Positions 1 to 64,000 of a stretch of DNA of 64,000 nucleotides are shown piece by piece; positions within the stretch are counted from its first letter, which is position 1, and each line of letters opens with the position of its first letter. The stretch covers positions 61,015,783-61,079,782 of the forward strand of contig CM057228.1 in the NCBI GenBank assembly GCA_029891385.1, read 5' to 3'. Source of the stretch: Erythroxylum novogranatense (Eukaryota; Streptophyta; Magnoliopsida; Malpighiales; Erythroxylaceae). The notes below the pieces were generated by a model, which was given only the letters and a program-made list of their open reading frames with translations, did no database searches and had not been told where the DNA came from. A program made the position numbers and the translations under genes.

Positions 1-747
1 TTCGCCCGCCTACCCGCAAGTGGCACGGAGCTCCCCACAAGGACTCCCTCAAGAAACTACGACTACAAATAACCATTTCGATAGGAATGTGTAGTACGTC
101 ATGAACTTGGACTAACCCGAACCATTATGCAATGCTTATGTGTTTATGATTTGTTATCATGTTTCATGCATTCTACTCATGAATTGATTATAAATCAAGC
201 GTTTTGAGATAATGACTTTTACATGCTCAATTACTATGATTTCAAAGTATCTCACGGCAACGAGTTATCTTTTGAATAGTTTTGCTTATTTCTATATTAT
301 AAATGTGTTCCCATGAGCTTTATAGCTCACCCCTTTTACCTCCCCCATTCAGGTGACGAGCAAGAGATCGAGTGAGTCACGAGTTATGGCAACACTCCAT
401 TTTGTTCTATTAATGTATTTTCAAGTTTCACTTTTGGAAGTCAAGGCTTTAGTTACATTTCAAGTTTTATTAGTTCAAGTGTATTTTTGTATTTTTGGCA
501 TCTTGAACTCAAAAGTTGTAATTTGGTTTGAAATGTTATTAAAGCTTTGTAAAACTCATTTTTGGATATTAACGAATTATGGATGTGTTTGTTTCAAATA
601 AATGAAAGCAAGTTCCAAGTTTGTTCACTATGGGGCCCTTAAGCTTCCGAGTGTTTTTCCTTCTTTGTTTGATTAATAAGTTTTGTCTCACGCAGCAAGT
701 ACCACGCTTGTATGCCCGATGTTAGGCTTCAAAAACGGGGTCCAACA
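1..747 (+). repeat. Element A left LTR, 3' part
   Basis: The segment ends in GGGGTCCAACA, the same terminus type (CCAACA) as the LTR ends at 7434 and 34278. Its first 120 bases match the LTR of element F around 24252-24380, including the cccgc-agtggca and tgtgtagtacgtc stretches. A gtgacgagc block at 353 matches F at 24769. It resembles F more than A's own right LTR. From that block to the end it is only about 395 bp, against about 1230 bp in A's right LTR and about 1970 bp in F. It has no palindrome cluster. Either it comes from another subfamily or it lost the palindrome-bearing part. Confidence 0.75.
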
Positions 748-775
748 GTAAGTGCCTGCTCCACTAGATCCGAGG

Positions 776-1695
776 ATGTTTCAGGCATTTGCTCAGGCCA
801 TAGGCCAGATGCCACAATCTTCTGCTCCGACCCCAGTCAAGAAGGGGAAGCAATTCGACAAGCTGAGAAAGTATGGAGTAGTGGACTTTTTTGGGACTAC
901 TGATCCCGAGGAAGCTGAGACATGGTTGAGGAAGATGGAACAGATACTAGATCAAATGGATTGTGAAGATAATGAGAAGGATGTTTATGCTGTGAGTTTG
1001 CTACAAGGGGATGCTCTACATTGGTAGGAGAGTGTCCCGAGAAGTCAGTTAAAACCATCAGGGTTAGCATGGAAGGACTTCCTGATGGTCTATAAGAAGA
1101 AGTATTTGTCTGAAGTGTACTTCCAGCAGAAGCAGAGAGAGTTTCTGAGTCTCACCCAGAGGGAGATGACGGTGAGTGAATATGAGCGCCGATTCACACA
1201 ATTGGCCCGTTATGCAACTGATTTAGCGATGAGTGAAGTGGCTAGGTGCCGAAGGTTTGAAGCAGGATTACACTTGGCCATCAGAGAGAAAGTGGTGGCA
1301 CAGAATTTCTGCAACATGCAACAGCTGGTTGAAGCAGCTTTAAGAGTAGAAAATGTAGAGAACATCAAGAATGTTATGAGTAGAAAGAGGAATGGGAGAG
1401 AACAGTCCAAGAGGGGAGGTGGTGCTCTAGGTCAGAGAGGAGTGCCAGGACTTTCCCTGCACAGTCTGAGGAGAAGAGCAGTGGAGCGAGCAGGCCAAGA
1501 CAGATGAAAACTGTCTCACATCAATCCTCAACGGCTGGAGGCAGTAGGAGGGGAGATGGGGATAAGTTGCCCATTCCTAAATGTGATCACTGTGGCAGAT
1601 TTCATAGAGGGAAATGTTATCGACTGACTGGAGCATGCTTCAATTGTGGGGAGAAGGGACGCATGGCAAAGGAGTGTCCTCAAAATTCAAGATAG
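776..1695 (+). pseudogene. gag: Element A gag (capsid and zinc-knuckle) pseudogene
   Basis: The capsid protein would coat the RNA in cytoplasmic virus-like particles. The reading starts near the ATG at 776; the open frame reaches back to 752, but only through a GTG. The capsid core shows WLRKMEQILDQMDC, then a TAG at 1025 that replaces a tryptophan codon expected by comparison with element E. The frame resumes with a conserved CRRFEAGL stretch. A frameshift near 1500 moves the zinc-knuckle part to another frame. The knuckles read CDHCGRFHRGKC and CFNCGEKGRMAKEC; in the second the zinc-binding histidine is arginine (CGC for CAC). The frame ends at TAG 1693. Normally a leader with primer site precedes gag; here gag follows the LTR end almost directly. 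Confidence 0.85.
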
Positions 1696-1707
1696 GAGGG
1701 AAGTCAG

Positions 1708-2049
1708 ATGGAAGCTCCAAAGAGGTCAGAGACAGTGGGGCACAGGATAGTAAAAGAAGTGGGCAGTAGAAGTTCTAATGCCACCAGAAGAGTGAACCCT
1801 CCGGGGAGACCGAGGGGACAAGTACCGGCTAGAGTATTTGCTATGACAAGGGAAGATGCAGAGACAACTCCAGAAATTGTAACTGGTATTATTAAGCTTT
1901 TTGATGAAAATGTTGTTGTTTTGATTGATCCGGGTTCTACCCATTCGTTTGTGTCTTTGAGTAGAACTGTGAATGGTAGAGAATTGAGCCCATTGGATAC
2001 TCCTTTGATGGTGAGTACTCCAATCGGCCAATGTATTATTATTAGTTAA
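1708..2049 (+). pseudogene. pol: Element A aspartic protease, N-terminal part
   Basis: The retropepsin-like domain cleaves the polyprotein. The active-site segment is DPGSTHSFVS at about residues 73-82, the usual plant gypsy form with proline in place of threonine or serine. The reading is in the same frame as the pol ORF that starts at 2092, and as the gag zinc-knuckle part; only the stops at 1693 and at 2047 (TAA) separate them. A CAA to TAA change would explain the second stop. The C-terminal half of the protease (VILGMD) lies at the start of the next entry. Inferred inactive. Confidence 0.85.
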
Positions 2050-2091
2050 GTATATAGAGACTGTGAGATATTTATTGGAGAGGAACAGTTA

Positions 2092-4602
2092 GTGGTGGAT
2101 CTAATGCCATTGAGAATGGGAGGTTTAGATGTGATTTTGGGGATGGACACATTGGAAAAATATAATGCCAATTTGGATTGTAAACAGAAGATCGTGGAGT
2201 TCGAAATTGGCAATGATAGGAGGGTGCTATTTAAGGGGGATAGAAAAGTGAGAACGACTAGAATGGTTTCGGCCCTGACAGCAAAAAAATTGATGAGGAA
2301 AGGATGTGAAGCATTTCTGGCCTATGTGGTGGATACAAAGGCAGATGGAGAGAAGCTAGAAGAAATACCTGTGGTCATGGAATTCCCAGAAATCTTTCCC
2401 GAGGAATTACCAGGACTACCACCACCCAGGGAAATTGAATTTCCCATTGATCTTCTTCCGGGCACAATGCCAATCTCAATTCCTCTTTATAGAATGGCTC
2501 CGACAGAATTGAAGGAGCTTAAAGAGCAGTTAGAAGATTTACTGGGGAAAGGGTTCATAAGGCCAAGCTCTTCACCCTGGGGAGCTCCGGTCCTTTTTGT
2601 AAAGAAGAAAAATGGATGGTTGAGAATGTGTGTGGACTACAGGAAACTCAACCACGTCACTATTAAGAACAGATATCTGCTCCCTCGCATCGATGATCTG
2701 TTTGATCAGTTGCAAGGGGCAAGAGTCTTTTCTAAAATAGATTTGAGATCGGGTTACCACCAATTGAGGATAAAGGACTTTGATGTGTTCAAGACTGCTT
2801 TTAGGACACGGTACGAGCATTTTGAGTTTCTAGTTATGCCTTTTGGGTTAACGAATGCACCTACAGCTTTCATGGACTTGATGAATCGAGTTTTTAAGTC
2901 CTTTTTAGACCGATTTATCATTGTTTTCATTGATGATTTATTGTTTTATTCTAAAAGTGACGAGGATCATGAGGAACATTTGAGGATTGCTTTGGAGACT
3001 TTAAGGAGGAACGAGTTGTATGCCAAATTCGACAAATGTGAATTCTGGCTAAGGGAAGTCGTGTTTCTTGGGCATATGATTTCAGAGCACGGGGTTTATG
3101 TAGATCCAAGAAAAATAGAAGCTTTGGTGAAATGGGAAGCACCTAAGAACCTAGCAGAAGTGAGGAGTTTCTTAGGTTTAGCCGGGTATTACAGGAGGTT
3201 TGTGGAGGGTTTTTCCATGATAGCCGCTCCACTTACCAAATTGACAAGGAAGAATCAGAAATTTGTAAGAACAAATGAATGTCAGAAAAGCTTTGAGGAG
3301 CTTAAGTATCGTTTGACGAGTGCACCGATTTTGACTTTGCCTTTAGGTGACGATGGATACACAGTCTATAATGATGCCTCGAGGAGGGGATTAGGTTGTG
3401 TGCTAATGCAAGGAGATAAGGTGATTGCTTATGCTTCGAGGAAATTGAAACCTTATGAGATAAATTATCCGACGCATGACTTAGAGTTAACTGCCATAAT
3501 TTTCACGTTGAAAATTTGGAGACACTATTTATATGGAGTCACCACCAAGGTGTATACAGATCATAAGAGCCTTAAGTATTTACTGAGCAGCCAAAAGGAA
3601 TTGAACTTAAGACAGAGAAGATGGTTAGAACTGTTAAAAGACTATGACTTGATGATTGATTATCACCCAGGAAAAGCAAATGTAGTAGCAGACGCACTGA
3701 GGAGAAAATTGACTATAGCACATGTGGAGACAGTGTATTTTCCTTTGCTGAAAGAATTAGCCAAACTTAGAGTAACATTGACACAAGCTGAATCGGATTG
3801 TATATTGAGTAATTTTAGAGTAAGGCCAGTATTGAATGATAAGATTAAGGAATTACAGAAACAGGATGAGTATTTGAGTAAGCTCAGAGAAGAGATAGAG
3901 AATGGTAAACCTTCTGAGGTAGAGGTAAAGGAAGATGGATTGATGGTAGTAGGAAGTAGATTATGTATTCCGGACATGCAAGAGTTAAAGGATGAAATTT
4001 TGGATGAGGCACATAATGCACTTTATGCAATGCACCCAGGAAGTACAAGAATGTATAGAGATTTGAAGGAGCATTTCTGTTGGGATGAGGAATGTGAAAG
4101 AAGAATTGTAGAACCTGAGTTGGTACAGGTTACTGTTGACAAGATTAAATTGGTGAAACAGAGGCTTAAAGCAGCTCAAGATCGAATGAAGAGCTACACA
4201 GATGCACATAGAAAAGAAATGGAATTTGAAGTTGGAGACAAAGTGTTTTTTAGAGCCTCTCCATGGAAAGGAGTTTTGAGATTTGGTAAGAAAGGTAAGC
4301 TTAGTCCAAGATATATAGGCCCCTATGAGATCATTGAGAAAATTGGGCCATTAGCTTACAAGTTAGCTTTGCCATCGAAATTGTCTAAGATTCACAATGT
4401 CTTCCATATATCGATGTTAAGGAAGTATCGATCAGATCCTTCACATATAGTTCAACCTTCAGAAGTCCAATTAAGGGAAGATTTGACTTATGAAGAGCAA
4501 CCAGTGGAGATTTTTGATTCGAAGGAAAAGGTTTTGAGAAATAAGACAGTGAAGCTAGTCAAAGTTTTAAGAAGAAACCATTCGACAGAGGAGGCAACAT
4601 AG
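2092..4602 (+). pseudogene. pol: Element A pol: RT, RNase H, integrase without catalytic core, chromodomain
   Basis: This is one 836-codon open frame. Residues 1-30 finish the protease (VILGMD). RT spans about 100-360, with [14 protein letters not shown] IDLRSGY (Asp217) and FIDD (Asp281, Asp282). RNase H spans about 423-540, with YNDAS (Asp428), DLELTA (Glu465), TDHKSL (Asp490) and VADAL (Asp534). The integrase zinc domain starts at His641 and His648 but stops at HFCW. Compared with element D, about 200 codons holding the CxxC and all three catalytic acidic residues are missing in frame, and the reading continues with [11 protein letters not shown] in the integrase C-terminus. The chromodomain follows at about 795-836 and is cut by TAG at 4600, where related copies have tryptophan. 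RT and RNase H look undamaged, but the protein could not integrate DNA. Confidence 0.9.
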
Positions 4603-4685
4603 GAGCCTTTGGAAACAATGAAGGAGAAGTATCCACACCTCTTCGATGACTCAGGTAAAAATTTCGAGGAAGAAATTCTTTTAGG

Positions 4686-4697
4686 GGAGGAGAGTTG
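4686..4697 (+). promoter_or_regulatory. Element A polypurine tract
   Basis: A purine run (GGGGAGGAGAG) lies directly before the right LTR start TGTTGG. It primes plus-strand DNA synthesis in this class of element. Its place defines the LTR boundary at 4698. Confidence 0.8.
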
Positions 4698-7434
4698 TTG
4701 GATCTTGGTTTTTCTAAATTTTTCTAAATTGCTTAATTGATTAATTATGTTTATTTATTGGTTTATTTTTTTTAATTTAGAATTGGAAGGATGAAGAATT
4801 GGAATTAGAAAGAAGAGTAGGCTTAGTTAGAATTGAACTAAGTAGGTTAAGTGGTGATTAGAGCCTAAAAGACCAACCAAGGGCCTAGTTGGAAAGTTAT
4901 AGTAAGTGGAGGGTAATTTTGGAAGATAAGGAGTTAATAAAAAGACAAAAATTAAGAGGAAGGAGAGTGATTGTCGTGGGCTACCCAAGGAAAGAGAGAG
5001 AAAGGGAAAAAGAGAGAGGGAAATGTGGGAGAAGTAGAGAAGAAGAAGAGAAAAATAGAAAATCCAAGGGAAAAAGGAAGGAATTTCATGGGAAGGAGAA
5101 GAGTCAAGGTCCATAAGGTATGTTCTTCATCTTCCCCATGCTTTAGTTAAGAAATAGGTTGTGTTGTGTTGGATGGAGAAACCCTAGAGAGAGAGAGGGA
5201 TTTCGTGGAGGAAGAAAAGATGGTGAAATCTTTGGATTTTTTTGGGTTTTTAAGTTAGGTTTTGGGTTTTTTAACCTATATGGACTATGGGTAGGTTGGA
5301 TTTGAGTTTAATTAGGGTTAATGTTAGTTTTGTGTGATTATGAAAAATTGGTGATTTTTCAATTGAGTTGAAATTCATGGAATTTTGTTTATGTTTAGGA
5401 AATCAAGAGCTTATCCAAGAGCAAGAGGAAGGAGGCAATTGATTTTGGATTTTCCAAGATTGTCAAGGTGGGTAATTTATTTATGATCTTTGTGTAATGA
5501 GGAAAATGCATTATGTATGCAATATGTGCTAAATGAATTGTCTGAATTTCTATGATGTGGAAATTGCTTTAAGTTGTGTTCATGTCATGTTATGCATTGA
5601 CCTTTTGATAAGATTGATAGGCCATTGAATTGAATCATGGCATTTTGTATATGAATGATTGAATTGTGAGAATGATTGTCATGCCATTGAAATTAAGTCA
5701 TTGCATTTTGATTAAATGGAAAGAAGGAAAGTATGAAAATACGAATTTATGAATAATTGAACTAAGTATGAGATTTGATTGTGTTTGGGTGAGAGAGGAA
5801 TCGTTTTGTTAGTCACTTGCACGTCGACGTTAAGCCTTCTCCCGGCTACCCGCTTGTGGCCCACGAGATCCAAAATTGGACTCGTTTCATTCACGAAGTA
5901 AACTTCGATTTCTCTATTTTGTTCACAGAACCCTCGAGCCAAATTGTGTGTGCATTAGCATTTTGATGCGTTATGATATGATGTGAATTATGCGTTATGC
6001 TTGAATGAGAAATGACATCAATTGTGTTCATGTTGATGGTGTACTGAATTATGAGATTGTGTTTGGGAATTGTGAATGCTAAGATTCCTTGTTTGTCTAC
6101 ATGGATATTTGTTTATGTATGATTATGTGGCTCATTTCTAATGGCTATGAATAAGTTAACCACTAAGCTCTGTAACTCAACCTATAAAATTTTCCTCCTC
6201 AGGTGCGGATCGAGAAGAGTAACGAACCTTGCAAGGCATTTGGGACACTCCAAGATAGCTAGGAGTCTTTTGTATTTAGTAAAATTTGGCTAGCTTTATA
6301 GGCATATCAAACATGAGCATCATTTGTATTTTGTATTAAGTTGATGTATGTGTTGATATGTAAGTAAAGCTTGTTTAAGCATTGTTTTGTTTTCAAATGA
6401 GATTGAGAATTGAGAAACTCATTTTGTATGATTATGTTTCATTAAATCATGAGATTGATGGATGACTTTATCTTTGGTTGAGAATTCCATTTGTTGCTAG
6501 TGTTAGAAGAATATGTTGAATTTGGTAAGGATGTGTGTGATGAATCCTTTGGAGTTGATTTTCAATGATGCTTGTAGTTGTTCAATGGATTTGAAGTGGT
6601 TTTTGTGGTATTGGAGAAGAGTATGAGGTAAGGGGAAGTTAGGATAGGTTTAGAAACCTTTGGAGGGGTCATGAAGGGTGAAAAATTGGTGGTACCCGTA
6701 GGTTACACGGTCTGCTCGTGTTAATTTCACACGGACCGTGTGATTTTGGGCGCAGTAACACCAATTCACCCGAAGGTTACACGGGCTGACCGTGTGATTT
6801 TCAAACGGTCTGTGCTTTTTGAGCCCCATAACGATCGAATGTTAAATTTTGGTCTTCATGAAAGTTGTAGCCCTAGATGTCTACTTGCTAACCTTCTAAA
6901 AAACGAAGTCAATCAGACTTCTATAGTGAGAGTTATGGTGTTTGCGCCAAAGTATGTTCAGTAGTAATCACAATATGAACAATATCGGATTTGTTTGGCC
7001 CTAACTCCTTCGTCCGACCTCTGAATGAGACGATTCTTGAGGCGTTAGATTCCTAACACGTTTTTATACCTCTTCATATAAATTGATAGCCTTTAGAGCT
7101 AAATTAAAAAATTTTGATGGGAAGGAAGAGAAAGGTCGGCTTGGAGGGCATGATTGGGCCATGAACCTACTTCGATTTCTTAAGCATATCTTGAGCCATA
7201 AGGATCCGATTGAGGTGGTTCTTTTTTCTAAATGAACTAGAGACTAAGAGCTCCATCTTGAAGGAGTAAATTGTGATTTTTTTTTATTTTGCAAATTTTT
7301 TTGTGTGGGCTCGCTTTTGTAGCTTGAGATGTCATGCGAATGAGAATTCTTCGATGAGGATCAAAGAGCTTGGAAACACGCTTGTGTTTTTTGACTCTGG
7401 TGTGATAGTTGGGCTTCGGAAATAGGGCCCAACA
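4698..7434 (+). repeat. Element A right LTR (2737 bp)
   Basis: The LTR begins TGTTGG after the polypurine tract and ends CCAACA, a perfect six-base inverted terminus. Parts of it (purine-rich stretch 4985-5070, aaggtgggtaat at 5466, cccggctacccgc at 5840, the cttcatgaaagttgtag block at 6855) align by eye with the LTR of element F. A palindrome cluster sits at 6703-6816. Open frames inside it show no protein family and are taken as chance. No gene of other origin is seen here. Confidence 0.85.
6703..6816 (+). repeat. Phased palindromes in element A right LTR
   Basis: Four copies of an ACACGG-CCGTGT palindrome have centres near 6713, 6735, 6787 and 6809. The second is a perfect 17-mer (6727-6743) with 8-base arms and one central base; the first and third have mismatched middles and the fourth is degenerate. 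Spacing is 22, 52 and 22 bp. The same position in element F's LTR holds a different palindrome with nearly the same spacing. Confidence 0.85.
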
Positions 7435-8799
7435 ATACACACGTTTCACACACACATTAATAACTTTGCACAATTACAAGCCTTCATTTATGTACACATT
7501 TGTATATGGAATATGTATAATGCATCTTCATGACATTCCCAGGTATCTTTTCATTATTCTGATCACATTATTAGTCTTATATTGAAACTCACCTAAGTAA
7601 AATTTGTACTTAGGGTTTGTACCTTTAATAAACACTTGGAATCTAATTTCATAACCCAATGATTCATTTCAGATTTTTCTCCAAACATTGACTTTTGGGC
7701 TTACTATTTCTTATCATTTAGACAATGCAAATGGGGAAATTTGAGAACACTTTCTTCTAGACAATTTCCCTCCTATCTCTTAAGTTCCTAATGACACTAA
7801 GACCATTCAATTTGATTTAGTATTTCAGAATTTATAATCCAAATAATTTTGAATGGTTTTTATATTAAGACAGTACACTATACTCCACTTCCATCCAGAA
7901 ATTGAAAGTATTAAAGACTGCATCAAAATTCAAATTCTGCATGTACTCTATAGCTCTGTTTCTCTAGTTTACTCAAAATCTCATTTGGATGACTACAAAA
8001 TAAGATATAACCCAAATACCCCAAGCATGTTCAATGATATCATACCAGTTCATACTACTCCAACAAATTCCCTCATTTTCCTTCAATCAATACTTTTTAT
8101 TTCAATTAAAAAAACTACCAACTCCTATGAAAGGATAGAAAAATGTGTTAAGAATCTATTGGTTCAAGAATTACTTCACGTGGAAGTTGGATGCAAAGTT
8201 ATGGCTAAAAGAATCAAATATGTTTAGAGCTGGAAAACCCTTCAGGTGGCGAAACGTTGATGAAGAAACGACGTGTGATCGCATCTCTCCTTATTGCAAT
8301 CACACCTGAGGCTATTCCCAGGGTGCGGTCGCATCTTTCCCTATTGCCATTGCATCTAAGGCTATTTGCAGGGTGCGCCATCGTATCCGGCTTCGTCACG
8401 ATTATGACAGAGGCTTTTATACATCATGAGCAAAATTACTAAATTATAATGATCATATCTCTCAAATACAACATCCAAAATTTTCATATTTTATACCATT
8501 TGAAATGTAAAAGAAAGATATATGAATTTCATCAAAATAATTTTGTCAAAATCTTCCTATATCAATACAGTTTTTCCCTTGAAATCAGAACATAAAATAT
8601 GCATTTATCCAACAGTGTATTACACCCAGTTTCTAATTTCATGTCAAAATTTGAGACTCTTACAAATAAAATTTAAATTTTATGTCTTCATGAAAAATTT
8701 AGCCATGTGTATCTAGTTTAATCCAAATTAGCAATTATCTCATTTAGATAACTATAGAAAAGGTTATGGGTAAAGGACTGAAGCATACTTAGTGAACAT
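7435..8799 (-). repeat. Element K LTR, left segment (old gypsy LTR)
   Basis: No gene is seen. This AT-rich stretch runs from the right end of A to the left end of C and must be continuous with 55671-57134 before C inserted, since C is bounded by AACAT on both sides (8795-8799 and 55666-55670). It carries a palindrome cluster like those of other LTRs here. The outer end of the LTR is not seen, probably because A inserted into it. The assignment to K rests on context and on the clear gypsy terminus at 57134. Confidence 0.6.
8274..8386. repeat. Phased palindromes in element K LTR
   Basis: Copies of a TGCGATCGCA-like palindrome, most followed by TCT, have centres at 8278.5, 8299.5, 8328.5, 8349.5 and about 8379. 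Spacing is 21, 29, 21 and about 30 bp. No copy is perfect any more: the changes at CpG sites (for example TGCAATCACA) look like decay by deamination. Confidence 0.75.
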
Positions 8800-9864
8800 T
8801 GTAAACGATCTAGAAGGGGGGTTGAATAGATCTTTAAACCTTTTCGTAAATTTCTACAAGAAATCAGAAGTTAATTCACACAAAAACAAGTTAAACAAAT
8901 TTAAATGCAAAGAATAGGGAAGAAGAGCAAACACTGCTTTTATAGAGATTCGGTGCTAAGACCTACGTCCTCTACCTAAGCTCCACCTTAGGATTTGGCA
9001 AACCACTTTACTGCACACTTTTTAGTTTAGTGTGAACTCTTACAACACCACTTGATTTCCGACTCAAGCTACCTTTACAACTGATTTGTTTTCCGGCACA
9101 AATCCTACCTTCCAAGTGATTTTTCACTAATCACTCAACTCACAATAATAATGAGATAAAGATGAAAGAACAATGCTCAATACAGATTTGAAACAAGCTA
9201 AGAGTAATATAGAGCAAGTTTGGAACAATAGTGGAATTCTTTAGCTTTTTGGACTTCAGTACATTGATCCCTTGACTTTCCACTATTTATCTCGAGACTA
9301 GAGATGAATATAGCTGTTGTAAATCCTCTTCTTGCCGTTGCATGATTTCTTATGGACGTTGCTTTATTTCTTCCTTTCCATTTAGGAATGAATCGGACAC
9401 ATCTTGTTCAGTTCTACCTGATAGTCGACTAGTCGAGCTATTATAGTCGACTAGTATCAACGTTTTTTGCTGCAGGTTTCATCTCCACTCTTCGATCAAT
9501 CGACTAGTTCCATGATAGTCGACTAGTGCTCCTATCCTCTTGATTTGTAGTCGACTTGCAACATCTTACTCGACTTGTTTCAAGCCCCATCTGATGATCC
9601 TTAATTTATTAGTTGACTTGTGGTATGTTAGTCGACTTGTGCTGACTCCAACGGATATATTTATTCGGATCTTCCCATAATTTTCATGTTTAAGTCTCTA
9701 TCATGTTGAAGATTACTTCCTTCTTGATTTCACCATGATTTATAATGCTTTCTAGATTTATTTTAATCCAAAACACCTGAAATAATTTCTTAACAAATTC
9801 TATACATTTTATTATTATCAAAACATAAGTGAGATTTAATTTGTCAACCACCATTGGTCCAACA
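8800..9864 (-). repeat. Element C 3' LTR
   Basis: It pairs with 54603-55665. In plus orientation it starts TGTAAACGATC and ends GGTCCAACA. It differs from its partner by substitutions and small indels. It contains eight palindrome copies at 9422-9638 and a possible TATA-like ATAAATAG on the minus strand near 9283. Confidence 0.95.
9422..9638. repeat. Four pairs of AGTCGACT palindromes in element C LTR
   Basis: Eight copies of TAGTCGACTA or AGTCGACTTG have centres at 9426.5, 9448.5, 9501.5, 9520.5, 9552.5, 9571.5, 9614.5 and 9633.5. They form four pairs with internal spacing of 22, 19, 19 and 19 bp; the pairs are 53, 32 and 43 bp apart. The other LTR (55226-55441) has the same layout but with TTGA decay and one pair collapsed to a single copy. 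Confidence 0.9.
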
Positions 9865-10317
9865 ATCTCCCCCTTTTTGATAATGACAAAACCCTTAGAA
9901 ATTGTATAAGAAATGAAAACAAAGAAACATTGATTAAGGTTTTATGCCTTGTCTTTTTGGTTAGATTGTCTCCCCCTTAATCATATAAATCATTGAATTT
10001 AATAACCTTGTAAAACAAATTTATAAAGGTAATTTGAAATCAAGATAGACTCAAATCAAAGACAATTATAACAAACTCCCCCTTAATCAATTGACTAAAG
10101 AATATCCAATTTCCAAATTTACTCCCCCTTTTTGTCATAATCAAAACAATCAGTATGAAGATAAAATAGAGGAAACACAAATAGTCATGGACACAAATAT
10201 GAAGAGGAAAAAAAATTATCGCAATGACATTAAATAGAAGAACAAACCATCAAACACCAATAGTCTTAAATAACCATCCAAGACAAGATGAAAATCACAA
10301 ACAATATGAAGAAACAT
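9865..10317 (-). promoter_or_regulatory. Element C 3' untranslated region with four polypurine tracts
   Basis: On the minus strand this leads into the 3' LTR. The purine tract AAAAAGGGGGAG directly at the LTR (9867-9881) is repeated at 9970-9983, 10076-10089 and 10122-10137 (plus strand CTCCCCCTT). Multiple polypurine tracts before the 3' LTR are a known trait of Sireviruses. No coding capacity is seen. The right end meets the broken left LTR of D. Confidence 0.8.
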
Positions 10318-10337
10318 CATGTGTTTTGGTTTTTGGG

Positions 10338-11857
10338 GACTTCTGCGTCGAGGCAAGGGGCGAATTTATGAAAAATGTGTTTTGGTTTTTGGGGAATAAC
10401 TTATGGTTTAGACCTCTAATTGAGGTGATTCTTGATTCTTTATGAACTAGAGAAAGAGGTCTACAATTGAGGTAAAGAATGAGAGTTTGAATTTAAATTA
10501 GCAGGTTCTCAATCATAGAAAGAAAGTCGATTATGGTCTCCTATTGTAACCTAAGGATAGTTTCTTGACATTTGGAGTTTCAATTGGAGACTTATGAAAT
10601 TAATGGATACTATTGGTCTAGTGAATAGTGAATTTTGGTTATGGGATAAGAGATAGCGGAATTGGGTTATAGCGCTGGAAAATCACGAATATGCATCGTA
10701 CATATTTTCATTTAGACATATGCATCACTGAATTGTTTTAATTGAGCATCTAGTAATGAGAAATTATTTCACTGTTATAGAGGCACCGTTGGATCGTCAT
10801 TTCACGGATATTGCTGGGACTTCCAGGAAATAGCTCGGAAGTTACAGGTGAGTAACCTAGTTGGTTCCTCAATTTCTAAGTGTTAAATGCTCTATGTGAA
10901 TTGATTGAAAATATGGACTGTATGATTTCATGAATGAATAGGATCGAAATGCATGTTATTGATAATTTGGATTTTTGACTGCTATGGAACTGTGATAAAT
11001 GGGCTTATAGCCACATGACTGTGGATTACTGGACATTTGCATTTCATGCATAAATGCATGAACAGATAAGGAACATTGTGACCCGAGTCGCCTTTATTAC
11101 TGAAAAGAGTTTTAATCTCTAATATCCTCATCGAACCGAAGCTTCGAGCTCGAGGGAGTTAGTGCATCTGCATGAGGGCTCTCCTACTCACGACGCGCCC
11201 ATCGAAAACATCCACCGAATCGGCTCGATCATAACACTGAAATAAATTGGAAAAGAGTCACATATACATCACATATAAATGTGTTATCTGATCTGTGATT
11301 ATTACTGAGTTATGTGATGGCATAAACAGTTGTAGACTGTTATATGATATTTTAGATGCTACTGTATTATGCTGTAAGCAATTTGCGTAATGCATGAATT
11401 GAGTGAACCATCGATGATGGTTTCTCATTAAGTTCGCAAACTCACCCAAAATTGCATTTATTTTTCAGGACTGATAGATTAGACTCCTAGCTCCAGAGTT
11501 ATAATTCTCCTGCCGCGTGAGCGCACTGGCGAGAGAGGCGATGGCACACAGGTCGGCCAACTGGAATTGGATTTTGGGGATGACTTAGTATAGACTTTTG
11601 TATCAATTTCCTTTTTGGATTATTGTATTTAGACTGTAGGGAATTGATAGACTTGTCTATATTTCTGATTGATTTTGTGAAATGAGAAAGGCTTTATGGT
11701 TTTCAAAATTCAGTGATTTTGATATTGCGGTTTTTATTGTATTGATGCCATGTGGATTTTAGTATTGATTGAATCGTAGTGCACCCTCGTCGTAGGTTAT
11801 GTATCGGTATGACCTACGGGCGTCCCGGTGTATACCCTACGGTAAGGGGGCGCTACA
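10338..11857 (+). repeat. Element D left LTR, truncated at its 5' side
   Basis: It matches the right LTR from 38766 to its end. It starts abruptly inside the palindrome region (acttctgcgtcg) and ends GGGGGCGCTACA. Just left of it, 10318-10338 repeats a piece of the same LTR that also lies at about 10374-10397 (gtgttttggtttttgggg), as filler at the breakpoint. The end carries an inverted repeat GTAGGT/ACCTAC near 11793-11818. Confidence 0.88.
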
Positions 11858-11862
11858 TTAGG

Positions 11863-11874
11863 TGGTATCAGAGC
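11863..11874 (+). promoter_or_regulatory. Element D primer-binding site
   Basis: TGGTATCAGAGC, five bases after the LTR end, is the exact complement of the initiator methionine tRNA 3' end used by many plant retrotransposons. Confidence 0.95.
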
Positions 11875-12037
11875 ATGGTTTGGCATCTTTTTGTCATAGT
11901 GTATTTTTAGGCTTGAATGTCAGAGAGAAAAGCAGAAAATTGATTAAAATTCTTGTTTGTGTAGGTCATCTGTTCTTGGAGATCAAGTTGATCAGCCAGC
12001 TGACCTAGGATCAGTAGGAGCTAGTAGGGAGTCTTCG

Positions 12038-13053
12038 ATGCCTCATTCTGATGAGTTGCCTCCTAGGGTTCCCGTGAGACGGGAGAGGAGGTATGATCGA
12101 CTGCGTAAGCAGGGGGCTATCGATTTCTATGGCAGCACAGACCCTGCGGAGGCTAAGGGATGGTTGGATAGGACAGAGAGAGTCCTCGATCAGATGGACT
12201 GCGACTCTGAGAAGCGCTTTGACTATGCGCTTTCCTTCGTGGTCCGCTTATCAATTGTGGAAGGCTGCTTAAGGCGGTCTTGTGTTCGACTTGGGATGAT
12301 TTTCTGAGAGCCTTCCGGGATAATTATATGCCCAAGGTGTATTTAGAGATGAAGATGCAGGAGTTCCTTGAGTTGAGGCAGGGTGCTATGACAATGGCTG
12401 AGTACGAGGTTAGGTTCAATGAGCTGATGGGATATGCTTCTGTCCTGATTGCTACTGAGGCCGATAGATGCCGGAGGTTTGAGGGAGGACTCAATATGGA
12501 GATCCGTACTAGGTTAGCCCGATCGGATATGGGCACTTTCATTGAGCTGAGAGCTGTTACTATGAGGATCGAGCAGCTTTTGAGACAGAGTCAGGCTGAG
12601 TCTGGACAGGGGCCCAGGGGCAAGAGACCGAGTGATAGCCAGGGCATTGCTAGTAGAGGGTTTAGCAAGCGCCAGAACAGGCCTTTCAGATCCTCTGGTG
12701 GAGCTAGACAGTCTGGATTTGGGCAGAGAGGCAGATTTGTGCAGAATGGTAGTGGCAGTGGCAGTGTTAGAGGTTTCGGGCAGATTCCTCCAGTCTGTGA
12801 GCACTGTAAGAGGAGACATAGTGGGGAGTGTCAGTGGCTGACTGGAGCCTGTCTTAGATGCGACTCGATGGACCACTTGGTTAGGAATTGCCCCGAGACC
12901 TTGGGAGCTCAGTCTACTATGACTGGGAGATCTGGCAGTAATACCACGGTGCAGCAGAGCCGTGGAGGTGGATCGGGATTTAGGGGTCGAGGTCGAGGTC
13001 GAGGTCGAGCTGAGGGATCCGTAGTGAGGACTGAGGGACTGAGCAGCAGATAG
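12038..13053 (+). pseudogene. gag: Element D gag pseudogene
   Basis: The first ATG in frame is at 12038; the open frame extends back to 11957 without a better start. The capsid part reads WLDRTERVLDQMDC and breaks near 12247 by small indels relative to element E. It then continues in another frame with FLRAFRDNYMPKVY and CRRFEGGL. Two zinc-binding units follow, CEHCKRRHSGEC and CLRCDSMDHLVRNC, the second a complete CX2CX4HX4C. The tail is rich in RG repeats (about 12976-13010), as in RNA-binding nucleocapsids. It ends at TAG 13051, where a CAG codon would join it to the protease in the same frame. Normally gag-protease-pol is one frame in this group; this copy is not functional as it stands. 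Confidence 0.88.
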
Positions 13054-13077
13054 CAGTCCCAGGCTAGAGTCTATGCC

Positions 13078-13392
13078 ATGACTCGGCAGGAGGCTCAGGA
13101 TTCCCCAGATGTCGTTGCAGGTATACTTCTGATTTCTGGTTTTGAAGCATATGCATTGTTGGATCCTGGATCCACTCATTCATTTATTGCACCGCATATG
13201 GCATGTAGACTGCATGGGGATAGGGAGAGATTGCAATATGGGTTAGAGGTGAGTACACCTCTAGGTAGTACGACGGTTATAGGAGAGGTCTGCAAGGGGT
13301 GCCCGATTCAGATAGATCGAGCAGTATTGAGTGCAGATTTGATAGTGTTATCTCTGCGGGAGATTGATGTGATTTTGGGGATGGACTGGTTG
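13078..13392 (+). pseudogene. pol: Element D protease, cut by element F
   Basis: Same frame as gag. It shows the active site LLDPGSTHSF and the later strand IDVILGMDWL. The coding sequence stops making sense at 13393, where the LTR of F begins with TGTTGGCCCC. The next protease and linker residues reappear only at 34583, and about 110 bp present in element E (49000-49092) are missing between the two parts. Confidence 0.88.
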
Positions 13393-14560
13393 TGTTGGCC
13401 CCTGGAATTTTTTTTATTATTTAAGCATGTCTAAATTATTTGGAGGTATTGTCTAAATTATTTTGAGGTTTTAACTCTTAAGAAATTAAAATTAAATAAT
13501 GGATTATGTTTAAATTAGAGTTGAATTATTGTTAGAAGTTGAAAGGAATAAAATGGCTTAGGGGTAATTTAGGTAATTCACTATTGGTTTTTAAGACTAA
13601 GACAAGGATGGAGGGACACTTTGGTCCATTTAAGTTTCATTTTTTTAAAACAAAAAAAAGAGGAGTAGGGTGGAATCGTTTATGTGAGGAGAAGAAACAA
13701 ATGAGTTGCTTGTTTTAGAAGACTAAACTCAAAACTACGTAGTTTAGGGAATAAGGCTTAGGTTTTTTTTTAAGTTAAAAGGTCACATGTTAAGACAATG
13801 AGAAGAGGAATCACGAAATTTCTAGAAAAGGGAGAGGGAGAGTTTCGTATGAAGAAGAAGAAGAAGAAAAAGAAGAAGAAGAGACTTGGGTCTTATGTTT
13901 TCTTGCTTAGAGAAGAGTAGTAGAGAGTGTTTTAGAAGGATAAGAGAAAGAAAGGTTTAAGAGTTCATCAAGCCAAGAGGGAAAGCAAATTTCGTGGGTT
14001 TCCTTTCAAGGTAAGAAAAATGTAAAATTCTTTGGATTTATGAGTGGGTTTTGATGCAAATGGCTTAAGTAAGGTTTGGGTAAGGTTAGATAGGTTTAAT
14101 TCCATGTTTTCCTCTCCTAGGCTTGTTTAATTTTGGGATATCTCATGTTAATTGGGTTCTTACTTGCTTAATGAAGGTGAAGAGAAGTTATTAGAGCAAG
14201 AAGCAAGGGCTAGTGTTTAAATGCAAGACTAAAGGATTAAGGTGGGTGATAATTTTATAGTTGAGATAATAAGCTACTTACTTGCTTTGAAGTAAATGTC
14301 ATAAAATGTTTTCCTATGGTTTCCCAATTTTAATTGAATTGCTATTGTGATAATTTAAACTCATATGAAATGTTTTTTAATGTAAAGACTTTGTGATAGT
14401 ATGTGTGAATTGGTTTATCAAGAGAAAAAGATCCGAATGGGTGTTTTAAACGATTATGTGAAAGTGATTTTTTCCATTTGAGGCTAATGATCATGAATTG
14501 TGGTGAATTATGTGATATACATGCTTGTTTGGGTTTGTGGTGGTCCCTCATGTGTGATAG
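13393..14560 (+). repeat. Element F LTR, first segment
   Basis: It starts TGTTGGCCCC. Its layout follows A's right LTR: an early purine-rich stretch with (GAA)n near 13851-13886, then aaggtgggtgataa at 14240. No gene is seen. It ends with GATAG (14556-14560), the target-site duplication of G. Confidence 0.82.
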
Positions 14561-16513
14561 TGTAGGAAAATCCCGGGATGTACATCACATGTACAAGGTA
14601 CAAAAAACAAAAATTTTTGTCGCCGGGACCTTCCCAAAGGCCAGGATCTTTGTGTCTGTATGAAGACTCAAACCTAAATAGCCAATAGAGACTATCTCTA
14701 AAGGTATCCACGCAGAGATCAGAAAACCTAACCGGGATAAACGCCTTTGACCCGGAAATAGCTAGAACAAAGTAAAGGCTGCTAGACCTACCTACATCCT
14801 TGGAGAGCTTGGATCCTTTGGAGAAGGAGATGAAACTTGGAGAACTAGAGAGATGATCGTGAGCTTCCTTTGAAAGCAACTTGAAAACTCTTTTCATAAG
14901 CCTCCTCTCAAAGCCACGAATATCAACTCTCTTCCTTTTCTCCATAATTCTTTCTCAATGATGAAGATGAAGGAAGCATCGTATATCCTCACTTCCTTTC
15001 ACCAACGAGCATCACCTATCTCACTTTCTTTTTGTCATTTAGTCATTTAATGACTTTGGTGACAAGGCTTCAAAAGAAGCTTCTAATGCTTCTTCTTCAA
15101 CCCACGTAGCTTATATATATATATAATAATTAATTAATTAATTTACTTAATTAATTAATTAGAATATAATTGCTAAGGTCGATCTAAATTGGAATGGGTC
15201 TCTGGCCTCATTGGGCCCCCGATCAAAGCGTTAGGAGACCTTTCTTAGCAATATCAATGTCGCGATCTCATCGGGACATATCCCGATCTCATCGGGATCC
15301 ATTTAATCTAATGCTCTCCATAATTGGAACTCGTCCAATTACTATTTACTGATTCTCGAATCACTCTTATCGTGTGACCCTTTAGGTTCCGGTTATGTTG
15401 GCCATTTAGATTAACAATTAATCTGAGCAAGTCATGAGCGGCGTCTAGCAACACATCATGACCCCCAATTGACCGGAAAGCAATCGGTTTGATGAATTCA
15501 TCACGAACCAGATCACGAACCCTTCCATAGACAATTGTCGTGCAATTCGTCCTTTCACCATCCTATACCCCACTTGGTTATGAGTATGGTCAAAGTGTCA
15601 ACTCTCACTAGACTGAGTCTAGCCCAAGTGATATTAGTTCTCATCCTAGGACTCATTACTCCATATGTCAATGAGGACACTCTTCATGACATATTTGCTG
15701 GCCAGCCTTACAAGTAATGATCCCGACAAGAGGCCATGGGTATCTCTTCTGCTAATCCAGAAGTGGTGAATCCTTTATTGGCTACTCAATTACCTTCGAA
15801 TACCTCAAGCTATACCCAAGCACCACCTTATGAGCGACCTCTGGAAGGCAACAAGGAATGGAGTCAAAGCACAGAATCAGTATCCAAGATATCCTTGAGT
15901 ACCTCAAGTCTAAGGATACTTACACCATTGCTATGATGAGATTATCACTGACACTAGAAGAAGATATCCATGTGATGATCTCATGGCAGGTCATCCAATG
16001 TACTTACTACCGCTAGTAAGCATCCACATGTCAACTCTAAATATCTCATATTTACAGTTTCTGAGATCCACTACTTGATCCAATCAAGGAATATGACATG
16101 TGCTAATGCATGGGATTAATGATGTCCATCTCATTAATCCTATGACTAGGGAGAATTTAGATACTGACATAATTGCACATGATAGGAATCTCAGTAGTAT
16201 GATCACATCATAATTTCCTTCATGCTATGTCATATATCATGGACTTCATTAATTCGATTAAAGATCCAATCAATTCATAAACAATGTTCATGAATATCAA
16301 ATTAATGAAATATGCCTTTCTTTATTTATTCATAAAGTCTATACACGACTTTGAATAAAACGCGCTAAAGGGGATTGCCTTTAGGGCACTACTCTAACAA
16401 TCTAACGGTACTGGACATCCATAAGTCGACTTACACTGGTGAACAAGGCGACTTATCAGTACCGATCAAGCATAAGTCGACTTACACATGGTACAAGTCG
16501 ACTTACACTTACA
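14561..16513 (-). repeat. Element G 3' LTR
   Basis: It is paired with 22272-24233. A TATATATATATATAA run at about 15112-15127 could be the TATA box on the minus strand, followed there by an AATT/TTAA-rich near-palindrome (about 15128-15163). The minus-strand start is a 114-bp segment with four palindromes (16400-16513). Just inside it lies TGTTAGAGTAGTGCCC (end at 16399), which looks like the usual copia LTR start and resembles the start of solo LTR J. Confidence 0.93.
16419..16509. repeat. Two pairs of TAAGTCGACTTA palindromes at the edge of element G LTR
   Basis: Centres are at 16427.5, 16449.5, 16478.5 and 16499.5, so spacing is 22, 29 and 21 bp. The partner LTR has the same four copies at 24139-24229. 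The second copy is AAGGCGACTT, one base off. Confidence 0.92.
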
Positions 16514-16530
16514 AATCTCCCACTTGACCT
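16514..16530 (-). promoter_or_regulatory. Element G polypurine tract
   Basis: The minus strand reads AAGTGGGAGATT directly before the LTR start TGTAAG. It supports 16513 and not 16399 as the LTR boundary. Confidence 0.8.
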
Positions 16531-16569
16531 AAAGCCAATCGCCTTGGTATCTAATACCATAAGCGCGTC

Positions 16570-17756
16570 CATGAGAATCAAAAATTCTTCTGTGACTATG
16601 GCTTTGTCAACAGATTAGCAACACTTTGCTCGTCGAATTCTCTATTAGAACATCACCTCGATCGATGATCTACCGAATCAGATGGAATCGACGGAGTACG
16701 TGTTCGGATCGTTGATGAGACCTTGGTTCCTTTGCCTGCGCACTAGCCCCATTGTATCACAATACAACCCTATGGGCCCATCACAGCTAGGAACCAGATC
16801 AAGTTCGAAATGAACTTCGATCCAAACCGCTGCTTCCTTTCTTTGCATCGATGCGGCAATGTACTCGCCTCGGTTGTTAAATCAGCGATCCTCTCTTGAT
16901 TGGAACTCTTTCCAACCGACCGCCAGCCGTTCGGTGTGAATGTATATAACCCGATCGTGATTGTAATCATCCTTATCGATTAAAGCGGCATTTGTATGCC
17001 GCTCACTGGAGATTTTCATCTCCATATGTCAAGAAAACATCCTTAGTCTTTGCAAGTACTTGAGGATATTCTTGCGACCACCCGATGACCCTCACCAAGA
17101 TCCGATTGGTATCGCTCATAACACTTAGAGCATATGATACATCGGGTCTCGTACATAGCATTGTTCCATGCTAAACCTCTTTAGCATCTTATCTATGTAC
17201 GTTGATTGTGAAAGACCAAGTAATCTCTTTTATCTATCTCTATAAATCTTTATCCCAAGGATATAAGTTGCATCACAAAGGTCTTTCATGGCAAAATGTT
17301 TGGACAACCAAATCTTAACTGATTGTAGCATAGAGACATCGTTTTCCTAGTATTAATATGTCATCTACTTATAATCACAAGAAATACGATTGCAGACCCA
17401 TGAACCTTCTTATACACACAATGTACATCCAAATTTTGTGAGAAACCAAACTCTTTGAGTACCTCATCAAAACGGATATTCCAACTCCTGAATGCTTGCT
17501 TCAATCCATACATGGATTTCTGAAGCTTGCATACCATTTCGCCATCATAGGAGGTGAAGTCCTCTGGTTGTGTCATATACACATCCTCGGGAAGATTTCC
17601 ATTCAGGAAAGCTGTCTTCACATCCATTTGCCATATCTCATAATCATAATGAGTGACAATGGCTAGGAGTATCCTAATGGATTTAAGCATTGCTATGAAA
17701 TTTGAAGGTCTCGTCATAGTCAACTCCTTGTCTCTGACGAAATCCTTTGGCCACAA
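16570..17756 (-). pseudogene. pol: Element G reverse transcriptase and RNase H pseudogene
   Basis: The minus strand reads the copia RT motifs QMDVKTAFLNGNL, VYMTQPEDF and LQKSMYGLKQAFRSW (open 17756-17361). Beyond a break it continues with SQSTYIDKMLKRFSM near 17215-17165. The RNase H part keeps an EYIAASMQRKEA stretch near 16865-16835. The YVDD box is not intact: frameshifts interrupt around 17350. The order RT then RNase H after integrase defines Ty1/copia. It is not functional. Confidence 0.82.
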
Positions 17757-18457
17757 GCCTTGTTTTATAAGTAATCACATTACCATCCATGTCGGTTTTC
17801 ATCTTGAAAACCTATGTGCACCCTTTGGGCTTTATTCCTTCGGGTGCAACAACCAAAGTCCATACTTGGTTTTCTTACATGGAATCCATTCAGATTTCAT
17901 GGCATAAAGCCATTTTTCAGACTCTGAACTTTTCAGAACCTCTTCATAGGTAGTAGGCTCATCATCTCGTATGAGCAATACGTCATTTTGTTCCCCACGA
18001 GAAATCCATATCTCTCGAGAAGCAGGCGTATCCTCGTGACCTCTGAAATTCTTGTGTAATAGAAGGTTGAACTGTTACCTCATCATATGAGTTCTGATTG
18101 CGAGTTCGAGCGATTGATCTGCGTTTGTTCGAGCATCTTGAACTTCTTCAAGTTCAACTTTGCTCCCACCGTCCTCTTGTAAAAGAAACTCTTTCTAAGA
18201 AAACAGCATGCTTTAAAACAAACAACTTTTGTTCCTCGGAAGGTAGAATTGATATCCCACGATATCCTACGAACAAACACTTGTCGGACTTTGCATCAAG
18301 CTAACTGACCGTGTCCGCTTCATATAAGCGTGGCAACCCCAAACTTTCATTTCGGAAAGATAGGGCTTTCGGTTAGTCCACATCTCATATGGAGTAACAT
18401 CAAGCGTCTTTAATGGAACTCTGTTTAACAAGTAAGCAAATTGTCTCGGCGCATACC

Positions 18458-19480
18458 CTAAAAAGCTGTAAAGCCTATCATTAATCGCACCATGTCTAAC
18501 AAGGTTCGATATCTCCTTTCAACCACTCCATTGTCTTTGCGGCGTGTAAGGTGGAGTGTCCTGAGATAAAATCCCATTATCTCTGAGATAATCCAAAACT
18601 GTTGGTCTAAGCAATTTCCACCACGATCAGATCGTAATGTATTCATACTTTTACCAAGTTAGTTTTCTACTTCATTTCTGAATTATTTGAACTTTTCAAA
18701 CGCTTGATTTGTATCTCATCGATCTGGTACCCATATCGTGAATAATCACTGATAAAAGTAATGAAGTAAAGACAACCACTTCTGGCATGGATGGACATTG
18801 GACCATATACATCCAAATGTATCAGGTCTAATATTCCATTCACTCGTTTTCCCTTTCCCTTAAAGGATAACTTGGTCATCTTGCCTAATAAACAAGATTC
18901 GCATGTGTCATATGATTCATAATCAAATGACCCTAAACTGCCACTCTTATGGAGCTTAGCGATGCGTGTCTCATTTATATGGCCAAGCCGACAATGCCAT
19001 AAGTAAGTTGATTTTAAATTATCTCGATTATGTCTTTTCGCGTCATTGAAATTCAGAACTGGATATGAAATATCTAATATGTCAATTCCATTGCATAATG
19101 TACCAGTAGCATAGAGCATTCCATTCGAACTAATAGAACAACCATTGCTACTAAAATTCCAATGGAAACCAGCTCTATTGAAACAAGAAACAGATAATAT
19201 GTTCTTTGTTAAAACAGGTACAAAATGACAATCATCCAATTTGAATACAAGCCCACTAGGGAGTGACAAGACATAAGTGTCTACGGCTAATGTAACAACT
19301 CTTGCTGCATTACCTACACGAAGGTCTAGTTCTCCTTTATGGACATCTCATCGTCCGAAGCCCCGCATATCATTTCATATGTATGAGCCTGGCGGTATCA
19401 AATACCCATATGTTTTGATCGAAGCAGTATTAACCTCAATGACAAACATATTTGAAGGAGTAGAGGCATCTGATGCCTTC
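18458..19480 (-). pseudogene. pol: Element G protease and integrase pseudogene
   Basis: Open 19269-18667 on the minus strand. It contains the pre-integrase region (LPSGLVFKLDDCHFVPVL), the zinc unit HCRLGH-CESCLLGK, and the first catalytic strand IHLDVYGPM. A second open part, 18646-18458, keeps LRSDRGGNCLDQQF, the second catalytic Asp region, and VVERRYRTLLDMVR, where the third acidic residue lies (VERRYRT for VERRNRT). A weak DTA in place of the protease DTG is possible near 19390. Stops and frameshifts separate the parts. Confidence 0.82.
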
Positions 19481-19489
19481 TTCTGCTTC

Positions 19490-20235
19490 AGGAACTCCAG
19501 ATAGACTTTACAGTTTCGCCTCTAGTGGCCAGTCTTGTCACAATGGAAGCAAAATCCTTTTGGGGTAGTTTCTTTGGTTTTTCCTTGATGGCACTTCCAT
19601 TTGATTTCTTGGCCTTTTTCTTCTTTGGACCAGAAGAAGAAGCATCCACCACTAGCACTTATTTTCTATCCTTCTTGATAGCACCTTTCGGTATGTCTTG
19701 GCAGATTGATCATTCAGAATTGTTGTGGATATTTGGTTCATCGATAGTTTAACACGAAGCGTGAATAAGCTGTCGGACAATCCAACCGTAATTAAGTCTA
19801 TACTTAACTCATAATCCATTACAAATCCTAAGACAGCCAATCTCTCAATATAGCCATTCATCTTCAGGGCATACTGGACAACAGATGTCCCTGGAGCCAT
19901 CTTTGTGGTGAAGAGAAGCCTTGAGATCTCGAACCTTTCAGACCGAGCTTACTCATCAAACAGCTCCCTAAGATGAAATACTATAGTGTGAGCATCCATA
20001 GACTCGTGCTGCTTCTGCAGCTCTGGTGACATCGAGGCAAGCATAATGCAAGTATCCATATCACTGTCCTTTAGATGCTTACGATATGCTTTTTGATCCT
20101 CATCAGAAGCATCGACAGCAGGTGCATCTGGAAGTGGAACATCTAGGACGTATCCCAGTTCCTCAGATCTGAGAACAATTCTCAGATTCCTCAGCCAATC
20201 AAGAAAATTCGTTCCAAAATAGGGAGCGAAAATTC
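19490..20235 (-). pseudogene. gag: Element G gag pseudogene
   Basis: Read on the minus strand. From about 20210 the copia gag hallmark FLDWLRNLRIVL is followed by HLRELFDE, then TAA in place of a probable CAA. The frame goes on with MAPGTSVVQYALKMNGYIERL (19900-19652). Near 19560 is CFHCDKTGH followed by TAG and RRNC, a CX2CX4HX4C knuckle in which a tryptophan codon became a stop. No convincing ATG precedes the first part, since a stop lies just upstream in that frame. Confidence 0.8.
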
Positions 20236-22258
20236 ACACTGAAAGACTTCTTCAATCAACCTAAGTACGATAGAGAGAAAGAATGCTAGAATAGAAATGC
20301 CTGCATGATCATAAGGACTTGCATGACATGCATATGGCTCCCACTAGTTTCTTAGAATCCATAACCCTCTTTACGAATCCAAAGAAACAATATGACATAA
20401 TGTCTAGTGGGTCGATATCAGACATTGCTAAGAGTGACCTTGGGTTTACCAACAAGCCATAACTTAGGTCAATCGGTAGGTATCGGTCATACCAATTTCA
20501 TCATCGATAACCGACATTAAGAATGACCTTGAGGTTAGCTCAACAAGCCACCTTATGTCTCGGGAGGTATCAGACATACCAATTACATCTTAGACACAAC
20601 TATCGTCCAGTGCTATCAACTTGTTGATGTGTGCACTTACATTGGGTTATCAACTCTTTGATGCGCGTACATCGATGTACCTACCCAATTTAGCCTCTGT
20701 CACGTTGACCTTGAGGTTAGCTCAACAAATCAACGCTTCTAGGAAAACCGACCCATTAATCCGAAAATCTCATTTTCATGGTTCGAACATATTCGTATAG
20801 AGTGAGCTTGAGGTTAGCTCAACAACCCAACCCTAGAAGAACTCTAGTTCTTACCATATTAATGGAAGGCGTTAGTTTTCATATTAGGAGGATTTGAACT
20901 CTAGACTCCAAGCTGAAGGATTATAGTCGCCAGGACTATATGGAATGATTGAGGTTTCATCAATCAAATTGAATCAATCCTTATAATCATCCATCATCCA
21001 ACCTGAGCATGTCATAAGTCGCCTTACATCGAATGCAAGTTAAGCCTTATCTTTGCTTCACACACAAGTCGACTTATACGATATAAGTCGCCTTACGGTA
21101 ATACCTAGAATAAGTCGACGTATGTACAATACAAGTCGACTTATCCAGCAAGAATTGCTATACTTTCTAATCGGCTAATTCCTCAATCCATGTAATCCTA
21201 GTTCACAATACCAACATACCTTAGGTAATATCTTGTTAATTTGATGTACCAATGAACACTTCATTGTTTCATGTTTGCCATATCTGATCAAACCATACAT
21301 GAAAAGCTTAAAACCGAGTCATTACTCAAAGATATCCAAACAATTTAGGAACACCAAATTATCACCCTAAGCATCTCAAGCTAGTCTATACGTTATCAAA
21401 ATTACTTCGGCACAAGCCACAAAAACTATGACGGCCAAAACAAGCAAGATAATGAAATACACTAACGAGACGCTAATGTGACCTATTCGGCATCCGAAAA
21501 ATCTTGGAAAACCAATTTCAAGCAATTCAGTTTGGAAAGAATACAAAATCAAGATAACATATTTTCAATCACATTAAAAATGGTCCAAGGCATTGGAACT
21601 GAAAAATAAACATTCAATTATGCCAAGCAAAACAGTCCTAGCAAGTTTCACAAAACTGCCAAGTTCTGTACATTACTCGAAATAATCATTGAAACAATTT
21701 CAATAAATTCTACGAAAATTAAACATGTTACTACATGTTCAGAAAATTCTTCATGAATGTTTTGAGGATTTATAGCCATCAAAAACTCAGCCAACCTAAG
21801 CAACAAAACCGATTCAAAATCTGTGTTCATCAACACAGCTATTCCCAAAAGCATAGAATAAATTCGTGAATAAATAGTAAATCACCTTGAAAACACTTCT
21901 CCATCCACATAGACATTCAGAAACATCTTAGGGACATGTTGGTGAAGAAAAATTCGAAAAACAATATTTCTAGAATTTATTATTGAATTTATACACATGC
22001 CGGTTCACAGAATGTGTCACAAAACAACTTCTAGAACCTTAGGGAATAAAATAGCAAAACTATATCAAATCAAATTGATAAATTCTCATCTTTCACAGAA
22101 ATATTCTATAACATGTTATGAACAATTCTGGGCAGAAAAATTTTGAAAAATATATCCCTATACAGAATCGAAATTGGGACAGCACACATGCATCAACGTC
22201 AAATTCACATAGGGCTTCCGATCTAGCTAGGGTTTTAGCTTCATACACGACACAAGTG
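20236..22258 (-). other. Element G 5' leader, untranslated
   Basis: No coding pattern is found over about 2 kb between the primer site and gag. It holds four copies of a gaccttgaggttagctcaac repeat (20436-20458, 20525-20549, 20707-20728, 20804-20825), and six AAGTCGACTT-like palindromes at 21013-21145. Short open frames here have no recognisable family. Confidence 0.8.
21013..21145. repeat. Three pairs of AAGTCGACTT palindromes in element G leader
   Basis: Centres are at 21020.5, about 21041.5, 21070.5, 21089.5, 21116.5 and 21137.5, giving pairs of 21, 19 and 21 bp separated by 29 and 27 bp. It is the same motif and rule as in this element's LTR, but at a separate place in the element. Confidence 0.88.
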
Positions 22259-22270
22259 TCTCTGATACCA
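22259..22270 (-). promoter_or_regulatory. Element G primer-binding site
   Basis: The minus strand reads TGGTATCAGAGA, one base from the initiator-Met complement, one base after the LTR end. It fixes the transcription direction as minus. Confidence 0.88.
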
Positions 22271-22271
22271 C

Positions 22272-24233
22272 TGTAGGAAAATCCCGGGATGTACATCACA
22301 TGTACAAGGTGCGGAAAACAAAAATTTTTGTCGCCGGGACCTTCCCGAAGGCCAGGATCTATGTGTCTGTATGAAGACTCAAACCTAAATAGCCAATAGA
22401 GACTATCTCTAAAGGTATCCACGCAGAGATCAGAAAACCTAACCGGGATAAACGCCTTTGACCCGGAAATAGCTAGAACAAAGTAAAGGCTGCTAGACCC
22501 TACCTCTGTCCTTGGAGAGCTTGGATCACTGGAGAAGGAGATGAAACTTGGAGAACTAGAGAGATGATCGTGAGCTTCCTTTGAAAGCAACTTGAAAACT
22601 CTTTTCATAAGCCTCCTCTCAAAGCCACGAATATCAACTCTCTTCCTTTTCTCCATAATTCTTTCTCAATGATGAAGATGAAGGAAGCATCGTATATCCT
22701 CACTTCCTTTCACCAACGAGCATCACCTATCTCACTTTCTTTTTGTCATTTAGTCATTTAATGACTTTGGTGACAAGGCTTCCAAAAGAAGCTTCTAATG
22801 CTTCTTCTTCAACCCACGTAGCTTACATATATATATAATAATTAATTAATTAATTTACTTAATTAATTAATTAGAATATAATTGCTAAGGTCCAGTCCAA
22901 CTGGGAATTGGTCCTACCTAAGCCTCATGGGCCCCGATCAAAGCGCTCCGGAGACCTTTCTTAGCAATATCAATGTCGCGATCTCATCGGGACATATCCC
23001 GATCTCATCGGGATCCATTTAATCCTAATGCTCTCCATAATTGGAACTATGTCCAATTACTATTTTACAGATTCTCTGAATTACTCTTATGCGTGTGACC
23101 CTTTAGGTTCCCGGTTATGTTGGCCACTTAGATTAACAATTAATCTGAGCAAGTCATGAGCGGCGTCTAGCAACACATCATGACCCCCAATTGACCGGAA
23201 AGTAATCGGTTTGATGAATTCATCACGAACCAGATCACGAACCCTTCCATAGACAATTGCCGTGCAATTCATCCTTTCACCATCCTATACCCCACTTGGT
23301 TATGAGTATGGTCAAAGTGTCAACTCTCACTAGACTGAGTCTAGCCCAAGTGATATTAGTTCTCGTCCTAGGACTCATTACTCCATATGTCAATGAGGAC
23401 ACTCTTCATGACATATTTGCTGGCCAGCCTTACAAGTAATGATCCCGACAAGAGGCCATGGGTATCTCTTCTGCTAATCCAGAAGTGGTGAATCCTTTAT
23501 TGGCTACTCAATTACCTTCGAATACCTCAAGCTGTACCCAAGCACCACCCTATGAGCGACCTCTGGAAGGCAACAAGGAATGGAGTCAAAGCACAGAATC
23601 AGTATCCAAGATATCCTTGAGTACCTCAAGTCTAAGGATACTTGCACCATTGCTATGATGAGATTATCACTGACACTAGAAGAAGATATCCATGTGATGA
23701 TCTCATGGCAGGTCATCCAATGTACTTACTACCGCTAGTAAGCATCCACATGTCAACTCTAAATATCTCATATTTACAGTTTCTGAGATCCACTACTTGA
23801 TCCAATTAAGGAATATGACATGTGCTAATCATGGGATTAATGATGTCCATCTCATTAATCCTATGACTAGGAGAATTTGAATCTTGACATAATTGCACAT
23901 GATAGGAATCTCAGTAGTATGATCACATCATAATTTCCTTCATGCTATGTCATATATCATGGACTTCATTAATTCGATTAAAGATCCAATCAATTCATAA
24001 ACACTGTTCATGAATATCAAATTAATGAAATATGCCTTTCTTTATTTATTCATAAAGTCTATACACGACTTTGAATAAAACGCGCTAAAGGGGATTGCCT
24101 TTAGGGCACTACTCTAACAATCTAACGGTACTGGACATCCATAAGTCGACTTACACTAGTGAACAAGGCGACTTATCAGTACCGATCAAGCATAAGTCGA
24201 CTTACACATGGTACAAGTCGACTTACACTTACA
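22272..24233 (-). repeat. Element G 5' LTR
   Basis: Partner of 14561-16513. The right flank is GATAG, the duplicated target. Four palindromes lie at 24139-24229. It has extra bases against its partner at several places (for example 22890-22935). Confidence 0.95.
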
Positions 24234-24238
24234 GATAG

Positions 24239-25326
24239 GTGCACCTGTCAAAATTATAGCCTTCTCTCGGCTGCCCGCTAGTGGCAATGGAGCTCCTCAC
24301 GGACTCCTTCATGTGTTCACGGCTACACATGACCGCTCTGCGGAAATGTGTAGTACGTCCTGTTTGGATCCACCCAAACCATCTTATATGTGATTATGTG
24401 ATATGCTTGTCTATGTTGCTTTTTGTAAGTTATGTTGTTTGATTAATGTTTTTGATAAATTGACTTATTGTTTTCTCTATGCTTATGTGATCTTGATGTG
24501 TAATTGTTGGGAGGAAATGAGTTTTTCAGAAAGGTTTTGAGAAATTTATAAAGTTTTGATCAATGTGATATTGGTTTTGAAAACAAGAGGTTTTGATAAA
24601 GTGAAAGTGTTTGATCAATGTAAATTGGCCTTGATAAGTTTGAAAGATTTTTATCAATCTAAAAGTTTCTTTGAGAACGAAAAATAAAGAACGCTTTTGC
24701 TTATGTCTTAATTATTAAGCTGTTACCCACTGAGCCGTCGAGCTCACACCCCTTTTCCCCCTCCATAGGTGACGAGCGGGAACACGAATTGCAGTATTGG
24801 AGTGAGACACCACTTCAATGTTCTTAGCTTAGAAGTCATTTTTTTTATAAATGAAGCATTAGGTTGTATTTGGAGATTTGCTTCATTATGTATTTTGACA
24901 TTTGACATTTGGATTGTAATCGGGCTTAATGCCCTCTAAAGCGTTATAATAACTCAGATTGTTCATGTAAATGCAAGAATGTTGGGTTGGAATGAAATCT
25001 ATGTAAATTGCATATGTCTTATTCAAATGCATCATTGTATGATTTGAATTGGCAAAAGAAGAAGGATTGAGATTGTATTGTTTTATAATTTGGAATGGTA
25101 TAGATTTCTAGGAGTGTGGTTGTTGCCCTTGAATTGTGTTTGGAGACATTTGGGATTGAATGATGTGGTATGTAATTGGATATTAAGTTTTATGCAGGTG
25201 AAGGTGAATGAATTGAAGATTGGTTAGTTGAAGTTTCTAGGGAAGTGCTGTCAAAATTTTCATAGAATTTGACAGAAACTTCACTTTAGTTTTAGGTCCT
25301 CATAGGGCTTGAATTGGAACAAGGAG
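24239..25326 (+). repeat. Element F LTR, second segment
   Basis: It continues F's LTR after G. It aligns with A's left LTR at 24252-24380 and at gtgacgagc (24769). No gene is seen. The last five bases AGGAG (25322-25326) are the target duplication of H. Confidence 0.82.
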
Positions 25327-26773
25327 TGATCGTCGGCTTATCGTTCAATATTAAAATTGATCCTCGGAAACCGGTTAAATAAAATTTATACCAAGGATTG
25401 CAATACAGGATGCAACCTCGGGTCGACTCTCAAGGAACCAAATGTACTAAGCGATCTAGACTAGCCTAAGGTTTGAATGATGCATGCAATTAAAGCAATA
25501 AAAAGGGGGGTTTTGATTTGATTAACTAAAAATTAAACTAAGCCAAAGTAAGAATAAACGTTTTTGGGATTTTGAAAAGATAAGGCAATTGAAATTAAAA
25601 GGGACTAAAAAAAACAATTAATAAAAACTCTCCTGAAAATGTAGCTCGGGTTATCATCGTTCAAAGTAATATCAGGGTTTGAAATCCACTAAGTTTCGAA
25701 AGCTAAACCTTAACAACTCGTTAAGTCCAAGAATTAATTAATCAACTCGAGTAATTAAAACTTGTTAAAAACCTTAGTGTATGTATAGAATGATTAATGC
25801 AATAAATCGATCAAACAATAACACAACCAACTCAATCAAACACAACTAGGCAGATTAAATTGATTAATGCAATCATCCAACTGATATACATGAACTCCAT
25901 GTATTTAAGCACAACATTCAACAATATTCAATCCATAACATATATCAAAGTTTAACACCCTACTAAACTTTAGCAAGGTTCATTCGGCCATACAATGCAA
26001 TAATACCAACTCGGATTGTTACAAAAACATGGCAGAAATCCTAAACTATGAACGATTACCCCTTGAAGCTCATGGAAATCAGACCATTGCTACATTTTCG
26101 GGAGAATGGAACCTTAGCCGACCATGGTACCGGATGAAATCTTCGCTGTTGAAGGATCACCTCGGTTCATGTTTCCAACGACGAACGTAACGCAGATGAG
26201 AAAGCGATGGAAGAGATGAATGAGACTTGCGTCGTCCGTCAAGCGGCGAATCTCCAAAACAAGAAAGCGAAAACTATTAGAAGCGAAGAAAAGAAGAAGA
26301 AAACTCTGTGCGGCCGTCCCGTTTTGCCCTAAATGGTAAGGTTTTATAGGGATGCGTGCGGTAGGGTCGAACGATGGAACTTTTGCCAAATATAGGCGGA
26401 TTATCCGACTTTCGCTGCGGCTAATGGCCGTTCGCAAATGACGTTGAATGGTCACTTCGCGCTAAAAAATTAAATACCATTAATTACGCCTCGGCGAATG
26501 GAGAGTTTAGTTCGCCCGTGAATCTCATGGCGTGTTGACTTGTTGAATGTTGACTCCTTTGGTCCTACAAAATACAACCCATTCGCAGTATCAATTGTCC
26601 CAATAAAATTATGCAAAATTAATGACAAATGACAACAAAATACTAACAATGTGCAATTTATCAAAAATCAAATGCGGGACCAAAATAAGCATAAAAATCA
26701 TAAATCAGAGTAAACAAATGCATAATTACTAAAGAAAACGGGCCTAATTTATAATATAATTTTTGTCCAATCA
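25327..26773 (-). repeat. Element H 3' LTR
   Basis: Paired with 31418-32858. It differs from its partner mostly by one- to three-base indels and by homopolymer length. Its palindrome region (26390-26520) is more decayed than that of the partner. Confidence 0.95.
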
Positions 26774-28430
26774 AATTCCCCCACACTTAAACTTTGTACT
26801 CCTGAACAAAGCTTATAAGAGTCAAAAAGGTACAAGAGTAAAAGAAAATTCTGCCCATGCTCAAACAACAACCAAAATTGACTCAATCCACTTTATCAGA
26901 ATTCTAACGCAACAAATTGAAAGAGTGGTAATAAAACAAACATTGAAAGAATTTAAGCACAAGAGATTGAACAACAGAGAATCACTCAGGATATGGTGTT
27001 TACGCTCGTCTCTCTTGTATAGTAGGGATATTTTTATCTCAATCTGCTTAATACATCTCCTACCATAGGCTTGTATCAATTTTATTTCTCCACTACAAGG
27101 ACTATCAATTTGAAGATCAAGAGGTCTTTAAGGGTTGTAATGAGCGGAAGGCTAAATGAATGGATGATGTGAAAGAAAGAAAAAAAAAATGAGCATGCGC
27201 ATAAAGTGAAGAATCGATGTCAACAGCAAAACTAAAACACTACACTAAAATAAATTGAATACTGCGAATAACAAGAGAGAGCTTTTTTTTTTTTTAATCT
27301 CATTTTGAGATGCTAATCCCTTTTTGGGATGCAACACATTATGATCCCTTTTCGGGATACACAAGACTAACACTTTTCATTTGTCAACACTTTTTTTCAA
27401 CGACTAATAACTAAACACGACTCACCGATCATCTAAGAATGTATGCAAATGCTCATAGCAAAAGGCTCGAGGGCTAGCAAGAGGAAAAAGTGTTTAAGGG
27501 TTGGTGTTTGGGGAAAATTTGAAAGAAAGAACGCCTCTATCATATCCACAAAAATCTAGTCCATCAAGCTTTGAGTAAAAATTGACACAAGTTCTAGAGA
27601 AGAATGGACTAAGCAGATGCACACACAAAAATATAGAAGAAAAATTTGGCTCGAATAACCTTCCAACAAGGTTTTTGTCTCAATGATCAATCTCAAGTCT
27701 TAAAAACTTAAAATGCTACCTTGTTAGCATGCTCCCATTTACTTTGTTTTGAAAACTTCAAAAGTTAAAATTTTTGCCAAAACCAATTATCGTTCGAAGA
27801 ATGGAGAGCATTTTCAAAAACTCAAGTATCAGTTTGAAACTTATAAGGGTTTTGCATGCAAGGGCACAAAAGAACAAGTGCATAAAATGTTTTGATTGAG
27901 TCCAAATTTATCAGTAAAAGCAACAGGCCCACAAAATTATGCACAAGTTTTAATAGGTGTACAATGCAAAATATAAAGGGCGGCTCCCCACACTTAAACA
28001 TGGCATTGTCCTGATGGCGAAGTAGCAAGGCACACAATAGAAGCATGAAACATGCGGAGCTAACAAGAGGAATCAATTTATTGAAGCAGAAATGAAAATC
28101 CTCGTAACTACTGACTATTCCTCTTGGATGGGTTGCTCCCCACACTTAATCAACACATTCATGCAACACAACATTTCAAGTCAAATCAAATAATGTGCAC
28201 AAATATATTGAAAATGCAGAAAAGAAACACCGGTGCTCACGGTGGATCTTGTAGCTCGGGATGGACGTGCGGTTGATATCCAAGCTCCATGTCAACAGCT
28301 TGGGTCTGGGCAGCTCCATGTCCATTCCGTATCGAATAAGCACCTGCACTATCATCAAAATAGAAAGCGCCTCGAAAGAGATCATCGATGGTCGGGGTTA
28401 GAGTTTACGCAAATTGAACAAGCATCATCA
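26774..28430 (-). other. Element H 3' non-coding region with three polypurine tracts and three hairpins
   Basis: No family is recognised in the open frames here. The purine tract TTAAGTGTGGGG (minus strand) occurs at the LTR (26779-26790) and again at 27986-27997 and 28138-28149. Three short inverted repeats follow each other: ATCTCA/TGAGAT (27297-27311), ATCCC/GGGAT (27316-27330) and ATCCC/GGGAT (27344-27358), next to a T run. Confidence 0.75.
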
Positions 28431-28431
28431 A

Positions 28432-29253
28432 TCACAACATCAGCATATTCACCCCAAGCAAGGAGTAATCCTCGTTAGGGTGCTTCATAGCTTCATACAT
28501 GTTGAAGCTAACGTGTTGATCACCAACCTCCATGGTGATCTTCCTTCCTTCATCTTGATCATTGTACTTGCCGTCAGAAGGAAGGGTCGTCAAGATTAGA
28601 AGTATCTGCACCACTTGATGAGACATATCCGACGTAAAATCAGCGAGGAACACTAATCCTTTCACTTGGACCGAATGTCCTCAATGATGCCCAGGGTGTC
28701 GGAAGGATCTGTCAGCCAACTGTAACACTACCGAAGTAGGTTTTACGCTCTTAACTCCCAGGGCTTCATAGACAGATTTTGGCATCACATTGATTGCCGC
28801 TCCCAAATCTAGCAACGCTCTTCCAATTGTCACCTTTCCTATGACACAAGGAATGGTGAACGATCCTGGGTCCTGACACTTCACAGGAATTTGGGGCTTG
28901 AATAATGCGGACACGTTTGAGCTCACCTGGACTCTCTCATTCGGCCTAAACTTACGCTTGTTTGTGCACAAGTCCTTCAAATATTTAGCGTAGGCTGGAA
29001 CTTTCTTAACCAGGTCCAAAAGGGGCACATTCACCTCCACCTTCCCAAATAGGTCAATAATTTCCTTTTCATGTTTCAGTTCGTTGACCTTCTTACTCAT
29101 CAAGTAGGAATTTGGGAAAGGAAGGTCCTTCAGATTGACTTCCCTTTGTGTTGCTTCATTTCCACTAGATTTTTCCTTTGCAGCACTTTCTCCTGGACTG
29201 CTTGATGGTTGCTCTGTTTCCTCAATGGTTAATTTCTTCTTTTTCTTCAGCAA
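28432..29253 (-). pseudogene. Element H gag C-terminal part and protease pseudogene
   Basis: On the minus strand, 29253-28681 reads a lysine-rich start, an FPNSYL-type linker, then CVIGKVTIGRALLDLGAAINVMPKS, where DLGA is the Athila/Tat form of the retropepsin active site, followed by VVLQLADRS. After a frameshift the frame 28665-28432 continues with VKGLVFLADF and VSFNMYEAMKHPNEDYSLLG, which in complete elements leads to RT. Nothing RT-like follows. Confidence 0.82.
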
Positions 29254-29911
29254 TTCCTCTTCGCGACCACTCTCGATCGCCTGACTTGCTTCTCTCTCAC
29301 TTGAGGCGCTTCTTCAACCTCAATTTCTTGATGCATTCTTCTTCTTGAGAATGTGAAATGCACTTTCTTTCCTCCTCGGCTCAATTGCATTTAAACTCTT
29401 AGGGTTAATGGCCGTGTTGGAGGGAATGGATCCATTGCTCCCAGTTTTGATTGTCACTCAAATTATTAGACAATTGAGTGACATACTGAGTTCGAGTTCT
29501 CGGCCTTGGTCTCCCATTGGTCCATCCGTTTCTCAAGGCACTAAAGCGGGCAGCATTCTTAGCGGAATCTGTTGGATTAAGTTTGCGATGGCGTTGAATT
29601 GATTAGCCGTGGAGTTCTTTCTTCCTTCATCAACGTCATCATACCATGTAGCGGTTGGTTGGTGTCCTCTTTTGGCGGTTGTGGTTGCACCGTCAATGCT
29701 TCACGATCGAGGCTGGTTTGTAGATGGTCCACTCCACTCCCTTGTTGAAAGCGGTTGGGTGCTCTTCCTCATTACTCCTCCAACTAAAGTTAGGATGAGA
29801 TCGCCATCCTTCATTATCGTGTTGGAGTACGAGTCCCACTTTAGGATTTTGTCTCCCGGGTACACTGCAGAGACTTCTTCATACCTCCGGACGGAACCTT
29901 GGTTATGTGCA

Positions 29912-30643
29912 TCATCGATCCGCAAGAATCGCAACTAAGTGCGGCGATTCGATGGAAAGCAATGGCGATGTGCATTCAAATTCTTTAACTCCGTCGTGTC
30001 GAGGACAAGCTGTGAAGTTATCCGATGTTCGAGAATCCACCTTTGATTCCGGGCTTTCCATCCTTTTTATGCGAGCCGACATGGCTCCCACTTCATGGAC
30101 ACTCTGGAATCTCGACACTATCTCATTGATGATTTAGGGCCATCCTTTTGATCAAGGCCCACGCTTGAGTGCGGTGAGGTCGATCAGCGATCCTCCAAGC
30201 AAAGATCAACATTCCTTTTCTGATTCTTCACCCCATCATAGAAATATTGAGCAGGTTGTTCATCAAGGGATTTGGTGATGGGGGCACCGAGACAACAGAT
30301 CTTGGAATCTGTTCCAATAGTCATACAAGGACTCATCATAGTCTTGCTTGGCAGAATAGATCTCTTTCCTCATTGACGATGTCCTCGAGGCTGGAAAGTA
30401 CTTTTCCAGGAAAGCTTTTCTCAAGTTGGCCCAACTATGGTAGGCATTCGCGACATGCCTTGGGAGGCTCATGTACCACTCCCGGGCCTTTCCTTCTAGG
30501 GACAAGTGGAATACCTTCCACAGCACCTGGTCCAGATGTGCTCCTACAGGCTTCATACTTTGACAGATCATTGTGAGGGCCTGAAGATGCATGTAAGGGT
30601 CCTCACTTGCCAAACCGTGAAATTTGGGTAGGGAGTTAATCAA
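29912..30643 (-). pseudogene. gag: Element H gag pseudogene
   Basis: The minus-strand frame 30643-30263 (126 codons) shows the Athila-type capsid pattern LPKFHGLASEDPYMHL, FHLSLEGKAREWYMSLP, AFLEKYFPASRTSSMRKEI and RFQDLLSRCPHHQIP. It then meets a stop and becomes frameshifted; 30118-29912 is a further open part in a region expected to be gag. No zinc knuckle is seen. The start is probably upstream of 30643 but cannot be fixed. Confidence 0.82.
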
Positions 30644-31396
30644 TAAACCTTTAACTTCGAAATTTACGTCGAAGTTAGGGCGACTGACGATGAAAGGATC
30701 GTGGTTTACATCCGAGGTTGTAGCTTCTCGGATGGTTTCGTCGATGTTCGCATTGTTGTCATCAACTCTCTCCGGTCACCATTTAATCCATGATCTCCGT
30801 TCCTTGGTTGGTAGCAGGAAAATCTTGTTGTTCACCATATCGGTTTCTAATCGTTCTAGTGTGCTAAGTGTTTCTTGCTCTCTCTTGTTCTTCCTAAGTT
30901 GTCTAAGGTGTCGCTTAATTTCAGGTTGAAAATGAACTAACCTAAGTCTACGGGGCATGCACAAGAGAAGTTCACCTAATAACGCTCACTAAAGCGATAG
31001 CGGATAAAATGAGGCTGAAATTCACACGGTTCGTTGTGGCTCGTAGAAGTTATTGCGCGCGAGTAAGAACCTGATGAGGATTGAGGATTCGCCACGAATA
31101 TATGAACTTCATTGCGACGAATGATGAACTTCGTTGCGACGAATGATGAACTCGTCACACCAAGAGCACAAAGAAAGCACAAGCAAGGTAAAATTACCAT
31201 GACTAAGCACAATAAGCAGAACAAGCGAATAACACTGAAAGCAAACAGAATAAGAATCACAAAACAGAATTAACACTAAAAACACTTAAGCAGAACATAA
31301 ATTAAGAATGAAATTATGCAATGCAAATAAAATGCAAACAACAAAAATTAAAATCAAAACAAACACTGGCTAACCTAAAGAACCAATTAATTTGAT
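30644..31396 (-). other. Element H 5' leader with phased inverted repeats
   Basis: It is untranslated as far as I can see. At 31086-31144 three copies of TTCGTTGCGACGAA-like inverted repeats have centres near 31093, 31114.5 and 31136.5, about 22 bp apart, within a 22-bp direct repeat. A degenerate fourth may follow. Confidence 0.7.
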
Positions 31397-31414
31397 TCCC
31401 CGGCAACGGCGCCA
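31397..31414 (-). promoter_or_regulatory. Element H primer-binding site
   Basis: The minus strand reads TGGCGCCGTTGCCGGGGA three bases after the LTR. This is the Athila-type site, matching as far as I recall the 3' end of tRNA-Asp. Confidence 0.88.
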
Positions 31415-31417
31415 ATT

Positions 31418-32858
31418 TGATCGTCGGCTTATCGTTCAATATTAAAATTGATCCTCAGAAACTGGTCAAATAAAATTTATACCAAGGATTGCAATACAGG
31501 ATGCAACCTCGGTCGACTCTCGAGGAACGATGTACTAGCGATCTGACTAGCCTAATGTTTGAATGATGCATGCAATTAAAGCAATAAAAGGGGGTTTGAT
31601 TTGATTAACTAAAAATTAAACTAAGCCAAAGTAAGAATAAATATTTTGGGATTTTGAAAGATAAGGCAATTGAAATTAAAGGGACTAAAAAACAATTAAT
31701 AAAACTCTCACGAAAATGTAGCTCGGGTTATCATCGTTCAAAGTAATATCGGGGTTTGAAATCCACTAAGTTTGAAAGCTAAACCTTAACAACTCGTTAA
31801 GTCCAAGAATTAATTAATCAACTCGAGTAATTAAAACTTGTTAAAACCTTAGTGTATGTATAGAATGATTAATGCAATAAATCGATCAAACAATAACACA
31901 ACCAACTCAATCAAACACAACTAGGCGATTAAATTGATTAATGCAATCATCCAGTGATATACATGAACTCCATGTATTTAAGCACAACATTCAATAATAA
32001 TCAATCCATAACATATATCAAAGTTTAACACCCTACTAAACTATAGCAAGGTTCATTCGCCATACAATGCAATAATACCAACTCGGTTATTACAAAACAT
32101 GGCGTAAATCTAAACTATGAACGATTACCCTTGAAGCTCATGGAACTCAGACCATTGCTACATTTCGGGAGAATGGAACCTTAGCCGACCATGGTGCGGA
32201 TGAAATCTTATTTGTTGAAGGATCACCTCGGTTCATGTTTCCAACGACGAACGTAACGCAGATGAAAGCGATGGAAGAGATGAATGAGACTTGCGTCGTC
32301 CGGCTGAAGCGGCGAATCTGCAAAACAAACAGAAAACGAAAACTATTAGAAGCGAAGAAAAGAAGAGAAGAAAACTCTGTGCGGCCGTCCCGTTTTTGCC
32401 CTAAATGGCAAGGTTTTATAGGGATGCGTGCGGGCCGGGTCGAAACAGTGGAACTTTTGCCAAATATAGGCCGGATTATCCGACTTTCGCTGCGGCTAAT
32501 GGCTTCGTTCGCTGCAGCGAACGTTGAATGGTCACTTCATGGCGTAAAGAATTCAATACCATTAATTAGCCTCGGCGAATGGAGAGTTTAGTTAAGCCCG
32601 GTGAATCTCTGGCGTGTTGACTTGTTGAATGTTGACTCCTTTGGTCCTACAAAATACAACCCATTCGCAGTATCAATTGTCCCAATAAAAATTATGCAAA
32701 ATTAATGACAAATGACAACAAAATACTAACAATGTGCAATTTATCAAAAATCAATGTGCGGGACCAAAATAAGCATAAAAATCATAAATCAGGAGTCAAC
32801 AAATGCATAATTACTAAAGAAAACGGGCCTAATTTATAATATAATTTTGGTCCAATCA
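31418..32858 (-). repeat. Element H 5' LTR
   Basis: Partner of 25327-26773, followed by the duplicated AGGAG. It keeps a perfect 18-base palindrome CGTTCGCTGCAGCGAACG at 32506-32523. Related half-matching copies lie near 32492, 32542, 32573 and 32595. Confidence 0.95.
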
Positions 32859-32863
32859 AGGAG

Positions 32864-34278
32864 TCTTCATGAAGTTTGTAGTAGAGGTTTAGATCTTTCC
32901 AATGATATAGATTTTGTCACTTTCGAACTTAGGATGAAGAAGTTATGGTGTGGGAAACACATTCAATTACTGTTCATGCTGATATTTTTACTGTTCTATT
33001 GGTCATTATAGGAGCTATTCATTTGAGTGAGTTTTTACCTCCTTTAATGATGGATTTGAGTTTTGCATCCTTAATGAAACTTGTAGAGCATCTTGTTATC
33101 TTTCCATTGAGGTATAATTTGTAATTTTTAGGATTTGGAGTAAGAAGTTATGGGAGATGGCAGATAATAGCTAAGGTTCATTCTGATGTTCATATCGCTT
33201 GTGAGTTTATGATAGCCTTGATGATTGAGAAATAAATTCATGGTTTGATGAATCAATTAAGCTAGAAATTGTGAAGTTGGTGAGTTGAACTTGGAGTTTG
33301 AAGGGTTATGAAGTGTTTAGGCTTGGGAATGAATAATTTTGTGAAGTGTACAAGTGGTTATGAAGTTGGGTTTAAGGTGAGATGTATTGGAAGAGGAATT
33401 GGAGTTTTGAAGTTTGGCATGTCCGTTAAACAGACATGGATGTCCGTTAAACGGACAGCCTCGGGTGAAAAACACCCCTTAGCCTGCCCATGTCCGTTAG
33501 ACGGACTTGCATGTCCGTTTAACGGACATTTTCGAAGCATTTGGTACACTTTCACCCGAATGTGTCCGTTAAACGGACATGGCTGTCCGTTTAACGGACA
33601 GCTACGGGAAAACGTGTGAATTTGGAGAATGTTAGAGGCCGAATCTCGTTTTATGGTCTTCATGAGGGTTGTAGATATAGATGTCTTCTTTCAAATGGTC
33701 AAAGAACGAATACAATCCTACTTCTATATTAAAAGTTATGGAAATCGCGCCAAAAGAGTTTGAATTTGATTTTGGAAGTGAACATAGTCTATTTCTTTGG
33801 GCATAACTCCCTCATCCGACCTCCAATTGAGGTGAGACTTGAACCATTAGTTTTCTAAGACATATATATTTCTCCCTACAAACATTTGTACCATTTGGAG
33901 TTAAATTGAAGAAGTTTACATTAAAGTAAGTGAATGGTCAGTTTGGAGGTCATGTTTACAGTATGAGATCTTTTGGGTATTTTAAGCATATTTTGAGTTA
34001 TATAGCTCCGTTTGAGGTGATTCTTATTTTAAATCAAACTTGAAACATAAAGCTACAACTTATATGAATAAGTCAACTCATGATTTTGGTGTTTAAATAG
34101 CGTGCTCTCGCCACGAATGTAGAGTTACAACTAAGGATCCTGTAAGGAAGTAAGCACGAGGCTTTAGGACTCTGGAATTAGGCTCTGGAATTGGGTCCAA
34201 TAGATGTGGACTTAAAGCAAGAGTAAGAGTATTAAGTTATAAGCAGTTGGGGTCTGGTCTCTGGATCGGGTTCCAACA
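32864..34278 (+). repeat. Element F LTR, third segment
   Basis: It continues F's LTR after H and ends GGGTTCCAACA. The block gtcttcatgagggttgtag at about 33656 matches A's right LTR at 6853. The palindrome cassette lies before it. No gene is seen; the open frames across the palindromes are by-products of the repeat. Confidence 0.85.
33420..33600. repeat. Three pairs of TGTCCGTTAAACGGACA palindromes in element F LTR
   Basis: Six 17-base copies lie at 33420-33436, 33441-33457, 33491-33507, 33512-33528, 33563-33579 and 33584-33600. Four are perfect (8-base arms, one central base). The first has one change (cagaca) and the third two (gttagacggact). Centre spacing is 21, 50, 21, 51 and 21 bp. Confidence 0.97.
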
Positions 34279-34282
34279 TTTA

Positions 34283-34580
34283 TGGTATCAGAACGCCGGA
34301 ATTGAGATCTTACATGGGCATATATGTATAAGTTGCTCAGATAAACAATTAGTAAGAGTTTGGGTTGACCGAATCAGTGAGGAAAATGATAATTTTTCAT
34401 TGGATAAATGAAAATACGAAATAGCATATGGGTGATGCAGTGTATGGCATTATGGTGATATATTCCCGAATGTGAAATAGATGTAAATGTATGGACATGG
34501 CTTGTCTGAGGAAGACAAGGATATAAGAAGAAACGTTGAACTTCTAGTGAACAAGTGGAATGTATAGAAAACAAAGATTC
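34283..34580 (+). promoter_or_regulatory. Element F primer-binding site and leader
   Basis: TGGTATCAGAAC at 34283-34294 is one base from the initiator-Met site, four bases after the LTR end. The following 286 bases show no coding pattern. At about 34581 the sequence switches to D's pol (atgccagccagg also occurs in E at 49093). Confidence 0.82.
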
Positions 34581-34582
34581 TT

Positions 34583-37500
34583 ATGCCAGCCAGGATTATT
34601 TCTTTCCTGAGTGCCTTGAGGTTGATGCAGGGAGGTTGTGAGGCCTATCTGGCCCATGTTGTGGATACCAGAGTCGAACTGAGATTGCAGGATATTCCCG
34701 TGATCAGGGAATTTCCGGATGTGTTCCCCGATGAGTTACCGGGTTTACCGCCAGATCGGGAGACAGAGTTTGAGATTGACCTCGTTCCAGGTACCGCTCT
34801 TATATCTATACCTCCGTATAGGATGGCACCGGTGGAACTGAGGGAGCTTAAGGCTTAGTTGTAGGAGTTTTTGGATAAGGGGTTTATCAGACTGAGTGTT
34901 TCGCCATGGGGAGCTCCAGCACTGTTTGTGAAGAAGAAGGATGGGACGTTCAGGATATGTATTGATTATAGGCAGTTGAATCGGGTGACAGTGAAGAATA
35001 AGTATCCACTGCCTGGGATCGATGATTTATTTGATCAGTTGCAGGGAGCTCAGGTGTTCACTAAATTGGATCTGAGGTCAGGTTATTATCAGTTGAGGAT
35101 TGCAGAGGCTGATGTGCCTAAAAGTGCCTTTAGGAGAAGGTATGGGCATTTCGAGTTTCTAGTGATGCCGTTCGGGTTGACTAATGCCCCGACAACTTTC
35201 ATGGCCTTGATGAATAAGGTTTTTCAGCCCTACCTGGATCAGTTCGTGATTGTGTTCATTGATGATATTCTAGTGTATTCGAGGAGTAGACAGGAGCATG
35301 CGGAGCATTTGAGGACTGTATTGCAGATTATGAGAGAGAGGCAGTTGTATGCCAAATTCACTAAATGTGAATTTTGGCTTGATGAGGTAGTGTTTCTGGG
35401 GCACATCGTATCTGGTGAGGGTATTCAGGTAGATTCTTGCAAGGTCGAGGCAGTGCAGCATTAGGAGGTCCCTAGGAATGTATCTGAGGTTCGGAGTTTC
35501 CTAGGATTGGTCGGATATTACCAGAGGTTTGTCGAGGGGTTCTCGTTGATCTCTGCCCCTCTGACGAAGCTTCTGAGGAAGGATGTGCCATTTAGATGGA
35601 CTGAGGAGTGCCAGAAGAGCTTTGAGGAGCTGAAACATCGGCTGACTACTGCGCCGGTGTTAAGCATTCCGTCTGGTACTGGAGGCTATGTGGTGTACAG
35701 TGATGCTTCGCATCAGGGACTAAGATGTGTATTGATGCAGCATGACAGATTTGTAGGGACAGTTGAGATCTCATGAGGTGAACTACCCAGTTCACGATTT
35801 GGAGTTAGCAGCAGTGGTTTTTGCTCTGAAGATCTGGAGACATTATTTGTATGGGAGGCGTTCGGATCTTCACCGACCATAAGAGTTTGAGGTACTTGCT
35901 TAGTCAGAGAGAGCTGAATCTGAGACAGAGGAGATGGATTGAGTTACTGAAGGATTATAACTGCACGATTGAGTACCATCCAGGGAAGGCCAATGTGGTG
36001 GCAGATGCATTGAGTAGGAGATCTCATATTAGTGCAGCTCAGATTCAGGTTGGGAGACTACCTAGCTTGATTCAGTTGAGAGCTCTTAATGTACAGATGG
36101 ATTTGGGTCAGGACGGAGCTTTGTTAGCCACTTTGAGGCTTAGGCCGATGTTGCATGACAGGATCAGGAGAGTTCAGGATCGGGATTCGGTGTTGGTGAG
36201 ATTGATGGATAGAGTGAGATCTGATTCGATTACTGATTTTGAGCTGAGAGATGGGATATTGTGGATGGGACAGAGACTGTGTGTGCCTGATGTAGATGGT
36301 TTGAGACGTGAGATTCTGGAGGAGGCACATGTGGCTACCTATGCTATGCATCCTGGTACTACCAAGATGTATCGCACTCTTAAGTTGCATTTCTGGTGGC
36401 CAGGCATGAAGAGGCAGGTGGCAGAGTTTGTTTCTCGGTGTTTGACGTGCCAGCAGGTTAAGGCTGAGCACCAGGCTCCAGTGGGTAAGCTGCATTCGTT
36501 GCCTATTCCGAAGTGGAAATGGGAACGAATTACCATGGATTTTATTATGGGATTGCTTAGGACGCCGAGACAGTTTGATGCGATCTGGGTCATAGTGGAC
36601 CGGTTGACCAAATCGGCTCACTTCTTGCCAGTGAGGCAGAGTAATACTCTCGATTAGTTAGCCCAGAAGTATGTGGCAGAGATTGTGTGGCTGCATGGGG
36701 TTCCGTTGTCGATAGTCTCTGACAGGGATCCCAGATTTACTTCGAGGTTCTGGAAGAGCCTGCAGTCTGCATTGGGTACTCGATTGAACTTCAGTACTGC
36801 ATTTCATCCTCAAACAGATGGACAAAGTGAGAGGACGATTAAGACTATTGAGGATATGCTTCGGGCTTGTGTATTGGAGTTCAGAGGATCATGGGATCAA
36901 TATTTGGCTGTGATCGAGTTTGCATATAATAATCAGTACCAAAGCAGTATTAGGATGGCACCGTATGAGGCTTTCTATGGGAGGCCGTGTAGATCGCCGC
37001 TGTATTGGGATGAAGAGGGTGTAAGGATGATTGAGGGTCTCGAGCTGATTTAGGACACTGTGGATAAAGTAAAACTGATTCGGAGTCGCATTAAGGCAGC
37101 TCAGGATAGACAGAAGAGTTATGTGGATCAGCATCGGCGAGAGATGGAGTATGATGTGGGAGACAGGGTGTTCCTCCGAGTGTCGCCTTGGAGAGGAGTT
37201 ATGAGATTTGGCCGTAAGGGCAAGTTGAGCCCTCGGTATATTGGTCCTTATGAGATTCTCGAGAGGATAGGACCATTGGTTTATAGACTGGCTCTACCGA
37301 GTGAGATGTCCCAGTTGAATGACGTGTTTCATGTTAGTATGCTCCGACGGTACCGATCAGACCCGACTCATGTGATTCCGGCTCAGGAGATTGAGGTGGC
37401 CAGTAATTTGAGTTATGTAGAGGAGCCGGTGCAGATTGTGGGATCACGGGTCCAGCAGTTAAGGAACAGGGTGATTCCATTGGTGAAAGTCCTTTAGAAG

Positions 37501-37590
37501 AACCACTCTTCTGAGGAAGCAATATGGGAGACTGAGGAGCATATGAGGAGTCAGTATCCTCATTTGTTCGATCGGACAGGTATGAAATTT
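34583..37590 (+). pseudogene. pol: Element D pol: RT, RNase H, integrase, chromodomain pseudogene
   Basis: The domains are all present. RT (34583-35460) has [10 protein letters not shown] and FIDD. RNase H has YSDAS (about 35697), [10 protein letters not shown] and VADALSRR. The integrase zinc domain has H-H and CLTC (about 36326-36456). The integrase core has MDFIMGL, SDRDPRF and [18 protein letters not shown], so all three acidic residues remain. [13 protein letters not shown] and a chromodomain ending at HLFDRTG follow. Stops are TAG at 34856, 34862, 35462, 36655, 37051 and 37495. Each stands where E or other related copies have CAG or TGG, so each fits one C-to-T change on one strand. One frameshift lies near 35755. 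Confidence 0.9.
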
Positions 37591-37607
37591 TGAGACGAAA
37601 TTTTTAT

Positions 37608-37621
37608 AAAGAGGGGAGAAT
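37608..37621 (+). promoter_or_regulatory. Element D polypurine tract
   Basis: AAAGAGGGGAGAAT lies directly before the LTR start TGTAACATCC. Confidence 0.85.
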
Positions 37622-38189
37622 TGTAACATCCCATCACCGATGGGTAGGTTATTTGGTAAATTAGGACTGGGTAGGATTGCATACTGCATTTTACTGATTG
37701 AATATTCATTGACCTCTAATTATAGAGGAATGAATTAATTGCACATGCATTGATAGGTACATGCATTCATGGCATTTTCCGGCATTTAATTGTGATCCTG
37801 AATTGATTTGTAAATTTTCGAGATAATTAGGTTTAATTGTGATTTATTGGGAATTATGGCATTATTGGGTTTATATAGATAAATTGGAGTGAGAATTGAA
37901 TTTTATGGATTTGAAAATTTAAATTTGGAGTATAGGATCTAGTGTCTTATATTTTTGAGGATTTATAGGAATTTTTCTGGAATTTTTAAAGTTATGGGTC
38001 CGGACGGGGAAAATTGACTTAAAGACTGCTGAATTAGATTCCGGTTCCGAAATTGATGGGTAAATGGCATGGAAATTTTTGATTTGTGAGTTTAGGAATT
38101 TTTATGATAAGTCATTGAAATTTAGAGACTAAAATTTTATGGATTTGAGGACTTGTATTTGATGAGCTATAGGTTATAAATCAACCCTT

Positions 38190-38197
38190 TATATATA
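38190..38197 (+). promoter_or_regulatory. TATA box candidate of element D LTR
   Basis: TATATATA lies after an AT-poor ATCAACCCTT stretch and before a pyrimidine-rich region (38215-38340), a usual plant LTR promoter layout. The start of transcription is not visible. Confidence 0.5.
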
Positions 38198-38586
38198 CTA
38201 TGTTTTGAAATTAGAAAGTTTCTCTCCTAGGGCAAAATCCTTCTTCTCTTTATTGGTAATTTCCGATTCCTCCTTTTGGTGTGAGCCTTCGATCGTTGCT
38301 TGTTTTCTTCCCTTTGGTGTGAGCTTAGCTGGATCCTTGAGAGAATGAAGTTTGGTGAGTGTTAAGGGTTCATCGTGGTTGTGGGAGAAAGGAGAAAGAG
38401 TTGGTGATTTTCAGAGATTTGGGATTTTGAGTTTCGATCGGTAAGTTATTGGCTTTAATGTTTTTATTTATTATTGTTTGATGCATTTATGGTATTTATT
38501 GTGTAAGAAATGGGTAGTTGAAAGTGATTAATGATGGTTTTTAGAGAGAGAAAGGATGAAAAATGGATGGGAGAAGCAGCGAGCAG

Positions 38587-38785
38587 CGTGGCCACGATGT
38601 CGCAAGGCGCTCGTCATGGCGAAATGGATGGGTCGTTACTTGTGGCGAGTGGGGCGAGACGTCGCGGCGGGCGTAAAATTTTACGCCGTGACGCGTCTTT
38701 CTTCCTACGTCGCGGCGAGCGGAAGAAACGGGTTCGCCGCGGTGGACGATTCCCACGCCGCGGCGAGGACTTCTGCGTCGCGGCA
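38587..38785. repeat. Array of CGTCGCGGCG-type palindromes in element D LTR
   Basis: Copies include perfect CGTGGCCACG (38587-38596) and CGCCGCGGCG (38756-38765). Near-palindromes are centred at about 38616.5, 38643, 38664.5, 38688.5, 38712.5, 38739.5 and 38780.5. Spacing is 20-27 bp, less regular than in other families. The region is strikingly GC- and CpG-rich inside an AT-rich LTR. Confidence 0.8.
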
Positions 38786-40290
38786 AGGGACGAATTTCTG
38801 AAAAATGTGTTTTGGTTTTTGGGGAATAACTTATGGTTTAGACCTCCAATTGAGGTGATTCTTGATTCGTTATAAACTAGAGAAAGAGGTCTACAATTGA
38901 GGTAAAGAATGAGAGTTCGAATTTAAATTAGCAGGTTCTCAATCATAGAAAGAAAGTCGATTATGGTCTCCTATTGTAACCTAAGGATAGTTTCTTGACA
39001 TTTGGAGTTTCAATTGGAGACTTATGAAATTAATGGATACTATTGGTCTAGTGAATAGTGAATTTTGGTTATGGGATAAATGATAGCGGAATTGGGTTAT
39101 AGCACCAGAAAATCATGAATATGCATCGTACAAATTTTCAATTAGACATATGCATCACTTAATTGTTTTAATTGAGCATCTAGTAATGAGAAATTATTTC
39201 ACTGTTATAGAGGCACCGTTCGATCGTCATTCCACGGATATTACTGGGACTTCCTGGCAGTAGCTCGGAAGTTACAAGTGAGTAACCTAGTTGGTTCCTC
39301 AATTTCTAAGTGTTAAATGCTCTATGTGAATTGATTGAAAATATGGACTGTATGATTTCATGAATGAATAGGATCGAAATGCATGTTTTTTATAAATTGG
39401 ATTTTTGACTGCTATGGAACTGTGATAAATGGGCTTATAGCCACATGACTGTGGATTACTGGACATTTGCATTTCATGCATAAATGCATGAACAGATAAG
39501 GACGTTGTGACCCGAGTCGCCTTTATTACTGAAAAGAGCTTTAAGCTCTAATACTGTCACTGAACCGAGCTTCGAGCTTGAGGGGAGTTAGTGCATCCTG
39601 CATGAGGGCTCTCCTACTCCCTGTTGCGTCCACTAAAAACTGTCACTGAATCAGCGCTCGGTCACAACACTGAAATAAACTGGAAAAGAGTCACATATGC
39701 ATCGCATATAAATGTGTTATCTGATCTGTGATTATTACTGAGTTATGTGATGGCATAAACAACTGTAGACTGTTTTATGATATTTTAAATACTACTGTAT
39801 TATGTTGTACGCAATTTGCATAATGCATGAATTGAGTGAACCATCGATGATAATTTCTCATTGAGTTCGCAAACTCACCCAAAATTGTATTTATTTTTCA
39901 GGACTGATAAATTAGACTCCTAGCTCCAGAGTTATAATTCTCCTGCTGCATGAGCGCACTGGCGAGAGAGGCGATGGCACACAGGTCGGTCAGCTAGGAT
40001 TGGATTTTGGGGATGACTTAGTATAGACTTTTGTATCAGTTTCCTTTTTGGATTATTGTATTTAGACTGTAGGGAACTGATAGACTTGTCTATATTTCTG
40101 ATTGATTTTGTGAAATGAGAAAGGCTTTATAGTTTTGAAAATTCAGTGATTTTGATATTGCGGTTTTTATTGTATTGATGCCATGTGGATTTTAGTATTG
40201 ATCGAATCGTAGTGCACCCTCGTCGTAGGTTATGTATCGGTATGACCTACGGGCGTCCCGGTGTATACCCTACGGTAAGGGGGCGCTAGA

Positions 40291-40473
40291 AGAACACCCG
40301 AGTAATTCCATTTCCTCAGTCGATTTAGACTCGAATTAGTCGACTGGAATATTGCTAACTCCAAATAAATCATATTTTAACCTAAGTGTAGATCACGATG
40401 ATGTATTTTTCAGATGGAATTGCATTGTTGCCTAATGTTTGACCATTTTGCTATGATAATGTATGCATAAAAA
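40291..40473 (-). other. Element C 3' untranslated region, part next to RNase H
   Basis: Continuation of C beyond D. It contains two AGTCGA-type half palindromes with centres at 40321.5 and 40341.5, a spacing of 20 bp. No coding capacity is seen. Confidence 0.75.
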
Positions 40474-41950
40474 TCAACCAAAGGAATTTAAATCACACAT
40501 GCTAAGTTTCAATTTGATGTCCACAAACAAATCTTCCTTGAGGGGTTTAGTAAATATATCAGCCAATTGGTCACTCGAAGAAACATGCTTCAAACAAATG
40601 TCACCTTTCAAGCAATGATCACGTATGAAATGATGTCTAATTTCTATATGCTTGGTTCTACTATGCAAAATTGGATTTTTACTCAAACAGATTGCACTGG
40701 TATTATCATAACAAATAGGAATATTTTTAACCACAATACCATAATCAAGCAATTGATGTTTAATCCAAAGAACTTGGGAACACGCACTTCCAGCTGCTAC
40801 ATAATCAGATTCAGTAGTGGAAATAGCTACACTAACTTACTTTTTACTAGCCCAAGAGATCAAAGACAATCCCAAGAAATGACATAAGCCACTAGTGTTT
40901 TTTCTATCTACTCTACAGCCACCATGATCAGCATCACTATAAGCATATAAATCAAACGATTCACAAATGGGATACCATAAATCGTGATTAACAGTTCTAC
41001 TCAGATATCTAAAAATTCTTTTGCAAGCACTCAAATGAAAATTTTTTGGACAAGATTGAAATCTAGCACACAAACATGTAGCAAACATAATATCAGGTCT
41101 AGAAGCAGTTAAATACAAAAGGGAGCCGATCATACCTCTATAAAGTTTTTAATCAACCTCTTCCTCATGTTCAGATTTTTCCAAGACCAGATTTGTTGCC
41201 ATTGGTATTGCTGCTACTTTGCATCCTTCCATTTTGAACTTCTTTAGAAGCTCCTTGGTATATTTTGATTGGTGAATGAAGATGCCATTTTTGTATTCCT
41301 TGATTTGCAACCCAAGGAAGAATTTGAGTTCTCCCATCATGCTCATTTCAAATTCACTTTGCATTAAATCACTAAATTATTTACCCAAAAATGCATTAGT
41401 AGAACCAAACACAATATCATCAACATATATTTGACAAATTAGCATATCTTGATCAACATGTTCAATAAACAAGGTATTATCAATCTTACCACGAATATAA
41501 CCATGTTGAGTTAGAAAAGTACTTAACCTTTCGTACCATGCTCTCGGCAGTTGCTTTAATCCATAGAGTGCCTTCTTGAGTTTGTAGACATAATCCGGAT
41601 GTTCATGATCTTCAAAACCCGGTCGTTGTTTGACATAAACTTCCTCTTGAATGTATCCGTTGAGAAACACACTCTTGATGTCCATTTGATTTAATTTGAT
41701 CTTTTTATGCGACGTAAAAGCACATAATAGTCTGATCGCCTCTAATCGAGCCACAGGAGCATATGTCTCATTATAATCAAGGCCTTCTTCTTGATAAAAT
41801 CCTTGAGCTACTGACCTTGAATTATTCTTGATGGCTTCACCATTCTCATCATACTTTATCATATTTACCCATTTGACTCCAATAATAGTCTTGTCCTTCG
41901 GTAGAGTTACCAAATCCCATACATTATTTCTCTTGAATTGATTAAGCTCT
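40474..41950 (-). pseudogene. pol: Element C reverse transcriptase and RNase H pseudogene
   Basis: Minus strand. 41913-41377 carries RARL-type SRSVAQGF, NETYAPVARLEAIRLL, QMDIKSVFLNG, LKKALYGLKQ and the catalytic YVDDIVFGS. Stops follow at 41377 (TAA) and 41149 (TAA), then LYLTASRPDIMFA. RNase H shows YSDADHGGC, TTESDYVAAG (after a TAA where CAA is expected) and CYDNTSAICLSKNP, and ends DQLADIFTKPL near 40530. The domain order after integrase is that of copia, and the sequence type is Sirevirus-like. RT motifs are intact, but the stops make it a pseudogene. Confidence 0.9.
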
Positions 41951-41959
41951 TCTTGCGTA

Positions 41960-43525
41960 GCTAATAGCTAATTTTCAAATTCAAGAGCTTCTTTTATATT
42001 CTTGGGTTCTACTATTAAGATGAAAGCTGAGTTGCTCATGTGTTCATAGACTTTTCTCCGAGTTTTTAAATCATCATTCAAGCTACCGATGACTTGCTCC
42101 ATAGGATGGTTCTTTGCTTTTGTCCATGCTTTAATGTTAGGTACATGGTCTTCTTCATCCAATTTTATTTCTTCAATCTTGGATCCAATTTCTTCAACTC
42201 CATTACCTAAATTTCCTGCATCATCATCAAAACAAACCTTTCTCGGGGGTGAAATCATATCATCGAATTTAACATGAATACTTTCTTCAACACACTTAGT
42301 TATATTATTATAGACTCTAAATGCCTTACTAGTTAGAGAATAACCAAGAAACACACCAATATCATATTTTGAATCAAATTTCCCTAGGTTGTTCTTTCCA
42401 TTATTATGAATAAAAACTTTGCAACAAAAAGGATGAAAATATGAAATATTGGGTTTCTTACCTTTCCATAACTCGTATGGTGTCTTGTTTTTGTCTCATC
42501 TTAGATGCACTCTATTTATGACGTAGCACGCGGTATTGATTGCTTCCACCCAAAAGGATTTTGGAAGATTGTACTCATTCAACATCGTTCTACTCATTTC
42601 TTCAAGTGAGCGATTCTTCCTTTCTACTAAACCGTTTTGTTATGGTGTTCTTGGTGTTGAGAAATTGTGCTTTATTCCATATTTTTCACACAGCCTTTCA
42701 AATGGTTCACACTAAAATTCACCTCCATGATCGGTTCTAATTGCAACGATTGTCAAGTTCTTTTCATTTTGAACCAACCTACACCACTTAGTAAACTCGT
42801 TAAAAGCATCACTTTTATTAATAAGAAATCTCAGCCAAGTAAATCTAGAAAAGTCATCCACAATAACAAGGACATATAATTTACCACTAAGACTAGCATG
42901 TCTAGATGGTCCAATCAAATCCATATGAACAAGTTCAAGAATTCTAGATGTACAAATTTTTTTTTGGTTTGAAAGATTCTCTAACATGTTTGCCTTTCAA
43001 ACAAGATTCACACAAGTGATCTTTAACAAATTTTATTTTAGGCAAACCTCTCAAAATCTCATTTTTAGAAAGCTTAGAAATTAAAGGCAATGGTGCATGT
43101 CCTAATTTTCTATGCCATAAGAATGCAATTTCTTCTAATGTCACCAAACATTTTTCATTAAAAGAACTATCATCATATAAATAAAAAATATATGTATTTC
43201 CATGTCTCAAACCAATGAAAACAACATGATCATCCTTCTTAACCATGCAATGAGATGATTCAAATGTCACATTAAAATTCATATCACATAATTGAGAAAC
43301 ACTTAGCAAATTATGTTTCAAGCCATCAACAAACAAAACATTGTCAATGGTATGCAATGGTTCCTTACCCACTTTACCAATACCAATGAATTTACCTTTG
43401 TTGTTGTCTCCAAATGTGACGTATCCTTGACTCTTTGGTTTAATTTCTGTAAAAAGGTTATTGTCTCCACTCATGTGCCTTGAACATCCACTATCAACGT
43501 ACCATGTGCTTGGTGGATTTTCTTT
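41960..43525 (-). pseudogene. pol: Element C protease and integrase pseudogene
   Basis: Minus strand. The protease active site WYVDSGCSRHMSG lies at about 43507-43469. The open frame 43474-42944 holds GAG-pre-integrase, HRKLGH and CESCLKGK. A frameshift in a T run (about 42960) leads to 42987-42712 with HMDLIGPSRH and IRTDHGGEF, the first two catalytic aspartates. After a TAG at 42712 the third (GLVERKNRSLEEM) is readable around 42615-42640. IN C-terminal FLGYSLTSKAFRVYN and a linker follow (42354-41968), with TAG in place of a probable tryptophan at 41968. Confidence 0.88.
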
Positions 43526-43640
43526 ACTTGCTTGTTCCTACAATAGAAACATTATTTCTTCTCATTGGTACCCAAGCCATTTTGGGTCCATTTTGGTTAG
43601 TGATATAAACCACATTATGAGGTGTTGTACCTTTTACCAC

Positions 43641-45117
43641 CTAGATATTCTTAACATTAATACATCTCCTAATACTTTTGCATGCAATTTCTATATGACC
43701 ATCTTTTAAACACTTAGCACATTTAGCAACTTTTCCATCTTTAGTGAATTTAGAAATCAAAGAACAATCTCCATCAAAAGGATCATATCCTAAACCATGT
43801 CTAGAAATTGAATATCTTTGTAAAGACAACATCTTTTCAAACTTTTCATTTCCACCAGCAAATTTTCCGACCATACAAGAAAACTCTTTTATAAGTCTAT
43901 CAAGCTCACTAGTAAGATTTTCTTTTTCAGCAAGGCATGTAGAGTGGTCTTTCTTATAGCAATATAAATCATCAATAGTCTCATGAAAAACATTATTTTC
44001 AGCAAATAGATCTCTTATTTTCTTTCTCAACCTCTTGTTGATTTCAATCGCTTCTTTAAAATCAATTTGTAAAGAATTAAAAGAATCTCTAAGATCTTGA
44101 TCAATGAATGTTACCTCATCTTCATCATCACTTGTTAAGGAGCTACTTGCCATAAGAGCTAAGTTGTTTTCATCATTTCTTTGGTATGCTTCCTCATCAT
44201 CACTCCAAGTGGCTACTAGGCTAGCTTTGTTTTTTCCTTTGTCATACTTGTCATTTTTCTGAAAATTTAAAGTAAAGGATGAACTTTTGCATTCTCTAGC
44301 ATGATGTCCTCTTTTTCCACATTTCCAACATTCTTCATTGATCTTCTTTTCTTCATATCCCTTAGACCTTCTTTCCATGGTGTACTTATTTCTTTCTTCA
44401 TTTCTTCCACCACGTAATTCTTTCCTCCTATTTTTGAGTAGTCCTTTGAACTTTCTCAAGTTTCTAGCATATATTGCTATTTCTTCACCTTCATCTTCTT
44501 CATCTATTTCTTCGTCACTTTCATCAAGAGAAGAAGTATTAGCTTTTAAAGCAATTGACTTTTGTAACTTACCTCTTCCTCCTCTTGATTTGAGAATGAT
44601 CTCATAGTTTATGAGAGATCCCACCAAGGCGTTGAATTCCAAATGATTGAGATCCTTAGACTCCATAATAGTAGTGACTTGTGAGTCCCATTATTTCGGT
44701 AGTGAATGAAGAATCTTTTTCACCTTCTCACTATCCATCATATGCTTTCCAAGGTTGCCTAATTCATTTATGATTTCTACAAAACGATCAAGCATAGTGG
44801 AAATAGAATCACATTCCTTCATGACAAACATTTCATTGTCATGGAGAAGCATGTTAATCTTTGTCTCTCAAACTTGATTGGTTCCTTCATGAGTGATGCG
44901 TAGTCTTTCCCACATTTCTTTAGCACTGGTACATGAGTTCACTCGATTTCTTTCCTCAACCGTGAGAGCACAATATATCAATTTCATAGCTTTTGCGTTA
45001 ATGTATGCTTGCTTCCAATCATTGTCATCATACTCAAGCTCCGTTTTTATCTCGCCATTTTCTTTCAATGGAGCTTGTGGACCGAAGATGATGATCTTCC
45101 AGTATTCTAATCCCTCA
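43641..45117 (-). pseudogene. gag: Element C gag, main part
   Basis: Minus strand, resumed after E. 45117-44868 reads the Sirevirus-type capsid (AKAMKLIYCALTVEE, SAKEMWERLRITHEG) and ends at a TGA. A TAA at about 44690 interrupts again. 44666-43641 (341 codons) has an acidic DEEIDEEDEGEE stretch, a full knuckle CWKCGKRGHHAREC, a long helical coiled-coil-like region (about residues 190-275) and a second CX2CX4HX4C unit, CAKCLKDGHIEIAC. The coiled-coil extension is typical of Sirevirus gag. The frame shifts before the protease. Confidence 0.88.
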
Positions 45118-45122
45118 CTTAT

Positions 45123-47510
45123 TGTAACATCCCGTCACCGATGGGATGTGTACAGTTCATTACATTCGTATTTGTGCATGTGCATGCATTATAGTATATT
45201 GTATAATTAGCCTTTGTACGTACATGCATGTATGACATATTTCCGATTTGATTTGGAAATTTATTTGGGTTAATTGATCTGTGAGAAATTTAATTGGTAT
45301 AAGAAATGAGAAATTGGAGATTGTAAAATGAAATCTGGAAATGATTAGGGCAAGTATGATAATTAGGTCAAATTAGGTTCGAGAATTTGATTTGAGTTAG
45401 AAATGAGATTTGGGAAGTTGAATTGTGAAATTGGAGTATATGCTAATGAGTTTTCTATTTTTATGGATTTATAGAAATTTTTCTGGAATTTTCAGAGCAA
45501 TAGGCCCGGACTGAAAAATTTGATAAATGACTGGTTGATTGAATATCCGGTTCCGAAATTGATTATCCTATGGCACGGACAGGTTAGAAATTTGATTTGA
45601 GGAATTATGGTTTAGCCATTACAATTCGGAAGAAATTAAAATTTGAAATTGATTTGAGGTGGTTTGGATCCGGACTGGTGGTAAGCATTCTAGCCAAACA
45701 AGCCCTTGTCTTTATATATATATATATATATATATATATGCCCTACCTTTGAATTTCTTCTCCCACGACATTTGCTTCTTCTTCTTCGTTCTCTTCTTCC
45801 TCTTCTTGACCAATTTCTCTTAGAGATTTGAGGTTCTTCATCAAGTAAGTTACTTGTAACTTGTTTTATATAGTTTGATTGGTTGATTTATAGAGTTTAT
45901 TAGAGGATTAAACATGAAAATCTAAGGATTTGGGTTTAAGATTTCCGAAAGTTGGTTTTCAGTGGTTTTAGGGTTGAATTTTAGGGAATTTGATTGTTTG
46001 ATGAAATAGAAACTAAAGACTTGTTGTATGATATGTATGGATTTATTTATGAGTGGTTTGTGAGAAGAAAATCTGGATTTGGAACTGAAATCTGTCGAAA
46101 ATCTGGGTTTTTCGGGCGTGTAATTGCTTTCGCCGCGACGTGCGCGACGTCTGAAGAACACGCCATGACGTGGGGAAGCCTGGGCTGGCGAGGAGGACAA
46201 GGCATACGTCGAACGAACAGCGTCGTCGTCATGACGTGGGATGCCCGATTCGCCGCGGCGTTATTTCGCCCGATAATGAAATTAGGGTTTTAATATTTGG
46301 AGTTTAGGCAATTGAGGATCTATTTGGCTATGGATTAAATTCAATTTGGAGATTTTGAATTTGGAAATTAGAAATTTAGTTCGGGAATTAAGGATTGAGA
46401 TCGGAAATTGAATTAGGTGGAAATGTCATAATTTGCATAGTATGTACATGATTTGATTCATATGCATAATTAAGCATCGAATTGGTACCGATAATAATGT
46501 TATGTATATTTTGATTGATATAGCGGCTCAGCGGATGCCGATTATCCGACATAGGGAGACTTCGGCAGAGCTTCGGAAGTTACGAGGTGAGTAACCTAGT
46601 TGGTTTCTCAATCTCTAATGTGCTATGTGCCTTGTATGTGAATTATTTGTGATTACGATTAAATGATTTGCATGAGATATATCGGTATAAATTGTGAAAG
46701 CATGCTAGGCATGATTAGAAATCGATGAAGCGGTTGTGGTGGAGCACATTACGATCGAGTGGAGCTACAAGCTCATCAATTGTGATAAGTGAAAAGGATT
46801 AGTGAATACCCGAGGGCTCTCCTATCCTTAGTGCGCGTGGTGTAGTGTATACCCGAGGGCTCTCTACCCCGAAAACGCGATTACGTGTGATGTGCCCGTA
46901 AATGGGATAACTCGATGCCCATCACAACACTAATAATGGCTGGAAATCATTGTGCATACGATGCGTGTTTATGCTATGGACTAATTGCGGTGTGTGATTT
47001 TGATGTTGTGAATTTCGAGTTATGATATGTGTTGCTTTTGTACGCAATTGTGCGTAATGCATGAATTGGGTAAACCATCGATGATGGTTACTCATTGAGT
47101 TTCACAAACTCACCCAAATTGCGATTATATTTTTCAGAGACGGTAATGTGACTCTAGCTCCGGATTTTGAGACTTTTCTGCTTTGTATGTGCAAGAAGAG
47201 GAGCATGGCCCATGTGTCGGTCATTGGGGATCCTTTGGGATATTTTGGGATGACCTAGATAGAGCTTCTTGTTTATTTTAGACATATGTAGTTGTAAATT
47301 ATGACGGATATTGTATTTAGGATTCTGAATGCAATGAGAAGTACTCTTTGGTTTTGAAATTTAGTGATTGTGATCTTCTTTGCTTTGATTATATTGATGC
47401 CATGAGGTTTTAATAGAATCGATTGTTTGGTAGTGCACCCTCATCGTAAGGTGTGTATCAGTGCGACCTACGGCGTGTCGGTGTATGCTCTACTACGGTG
47501 AGGGGCTACA
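45123..47510 (+). repeat. Element E 5' LTR
   Basis: Starts with a hairpin ACATCCC/GGGATGT inside the first 25 bases. A (TA)n run at 45713-45739 may contain the TATA box. The palindrome region is 46131-46260, with perfect CGTCATGACG (46227-46236) and CGCCGCGGCG (46251-46260). The primer site after it is damaged (tggtaatatcgagc, 47512-47525). Confidence 0.95.
46131..46260. repeat. CpG palindromes in element E 5' LTR
   Basis: CGCCGCGACG, CGCCATGACG, CGTCATGACG and CGCCGCGGCG have centres at 46135.5, 46165.5, 46231.5 and 46255.5; degenerate copies lie near 46191 and 46211. The 3' LTR equivalent (53053-53210) differs by about 20 extra bases and includes perfect ACGTCGCGACGT at 53176-53187. Confidence 0.75.
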
Positions 47511-47687
47511 TTGGTAATATCGAGCATGGTTTGGCATCTTTTGGGCATAGTATGTTTTAGGCTTGAATTTCGTAAGAAAGCAAGAAATTGATCAGAATTG
47601 TGATTTTATTGTAGGTCATCCGTCTTTGGTGATCAGGTCGATCACTCAGCTGACCAAGGATCAGTAGGAGCTAGTAGAGAGTCCTCT

Positions 47688-48800
47688 ATGCCTATATATG
47701 AGGAGCAGCCTCTAGTAGTTCCCATGAGACGGGAACGGAGGTATGATCGCTGCGTGGCGAAATTTGTCGATTTCTGGCGATCTGAGACCTCGCCGAGGCC
47801 GAGGTTGGTTAGAGAGGACCGAGCGGGTCCTGGACCAGATGGATTGTGATGCTGAGGAGAAGTTCGATTACACTGTCTCTTTGCTTCAGGGTCCAGCGTA
47901 TCAGTGGTGGAAGACTGTCCCGGGGAGTTCCACCAGACCTTGTGTTTTGACTTGAGCGGATTTTCTGAGAGCTTTCCGAGATAATTATACGCCTAGGGTT
48001 TATATGGAGATGAAGATGCAGGAGTTTCTGGATTTGAGACAGGGGTCTATGGCAGTGGCCGATTATGAGGTCCGGTTTAATGAGTTGTCGGCATATGCGT
48101 CTGTTTTGATTTCTTCTGAGGCAGATCGGTGTCGGAGATTTGAGGGAGGGCTGAATCTGGACATTCGTACCAGGTTAGCCCGGTCAGATATGGGCACCTT
48201 TGTGGCCGAGGTCATTGCAGTCAGATCGGCGACTTTTGAGACAAAGCAGAGTTGAGGTTGGTCGGGGATCTCGGAGTAAGAGATCCAAGGATAGCTGTGT
48301 AGTTCGGGAGGAGCTTTAGCAGACGCCGAGGCGAGCTGAGATTTTGGAGGTCCCAGGCGATCTGGTTCGATTGAGAGGCGATTTGGGCGGTCGGGTAGCG
48401 ATGGCGATGGTCGAGGCTCGGTCGACTTCCTCCTCTCGTGTGAGTTTTGTGAGAGGAGGCATAGTGGGAGTGTTGGAGGTTCACTGGAGCTTGTTTGAGA
48501 TGTGGCCCGATGGAGCATCGATTCGACATTGTCGAGATTGTGGGAGCTCGACCGCTTCGAGTGGGAGAGCTGGTAGTAGTACGATGCAAAGCAGAGCCGA
48601 GGTAGTGGACTGGATTGAAGCGAGGCAGAGCTCAGTGGAGCTGGAGATTCTTTATGGGGTCGGAGAGTCGGGGTAGTCGGCCGCGATCTCGAGCCGTGGT
48701 CTATGACGAGGCGGAGGCCCAGACTCTCGAGATGTGGTCGAGTTTGCTTCGCTTCGATTTTGAGGTGTATGCATTGATAGATCCGTGGTCCACGATTCAT
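47688..48800 (+). pseudogene. gag: Element E gag pseudogene
   Basis: The start is taken as the ATG at 47688 by alignment to D's gag. Readable parts are RTERVLDQMDCDAEEKFDY and LLQGPAYQWWKTVPGSS (47743-47955), then MKMQEFLDLRQGSMAVADYEVRFNELSAYA and CRRFEGGLNLDIRTRLARSDMGTF (48004-48255). Beyond that the zinc-knuckle region is scrambled by small deletions and only word-level similarity to D remains. Not translatable as one protein. Confidence 0.8.
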
Positions 48801-48845
48801 TTATTGCACGTTTGTGGCATGTAGATTGCATGTGCATAGAGATGC

Positions 48846-50454
48846 TTGATATGGGTTGCGGTGAGTACACCTTTGGGTAGTACCACCGCTTTAGGCGAGA
48901 TCTCAGGGATGCCCGATTCTAGTAGATCGGTGATATTGAGTGCAGATTTGATTGTGATGCCTCTTCGAGAGATTGAGGTGATTTTGGGGATGGACTGGCT
49001 CACTGCCCATAGGGCGATTATAGATTGCTATACTAAGGAGGTTGTATTAGAGTCTCTGGTCGGTAGAAACATTTTTGAGGTGTTAGTCAGCGATGCCAGC
49101 CAGGATGATTTCGTTTGTGAGTGCTTTGAGATTGATGCGAGGTGGCTGTGAGGCTTGTTTGGAGCATGTGGTAGACTCTAGAGTGCAACAGAGGTTGCAG
49201 GATGTCCCTGTGATCTGGGAGTTCCAGATGTGTTTCCGAGGAGTTCTGGGTTTGCCACGGATCGGGAGGCGAGTTCGAGATAGACCTCGTTCCAGGTACC
49301 GCTCCTATATCGATACCTCCGTATAGGATGGCACCGGTGGAACTGAGGGAGCTTAAGGCTCAGCTTCAGGAGTTATTGGATAAGGGGTTCATTAGGCCGA
49401 GTGTGTCGCCGTGGGGAGCTCCGGTATTGTTTGTGAAGAAGAAGGACGGGACTATGAGGCTTTGCATCGATTATAGGCAGCTTAATCGGGTTACTGTCAA
49501 GAATAAGTACCCACTGCCTAGGATCGATGATCTCTTTGATCAGTTGCAGGGAGCTCAGGTGTTTACCAAATTGGATTTGAGGTCTGGTTACTATCAGTTG
49601 AAGATCGCAGAGGCCGATGTGCCTAAGAGTGCTTTCAGGAGCAGGTATGGACATTACGAGTTTTTAGTGATGCCATTCGGGTTGACCAATGCCCCGGCAG
49701 CCTTCATGGCCTTGATGAATAGGGTCTTTCAGCCATACCTGGATCAGTTTGTGATCGTATTCATTGATGATATCTTGGTATATTCGAGGTCTAGACAGGA
49801 GCATGCAAAGCATCTGAGAGTTATGCTGCAGATTATGAGAGACAGGCATCTGTATGCCAAATTCACTAAGTGTGAATTTTGGCTGGATGAGGTGGTGTTT
49901 CTAGGCCACATTGTGTCTGGTGAGGGTATCCGGGTGGATCCTCACAAAATTGAGGCGGTGAGGAGTTGGGAGATTCCGAGGCGATATGCGAGTTGAGGAG
50001 TTTCCTCGGATTGGCAGGATATTACCGGAGGTTTGTCGAGGGGTTTTCTGTGATCTCCGCCCCTTTGACAAGACTTCTGAGGAAGAGTGTGGCCTTCAGA
50101 TGGACAGATGAATGTCAGAGGAGTTTCGATGAGTTGATACATCGGTTGACTATGGCGCCGGTGTTAGCCTTGCCATCTGGATCAGGAGGTTTCGAGGTTT
50201 ATAGTGATGCTTCGCAGCTAGGTTTAGGCTGTGTTCTGATGCAGCATGGGAGAGTCATAGCGTATGCATCGAGACATTTGAGAGCCCATGAGGGTAATTA
50301 TCCCGTGCATGACTTGGAGTTAGCGGCTGTGGTGTTTGCTCTGAAGATCTGGAGACATTATTTGTATGGGGAGACGTTCCAGATCTTCACCGACCATAAG
50401 AGCTTGAGGTACTTGTTGAGTCACGGAGCTGAATCGAAGCGAGGAGATGGTTAG
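48846..50454 (+). pseudogene. pol: Element E protease, RT and RNase H pseudogene
   Basis: The protease C-terminal half reads VILGMDWLTAHRAIIDCYT (about 48978-49035). RT is open from 49328 to 49996 with [24 protein letters not shown] and [10 protein letters not shown] frameshift at about 49980 moves the connection and RNase H to 49966-50454, with [33 protein letters not shown] and [10 protein letters not shown]. The frame then fails. The RT core has no visible inactivating change, and it is the best preserved RT of the D/E family here. Confidence 0.88.
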
Positions 50455-51757
50455 AGCTGCTAAGGATTACGATTGACTATCGAGTACCACCCAGGAAGGC
50501 CAATGTGGTGGCTGATGCATTGAGTGGGAGATCGCATGGTAGTGCATTGATTCGTGTTTCGAGGTTGCCATGCTTAGTTTAGTTGAGAGCACTTAATGTG
50601 CGATAGATTTGAGTCGGGATGGAGTTACGATTGCGACTCGAGGGTGAGGCCGATTGCATGGCGGATTAGGAGAGTGTAGGATCGGGATCGGTATTGGTTA
50701 GATTGATTGTGAGTCGATCGGGATGGCGATCTGAGTTTGGTGAGGATGACACTTTGTGGATGGGCGGAGGTTGTGTGTTCCCGATGTAGATGATCTGGCG
50801 TGAGATTTTGGAGGAGGCTCATTTGGCGCTTATGCCATGCATCCAGAGTCACCAAGATGTATCGTACTCTTAAGTTACATTTTGGTGGCGAGCATGAAGA
50901 GGCATGTGGCGGAGTATGTTTCTCGGTGTTTGGCGTGTCGTGAGTTAAGTGAGCACGTGCCCCGATTGGAGGCAGATTCGTTGCCCATTCAGTGGAAATG
51001 GGAGCGATTTCGATGGATTTTATCATGGGGTTGCCCGGACGCCGAGACACAGTGATGCTATACGGGTCATAGTGGACCGATTGATAAATCGGCTCACTTC
51101 TTGCCGATGAGGAGAGCAATACCCTCGATCGGTTGGCCCGAAGTATGTGGCGAGATAGTTCATTGCATGGGGTCCCGATTTGATAGTGTCGATAGGGATC
51201 CGTGTTTACTTCTAGATTCGGAGGAGTCTGCGATCGGCTATAGATGCAGATTGAACTTGATCGGCGTTTCATCCTCGAGACGGATGGGCGAGTGAGAGGA
51301 CTATTGAGATTGTTGAGGATATGTTGAGAGCTGTGTGTTGGAGTTTCGAGGTGCATGGGATCGATGTTGCCTCTGGTAGAGTTTGTATACAATAATCGCA
51401 TCAGAGTAGCATTGGTATGGCACCCACGAGGCATTATATGGACGTCAGTGTAGATCCCTCTTTCTTTGGGATGAAGAGGGTATGAGGATGTTAGAGGGTC
51501 CCGAGGTGATCCAGACACAGATGGTAAGGTCGGTGATTGAGTCGCATTAAAGCGGCTCAAGACGAGCGAAGAGTTATGTGGATCAAAGATCGGCGAGAGA
51601 TGGAGTATCTTGTGGGAGATAGAGTGTTCTTAGAGTGTCTCCGTGAGAGGAGTTCTCGATTTGGTCATAAGGGCAAGTTGAGTCCTCGGTATATCGGTCC
51701 GTATGAGATTACCGAGAGGATAGGACCGTTGGCCTCTGAGTTGGCGTTACGAGTGAG
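50455..51757 (+). pseudogene. pol: Element E integrase remnant
   Basis: Only fragments can be read in shifting frames: KRHVAEYVSRCLAC (about 50892), VGDRVF and [16 protein letters not shown] (51617-51712). Compared with D the region has many one- to several-base losses. Catalytic residues cannot be followed in one frame. Confidence 0.75.
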
Positions 51758-52063
51758 ATGTCTCAGTTGTATGATGTGTTCCATGTGAGCATGCTCCGGA
51801 GATATCGATCAGACCCGACTCATGTGATTCCAGCTCAGGAGATAGAGATTGCCAGTGACTTGAGTTATATTGAGGAGCCGGTGCGGATTATTGGATCGCG
51901 GGTCAAGCAGTTGAGGTCCCGGGTTATTCCATTGGTGAAAGTCCTTTGGAAGAACCATTCATCCGAGGAGGCGACTTGGGAAACTGAGGAGCACATGAGG
52001 AGACAGTACCCTCATCTGTTTGATCAGTCAGGTAAGAAAATTTCGGGACGAAATTTTTATTAG
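51758..52063 (+). pseudogene. pol: Element E chromodomain, open
   Basis: The 101-codon frame reads FHVSMLRRYRSDPTHVIPAQ, then LSYIEEPVRIIGSRVKQLR, VIPLVKVLWKNHSSEEATWE and YPHLFDQSG. Both tryptophans that became stops in A or D are kept here. Chromodomains of this type bind modified histone tails and steer insertion into heterochromatin. It is the tail of pol, not a separate gene. Confidence 0.85.
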
Positions 52064-52074
52064 GAGGGGAGAAT

Positions 52075-54464
52075 TGTAACATCCCGTCACCGATGGGATG
52101 TGCGATTCATTACATTAAAGATTTGTACATGTGCATGCATTATAGTATATTGTATAATTGGCCTTTATGCGTACATGCATGTATGACATATTTCCGATTT
52201 GATTTGGAAATTTATTTGGGTTAATTGATCATGAGAAATTTAATTGGTATAAGAAATGAGAAATTGGAGATTGTAAAATGAAATCTGGAAATGATTAGGG
52301 CAAGTATGATAATTAGGTCAAATTAGGTTCGAGAATTTGATTTGAGTTAGAAATGAGATTTGGGAAGTTGAATTGTGAAATTGGAGTATATGCTAATGAG
52401 TTTTCTATTTTGTGGATTTATAGAAATTTTACGGAATTTTGAGACAATAGGCGGATGGAAAATTTGATAAATGGTAGTTGATTGAATATCCGGTTCGAAA
52501 TTGATTATCTATGGCAGACAGGTTAGAAATTTGATTTGAGGAATTATGGTTTAGCCATTAGAATTAGGAAGAAATTAGAATTTGAAATTGATTTGAGGTG
52601 GTTTGGATCCGGATGGTGGTAAGCATTCTAGCCAAACAAGCCCTTGTCTTTATATATATATATATATATATGCCCTACCTTTAATTTCTTCTCCCACGAC
52701 ATTTGCTTCTTCTTCTTTCTCTTCTTCCTCTTCTTGACCAATTTCTCTTGGAGATTTGAGGTTCTTCATCAAGTAAGTTACTTCTAACTTGTTTTATATA
52801 GTTTGATTGGTTGATTTATAGAGTTTATTAGAGGATTAAACATGAAAATCTAAGGATTTGGGTTTAAGATTTCGAAAGTTGGTTTCAGTGATTTTAGGGT
52901 TGAATTTTAGGAATTTGATTGTTTGATGAAATAGAAACTAAAGACTTGTTGTATGATATGTATGGATTTATTTAGGAGTGGTTTGTGAGAAGAAAATCTG
53001 GATTTGGGCTGAAATCATCGAAAATCTGGGTTTTAAGGCGTGTCATAATTGCTTTCGTTGACGCGGCGCGACGTCTGAAGAACACGCCATGACGAACAAT
53101 TGTTTCAGTCGTGCATGACGTGGGCGGCCTTATTGGCGAGGAGGACAAGGCATACATCGCAACGAACGCGTGCGTACGTCGCGACGTGGGATGTCCGATT
53201 CGCCGCGGCGTTATTTCGCCCGATAATGAAATTAGGGTTTTAATATTTGGAGTTTAGGCAATTGAGGATCTATTTGGCTATGGATTAAATTCAATTTGAG
53301 ATTTTGAATTTGGAAATTAGAAATTTAGTTTGGGAATTAAGGATTGAGATCGGAAATTGAATTAGGTGGAAATGTCATAATTTGCATAGTATGTACATGA
53401 TTTGATTCATATGCATAATTAAGCATCGAATTGGTACCGATAATAATGTTATGTATATTTTGATTGATATAGCGGCTCAGCGGATCGCCGATTATCGACA
53501 TAGGGAGACTTCCAAGAGTTCGGAAGTTACGAGGTGAGTAACCTAGTTGGTTTCTCAATCTCTAATGTGCTATGTGCCTTGTATGTGAATTATTTGTGAT
53601 TACGATTAAATGATTTGCATGAGATATATCGGTATAAATTGTGAAAGCATCTAGGCATGATTAGAAATCGATGGCGATAGTTGTGATTGGGCACATTACG
53701 ATCCGAGTGGAGCTACAAGCTCATCAATTGTGATAAGTGAAAAGGATTAGTGAATACCGGAGGACTCTCCTATCCCTAGTGCTTGCGTGGGCTGTAGTGT
53801 ATACCCGAGGGCTCTCCTACCCCGAAAATGCGATTACGTGTGATGTGCCCGAAATGGGATAACTCGGCCTTGATCCAACACTAATAATGAACTGGAAATC
53901 ATTATGCATACGATGCGTGTTTATGCTATGGACTAACTTGCCCGATGTGTGATTTTGATGTTGTGAATTTCGAGTTATGATATGTGTTGCTTTATGCGCA
54001 ATTGTGCGTAATGCATGAATTGGGTAAACCATCGATGATGGTTACTCATTGAGTTTATAAACTCACCCAAATTGCGACTATTTTTCAGAGACGGGTAGTG
54101 TGACTCTAGCTCGGATTTTGAGACTTTTCTGCTTGTGTGTCTTTGGCAAGAGGAGCATGGCCCATGTGTCGGTCATTGGGGATCCTTTGGGATATTTTGG
54201 GATGACCTAGATAGAGCTTCTTGTTTATTTTAGACATATGTAGTTGTAAATTATGACCGGATATTGTATTTAGGATTTACGAATGCAATGAGAAATACTC
54301 TTTGGTTTCGAAATTTAGTGATTGTGATCTTACTGCTTTGATTATATTGATGCCATGAGGTTTTAATAGAATCGATTGTTTGGTAGTGCACCCTCATCGT
54401 AAGGTGTGTATCGGTACGACCTACGGGCGTATCGGTGTATGCTCTACGGTAAGGGGGCGCTACA
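52075..54464 (+). repeat. Element E 3' LTR
   Basis: Begins after the purine tract AGGAGGGGAGAAT. Compared with the 5' LTR it is mostly the same sequence with many small losses, often of C or CT, and a shorter (TA)n run (52651-52671). Confidence 0.95.
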
Positions 54465-54469
54465 CTTAT

Positions 54470-54574
54470 AATATGATACTTCATAGGATCTTTCCAAGAA
54501 GAGTAGTTAGTACCATTAAACAAAGGAGGGCGATTATTAGTGTTACCTTCATCCGCTAGATTATTGTGTGCCAT
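54470..54574 (-). pseudogene. gag: Element C gag, N-terminal part cut by E
   Basis: Minus strand. The start ATG is at 54574-54572, about 15 bases after the primer site. The first 35 codons (MAHNNLADEG, RPPLFNGTNYSSWKDPMKYH) are the Sirevirus-type gag N-terminus, cut at 54469 by E. Confidence 0.88.
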
Positions 54575-54588
54575 CCCTGGATACTTTT

Positions 54589-54600
54589 GCTCTGATACTA
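54589..54600 (-). promoter_or_regulatory. Element C primer-binding site
   Basis: The minus strand reads TAGTATCAGAGC, one change from the initiator-Met site, two bases from the LTR. Confidence 0.9.
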
Positions 54601-54602
54601 AT

Positions 54603-55665
54603 TGTAAACGATCTAGAAGGGGGGGTTGAATAGATCTTTAAACCTTTTCGTAAAGTTCTACAAAAAATCAGAAGGTAATTCACACAAAAACAAGTTAAAC
54701 AAATTTAAATGCAAAGAATAGAGAAGAAAAGCAAACACTATTTTTATAAAGGTTCGGTGCTAAGACCTATGTCCTCTACCTAAGCTCCCACTTAAGATTT
54801 GGCAAACCACTTTACTGCACACTTTTTAGTTTAGTGTGAACTCTTATAACACCACTTGATTTTCGGCTCAAGTTATCTTTACAACTGATTTGTTTTTCGG
54901 CACAAATCCCACCTCCCAAGTGAATTTTCACTAATCACTCAACTCACAATAATAATGACATAAAGATGAAAGAACAATGCTCAATACAAATTTGAAACAA
55001 GATAAGAGCAATGTAGAATAAGTTTGGAACAATAGTGGAATTCTTTAGCTTTTTGGACTTCAGTATATAGATCCCTTGACTTTCCACTATTTATCTGGAG
55101 ACTAGAGATGAATATATCCGTTGTAAATCCTCTTCTAGCCGTTGCATGATTTCTTATGGACGTTGCTTGATTTCTTCCTTTCCATTTATAAATGATTCAG
55201 ACACATCTTGTTCAGCTCTACCTGATAGTCGACTAGTTGAGCTATTATAGTTGACTAGTATCAACGTTTTTTGCTGCAGGTTTCATCTCCACTCTTCGAT
55301 CAGTCGACTAGTTCCATGATAGTCGACTAGTGCTCCTATCCTCTTGATTTGTAGTTGACTTGTTTCAAGCCCCATCTGATGATCCTTAATTTATTAGATC
55401 CTTAATTTATTAATCGACTTGTGGTATGTTGGTCGACTTGTGCTGAATCCAACGGATATATTTATTCGGATCTTCCCATAATCTTCACGTTTAATTCTCT
55501 ATCATGTTGAAGATTACTTCCTTCTTGATTTCACCATGATTTATAATGCTTTCTAGAATTATTTCAATCCAAAACACCTGAAATAATTTCTTAACAAATT
55601 TTACACATTTTATTATTATCAAAACATAAGTGGGATTTAATTTGTCAACCACCATTGGTCCAACA
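54603..55665 (-). repeat. Element C 5' LTR
   Basis: Partner of 8800-9864. It has a tandem copy of gatccttaatttatta (55381-55396 and 55397-55412), and lacks about 19 bases between two palindromes of pair three (near 55353). Several TCGA centres have become TTGA. Confidence 0.95.
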
Positions 55666-55670
55666 AACAT

Positions 55671-57134
55671 ACTACTGCTACATTTTTCATATCATCTTCA
55701 AATTATGATTCTAGATTTTACCCTAACACGCCGTATACTAAGTTCACCTTTTCTACTTCGTTTACTCCTCCTTCTCAACTCCATTTCAACCTATAAACAA
55801 ATTATAGTCCATGATTGATCAAGAATACTAATAACAAAGCATACACATATATACACATTCCTCATCAACTTCCTACACATATTCAATTTCATTTTCACTT
55901 TCATTTCACTTCTAACTATCACCTTAATTCTTCCCATTTCAAGATACCACATTACTCCGTTTCTTTAACTTTAGACTCCTTTTATTTCATCATAAGAACA
56001 CCCAAAGCGGTTTACATTAATTCATCAAGAAAATAAAACAAAAACTTATTATGTATCCAGTTTTTCTGTACTTTTTCTTCCGTTCATTAAGAGTTCGTTC
56101 TAACTCTACATCATCCCTATATCAATTTATGAATCATTAATTGCCACATATATAAAAACAAGACATTAATCCACCCACATTACTCATTCACATTTTAGCA
56201 TATACCTATCCTCATTTTTTGAACATGTAACTCTCAAATATCATCAAATCATGCTGCATCCAACAAATCAAGAAGAGCGATGCTTATGCTTACTTGTCTA
56301 GCTTTAAGATTCTTCAAACTCTTCAAGATCCCTCTTAACCCTAGCTTTCTTCTCTCACACGTGCATCATCATTCAAGGGTGGTACGGTTGGGTGTTTTAG
56401 CAACAAAAAGGAGATAGTAAAGTATTTAACTGGCTAGTGATGGAGGAAAGAAAGGTTCAACCTTATGGCTTGGAGAAGAAAGTATCGCGAGTGAAGAAGA
56501 ATAATGGAGAAGATGAAGAAATGAAGAAGAAGGAGAACAAAGCATATGTCATTTTTGGAAAGTGAAAGACAAAAACATGGTCTTTCACTTTATAAAAACA
56601 TGGTTCAACAAGTGCTGTGGCAAGTGACACATGTCATTTCTCACATGTCACTTTCCCATGGTTCCTTTTGGTCTTGTCTCCAATTTCTAATCTAATTGAG
56701 TCCTAATTTTCTATGACATATGTCATTAAATCCCAAGGTCATAAATAAAAATTTCTATTCCCTTTTGACATTTATTTCTACTACTATTTATCAATTGTTT
56801 AGCCACTTGGCATTTTTCCTAATCCAAAATACCCAACAATTTCCATAATTTTCTTCAAAAATTCCAAAAATTCTAAATCAGCAAATACACTCTCCAAATC
56901 AATTTTCAACACATAAAAACCACAATCTCAATAACCATCAAATTTAAAAACAATTATATCTAGAATGTCAAGGAATGTATGTACAATCATTTTAATTTGT
57001 GAAAAAATTCAAATTTACGTGCGAATATACTAACATTATAGATGAGCATGAAATGGATTTTCTTAATCTGTGTTTGATCTCACATGTACCAAATTTTAGA
57101 ATTCTAACCCTTAGTATGGGAATAGGATGTTACA
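55671..57134 (-). repeat. Element K LTR, right segment
   Basis: On the minus strand it starts TGTAACATCC at 57134, right after a purine tract, as in D and E. No gene is seen; the sequence is AT-rich with few clear landmarks. It joins 8799 once C is taken out. Confidence 0.75.
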
Positions 57135-58107
57135 TTTCTCTCCTCCTTAATAAATTTCATCCTCGAAATTTTTATATGTTTGATCAAACAGGCATGGGTA
57201 TGTTTCCTATTATGCTCCTCCATTTCTCATTCAACTTCATCACTGAAATAATTTGTTCCAAATTACTACAGTCGATAGACTCAATAGGTCTTTCAATTAC
57301 TTATTCAGATATCACACTAAGTTAACTATTTTCTTGATATGTTTCAGATTACTCATAATTTCACTTCTGATCTCAATAACACATATATTGGATTATAACA
57401 ATATTTCCTAAACATATCCATGTAACACTGTGTGAATCTGAAACATCTTTCATTGATAATACTAACTCATAAGTCAATGGTCCTATTCTTATGATAAATT
57501 CATATGGACCAACTTATGTCAAGCTTACCACCCTTTTTCCTAACCTCAACACATCTTTATCTCTATCTAAGCACACCTTGGTAAGGTGATACTCTTAGAA
57601 GTATTGCATTTTTTGCTTAATATTTCACAGCCCTTTAGTGCTAATACAATTAACTCTTGCATCTGTCTCACTATATTCCATATGTCCGATGTTAATCCAC
57701 CTAACTCATTTATCTTTCTTGAATCACTTAACTCCTATTATAGATTCATTTCACTCATCAACAGTATCTCAAAACAAGTTTGGTCTTTTACCATGCCTTT
57801 TCAATGTAAGGATGAATGAATCCTTTTTGTCATACAATGCCTTATATAGTATTCTAATGATGTTAATATGATAATGATAGTTATGCCTATAGTCAATTAA
57901 AACTATACATTAATCTCATATTCCTATGAACTCCAAAATATAAGCTTTAAGCATATCTCCAGTAGTTAAGACTGTAGGCAATTCAAACATTCAGTCACTT
58001 AATTCTACATTCTGAGTAGTTAAGTACTATTTTGGCGTATTCCTACTAGGATGTATAGCTTAGGTTGTTACTTGTGCTTTCTCTAGTAATCTCTTTTCTC
58101 AATCATC
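57135..58107 (-). pseudogene. Element K pol 3' end, strongly decayed
   Basis: Minus strand. The purine tract GGAGGAGAGAAA precedes the LTR. Upstream come remains of the pol end: a HLFDQ-type stretch near 57180, and a RKKGGKLDI segment near 57535-57480 that fits the [14 protein letters not shown] region of integrase. The rest up to the start of I cannot be aligned by eye. Frames are full of stops. Confidence 0.6.
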
Positions 58108-59086
58108 TGTTGAGTCAAAATGAATTTACATATATATGATTTTGATGAATAACAAAGAAGAAGAAAAAAGCAGATGCAGGATGAATAACAAAGAAGTTAA
58201 AAAGTAGACGTAGAAGTTAAAAAGTAGACGCAGAAGTTGAAAAGAAGACGCAAAAAGAAAAGCAGACGTAGAAGTTGAAAAGCAAATGCAGAAATGAAAA
58301 ACAGACGGAGAAGTAAAAAACAATAGACGCAGAAAAGCAGACGCAGAATTCAAAAGCAGAATAACAAAAGCAGACGCAGAATTCAAAAGCAGACGCAAGA
58401 GTCAGTTTGAATTAGTTACAGAACTCAACTAATTAACTGTTTCTTTCAAGATTCAAGAAACAAGATTCAAGAAGCAAGATTCAAGAAGAAAGAGTCAAGA
58501 AGCAGTTGCAGACGAAGGCTGTATATATGAGTCGAAGTCGAAGATTGCAAAGTTAGTTGAAAGATAGTTGACTTATGTATACACGAACGAAAACGGCTTG
58601 TTTGTGAGATTATTGTGCGAATTAGCTAAGAGCTAGTATTACTGTAACAGAGTTCAAACACTTTTGTATGAAAGTAGTACAGATAGCCTGTAGAGGGTAA
58701 AAGTAAAAGAATACTGAGTGTAGAGACCTGGAGAGGCTCATAAAGAATACTTGTAAACGTTGAAGAGATAGTGAAATCTCAGAAAGACTTCTGAGAACTG
58801 GACGTAGCCCACGGTTTGGGGTGAACCAGTATAAAATTGTTGTGTCAACTTCTCTCTGCTCTATCTTTCTTTAAGTTCAAAGTTTTGTTATTACTTAGAT
58901 TTCAAAACAAGTTTTCCAAGTTTTGATTATTTCGAACTTAAGTTTCTGAGAAAAGAACTTGTTTTTAACAAAAAGTTTTATTGGAAAGATTTTTTAAAAA
59001 AAGGGGAATACACAATTCAACCCCCCCCCTTCTCGTGTATTCATATATCGTATTATAAGCATTGTCATAACGTATGATTCACTTCA
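58108..59086 (+). repeat. Element I 5' LTR
   Basis: Starts TGTTGAGTC and ends in CACTTCA two bases before the primer site. The start is chosen by the TGTTG form and by the end of K-like sequence; there is no partner LTR in the window to prove it. It contains a tandem-repeat block at 58165-58400. Confidence 0.7.
58165..58400. repeat. Tandem GCAGACGCAGAA repeats in element I LTR
   Basis: About twelve variants of an aaaaGCAGACGCAGAAgtt unit. AGACG starts at 58206, 58226, 58246, 58264, 58303, 58325, 58339, 58372 and 58391; other copies are mutated. The common period is 18-22 bases. The unit is not palindromic but holds one CpG. Confidence 0.88.
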
Positions 59087-59088
59087 GT

Positions 59089-59100
59089 TGGTATCAGAGC
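59089..59100 (+). promoter_or_regulatory. Element I primer-binding site
   Basis: TGGTATCAGAGC, an exact match to the initiator-Met site. Confidence 0.93.
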
Positions 59101-59143
59101 CTGGTATCCAAGGATCACTGTAGCAAAGTTTGGATCAAAGATA

Positions 59144-59778
59144 ATGGCAGAATCACATATATACATTGCAGAAGGTGCCTCAGTCTCTAGACCTCCAGCA
59201 TTCGATGGAGAAGACAACCATTACTGGAAATATAAAATGCGGCTGTTCATAGAATCTACTCATGTTGACCTTTGGGATGTGATAGAGAATGGACCATATA
59301 CACTAGTAGATGAAGATGGAAATCTTATTCCACGGACCAGATGGACGGCTGACCAAAAGACGAGAATTCAACTAAACTCTAAGGCGAAATTTTTCTTGAC
59401 GTGTGCCCTAAGCAGGAGTGAGTATGACAAAGTCCACGGATGCGACACTGCGAAGGAGATGTGGGACACATTGTCCATCACTCATGAAGGCACAAACCAA
59501 GTCAAAGAATCCAAGATAAGCATTCTTGTGCACCAATATGAGCTTTTCATGATGAAAGATGAAGAATCTATTAATCAAATGTTTGGAAGATTTCAAACAA
59601 TCGTCAATGGATTGAAAGCCCTTGGAAGAACGTACAATAACCAAGACCACATATGAAAGATCTTAAGAAGTCTTCCGAAGAGGTAGAGACCAAAATTTAC
59701 GGCGGTGCAGGAAGCTAAGGATTTGAGCGTGTTAAAGCTTGACGAGTTGCTTGGATCACTGAAGATTCATGAAGTAAA
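59144..59778 (+). pseudogene. gag: Element I gag, N-terminal part
   Basis: It starts at the ATG at 59144, 43 bases after the primer site. Sirevirus-type capsid motifs are RPPAFDGEDNHYWKYKM, AKFFLTCALSRSEYDKV, AKEMWDTLSITHEGTNQV and FQTIVNGLKALG. The frame is open to a TGA at 59654 (a CGA to TGA change would explain it), then continues with ILRSLPKR and a TAG at 59684 where tryptophan is expected. J interrupts it at 59779 within the KIHEV region; the last five bases GTAAA are the duplicated target. Confidence 0.9.
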
Positions 59779-61204
59779 TGTTGGATCGCGTACGGTCTGA
59801 GTATTCACAATACACTACGGAAAAACCATACAACAACATGACGTATAATCGAAAATACCAAGGATGTATGAAAATACCTTGTTTTCGTGAATAGGTTGCT
59901 TCTTTTTTCGGATTTCAAGACACTGCAAATCGCTAATGTCCTCTACCGGTATCCACACGAGCATGCACGATCCGGGCTGCGGCTGTAGTGTGCTAGCACG
60001 TCCTGAAAACACTTTCTGAACGCCGCACGATCGTTCTCTTGGATGGCGGCTAGGGTTTCGTCTTTTCTTCCTTAACCTAATGAGACCTAAGTTTCTCTAT
60101 TTATAGAGAAACCCTAATCTCATTTAGGCTCTATTAAGTTTCGGCCCATTATATCATATATAATAAAAGCCCGACAACTTAATTAAATCCAGCCCAATAA
60201 ATATATCTAAATATATTTATTCAACACCTAATAAATTAGGCCCAAGAGAATAAGCCCAGATCACATCACTCTTTGTATGCGACCACAGCAGGCTCATTTG
60301 ATGTTGGCAATGGGCTTGATTACACTTGAGGCCCATAAGTCATAAGTGGCCTCTAGCAAGACATTATGACTACCCAAATCAAATGAGGATCGATAATCCG
60401 ATTTAACACAGTAACTATGGTTATAGGCTCGATCCTTTGTAACACGATATCAAGATTAATCACAAGGCATGGTACATGTCAACCTTTGATTAATCATAGT
60501 TTTTTGATCCCCAAGTTGACTGATTATAACAAATGAAATTGATGACTCTTCATCAATTCATTTGAGCACGGCCATGCATTTCTTCAGTCACACTTGTCAA
60601 GAGGCCCAATGATATCTCTCTCACTTAAGAGTGGTACAAATCCCATCTACTTCATTTACATCCCTCCGCATGATTCATTTGATGTCCAACATAAGACTAT
60701 TTGTTATTCGGTTAAAAATAACTTAGTTTAATATCAAAACACCAAATTCCTCATGTAGGGAACCATGATGACTTCAGGTCAAAGGACTATAGTCAAAACC
60801 ATATTAAGAATCACTAATGACATGAAACCATGTAGTATTCTTTATGTGGGTCGGTCCAATATATGTTCTCTAACATATATCTATGTTTCTGATTTGATAT
60901 CTCATATCCATGATCAATAAAACATGATCATCAATCAGAACACATACTAGTCTTAATTCATTATTGTTCCACCAATAATGATCGACCAGGGACAGTCTAG
61001 AATAGTGTTATAACGCTTATGGTTTTACTATCAAGTCACATACTTGATGACATAAGTCTAATACTATTCATGGAATGTAAATCACATTACATAAACGAAA
61101 TACATGCATATATGAAACGGAATACCTCATAATATATTATTAACAAATCATAATATTAATACATGAATCACAAATGTTCATTGGCCTAGGGCACACTACT
61201 AACA
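59779..61204 (-). mobile_element. Element J: solo copia LTR inserted in gag of I
   Basis: 1426 bp, TGTTAGTAGTGTGCCC start and GATCCAACA end on the minus strand. It is flanked by GTAAA at 59774-59778 and 61205-61209. No primer site, polypurine tract or coding region is inside, so it is one LTR left by recombination between two. Its start resembles the inner TGTTAGAGTAGTGCCC of G's LTR. It has a single perfect GTGCTAGCAC near 59990 but no palindrome cluster. Confidence 0.93.
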
Positions 61205-62302
61205 GTAAAGCTCGATGCTAAAGACAAGCCCAAATGGGACAAGTCAATAGCATTGAAGGCCGGACAAAAGAATCACAAGACTCAAAGAAGGAGAAAGTCA
61301 TTGAAAGCATTAAAGATTGAAGAATCAAAGAATGATGACTCAAGTGAATAATAACAAGAGTCAAGTGATGAAGATGACGAGTTATCTTTCATTTCTCGGA
61401 AGATAAGATGGATGTGGAAAAAGAAGTCAAAAGGAAGTCAGCTCTTTAAGAAGAATTGCAAAGATGATGGTAAAGTAGAAAAGAAAACTATCATATGCTA
61501 CGAGTGTAATCAACCTGGACATTACAAGTTCGAATGTCTTCCTCTAAAGAAGAAACCAAAGAAGAGTAGAGAAGGCAAGAAAAGCATGATGACAACTTGG
61601 GAAGACCTAGATTCATCAGAGTCAGATACAAGTTCCGAGACATCTGAACATGCAAATATCTGCCTAGTAGTCATGGAAGAAAGTGATGATGAAGTAACTT
61701 CTGAATACGATAACTTGCATGATGCTTATTCAGAACTATTAGAGGATTCTCATGCTATTCTGAAACAGTATAAACTGTTAAAGAAGAAGTATGTAGAAAA
61801 CCTTAAACATACAGAAGAAATAGAGAGAGAAAATATCTGCTTAAAGAAACAAATAGAGGAGAAAAAGAAAGTTGTAGATAAATCTGATGAGATCAATCAG
61901 ATGAAGCTTAGAATTAAGAATCTTTCATCTGATTTAGCTACCTTTACTGAGAGTACAAAGAAAATAAATGAGATGCTAGGAAAATGTAGACATCCGAGTG
62001 ATAAAACCGGATTAGGGTTTACGGGTAATAAGTCACATTATGATAGAAAGCCTTTTTCTCAAAATAAAAGATATTACCAAACACGTATTCATCAACAATC
62101 TAGTAAAAGGCATCAAAGGACTCATTATGTGCATATTACTAACCAGAAAGGACCCAAGAAAATTTCGGTACCAAAAAGTAAAGTAGTTTCTCCTGTAGAT
62201 ATCCTTCCTTCGAAGATGCAACAAGCACCGTTGGTATTTAGACAGTGGTTGCTCGCGATATATGATGGGAAGAAGGTCTATGTTCCTAGATCTTTAGTAT
62301 AA
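61205..62302 (+). pseudogene. gag: Element I gag, C-terminal part
   Basis: It resumes in the frame left at J. Lysine-rich stretches lead to two adjacent TAA at 61349-61354, then DEDDELSFISRKI. From 61412 it is open for 296 codons, with a zinc knuckle CYECNQPGHYKFEC, an acidic stretch, and a predicted coiled-coil (LLKKKYVENLKHTEEIERENICLKK and on, about residues 105-190). The last residues of this frame are not real: the protease is read in another frame over the same bases from about 62232. Confidence 0.85.
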
Positions 62303-64000
62303 AAAGGAAGGATCGGTGACTTTCGGAGACAACCAGCAGGGAAAGATAATTGGAATCGGTAAAATAGGTAAAGATTCCTTTGCATGCATAGATAATGTAC
62401 TGCTTGTTGATGGTCTGAAAAACAATTTGATTAGTGTCAGTCAATTGTGTGATTCTGGTTTCTTAGTCACGTTCAATCAAAATCTTTGTGAAGTCAGAAA
62501 CAAAGATGGGTCTATATTCTTTTCTGCGAAGAGAAGAAATAACCTTTATAAAATTGATTTAGAAGCTTTTCAAAATCAAAATGTTTTATGTTTTTTATCT
62601 TCTGAAGAAGAAAGACTAATCTGGCATAAAAAGCTAGGTCATGTCTCTTTTAAACACATTTCAAAGTTGGCAAAATATGATTTGTTAAGAGGTTTACCAA
62701 AAATGAGTTTTGACAAATAATTTTTCTGTGAAAGTTGTTTGAAAGGGAAACAAGTTAAAACATCGTTTTCTTCTAAAAACTTTGTAACATCTTCTAGACC
62801 TTTAAAGTTATTACAGATGGATTTATTTGGTCCAACTAGGACAATAAGTCTTGGCGGAAAGAAATATGGACTTGTTATTGTTGATGACTTTACTAGGTTT
62901 TGTTGGATATTGTTTTTGTCACACAAAGATGAGTCTTTTAAGTGTTTTAGGACCCTTTCTAGAAAGTTACAAATTGAAAAAGGAGTACCTATAGCCAGTA
63001 TCATGAGTGATCATGGTGGAGAGTTTGAGAATGAGAAGTTTAGATTATTCTGTGAGGAGAATGGAATTTTCCACAATTTCTCTGCTCCCAAGACCCCGCA
63101 ACAGAATGGAGTTGTTGAAAGGAAGAACAGGACGATTCAAGAGATGGCAAGGACTATGCTGTGTGAGATGAATCTTCCTATGTACTTATGGGCAGAAGCT
63201 GTGAATACAGCGTGCTATATTCAGAATAGAATACTGTTGCGACCTCTGTTGAAGAAGACTCCTTATGAGTTATGGAATGGAAGGAGACAGAACATATCTT
63301 ACTTTCATCCATTCGGTTACAAGTGCTCTATTCTGAATACAAAGGAGTTGTTGGATAAGTTCGATTCAAAGACCTATTCAGAAATTTTTCTAGGCTACTC
63401 ATCATCATCTAAGGCATTTCAGGTATATAACCTTATCTCAAAGACAGTTAAGGAAAGAATCCATGTCAAGTTTGATGATCATTCCCAACCCCATAAGGAA
63501 GATGACATGGAGAGTGAAGGTCCTTCAAAGAACTTAGATGATACAACAGAAACTCCATCATTAGGAACTCAAGTAGACAAGGTTGAGGATATTCCAGAAA
63601 CTATTGGATTAAAAAGAGATTGGAAATATAGGAGTTCTCATCTAGAAGAGCTAATTATCGGGGAGACCTCAGAAGGAGTTAGAACAAGGTCCAAATTCAG
63701 AAGAGAAGCTAATGTGACTTTGATCTCTGAAATAGAGCCTAAGAAGATTGAGGAAGCTCTTCAGGACAAAGCTTGGGTTTTATTCATGCAAGAGGAGCTT
63801 AATCAGTTTACTAGGAATAATGTTTGGTCCTTAGTTCTAAAACCCTCGAAGAAATCCATTATAGGAACCAGATGGGTTTTTAAGAATAAGTTAGACGAAT
63901 CAGGTAGAGTGAGTCGAAATAAAGCTAGATTAGTAGCGCAAGGCTATAATCAGCAAGAAGGAATAGACTACAATGAGACATATGCTCCAGTAGCAAAACT
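62232..64000 (+). pseudogene. pol: Element I protease, integrase and start of RT
   Basis: The protease site reads WYLDSGCSR followed by Y in place of H (CAT to TAT). A TAG at 62295 and a TAA at 62718 both fit CAG or CAA decay. Between them are FGDNQQGKIIGIGKIGK and HKKLGH; the CESCLKGK of the zinc domain follows the TAA. From 62721 to the window end the frame is open: integrase core with LLQMDLFGPT, IMSDHGGEFEN and QNGVVERKNRTIQEM, so all three acidic residues are present. The C-terminal HPFGYKCSILN and FLGYSSSSKAFQVYN follow, then a linker, then RT start VWSLVLKPS, RNKARLVAQGYNQQEG and NETYAPVAK. Almost functional in sequence. Confidence 0.9.

What the first reader, a model, noticed from the sequence alone, without database searches (positions are those of the whole stretch)
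6703..55441. A shared spacing rule: paired CpG palindromes about 21 bp apart in six unrelated LTR families
Gypsy A, F and K, copia C and G and Athila-like H all carry clustered short palindromes in the LTR and/or untranslated leader. The motif differs (ACACGG/CCGTGT, TGTCCGTT/AACGGACA, TGCGATCGCA, TAGTCGACTA, TAAGTCGACTTA, CGTTCGCTG/CAGCGAACG). The layout does not: copies come in pairs with centres 19-22 bp apart, most often 21, two helical turns. Pair-to-pair gaps are about 27-32 or 43-53 bp. Nearly every copy holds at least one CpG. Convergence on spacing with free motif sequence suggests selection for same-face binding of a multimer, or for regular hairpins in RNA. I know of CpG-rich palindromes in plant LTRs in general, but not of this spacing rule.
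Basis: partly seen in the sequence, partly recalled or inferred. Interest (0 to 1): 0.88.

Follow-up and report, generated by a model that had tools for sequence, protein, structure and literature searches.

The report
Spaced palindrome arrays in plant retrotransposons
Several jumping-gene families in this plant carry arrays of their own short mirror-image DNA motif placed at preferred distances, often two turns of the DNA helix apart, which looks like a landing pad for a DNA-binding protein, although other families in the same genome keep different distances.

Summary
The arrays are real and not chance. In genome-wide pair searches, neighbouring copies lie 19-22 bp apart at 57 of 77 (AAGTCGACTT), 54 of 82 (TAGTCGACTA), 56 of 57 (GTCCGTT-N-AACGGAC) and 18 of 23 (TGCGATCGCA) places read; a flat spread over the 31 distances searched would give 13%. 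In the first two families the distances within arrays have their best period, of all from 6 to 26 bp, at 10.3 and 10.4 bp. The rule is not universal: CACGATCGTG (6 of 50; peaks 16, 20, 31, 34) and CGTCGCGACG (11 of 50; peak 24), both met in blind samples, do not obey it. Tandem duplication explains part of the pattern. Two LTR-like stretches that align downstream of their arrays carry different motifs. The TAGTCGACTA arrays belong to one Sirevirus, where palindromic 'repeated motif' boxes were described in 2010; arrays in a copia with a non-Sirevirus PPT and in gypsy-like stretches, and the spacing, were not found in eight paper searches. Best reading: sites for a dimeric DNA-binding factor, held on one helix face in some families. 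RNA structure is the main rival.

The parts
8800..9864 (-). 3' LTR of a Sirevirus (copia); 5-bp flank AACAT at 8795-8799
   Evidence: PPT/LTR junction AGGGGGAG-AT|TG on the minus strand and four CTCCCCCT up to about 10130 (read by eye); junction positions
9422..9638 (.). array of 8 TAGTCGACTA/TAGTCGACTT sites with up to 2 mismatches, distances 22,53,19,32,19,43,19, about 230-440 bp inside the LTR
54603..55665 (-). 5' LTR of the same Sirevirus, PBS-like sequence to its left, 5-bp flank AACAT at 55666-55670; 986 of 1042 aligned bases identical to the 3' LTR
55226..55439 (.). the same array in the 5' LTR, 7 sites found, several with CpG to TpG change
14561..16513 (-). 3' LTR of copia element C (5-bp flank GATAG 14556-14560); PPT AGTGGGAG, not the Sirevirus octamer
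16422..16505 (.). TAAGTCGACTTA array, 4 sites (22,29,21), within the first ~100 bp of the LTR
22272..24233 (-). 5' LTR of copia C (5-bp flank GATAG 24234-24238), 1906 of 1949 aligned bases identical to the 3' LTR
24142..24225 (.). TAAGTCGACTTA array in the 5' LTR (22,29,21)
21015..21143 (.). second AAGTCGACTT array of copia C, in the leader about 1.1 kb after the 5' LTR (50,19,27,21)
33420..33600 (+). F array: three pairs of TGTCCGTTNAACGGACA, each pair 21 bp, pair starts 71-72 bp apart; LTR bounds not determined
6703..6830 (+). A array of ACACGG/CCGTGT palindromes at the place that corresponds to the F array; LTR bounds not determined
8274..8385 (.). decayed TGCGATCGCA-like array (21,29,21,31) that looks like a duplicated 50-bp unit
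32506..32523 (.). CGTTCGCTGCAGCGAACG palindrome with one degenerate neighbour 22 bp away
38660..38785 (.). CGTCGCGACG/CGCCGCGGCG array in or next to a gypsy LTR (24,24,27,21,20 with up to 3 mismatches); an exception to the 21-bp rule
46131..46260 (.). degenerate CGTCGCGACG array in the left LTR of an element with LTRs at about 45.3-47.3 and 52.2-54.3 kb
53064..53210 (.). CGTCGCGACG array in the right LTR of the same element (21,70,22,24)

Best explanation
Each family carries in its LTR, and copia C also in its leader, a homotypic array of sites for a dimeric, sequence-specific DNA-binding factor; the sites are palindromic because the factor is a dimer. Neighbouring dimers touch or share a partner, which sets the distance: close packing at about 20-24 bp, and in some families a fixed helix face (2, 3, 4 or 5 turns). 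Arrays grow by duplication of one- or two-site units; selection then keeps motif and distance while the DNA between sites drifts. Since the motifs hold CpG, binding is probably sensitive to cytosine methylation, which would couple the array to silencing. Shown: arrays, distances, period in two motifs, diverse spacers, motif difference at corresponding places. Inferred: the factor, its dimer form, transcription as output, methylation sensitivity.
For: Distances leave gaps within the range searched: for exact AAGTCGACTT pairs none of 77 at 12-17, 23-25 or 33-42; for TAGTCGACTA none of 82 at 12-18, 24-27 or 34-39. Period 10.3 and 10.4 bp is the best of 6-26 bp in the two motifs. The 20-22 bp distance is shared by motifs of 10, 12 and 17 bp, so it is set centre to centre. 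F motif: 55 of 57 places at exactly 21 bp, 19 classes of spacer in 56 of them. Site columns identical in 161 of 180 comparisons, spacer columns in 133 of 249, in three related leaders, gapped columns left out (columns were chosen by likeness to the motif, which favours this). A and F align downstream of their arrays but carry different motifs. Where both members of an AAGTCGACTT pair have asymmetric flanks, both point the same way in 13 of 13 local pairs, as expected of oriented DNA sites rather than hairpin arms.
Against: Two of six motifs are not phased: CGTCGCGACG (24) and CACGATCGTG (16 and 34). Within AAGTCGACTT the common 28 bp is 2.7 turns, and its phase score 0.472 barely exceeds the highest null draw, 0.47. 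A degenerate copy in L003 gives a 23-bp distance. No factor is identified. Copies within a family share descent, so places are not independent, and only the first listed places were read. The two phased motifs share the core AGTCGACT and may be one case. Spacers are more alike than shuffled ones in all 15 arrays looked at, clearly so in 6, the F array and copia C among them. F pairs are mostly perfect inverted repeats (centres A..T), which suits a hairpin as well.
Confidence: 0.52

Rival explanations
1. RNA or hairpin function: neighbouring palindromes pair with each other (or pair with pair) in the transcript, giving regular stems for packaging, dimerisation or as small-RNA sources; constant spacing keeps pairs in register.
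For: F array folds far better than shuffles (z -9.5 and -10.2), copia C z -5.1, A array z -3.7, each with 0 of 200 shuffles as good. F pairs are mostly perfect inverted repeats. Small-RNA hotspots at palindromes of maize Sirevirus LTRs are reported (passages of PMC10760457 and PMC5311732).
Against: Sirevirus array folds weakly (z -2.4 and -1.9; 4 and 12 of 200 shuffles as good). Centre-to-centre distance stays near 21 whatever the arm length. The equally hairpin-fit T..A centre pair was not seen, by eye, in the rows listed; from the counts independence would give about 41 such pairs genome-wide (my arithmetic, centres C and G ignored; common descent could also explain it). A 10.3-10.4 bp period is that of B-DNA.
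Confidence: 0.22
2. Plain tandem duplication: arrays grow by slippage or template switching of one unit and the spacing is inherited, without selection on distance.
For: Identical spacers in L024 and L001, a 42-bp unit repeated in L001; spacer identity against shuffled 0.77/0.48 at window 8260-8400, 0.67/0.38 in the F array, 0.70/0.40 (one comparison) in the copia C LTR; all 15 arrays lie above shuffled. F copies descend from one ancestor, so exact 21 bp could be inertia.
Against: In 9 of the 15 arrays the excess over shuffled spacers is at most 0.13, e.g. L019 0.38/0.37, L012 0.42/0.40. In related leaders spacer lengths differ (20/22, 26/28/32), yet none of the 77 exact pairs read is at 23-25. 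Similar distances recur with unrelated motifs.
Confidence: 0.2
3. Rotational positioning of nucleosomes: CpG-rich steps at multiples of the helix repeat set how LTR DNA lies on the histone core.
For: Period 10.3-10.4 bp.
Against: It does not call for repeated copies of one palindrome. No dinucleotide test was done here.
Confidence: 0.05

Closest known systems
Repeated motif (RM) boxes of Sirevirus LTRs (Bousios et al. 2010, PMC2829016; one section, one of seven text parts and passages seen)
   Same: Many near-identical CpG palindromes clustered in the upper half of the LTR and in a second non-coding region, motif differing per element, upstream of a TATA box; no common factor identified there either.
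   Different: That paper finds them only in Sireviruses and not in its classic copia set; here they are in a copia with a classic PPT and in gypsy-like stretches. The word 'spacing' occurs once in its text, in a reference. Its core CGG-CCG is absent from TAGTCGACTA and AAGTCGACTT. There the TATA box follows closely; here a cTATAAAAg lies about 480 bp beyond the array.
[quoted passage not shown] 2016; not held; known here only from passages in PMC10760457 and PMC5311732)
   Same: Palindrome clusters in the regulatory part of the LTR.
   Different: Those passages are about small RNAs, structure and variation; whether the paper treats spacing could not be checked.
Symmetric or tandem activator boxes of Tnt1-type LTRs (named in passages of PMC2829016; otherwise recalled)
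   Same: Repeated, partly symmetric activator sites in the LTR.
   Different: Arrays of two or three motifs by that paper; spacing not compared here.
Element-specific motif arrays bound by transposon-encoded proteins (En/Spm TnpA, VANDAL VANC; recalled, not tested)
   Same: Family-specific repeated motifs whose binding counters silencing.
   Different: DNA transposons; no such protein is known to me for these LTR elements.

Membership tests
Sirevirus (element with LTRs 8800-9864 and 54603-55665) | PPT AGGGGGAG followed by AT and then TG of the 3' LTR | tested here: met
   minus strand of window 9860-9873 against PMC2829016
Sirevirus (element with LTRs 8800-9864 and 54603-55665) | several identical PPT octamers in the linker | tested here: met
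   four CTCCCCCT on the plus strand between 9865 and about 10130, read by eye
Sirevirus (element with LTRs 8800-9864 and 54603-55665) | Sirevirus reverse transcriptase | not tested
   no RT of this element was compared
Sirevirus RM boxes (TAGTCGACTA array) | at least eight copies, starting 200-400 bp into the LTR | tested here: met
   8 sites with up to 2 mismatches, three of them perfect, about 230-440 bp inside the LTR
Sirevirus RM boxes (TAGTCGACTA array) | CGG-CCG core | tested here: not met
   core is GTCGAC; the paper's own Tnd-1 also lacks the core
Sirevirus (copia C, 14561-24233) | PPT AGGGGGAG | tested here: not met
   AGTGGGAG at the junction, a change listed in PMC2829016 as common in classic copia; its RT was not compared
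Two-turn (19-22 bp) spacing rule | excess of neighbours at 19-22 bp in the family | tested here: inconclusive
   met in four of six motifs, not in CACGATCGTG (6 of 50) and CGTCGCGACG (11 of 50)
Helically phased binding array (AAGTCGACTT and TAGTCGACTA) | distances favour multiples of 10.3-10.5 bp | tested here: met
   narrowly for AAGTCGACTT under the strictest null
Helically phased binding array (CACGATCGTG and CGTCGCGACG) | distances favour multiples of 10.3-10.5 bp | tested here: not met
   mean cosine 0.09 and 0.08 at 10.45 bp
Helically phased binding array | a protein bound to the sites | not testable with these tools
   no footprint or DAP-seq data available

The most novel reading that the evidence does not exclude
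A spacing grammar, independent of motif, recurs across copia and gypsy LTR retrotransposons: palindromic CpG sites sit two or three helical turns apart, and when an LTR lineage swaps its motif (A against F) the layout is rebuilt around the new one.
Probability: 0.22. Interest if true: 0.85.

Novelty: new variant of a known kind. Interest (0 to 1): 0.62.

Why it matters
Palindromic LTR boxes were reported in 2010 for Sireviruses without a factor that reads them. Finding them in a copia with a classic PPT and in gypsy-like LTR stretches, with quantised distances and in two motifs a 10.3-10.4 bp period, turns an unexplained feature into a testable cis-regulatory code: spacing mutants, DAP-seq and methylation assays follow directly. 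The AAGTCGACTT pair pattern alone has 35,019 forward and 35,699 reverse matches in this genome (some pairs count on both strands), so whatever reads it has very many sites.

Tried and rejected
Universal 21-bp rule: rejected after CACGATCGTG and CGTCGCGACG. Six independent families: reduced, since the TAGTCGACTA arrays are two LTRs of one element (same 5-bp flanks AACAT) and share a core with copia C. ATGACGTCAT in L021 (20 bp): set aside as part of a short tandem repeat seen by eye. Motif strings in the literature: 149 papers hold one of six strings, 40 listed, none whose title or abstract start is about LTRs. Spacing in the literature: none found among the listed titles; passages of PMC6911290 and PMC12786077 do not treat it; subscription papers and Bousios 2016 are not held. 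The ACACGG/CCGTGT pair search did not complete, so the A motif is untested genome-wide. No other plant genome was searched.

Rows dropped: one search used 77 places after both-strand duplicates and two rows spanning an inner copy were left out; one of those two is in the layouts. One search used 57 places and 82, one search used 50 and all 23, one search used 50; apart these are only the first places listed in the genome. Rows were read by eye: four are not at 21 bp (17, 20, 20, 44).
Full report
SETTING. The window lies in a 1.30-Gb genome (C5:61015783-61079782) and is a nest of LTR retrotransposons. An outer Sirevirus has LTRs at 8800-9864 and 54603-55665 with the same 5-bp flank AACAT; copia C (14561-24233) has flanks GATAG; gypsy-type pol pieces lie at 2050-4599, 35830-36654 and, as reverse transcriptase, at 49214-49993.

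OBSERVATION. The arrays at the stated places exist. Perfect palindromes are few because many copies have decayed, often CpG to TpG, as the two LTRs of the Sirevirus show side by side. The pattern is strong for TAGTCGACTA, TAAGTCGACTTA and TGTCCGTTNAACGGACA, visible in the decayed TGCGATCGCA-like array, loose for ACACGG/CCGTGT, and thin for CGTTCGCTGCAGCGAACG. Clusters of similar palindromes: 63 in the window and 20 blind loci, 19 in one shuffled draw.

GENOME-WIDE TEST. Two exact copies with a variable gap were searched in the whole genome. Counts, forward/reverse, then backward-letter control: AAGTCGACTTA..AAGTCGACTT 35,019/35,699, control 0/0; GTCCGTTAAACGGAC..GTCCGTTNAACGGAC 2,472/2,483, control 0/0; TAGTCGACTAG..TAGTCGACTA 1,982/1,994, control 80/68; TGCGATCGCA 23/23, control 0/0; CACGATCGTG 244/244, control 0/0; CGTCGCGACG 8,067/8,067, control 0/0. 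Centre distances of 12-42 bp were open to match (16-46 for GTCCGTT). Distances were read from the listed places: only the first of the genome, except TGCGATCGCA, which is complete. Share at 19-22 bp: 57/77, 56/57, 54/82, 18/23, 6/50, 11/50 in the order just given. AAGTCGACTT has a second mode at 26-32 and none at 23-25, though a degenerate copy in L003 gives 23. TAGTCGACTA has a second mode at 28-33, mostly 31. CACGATCGTG has 16 (9 places), 20 (5), 31 (7) and 34 (13); CGTCGCGACG peaks at 24 (13).

HELICAL PERIOD. Within-array distances up to 160 bp, one entry per distinct layout (22 and 24 layouts), give the best period between 6 and 26 bp at 10.3 bp for AAGTCGACTT (mean cosine 0.47) and 10.4 bp for TAGTCGACTA (0.77). 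None of 500 draws reached these values under any of three nulls, including one that keeps the short gaps and redraws only those over 24 bp; its highest draw for AAGTCGACTT was 0.47, just short of the observed 0.472, and 0.58 for TAGTCGACTA. Layouts of related elements are not independent, and the two motifs share the core AGTCGACT.

TANDEM DUPLICATION. It is present: identical spacers in L024 and L001, a duplicated 50-bp unit at 8260-8400. Spacers are more alike than shuffled ones in all 15 arrays examined; the excess is at most 0.13 in nine and 0.15-0.30 in six, among them the F array (0.67 against 0.38). F-motif pairs keep 21 bp with 19 classes of spacer among 56 places, though common descent could hold that length. 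In three related leaders, site columns are identical in 161 of 180 comparisons, spacer columns in 133 of 249, flanks in 92 of 120 and 64 of 105; the site columns were defined by the motif, which flatters them.

MOTIF TURNOVER. The stretches behind the A and F arrays align over some 250 bases while the palindromes before them differ; by eye, GGGTGAAAAA and TTCACCCGAA within the two arrays correspond as well. This is the best evidence that layout and motif evolve separately, but it is one pair of sequences.

DNA OR RNA. For DNA: the B-DNA period, a distance that does not follow arm length, and same-direction flanks in 13 of 13 AAGTCGACTT pairs in which both sites are asymmetric. For RNA: very stable folds of the F array (z -9.5, -10.2), copia C (-5.1) and A (-3.7); the Sirevirus array is near ordinary (-2.4, -1.9). 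In F the centre bases are A..T in 43 of 56 A-first places and no T..A was seen by eye. This orders the pair but does not decide between the two.

KNOWN. PMC2829016 (section 9, part of the text and passages) describes palindromic CpG repeated motifs in 13 Sireviruses and says they are absent from its classic copia set. The window's Sirevirus fits that description except for the CGG-CCG core. Copia C has the PPT AGTGGGAG, a classic form by that paper, and yet carries an array at the very start of its LTR and another in its leader; the gypsy-like stretches carry arrays too. No paper on the spacing was found among the listings; the 2016 paper on maize palindromes was not held.

VERDICT. Real, partly known, with a new quantitative layer: preferred distances in four of six tested motifs, a helix period in two, and clear exceptions.

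Noticed in passing
window 8795-55670: One Sirevirus with identical 5-bp flanks (AACAT) holds most of the window inside it: its LTRs are some 45 kb apart because gypsy and copia elements are nested within.
   Followed up: partly
window 14556-24238: Copia C has both LTRs (1906 of 1949 aligned bases identical) and 5-bp flanks GATAG; its palindromes lie within the first 100 bp of the LTR and again in the leader.
   Followed up: yes
window 15259-15298 and 22975-23014: A second, unrelated palindrome pair (CCCGAT..ATCGGG type) 21 bp apart inside the copia C LTR; by eye it may be a 21-bp tandem copy.
   Followed up: no
window about 33463-33558 and 6676-6775: GGGTGAA and TTCACCC arms flank palindrome pairs in both A and F and could enclose them in a longer inverted repeat (by eye).
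   Followed up: no
L005 around 3063-3267: Tandem repeat with a 65-bp period.
   Followed up: no
G000, CACGATCGTG family: Two layouts in one motif family, 16/34 and 20/31, whose sums are nearly the same (50 and 51 bp); 22+28 in AAGTCGACTT gives 50 too.
   Followed up: partly
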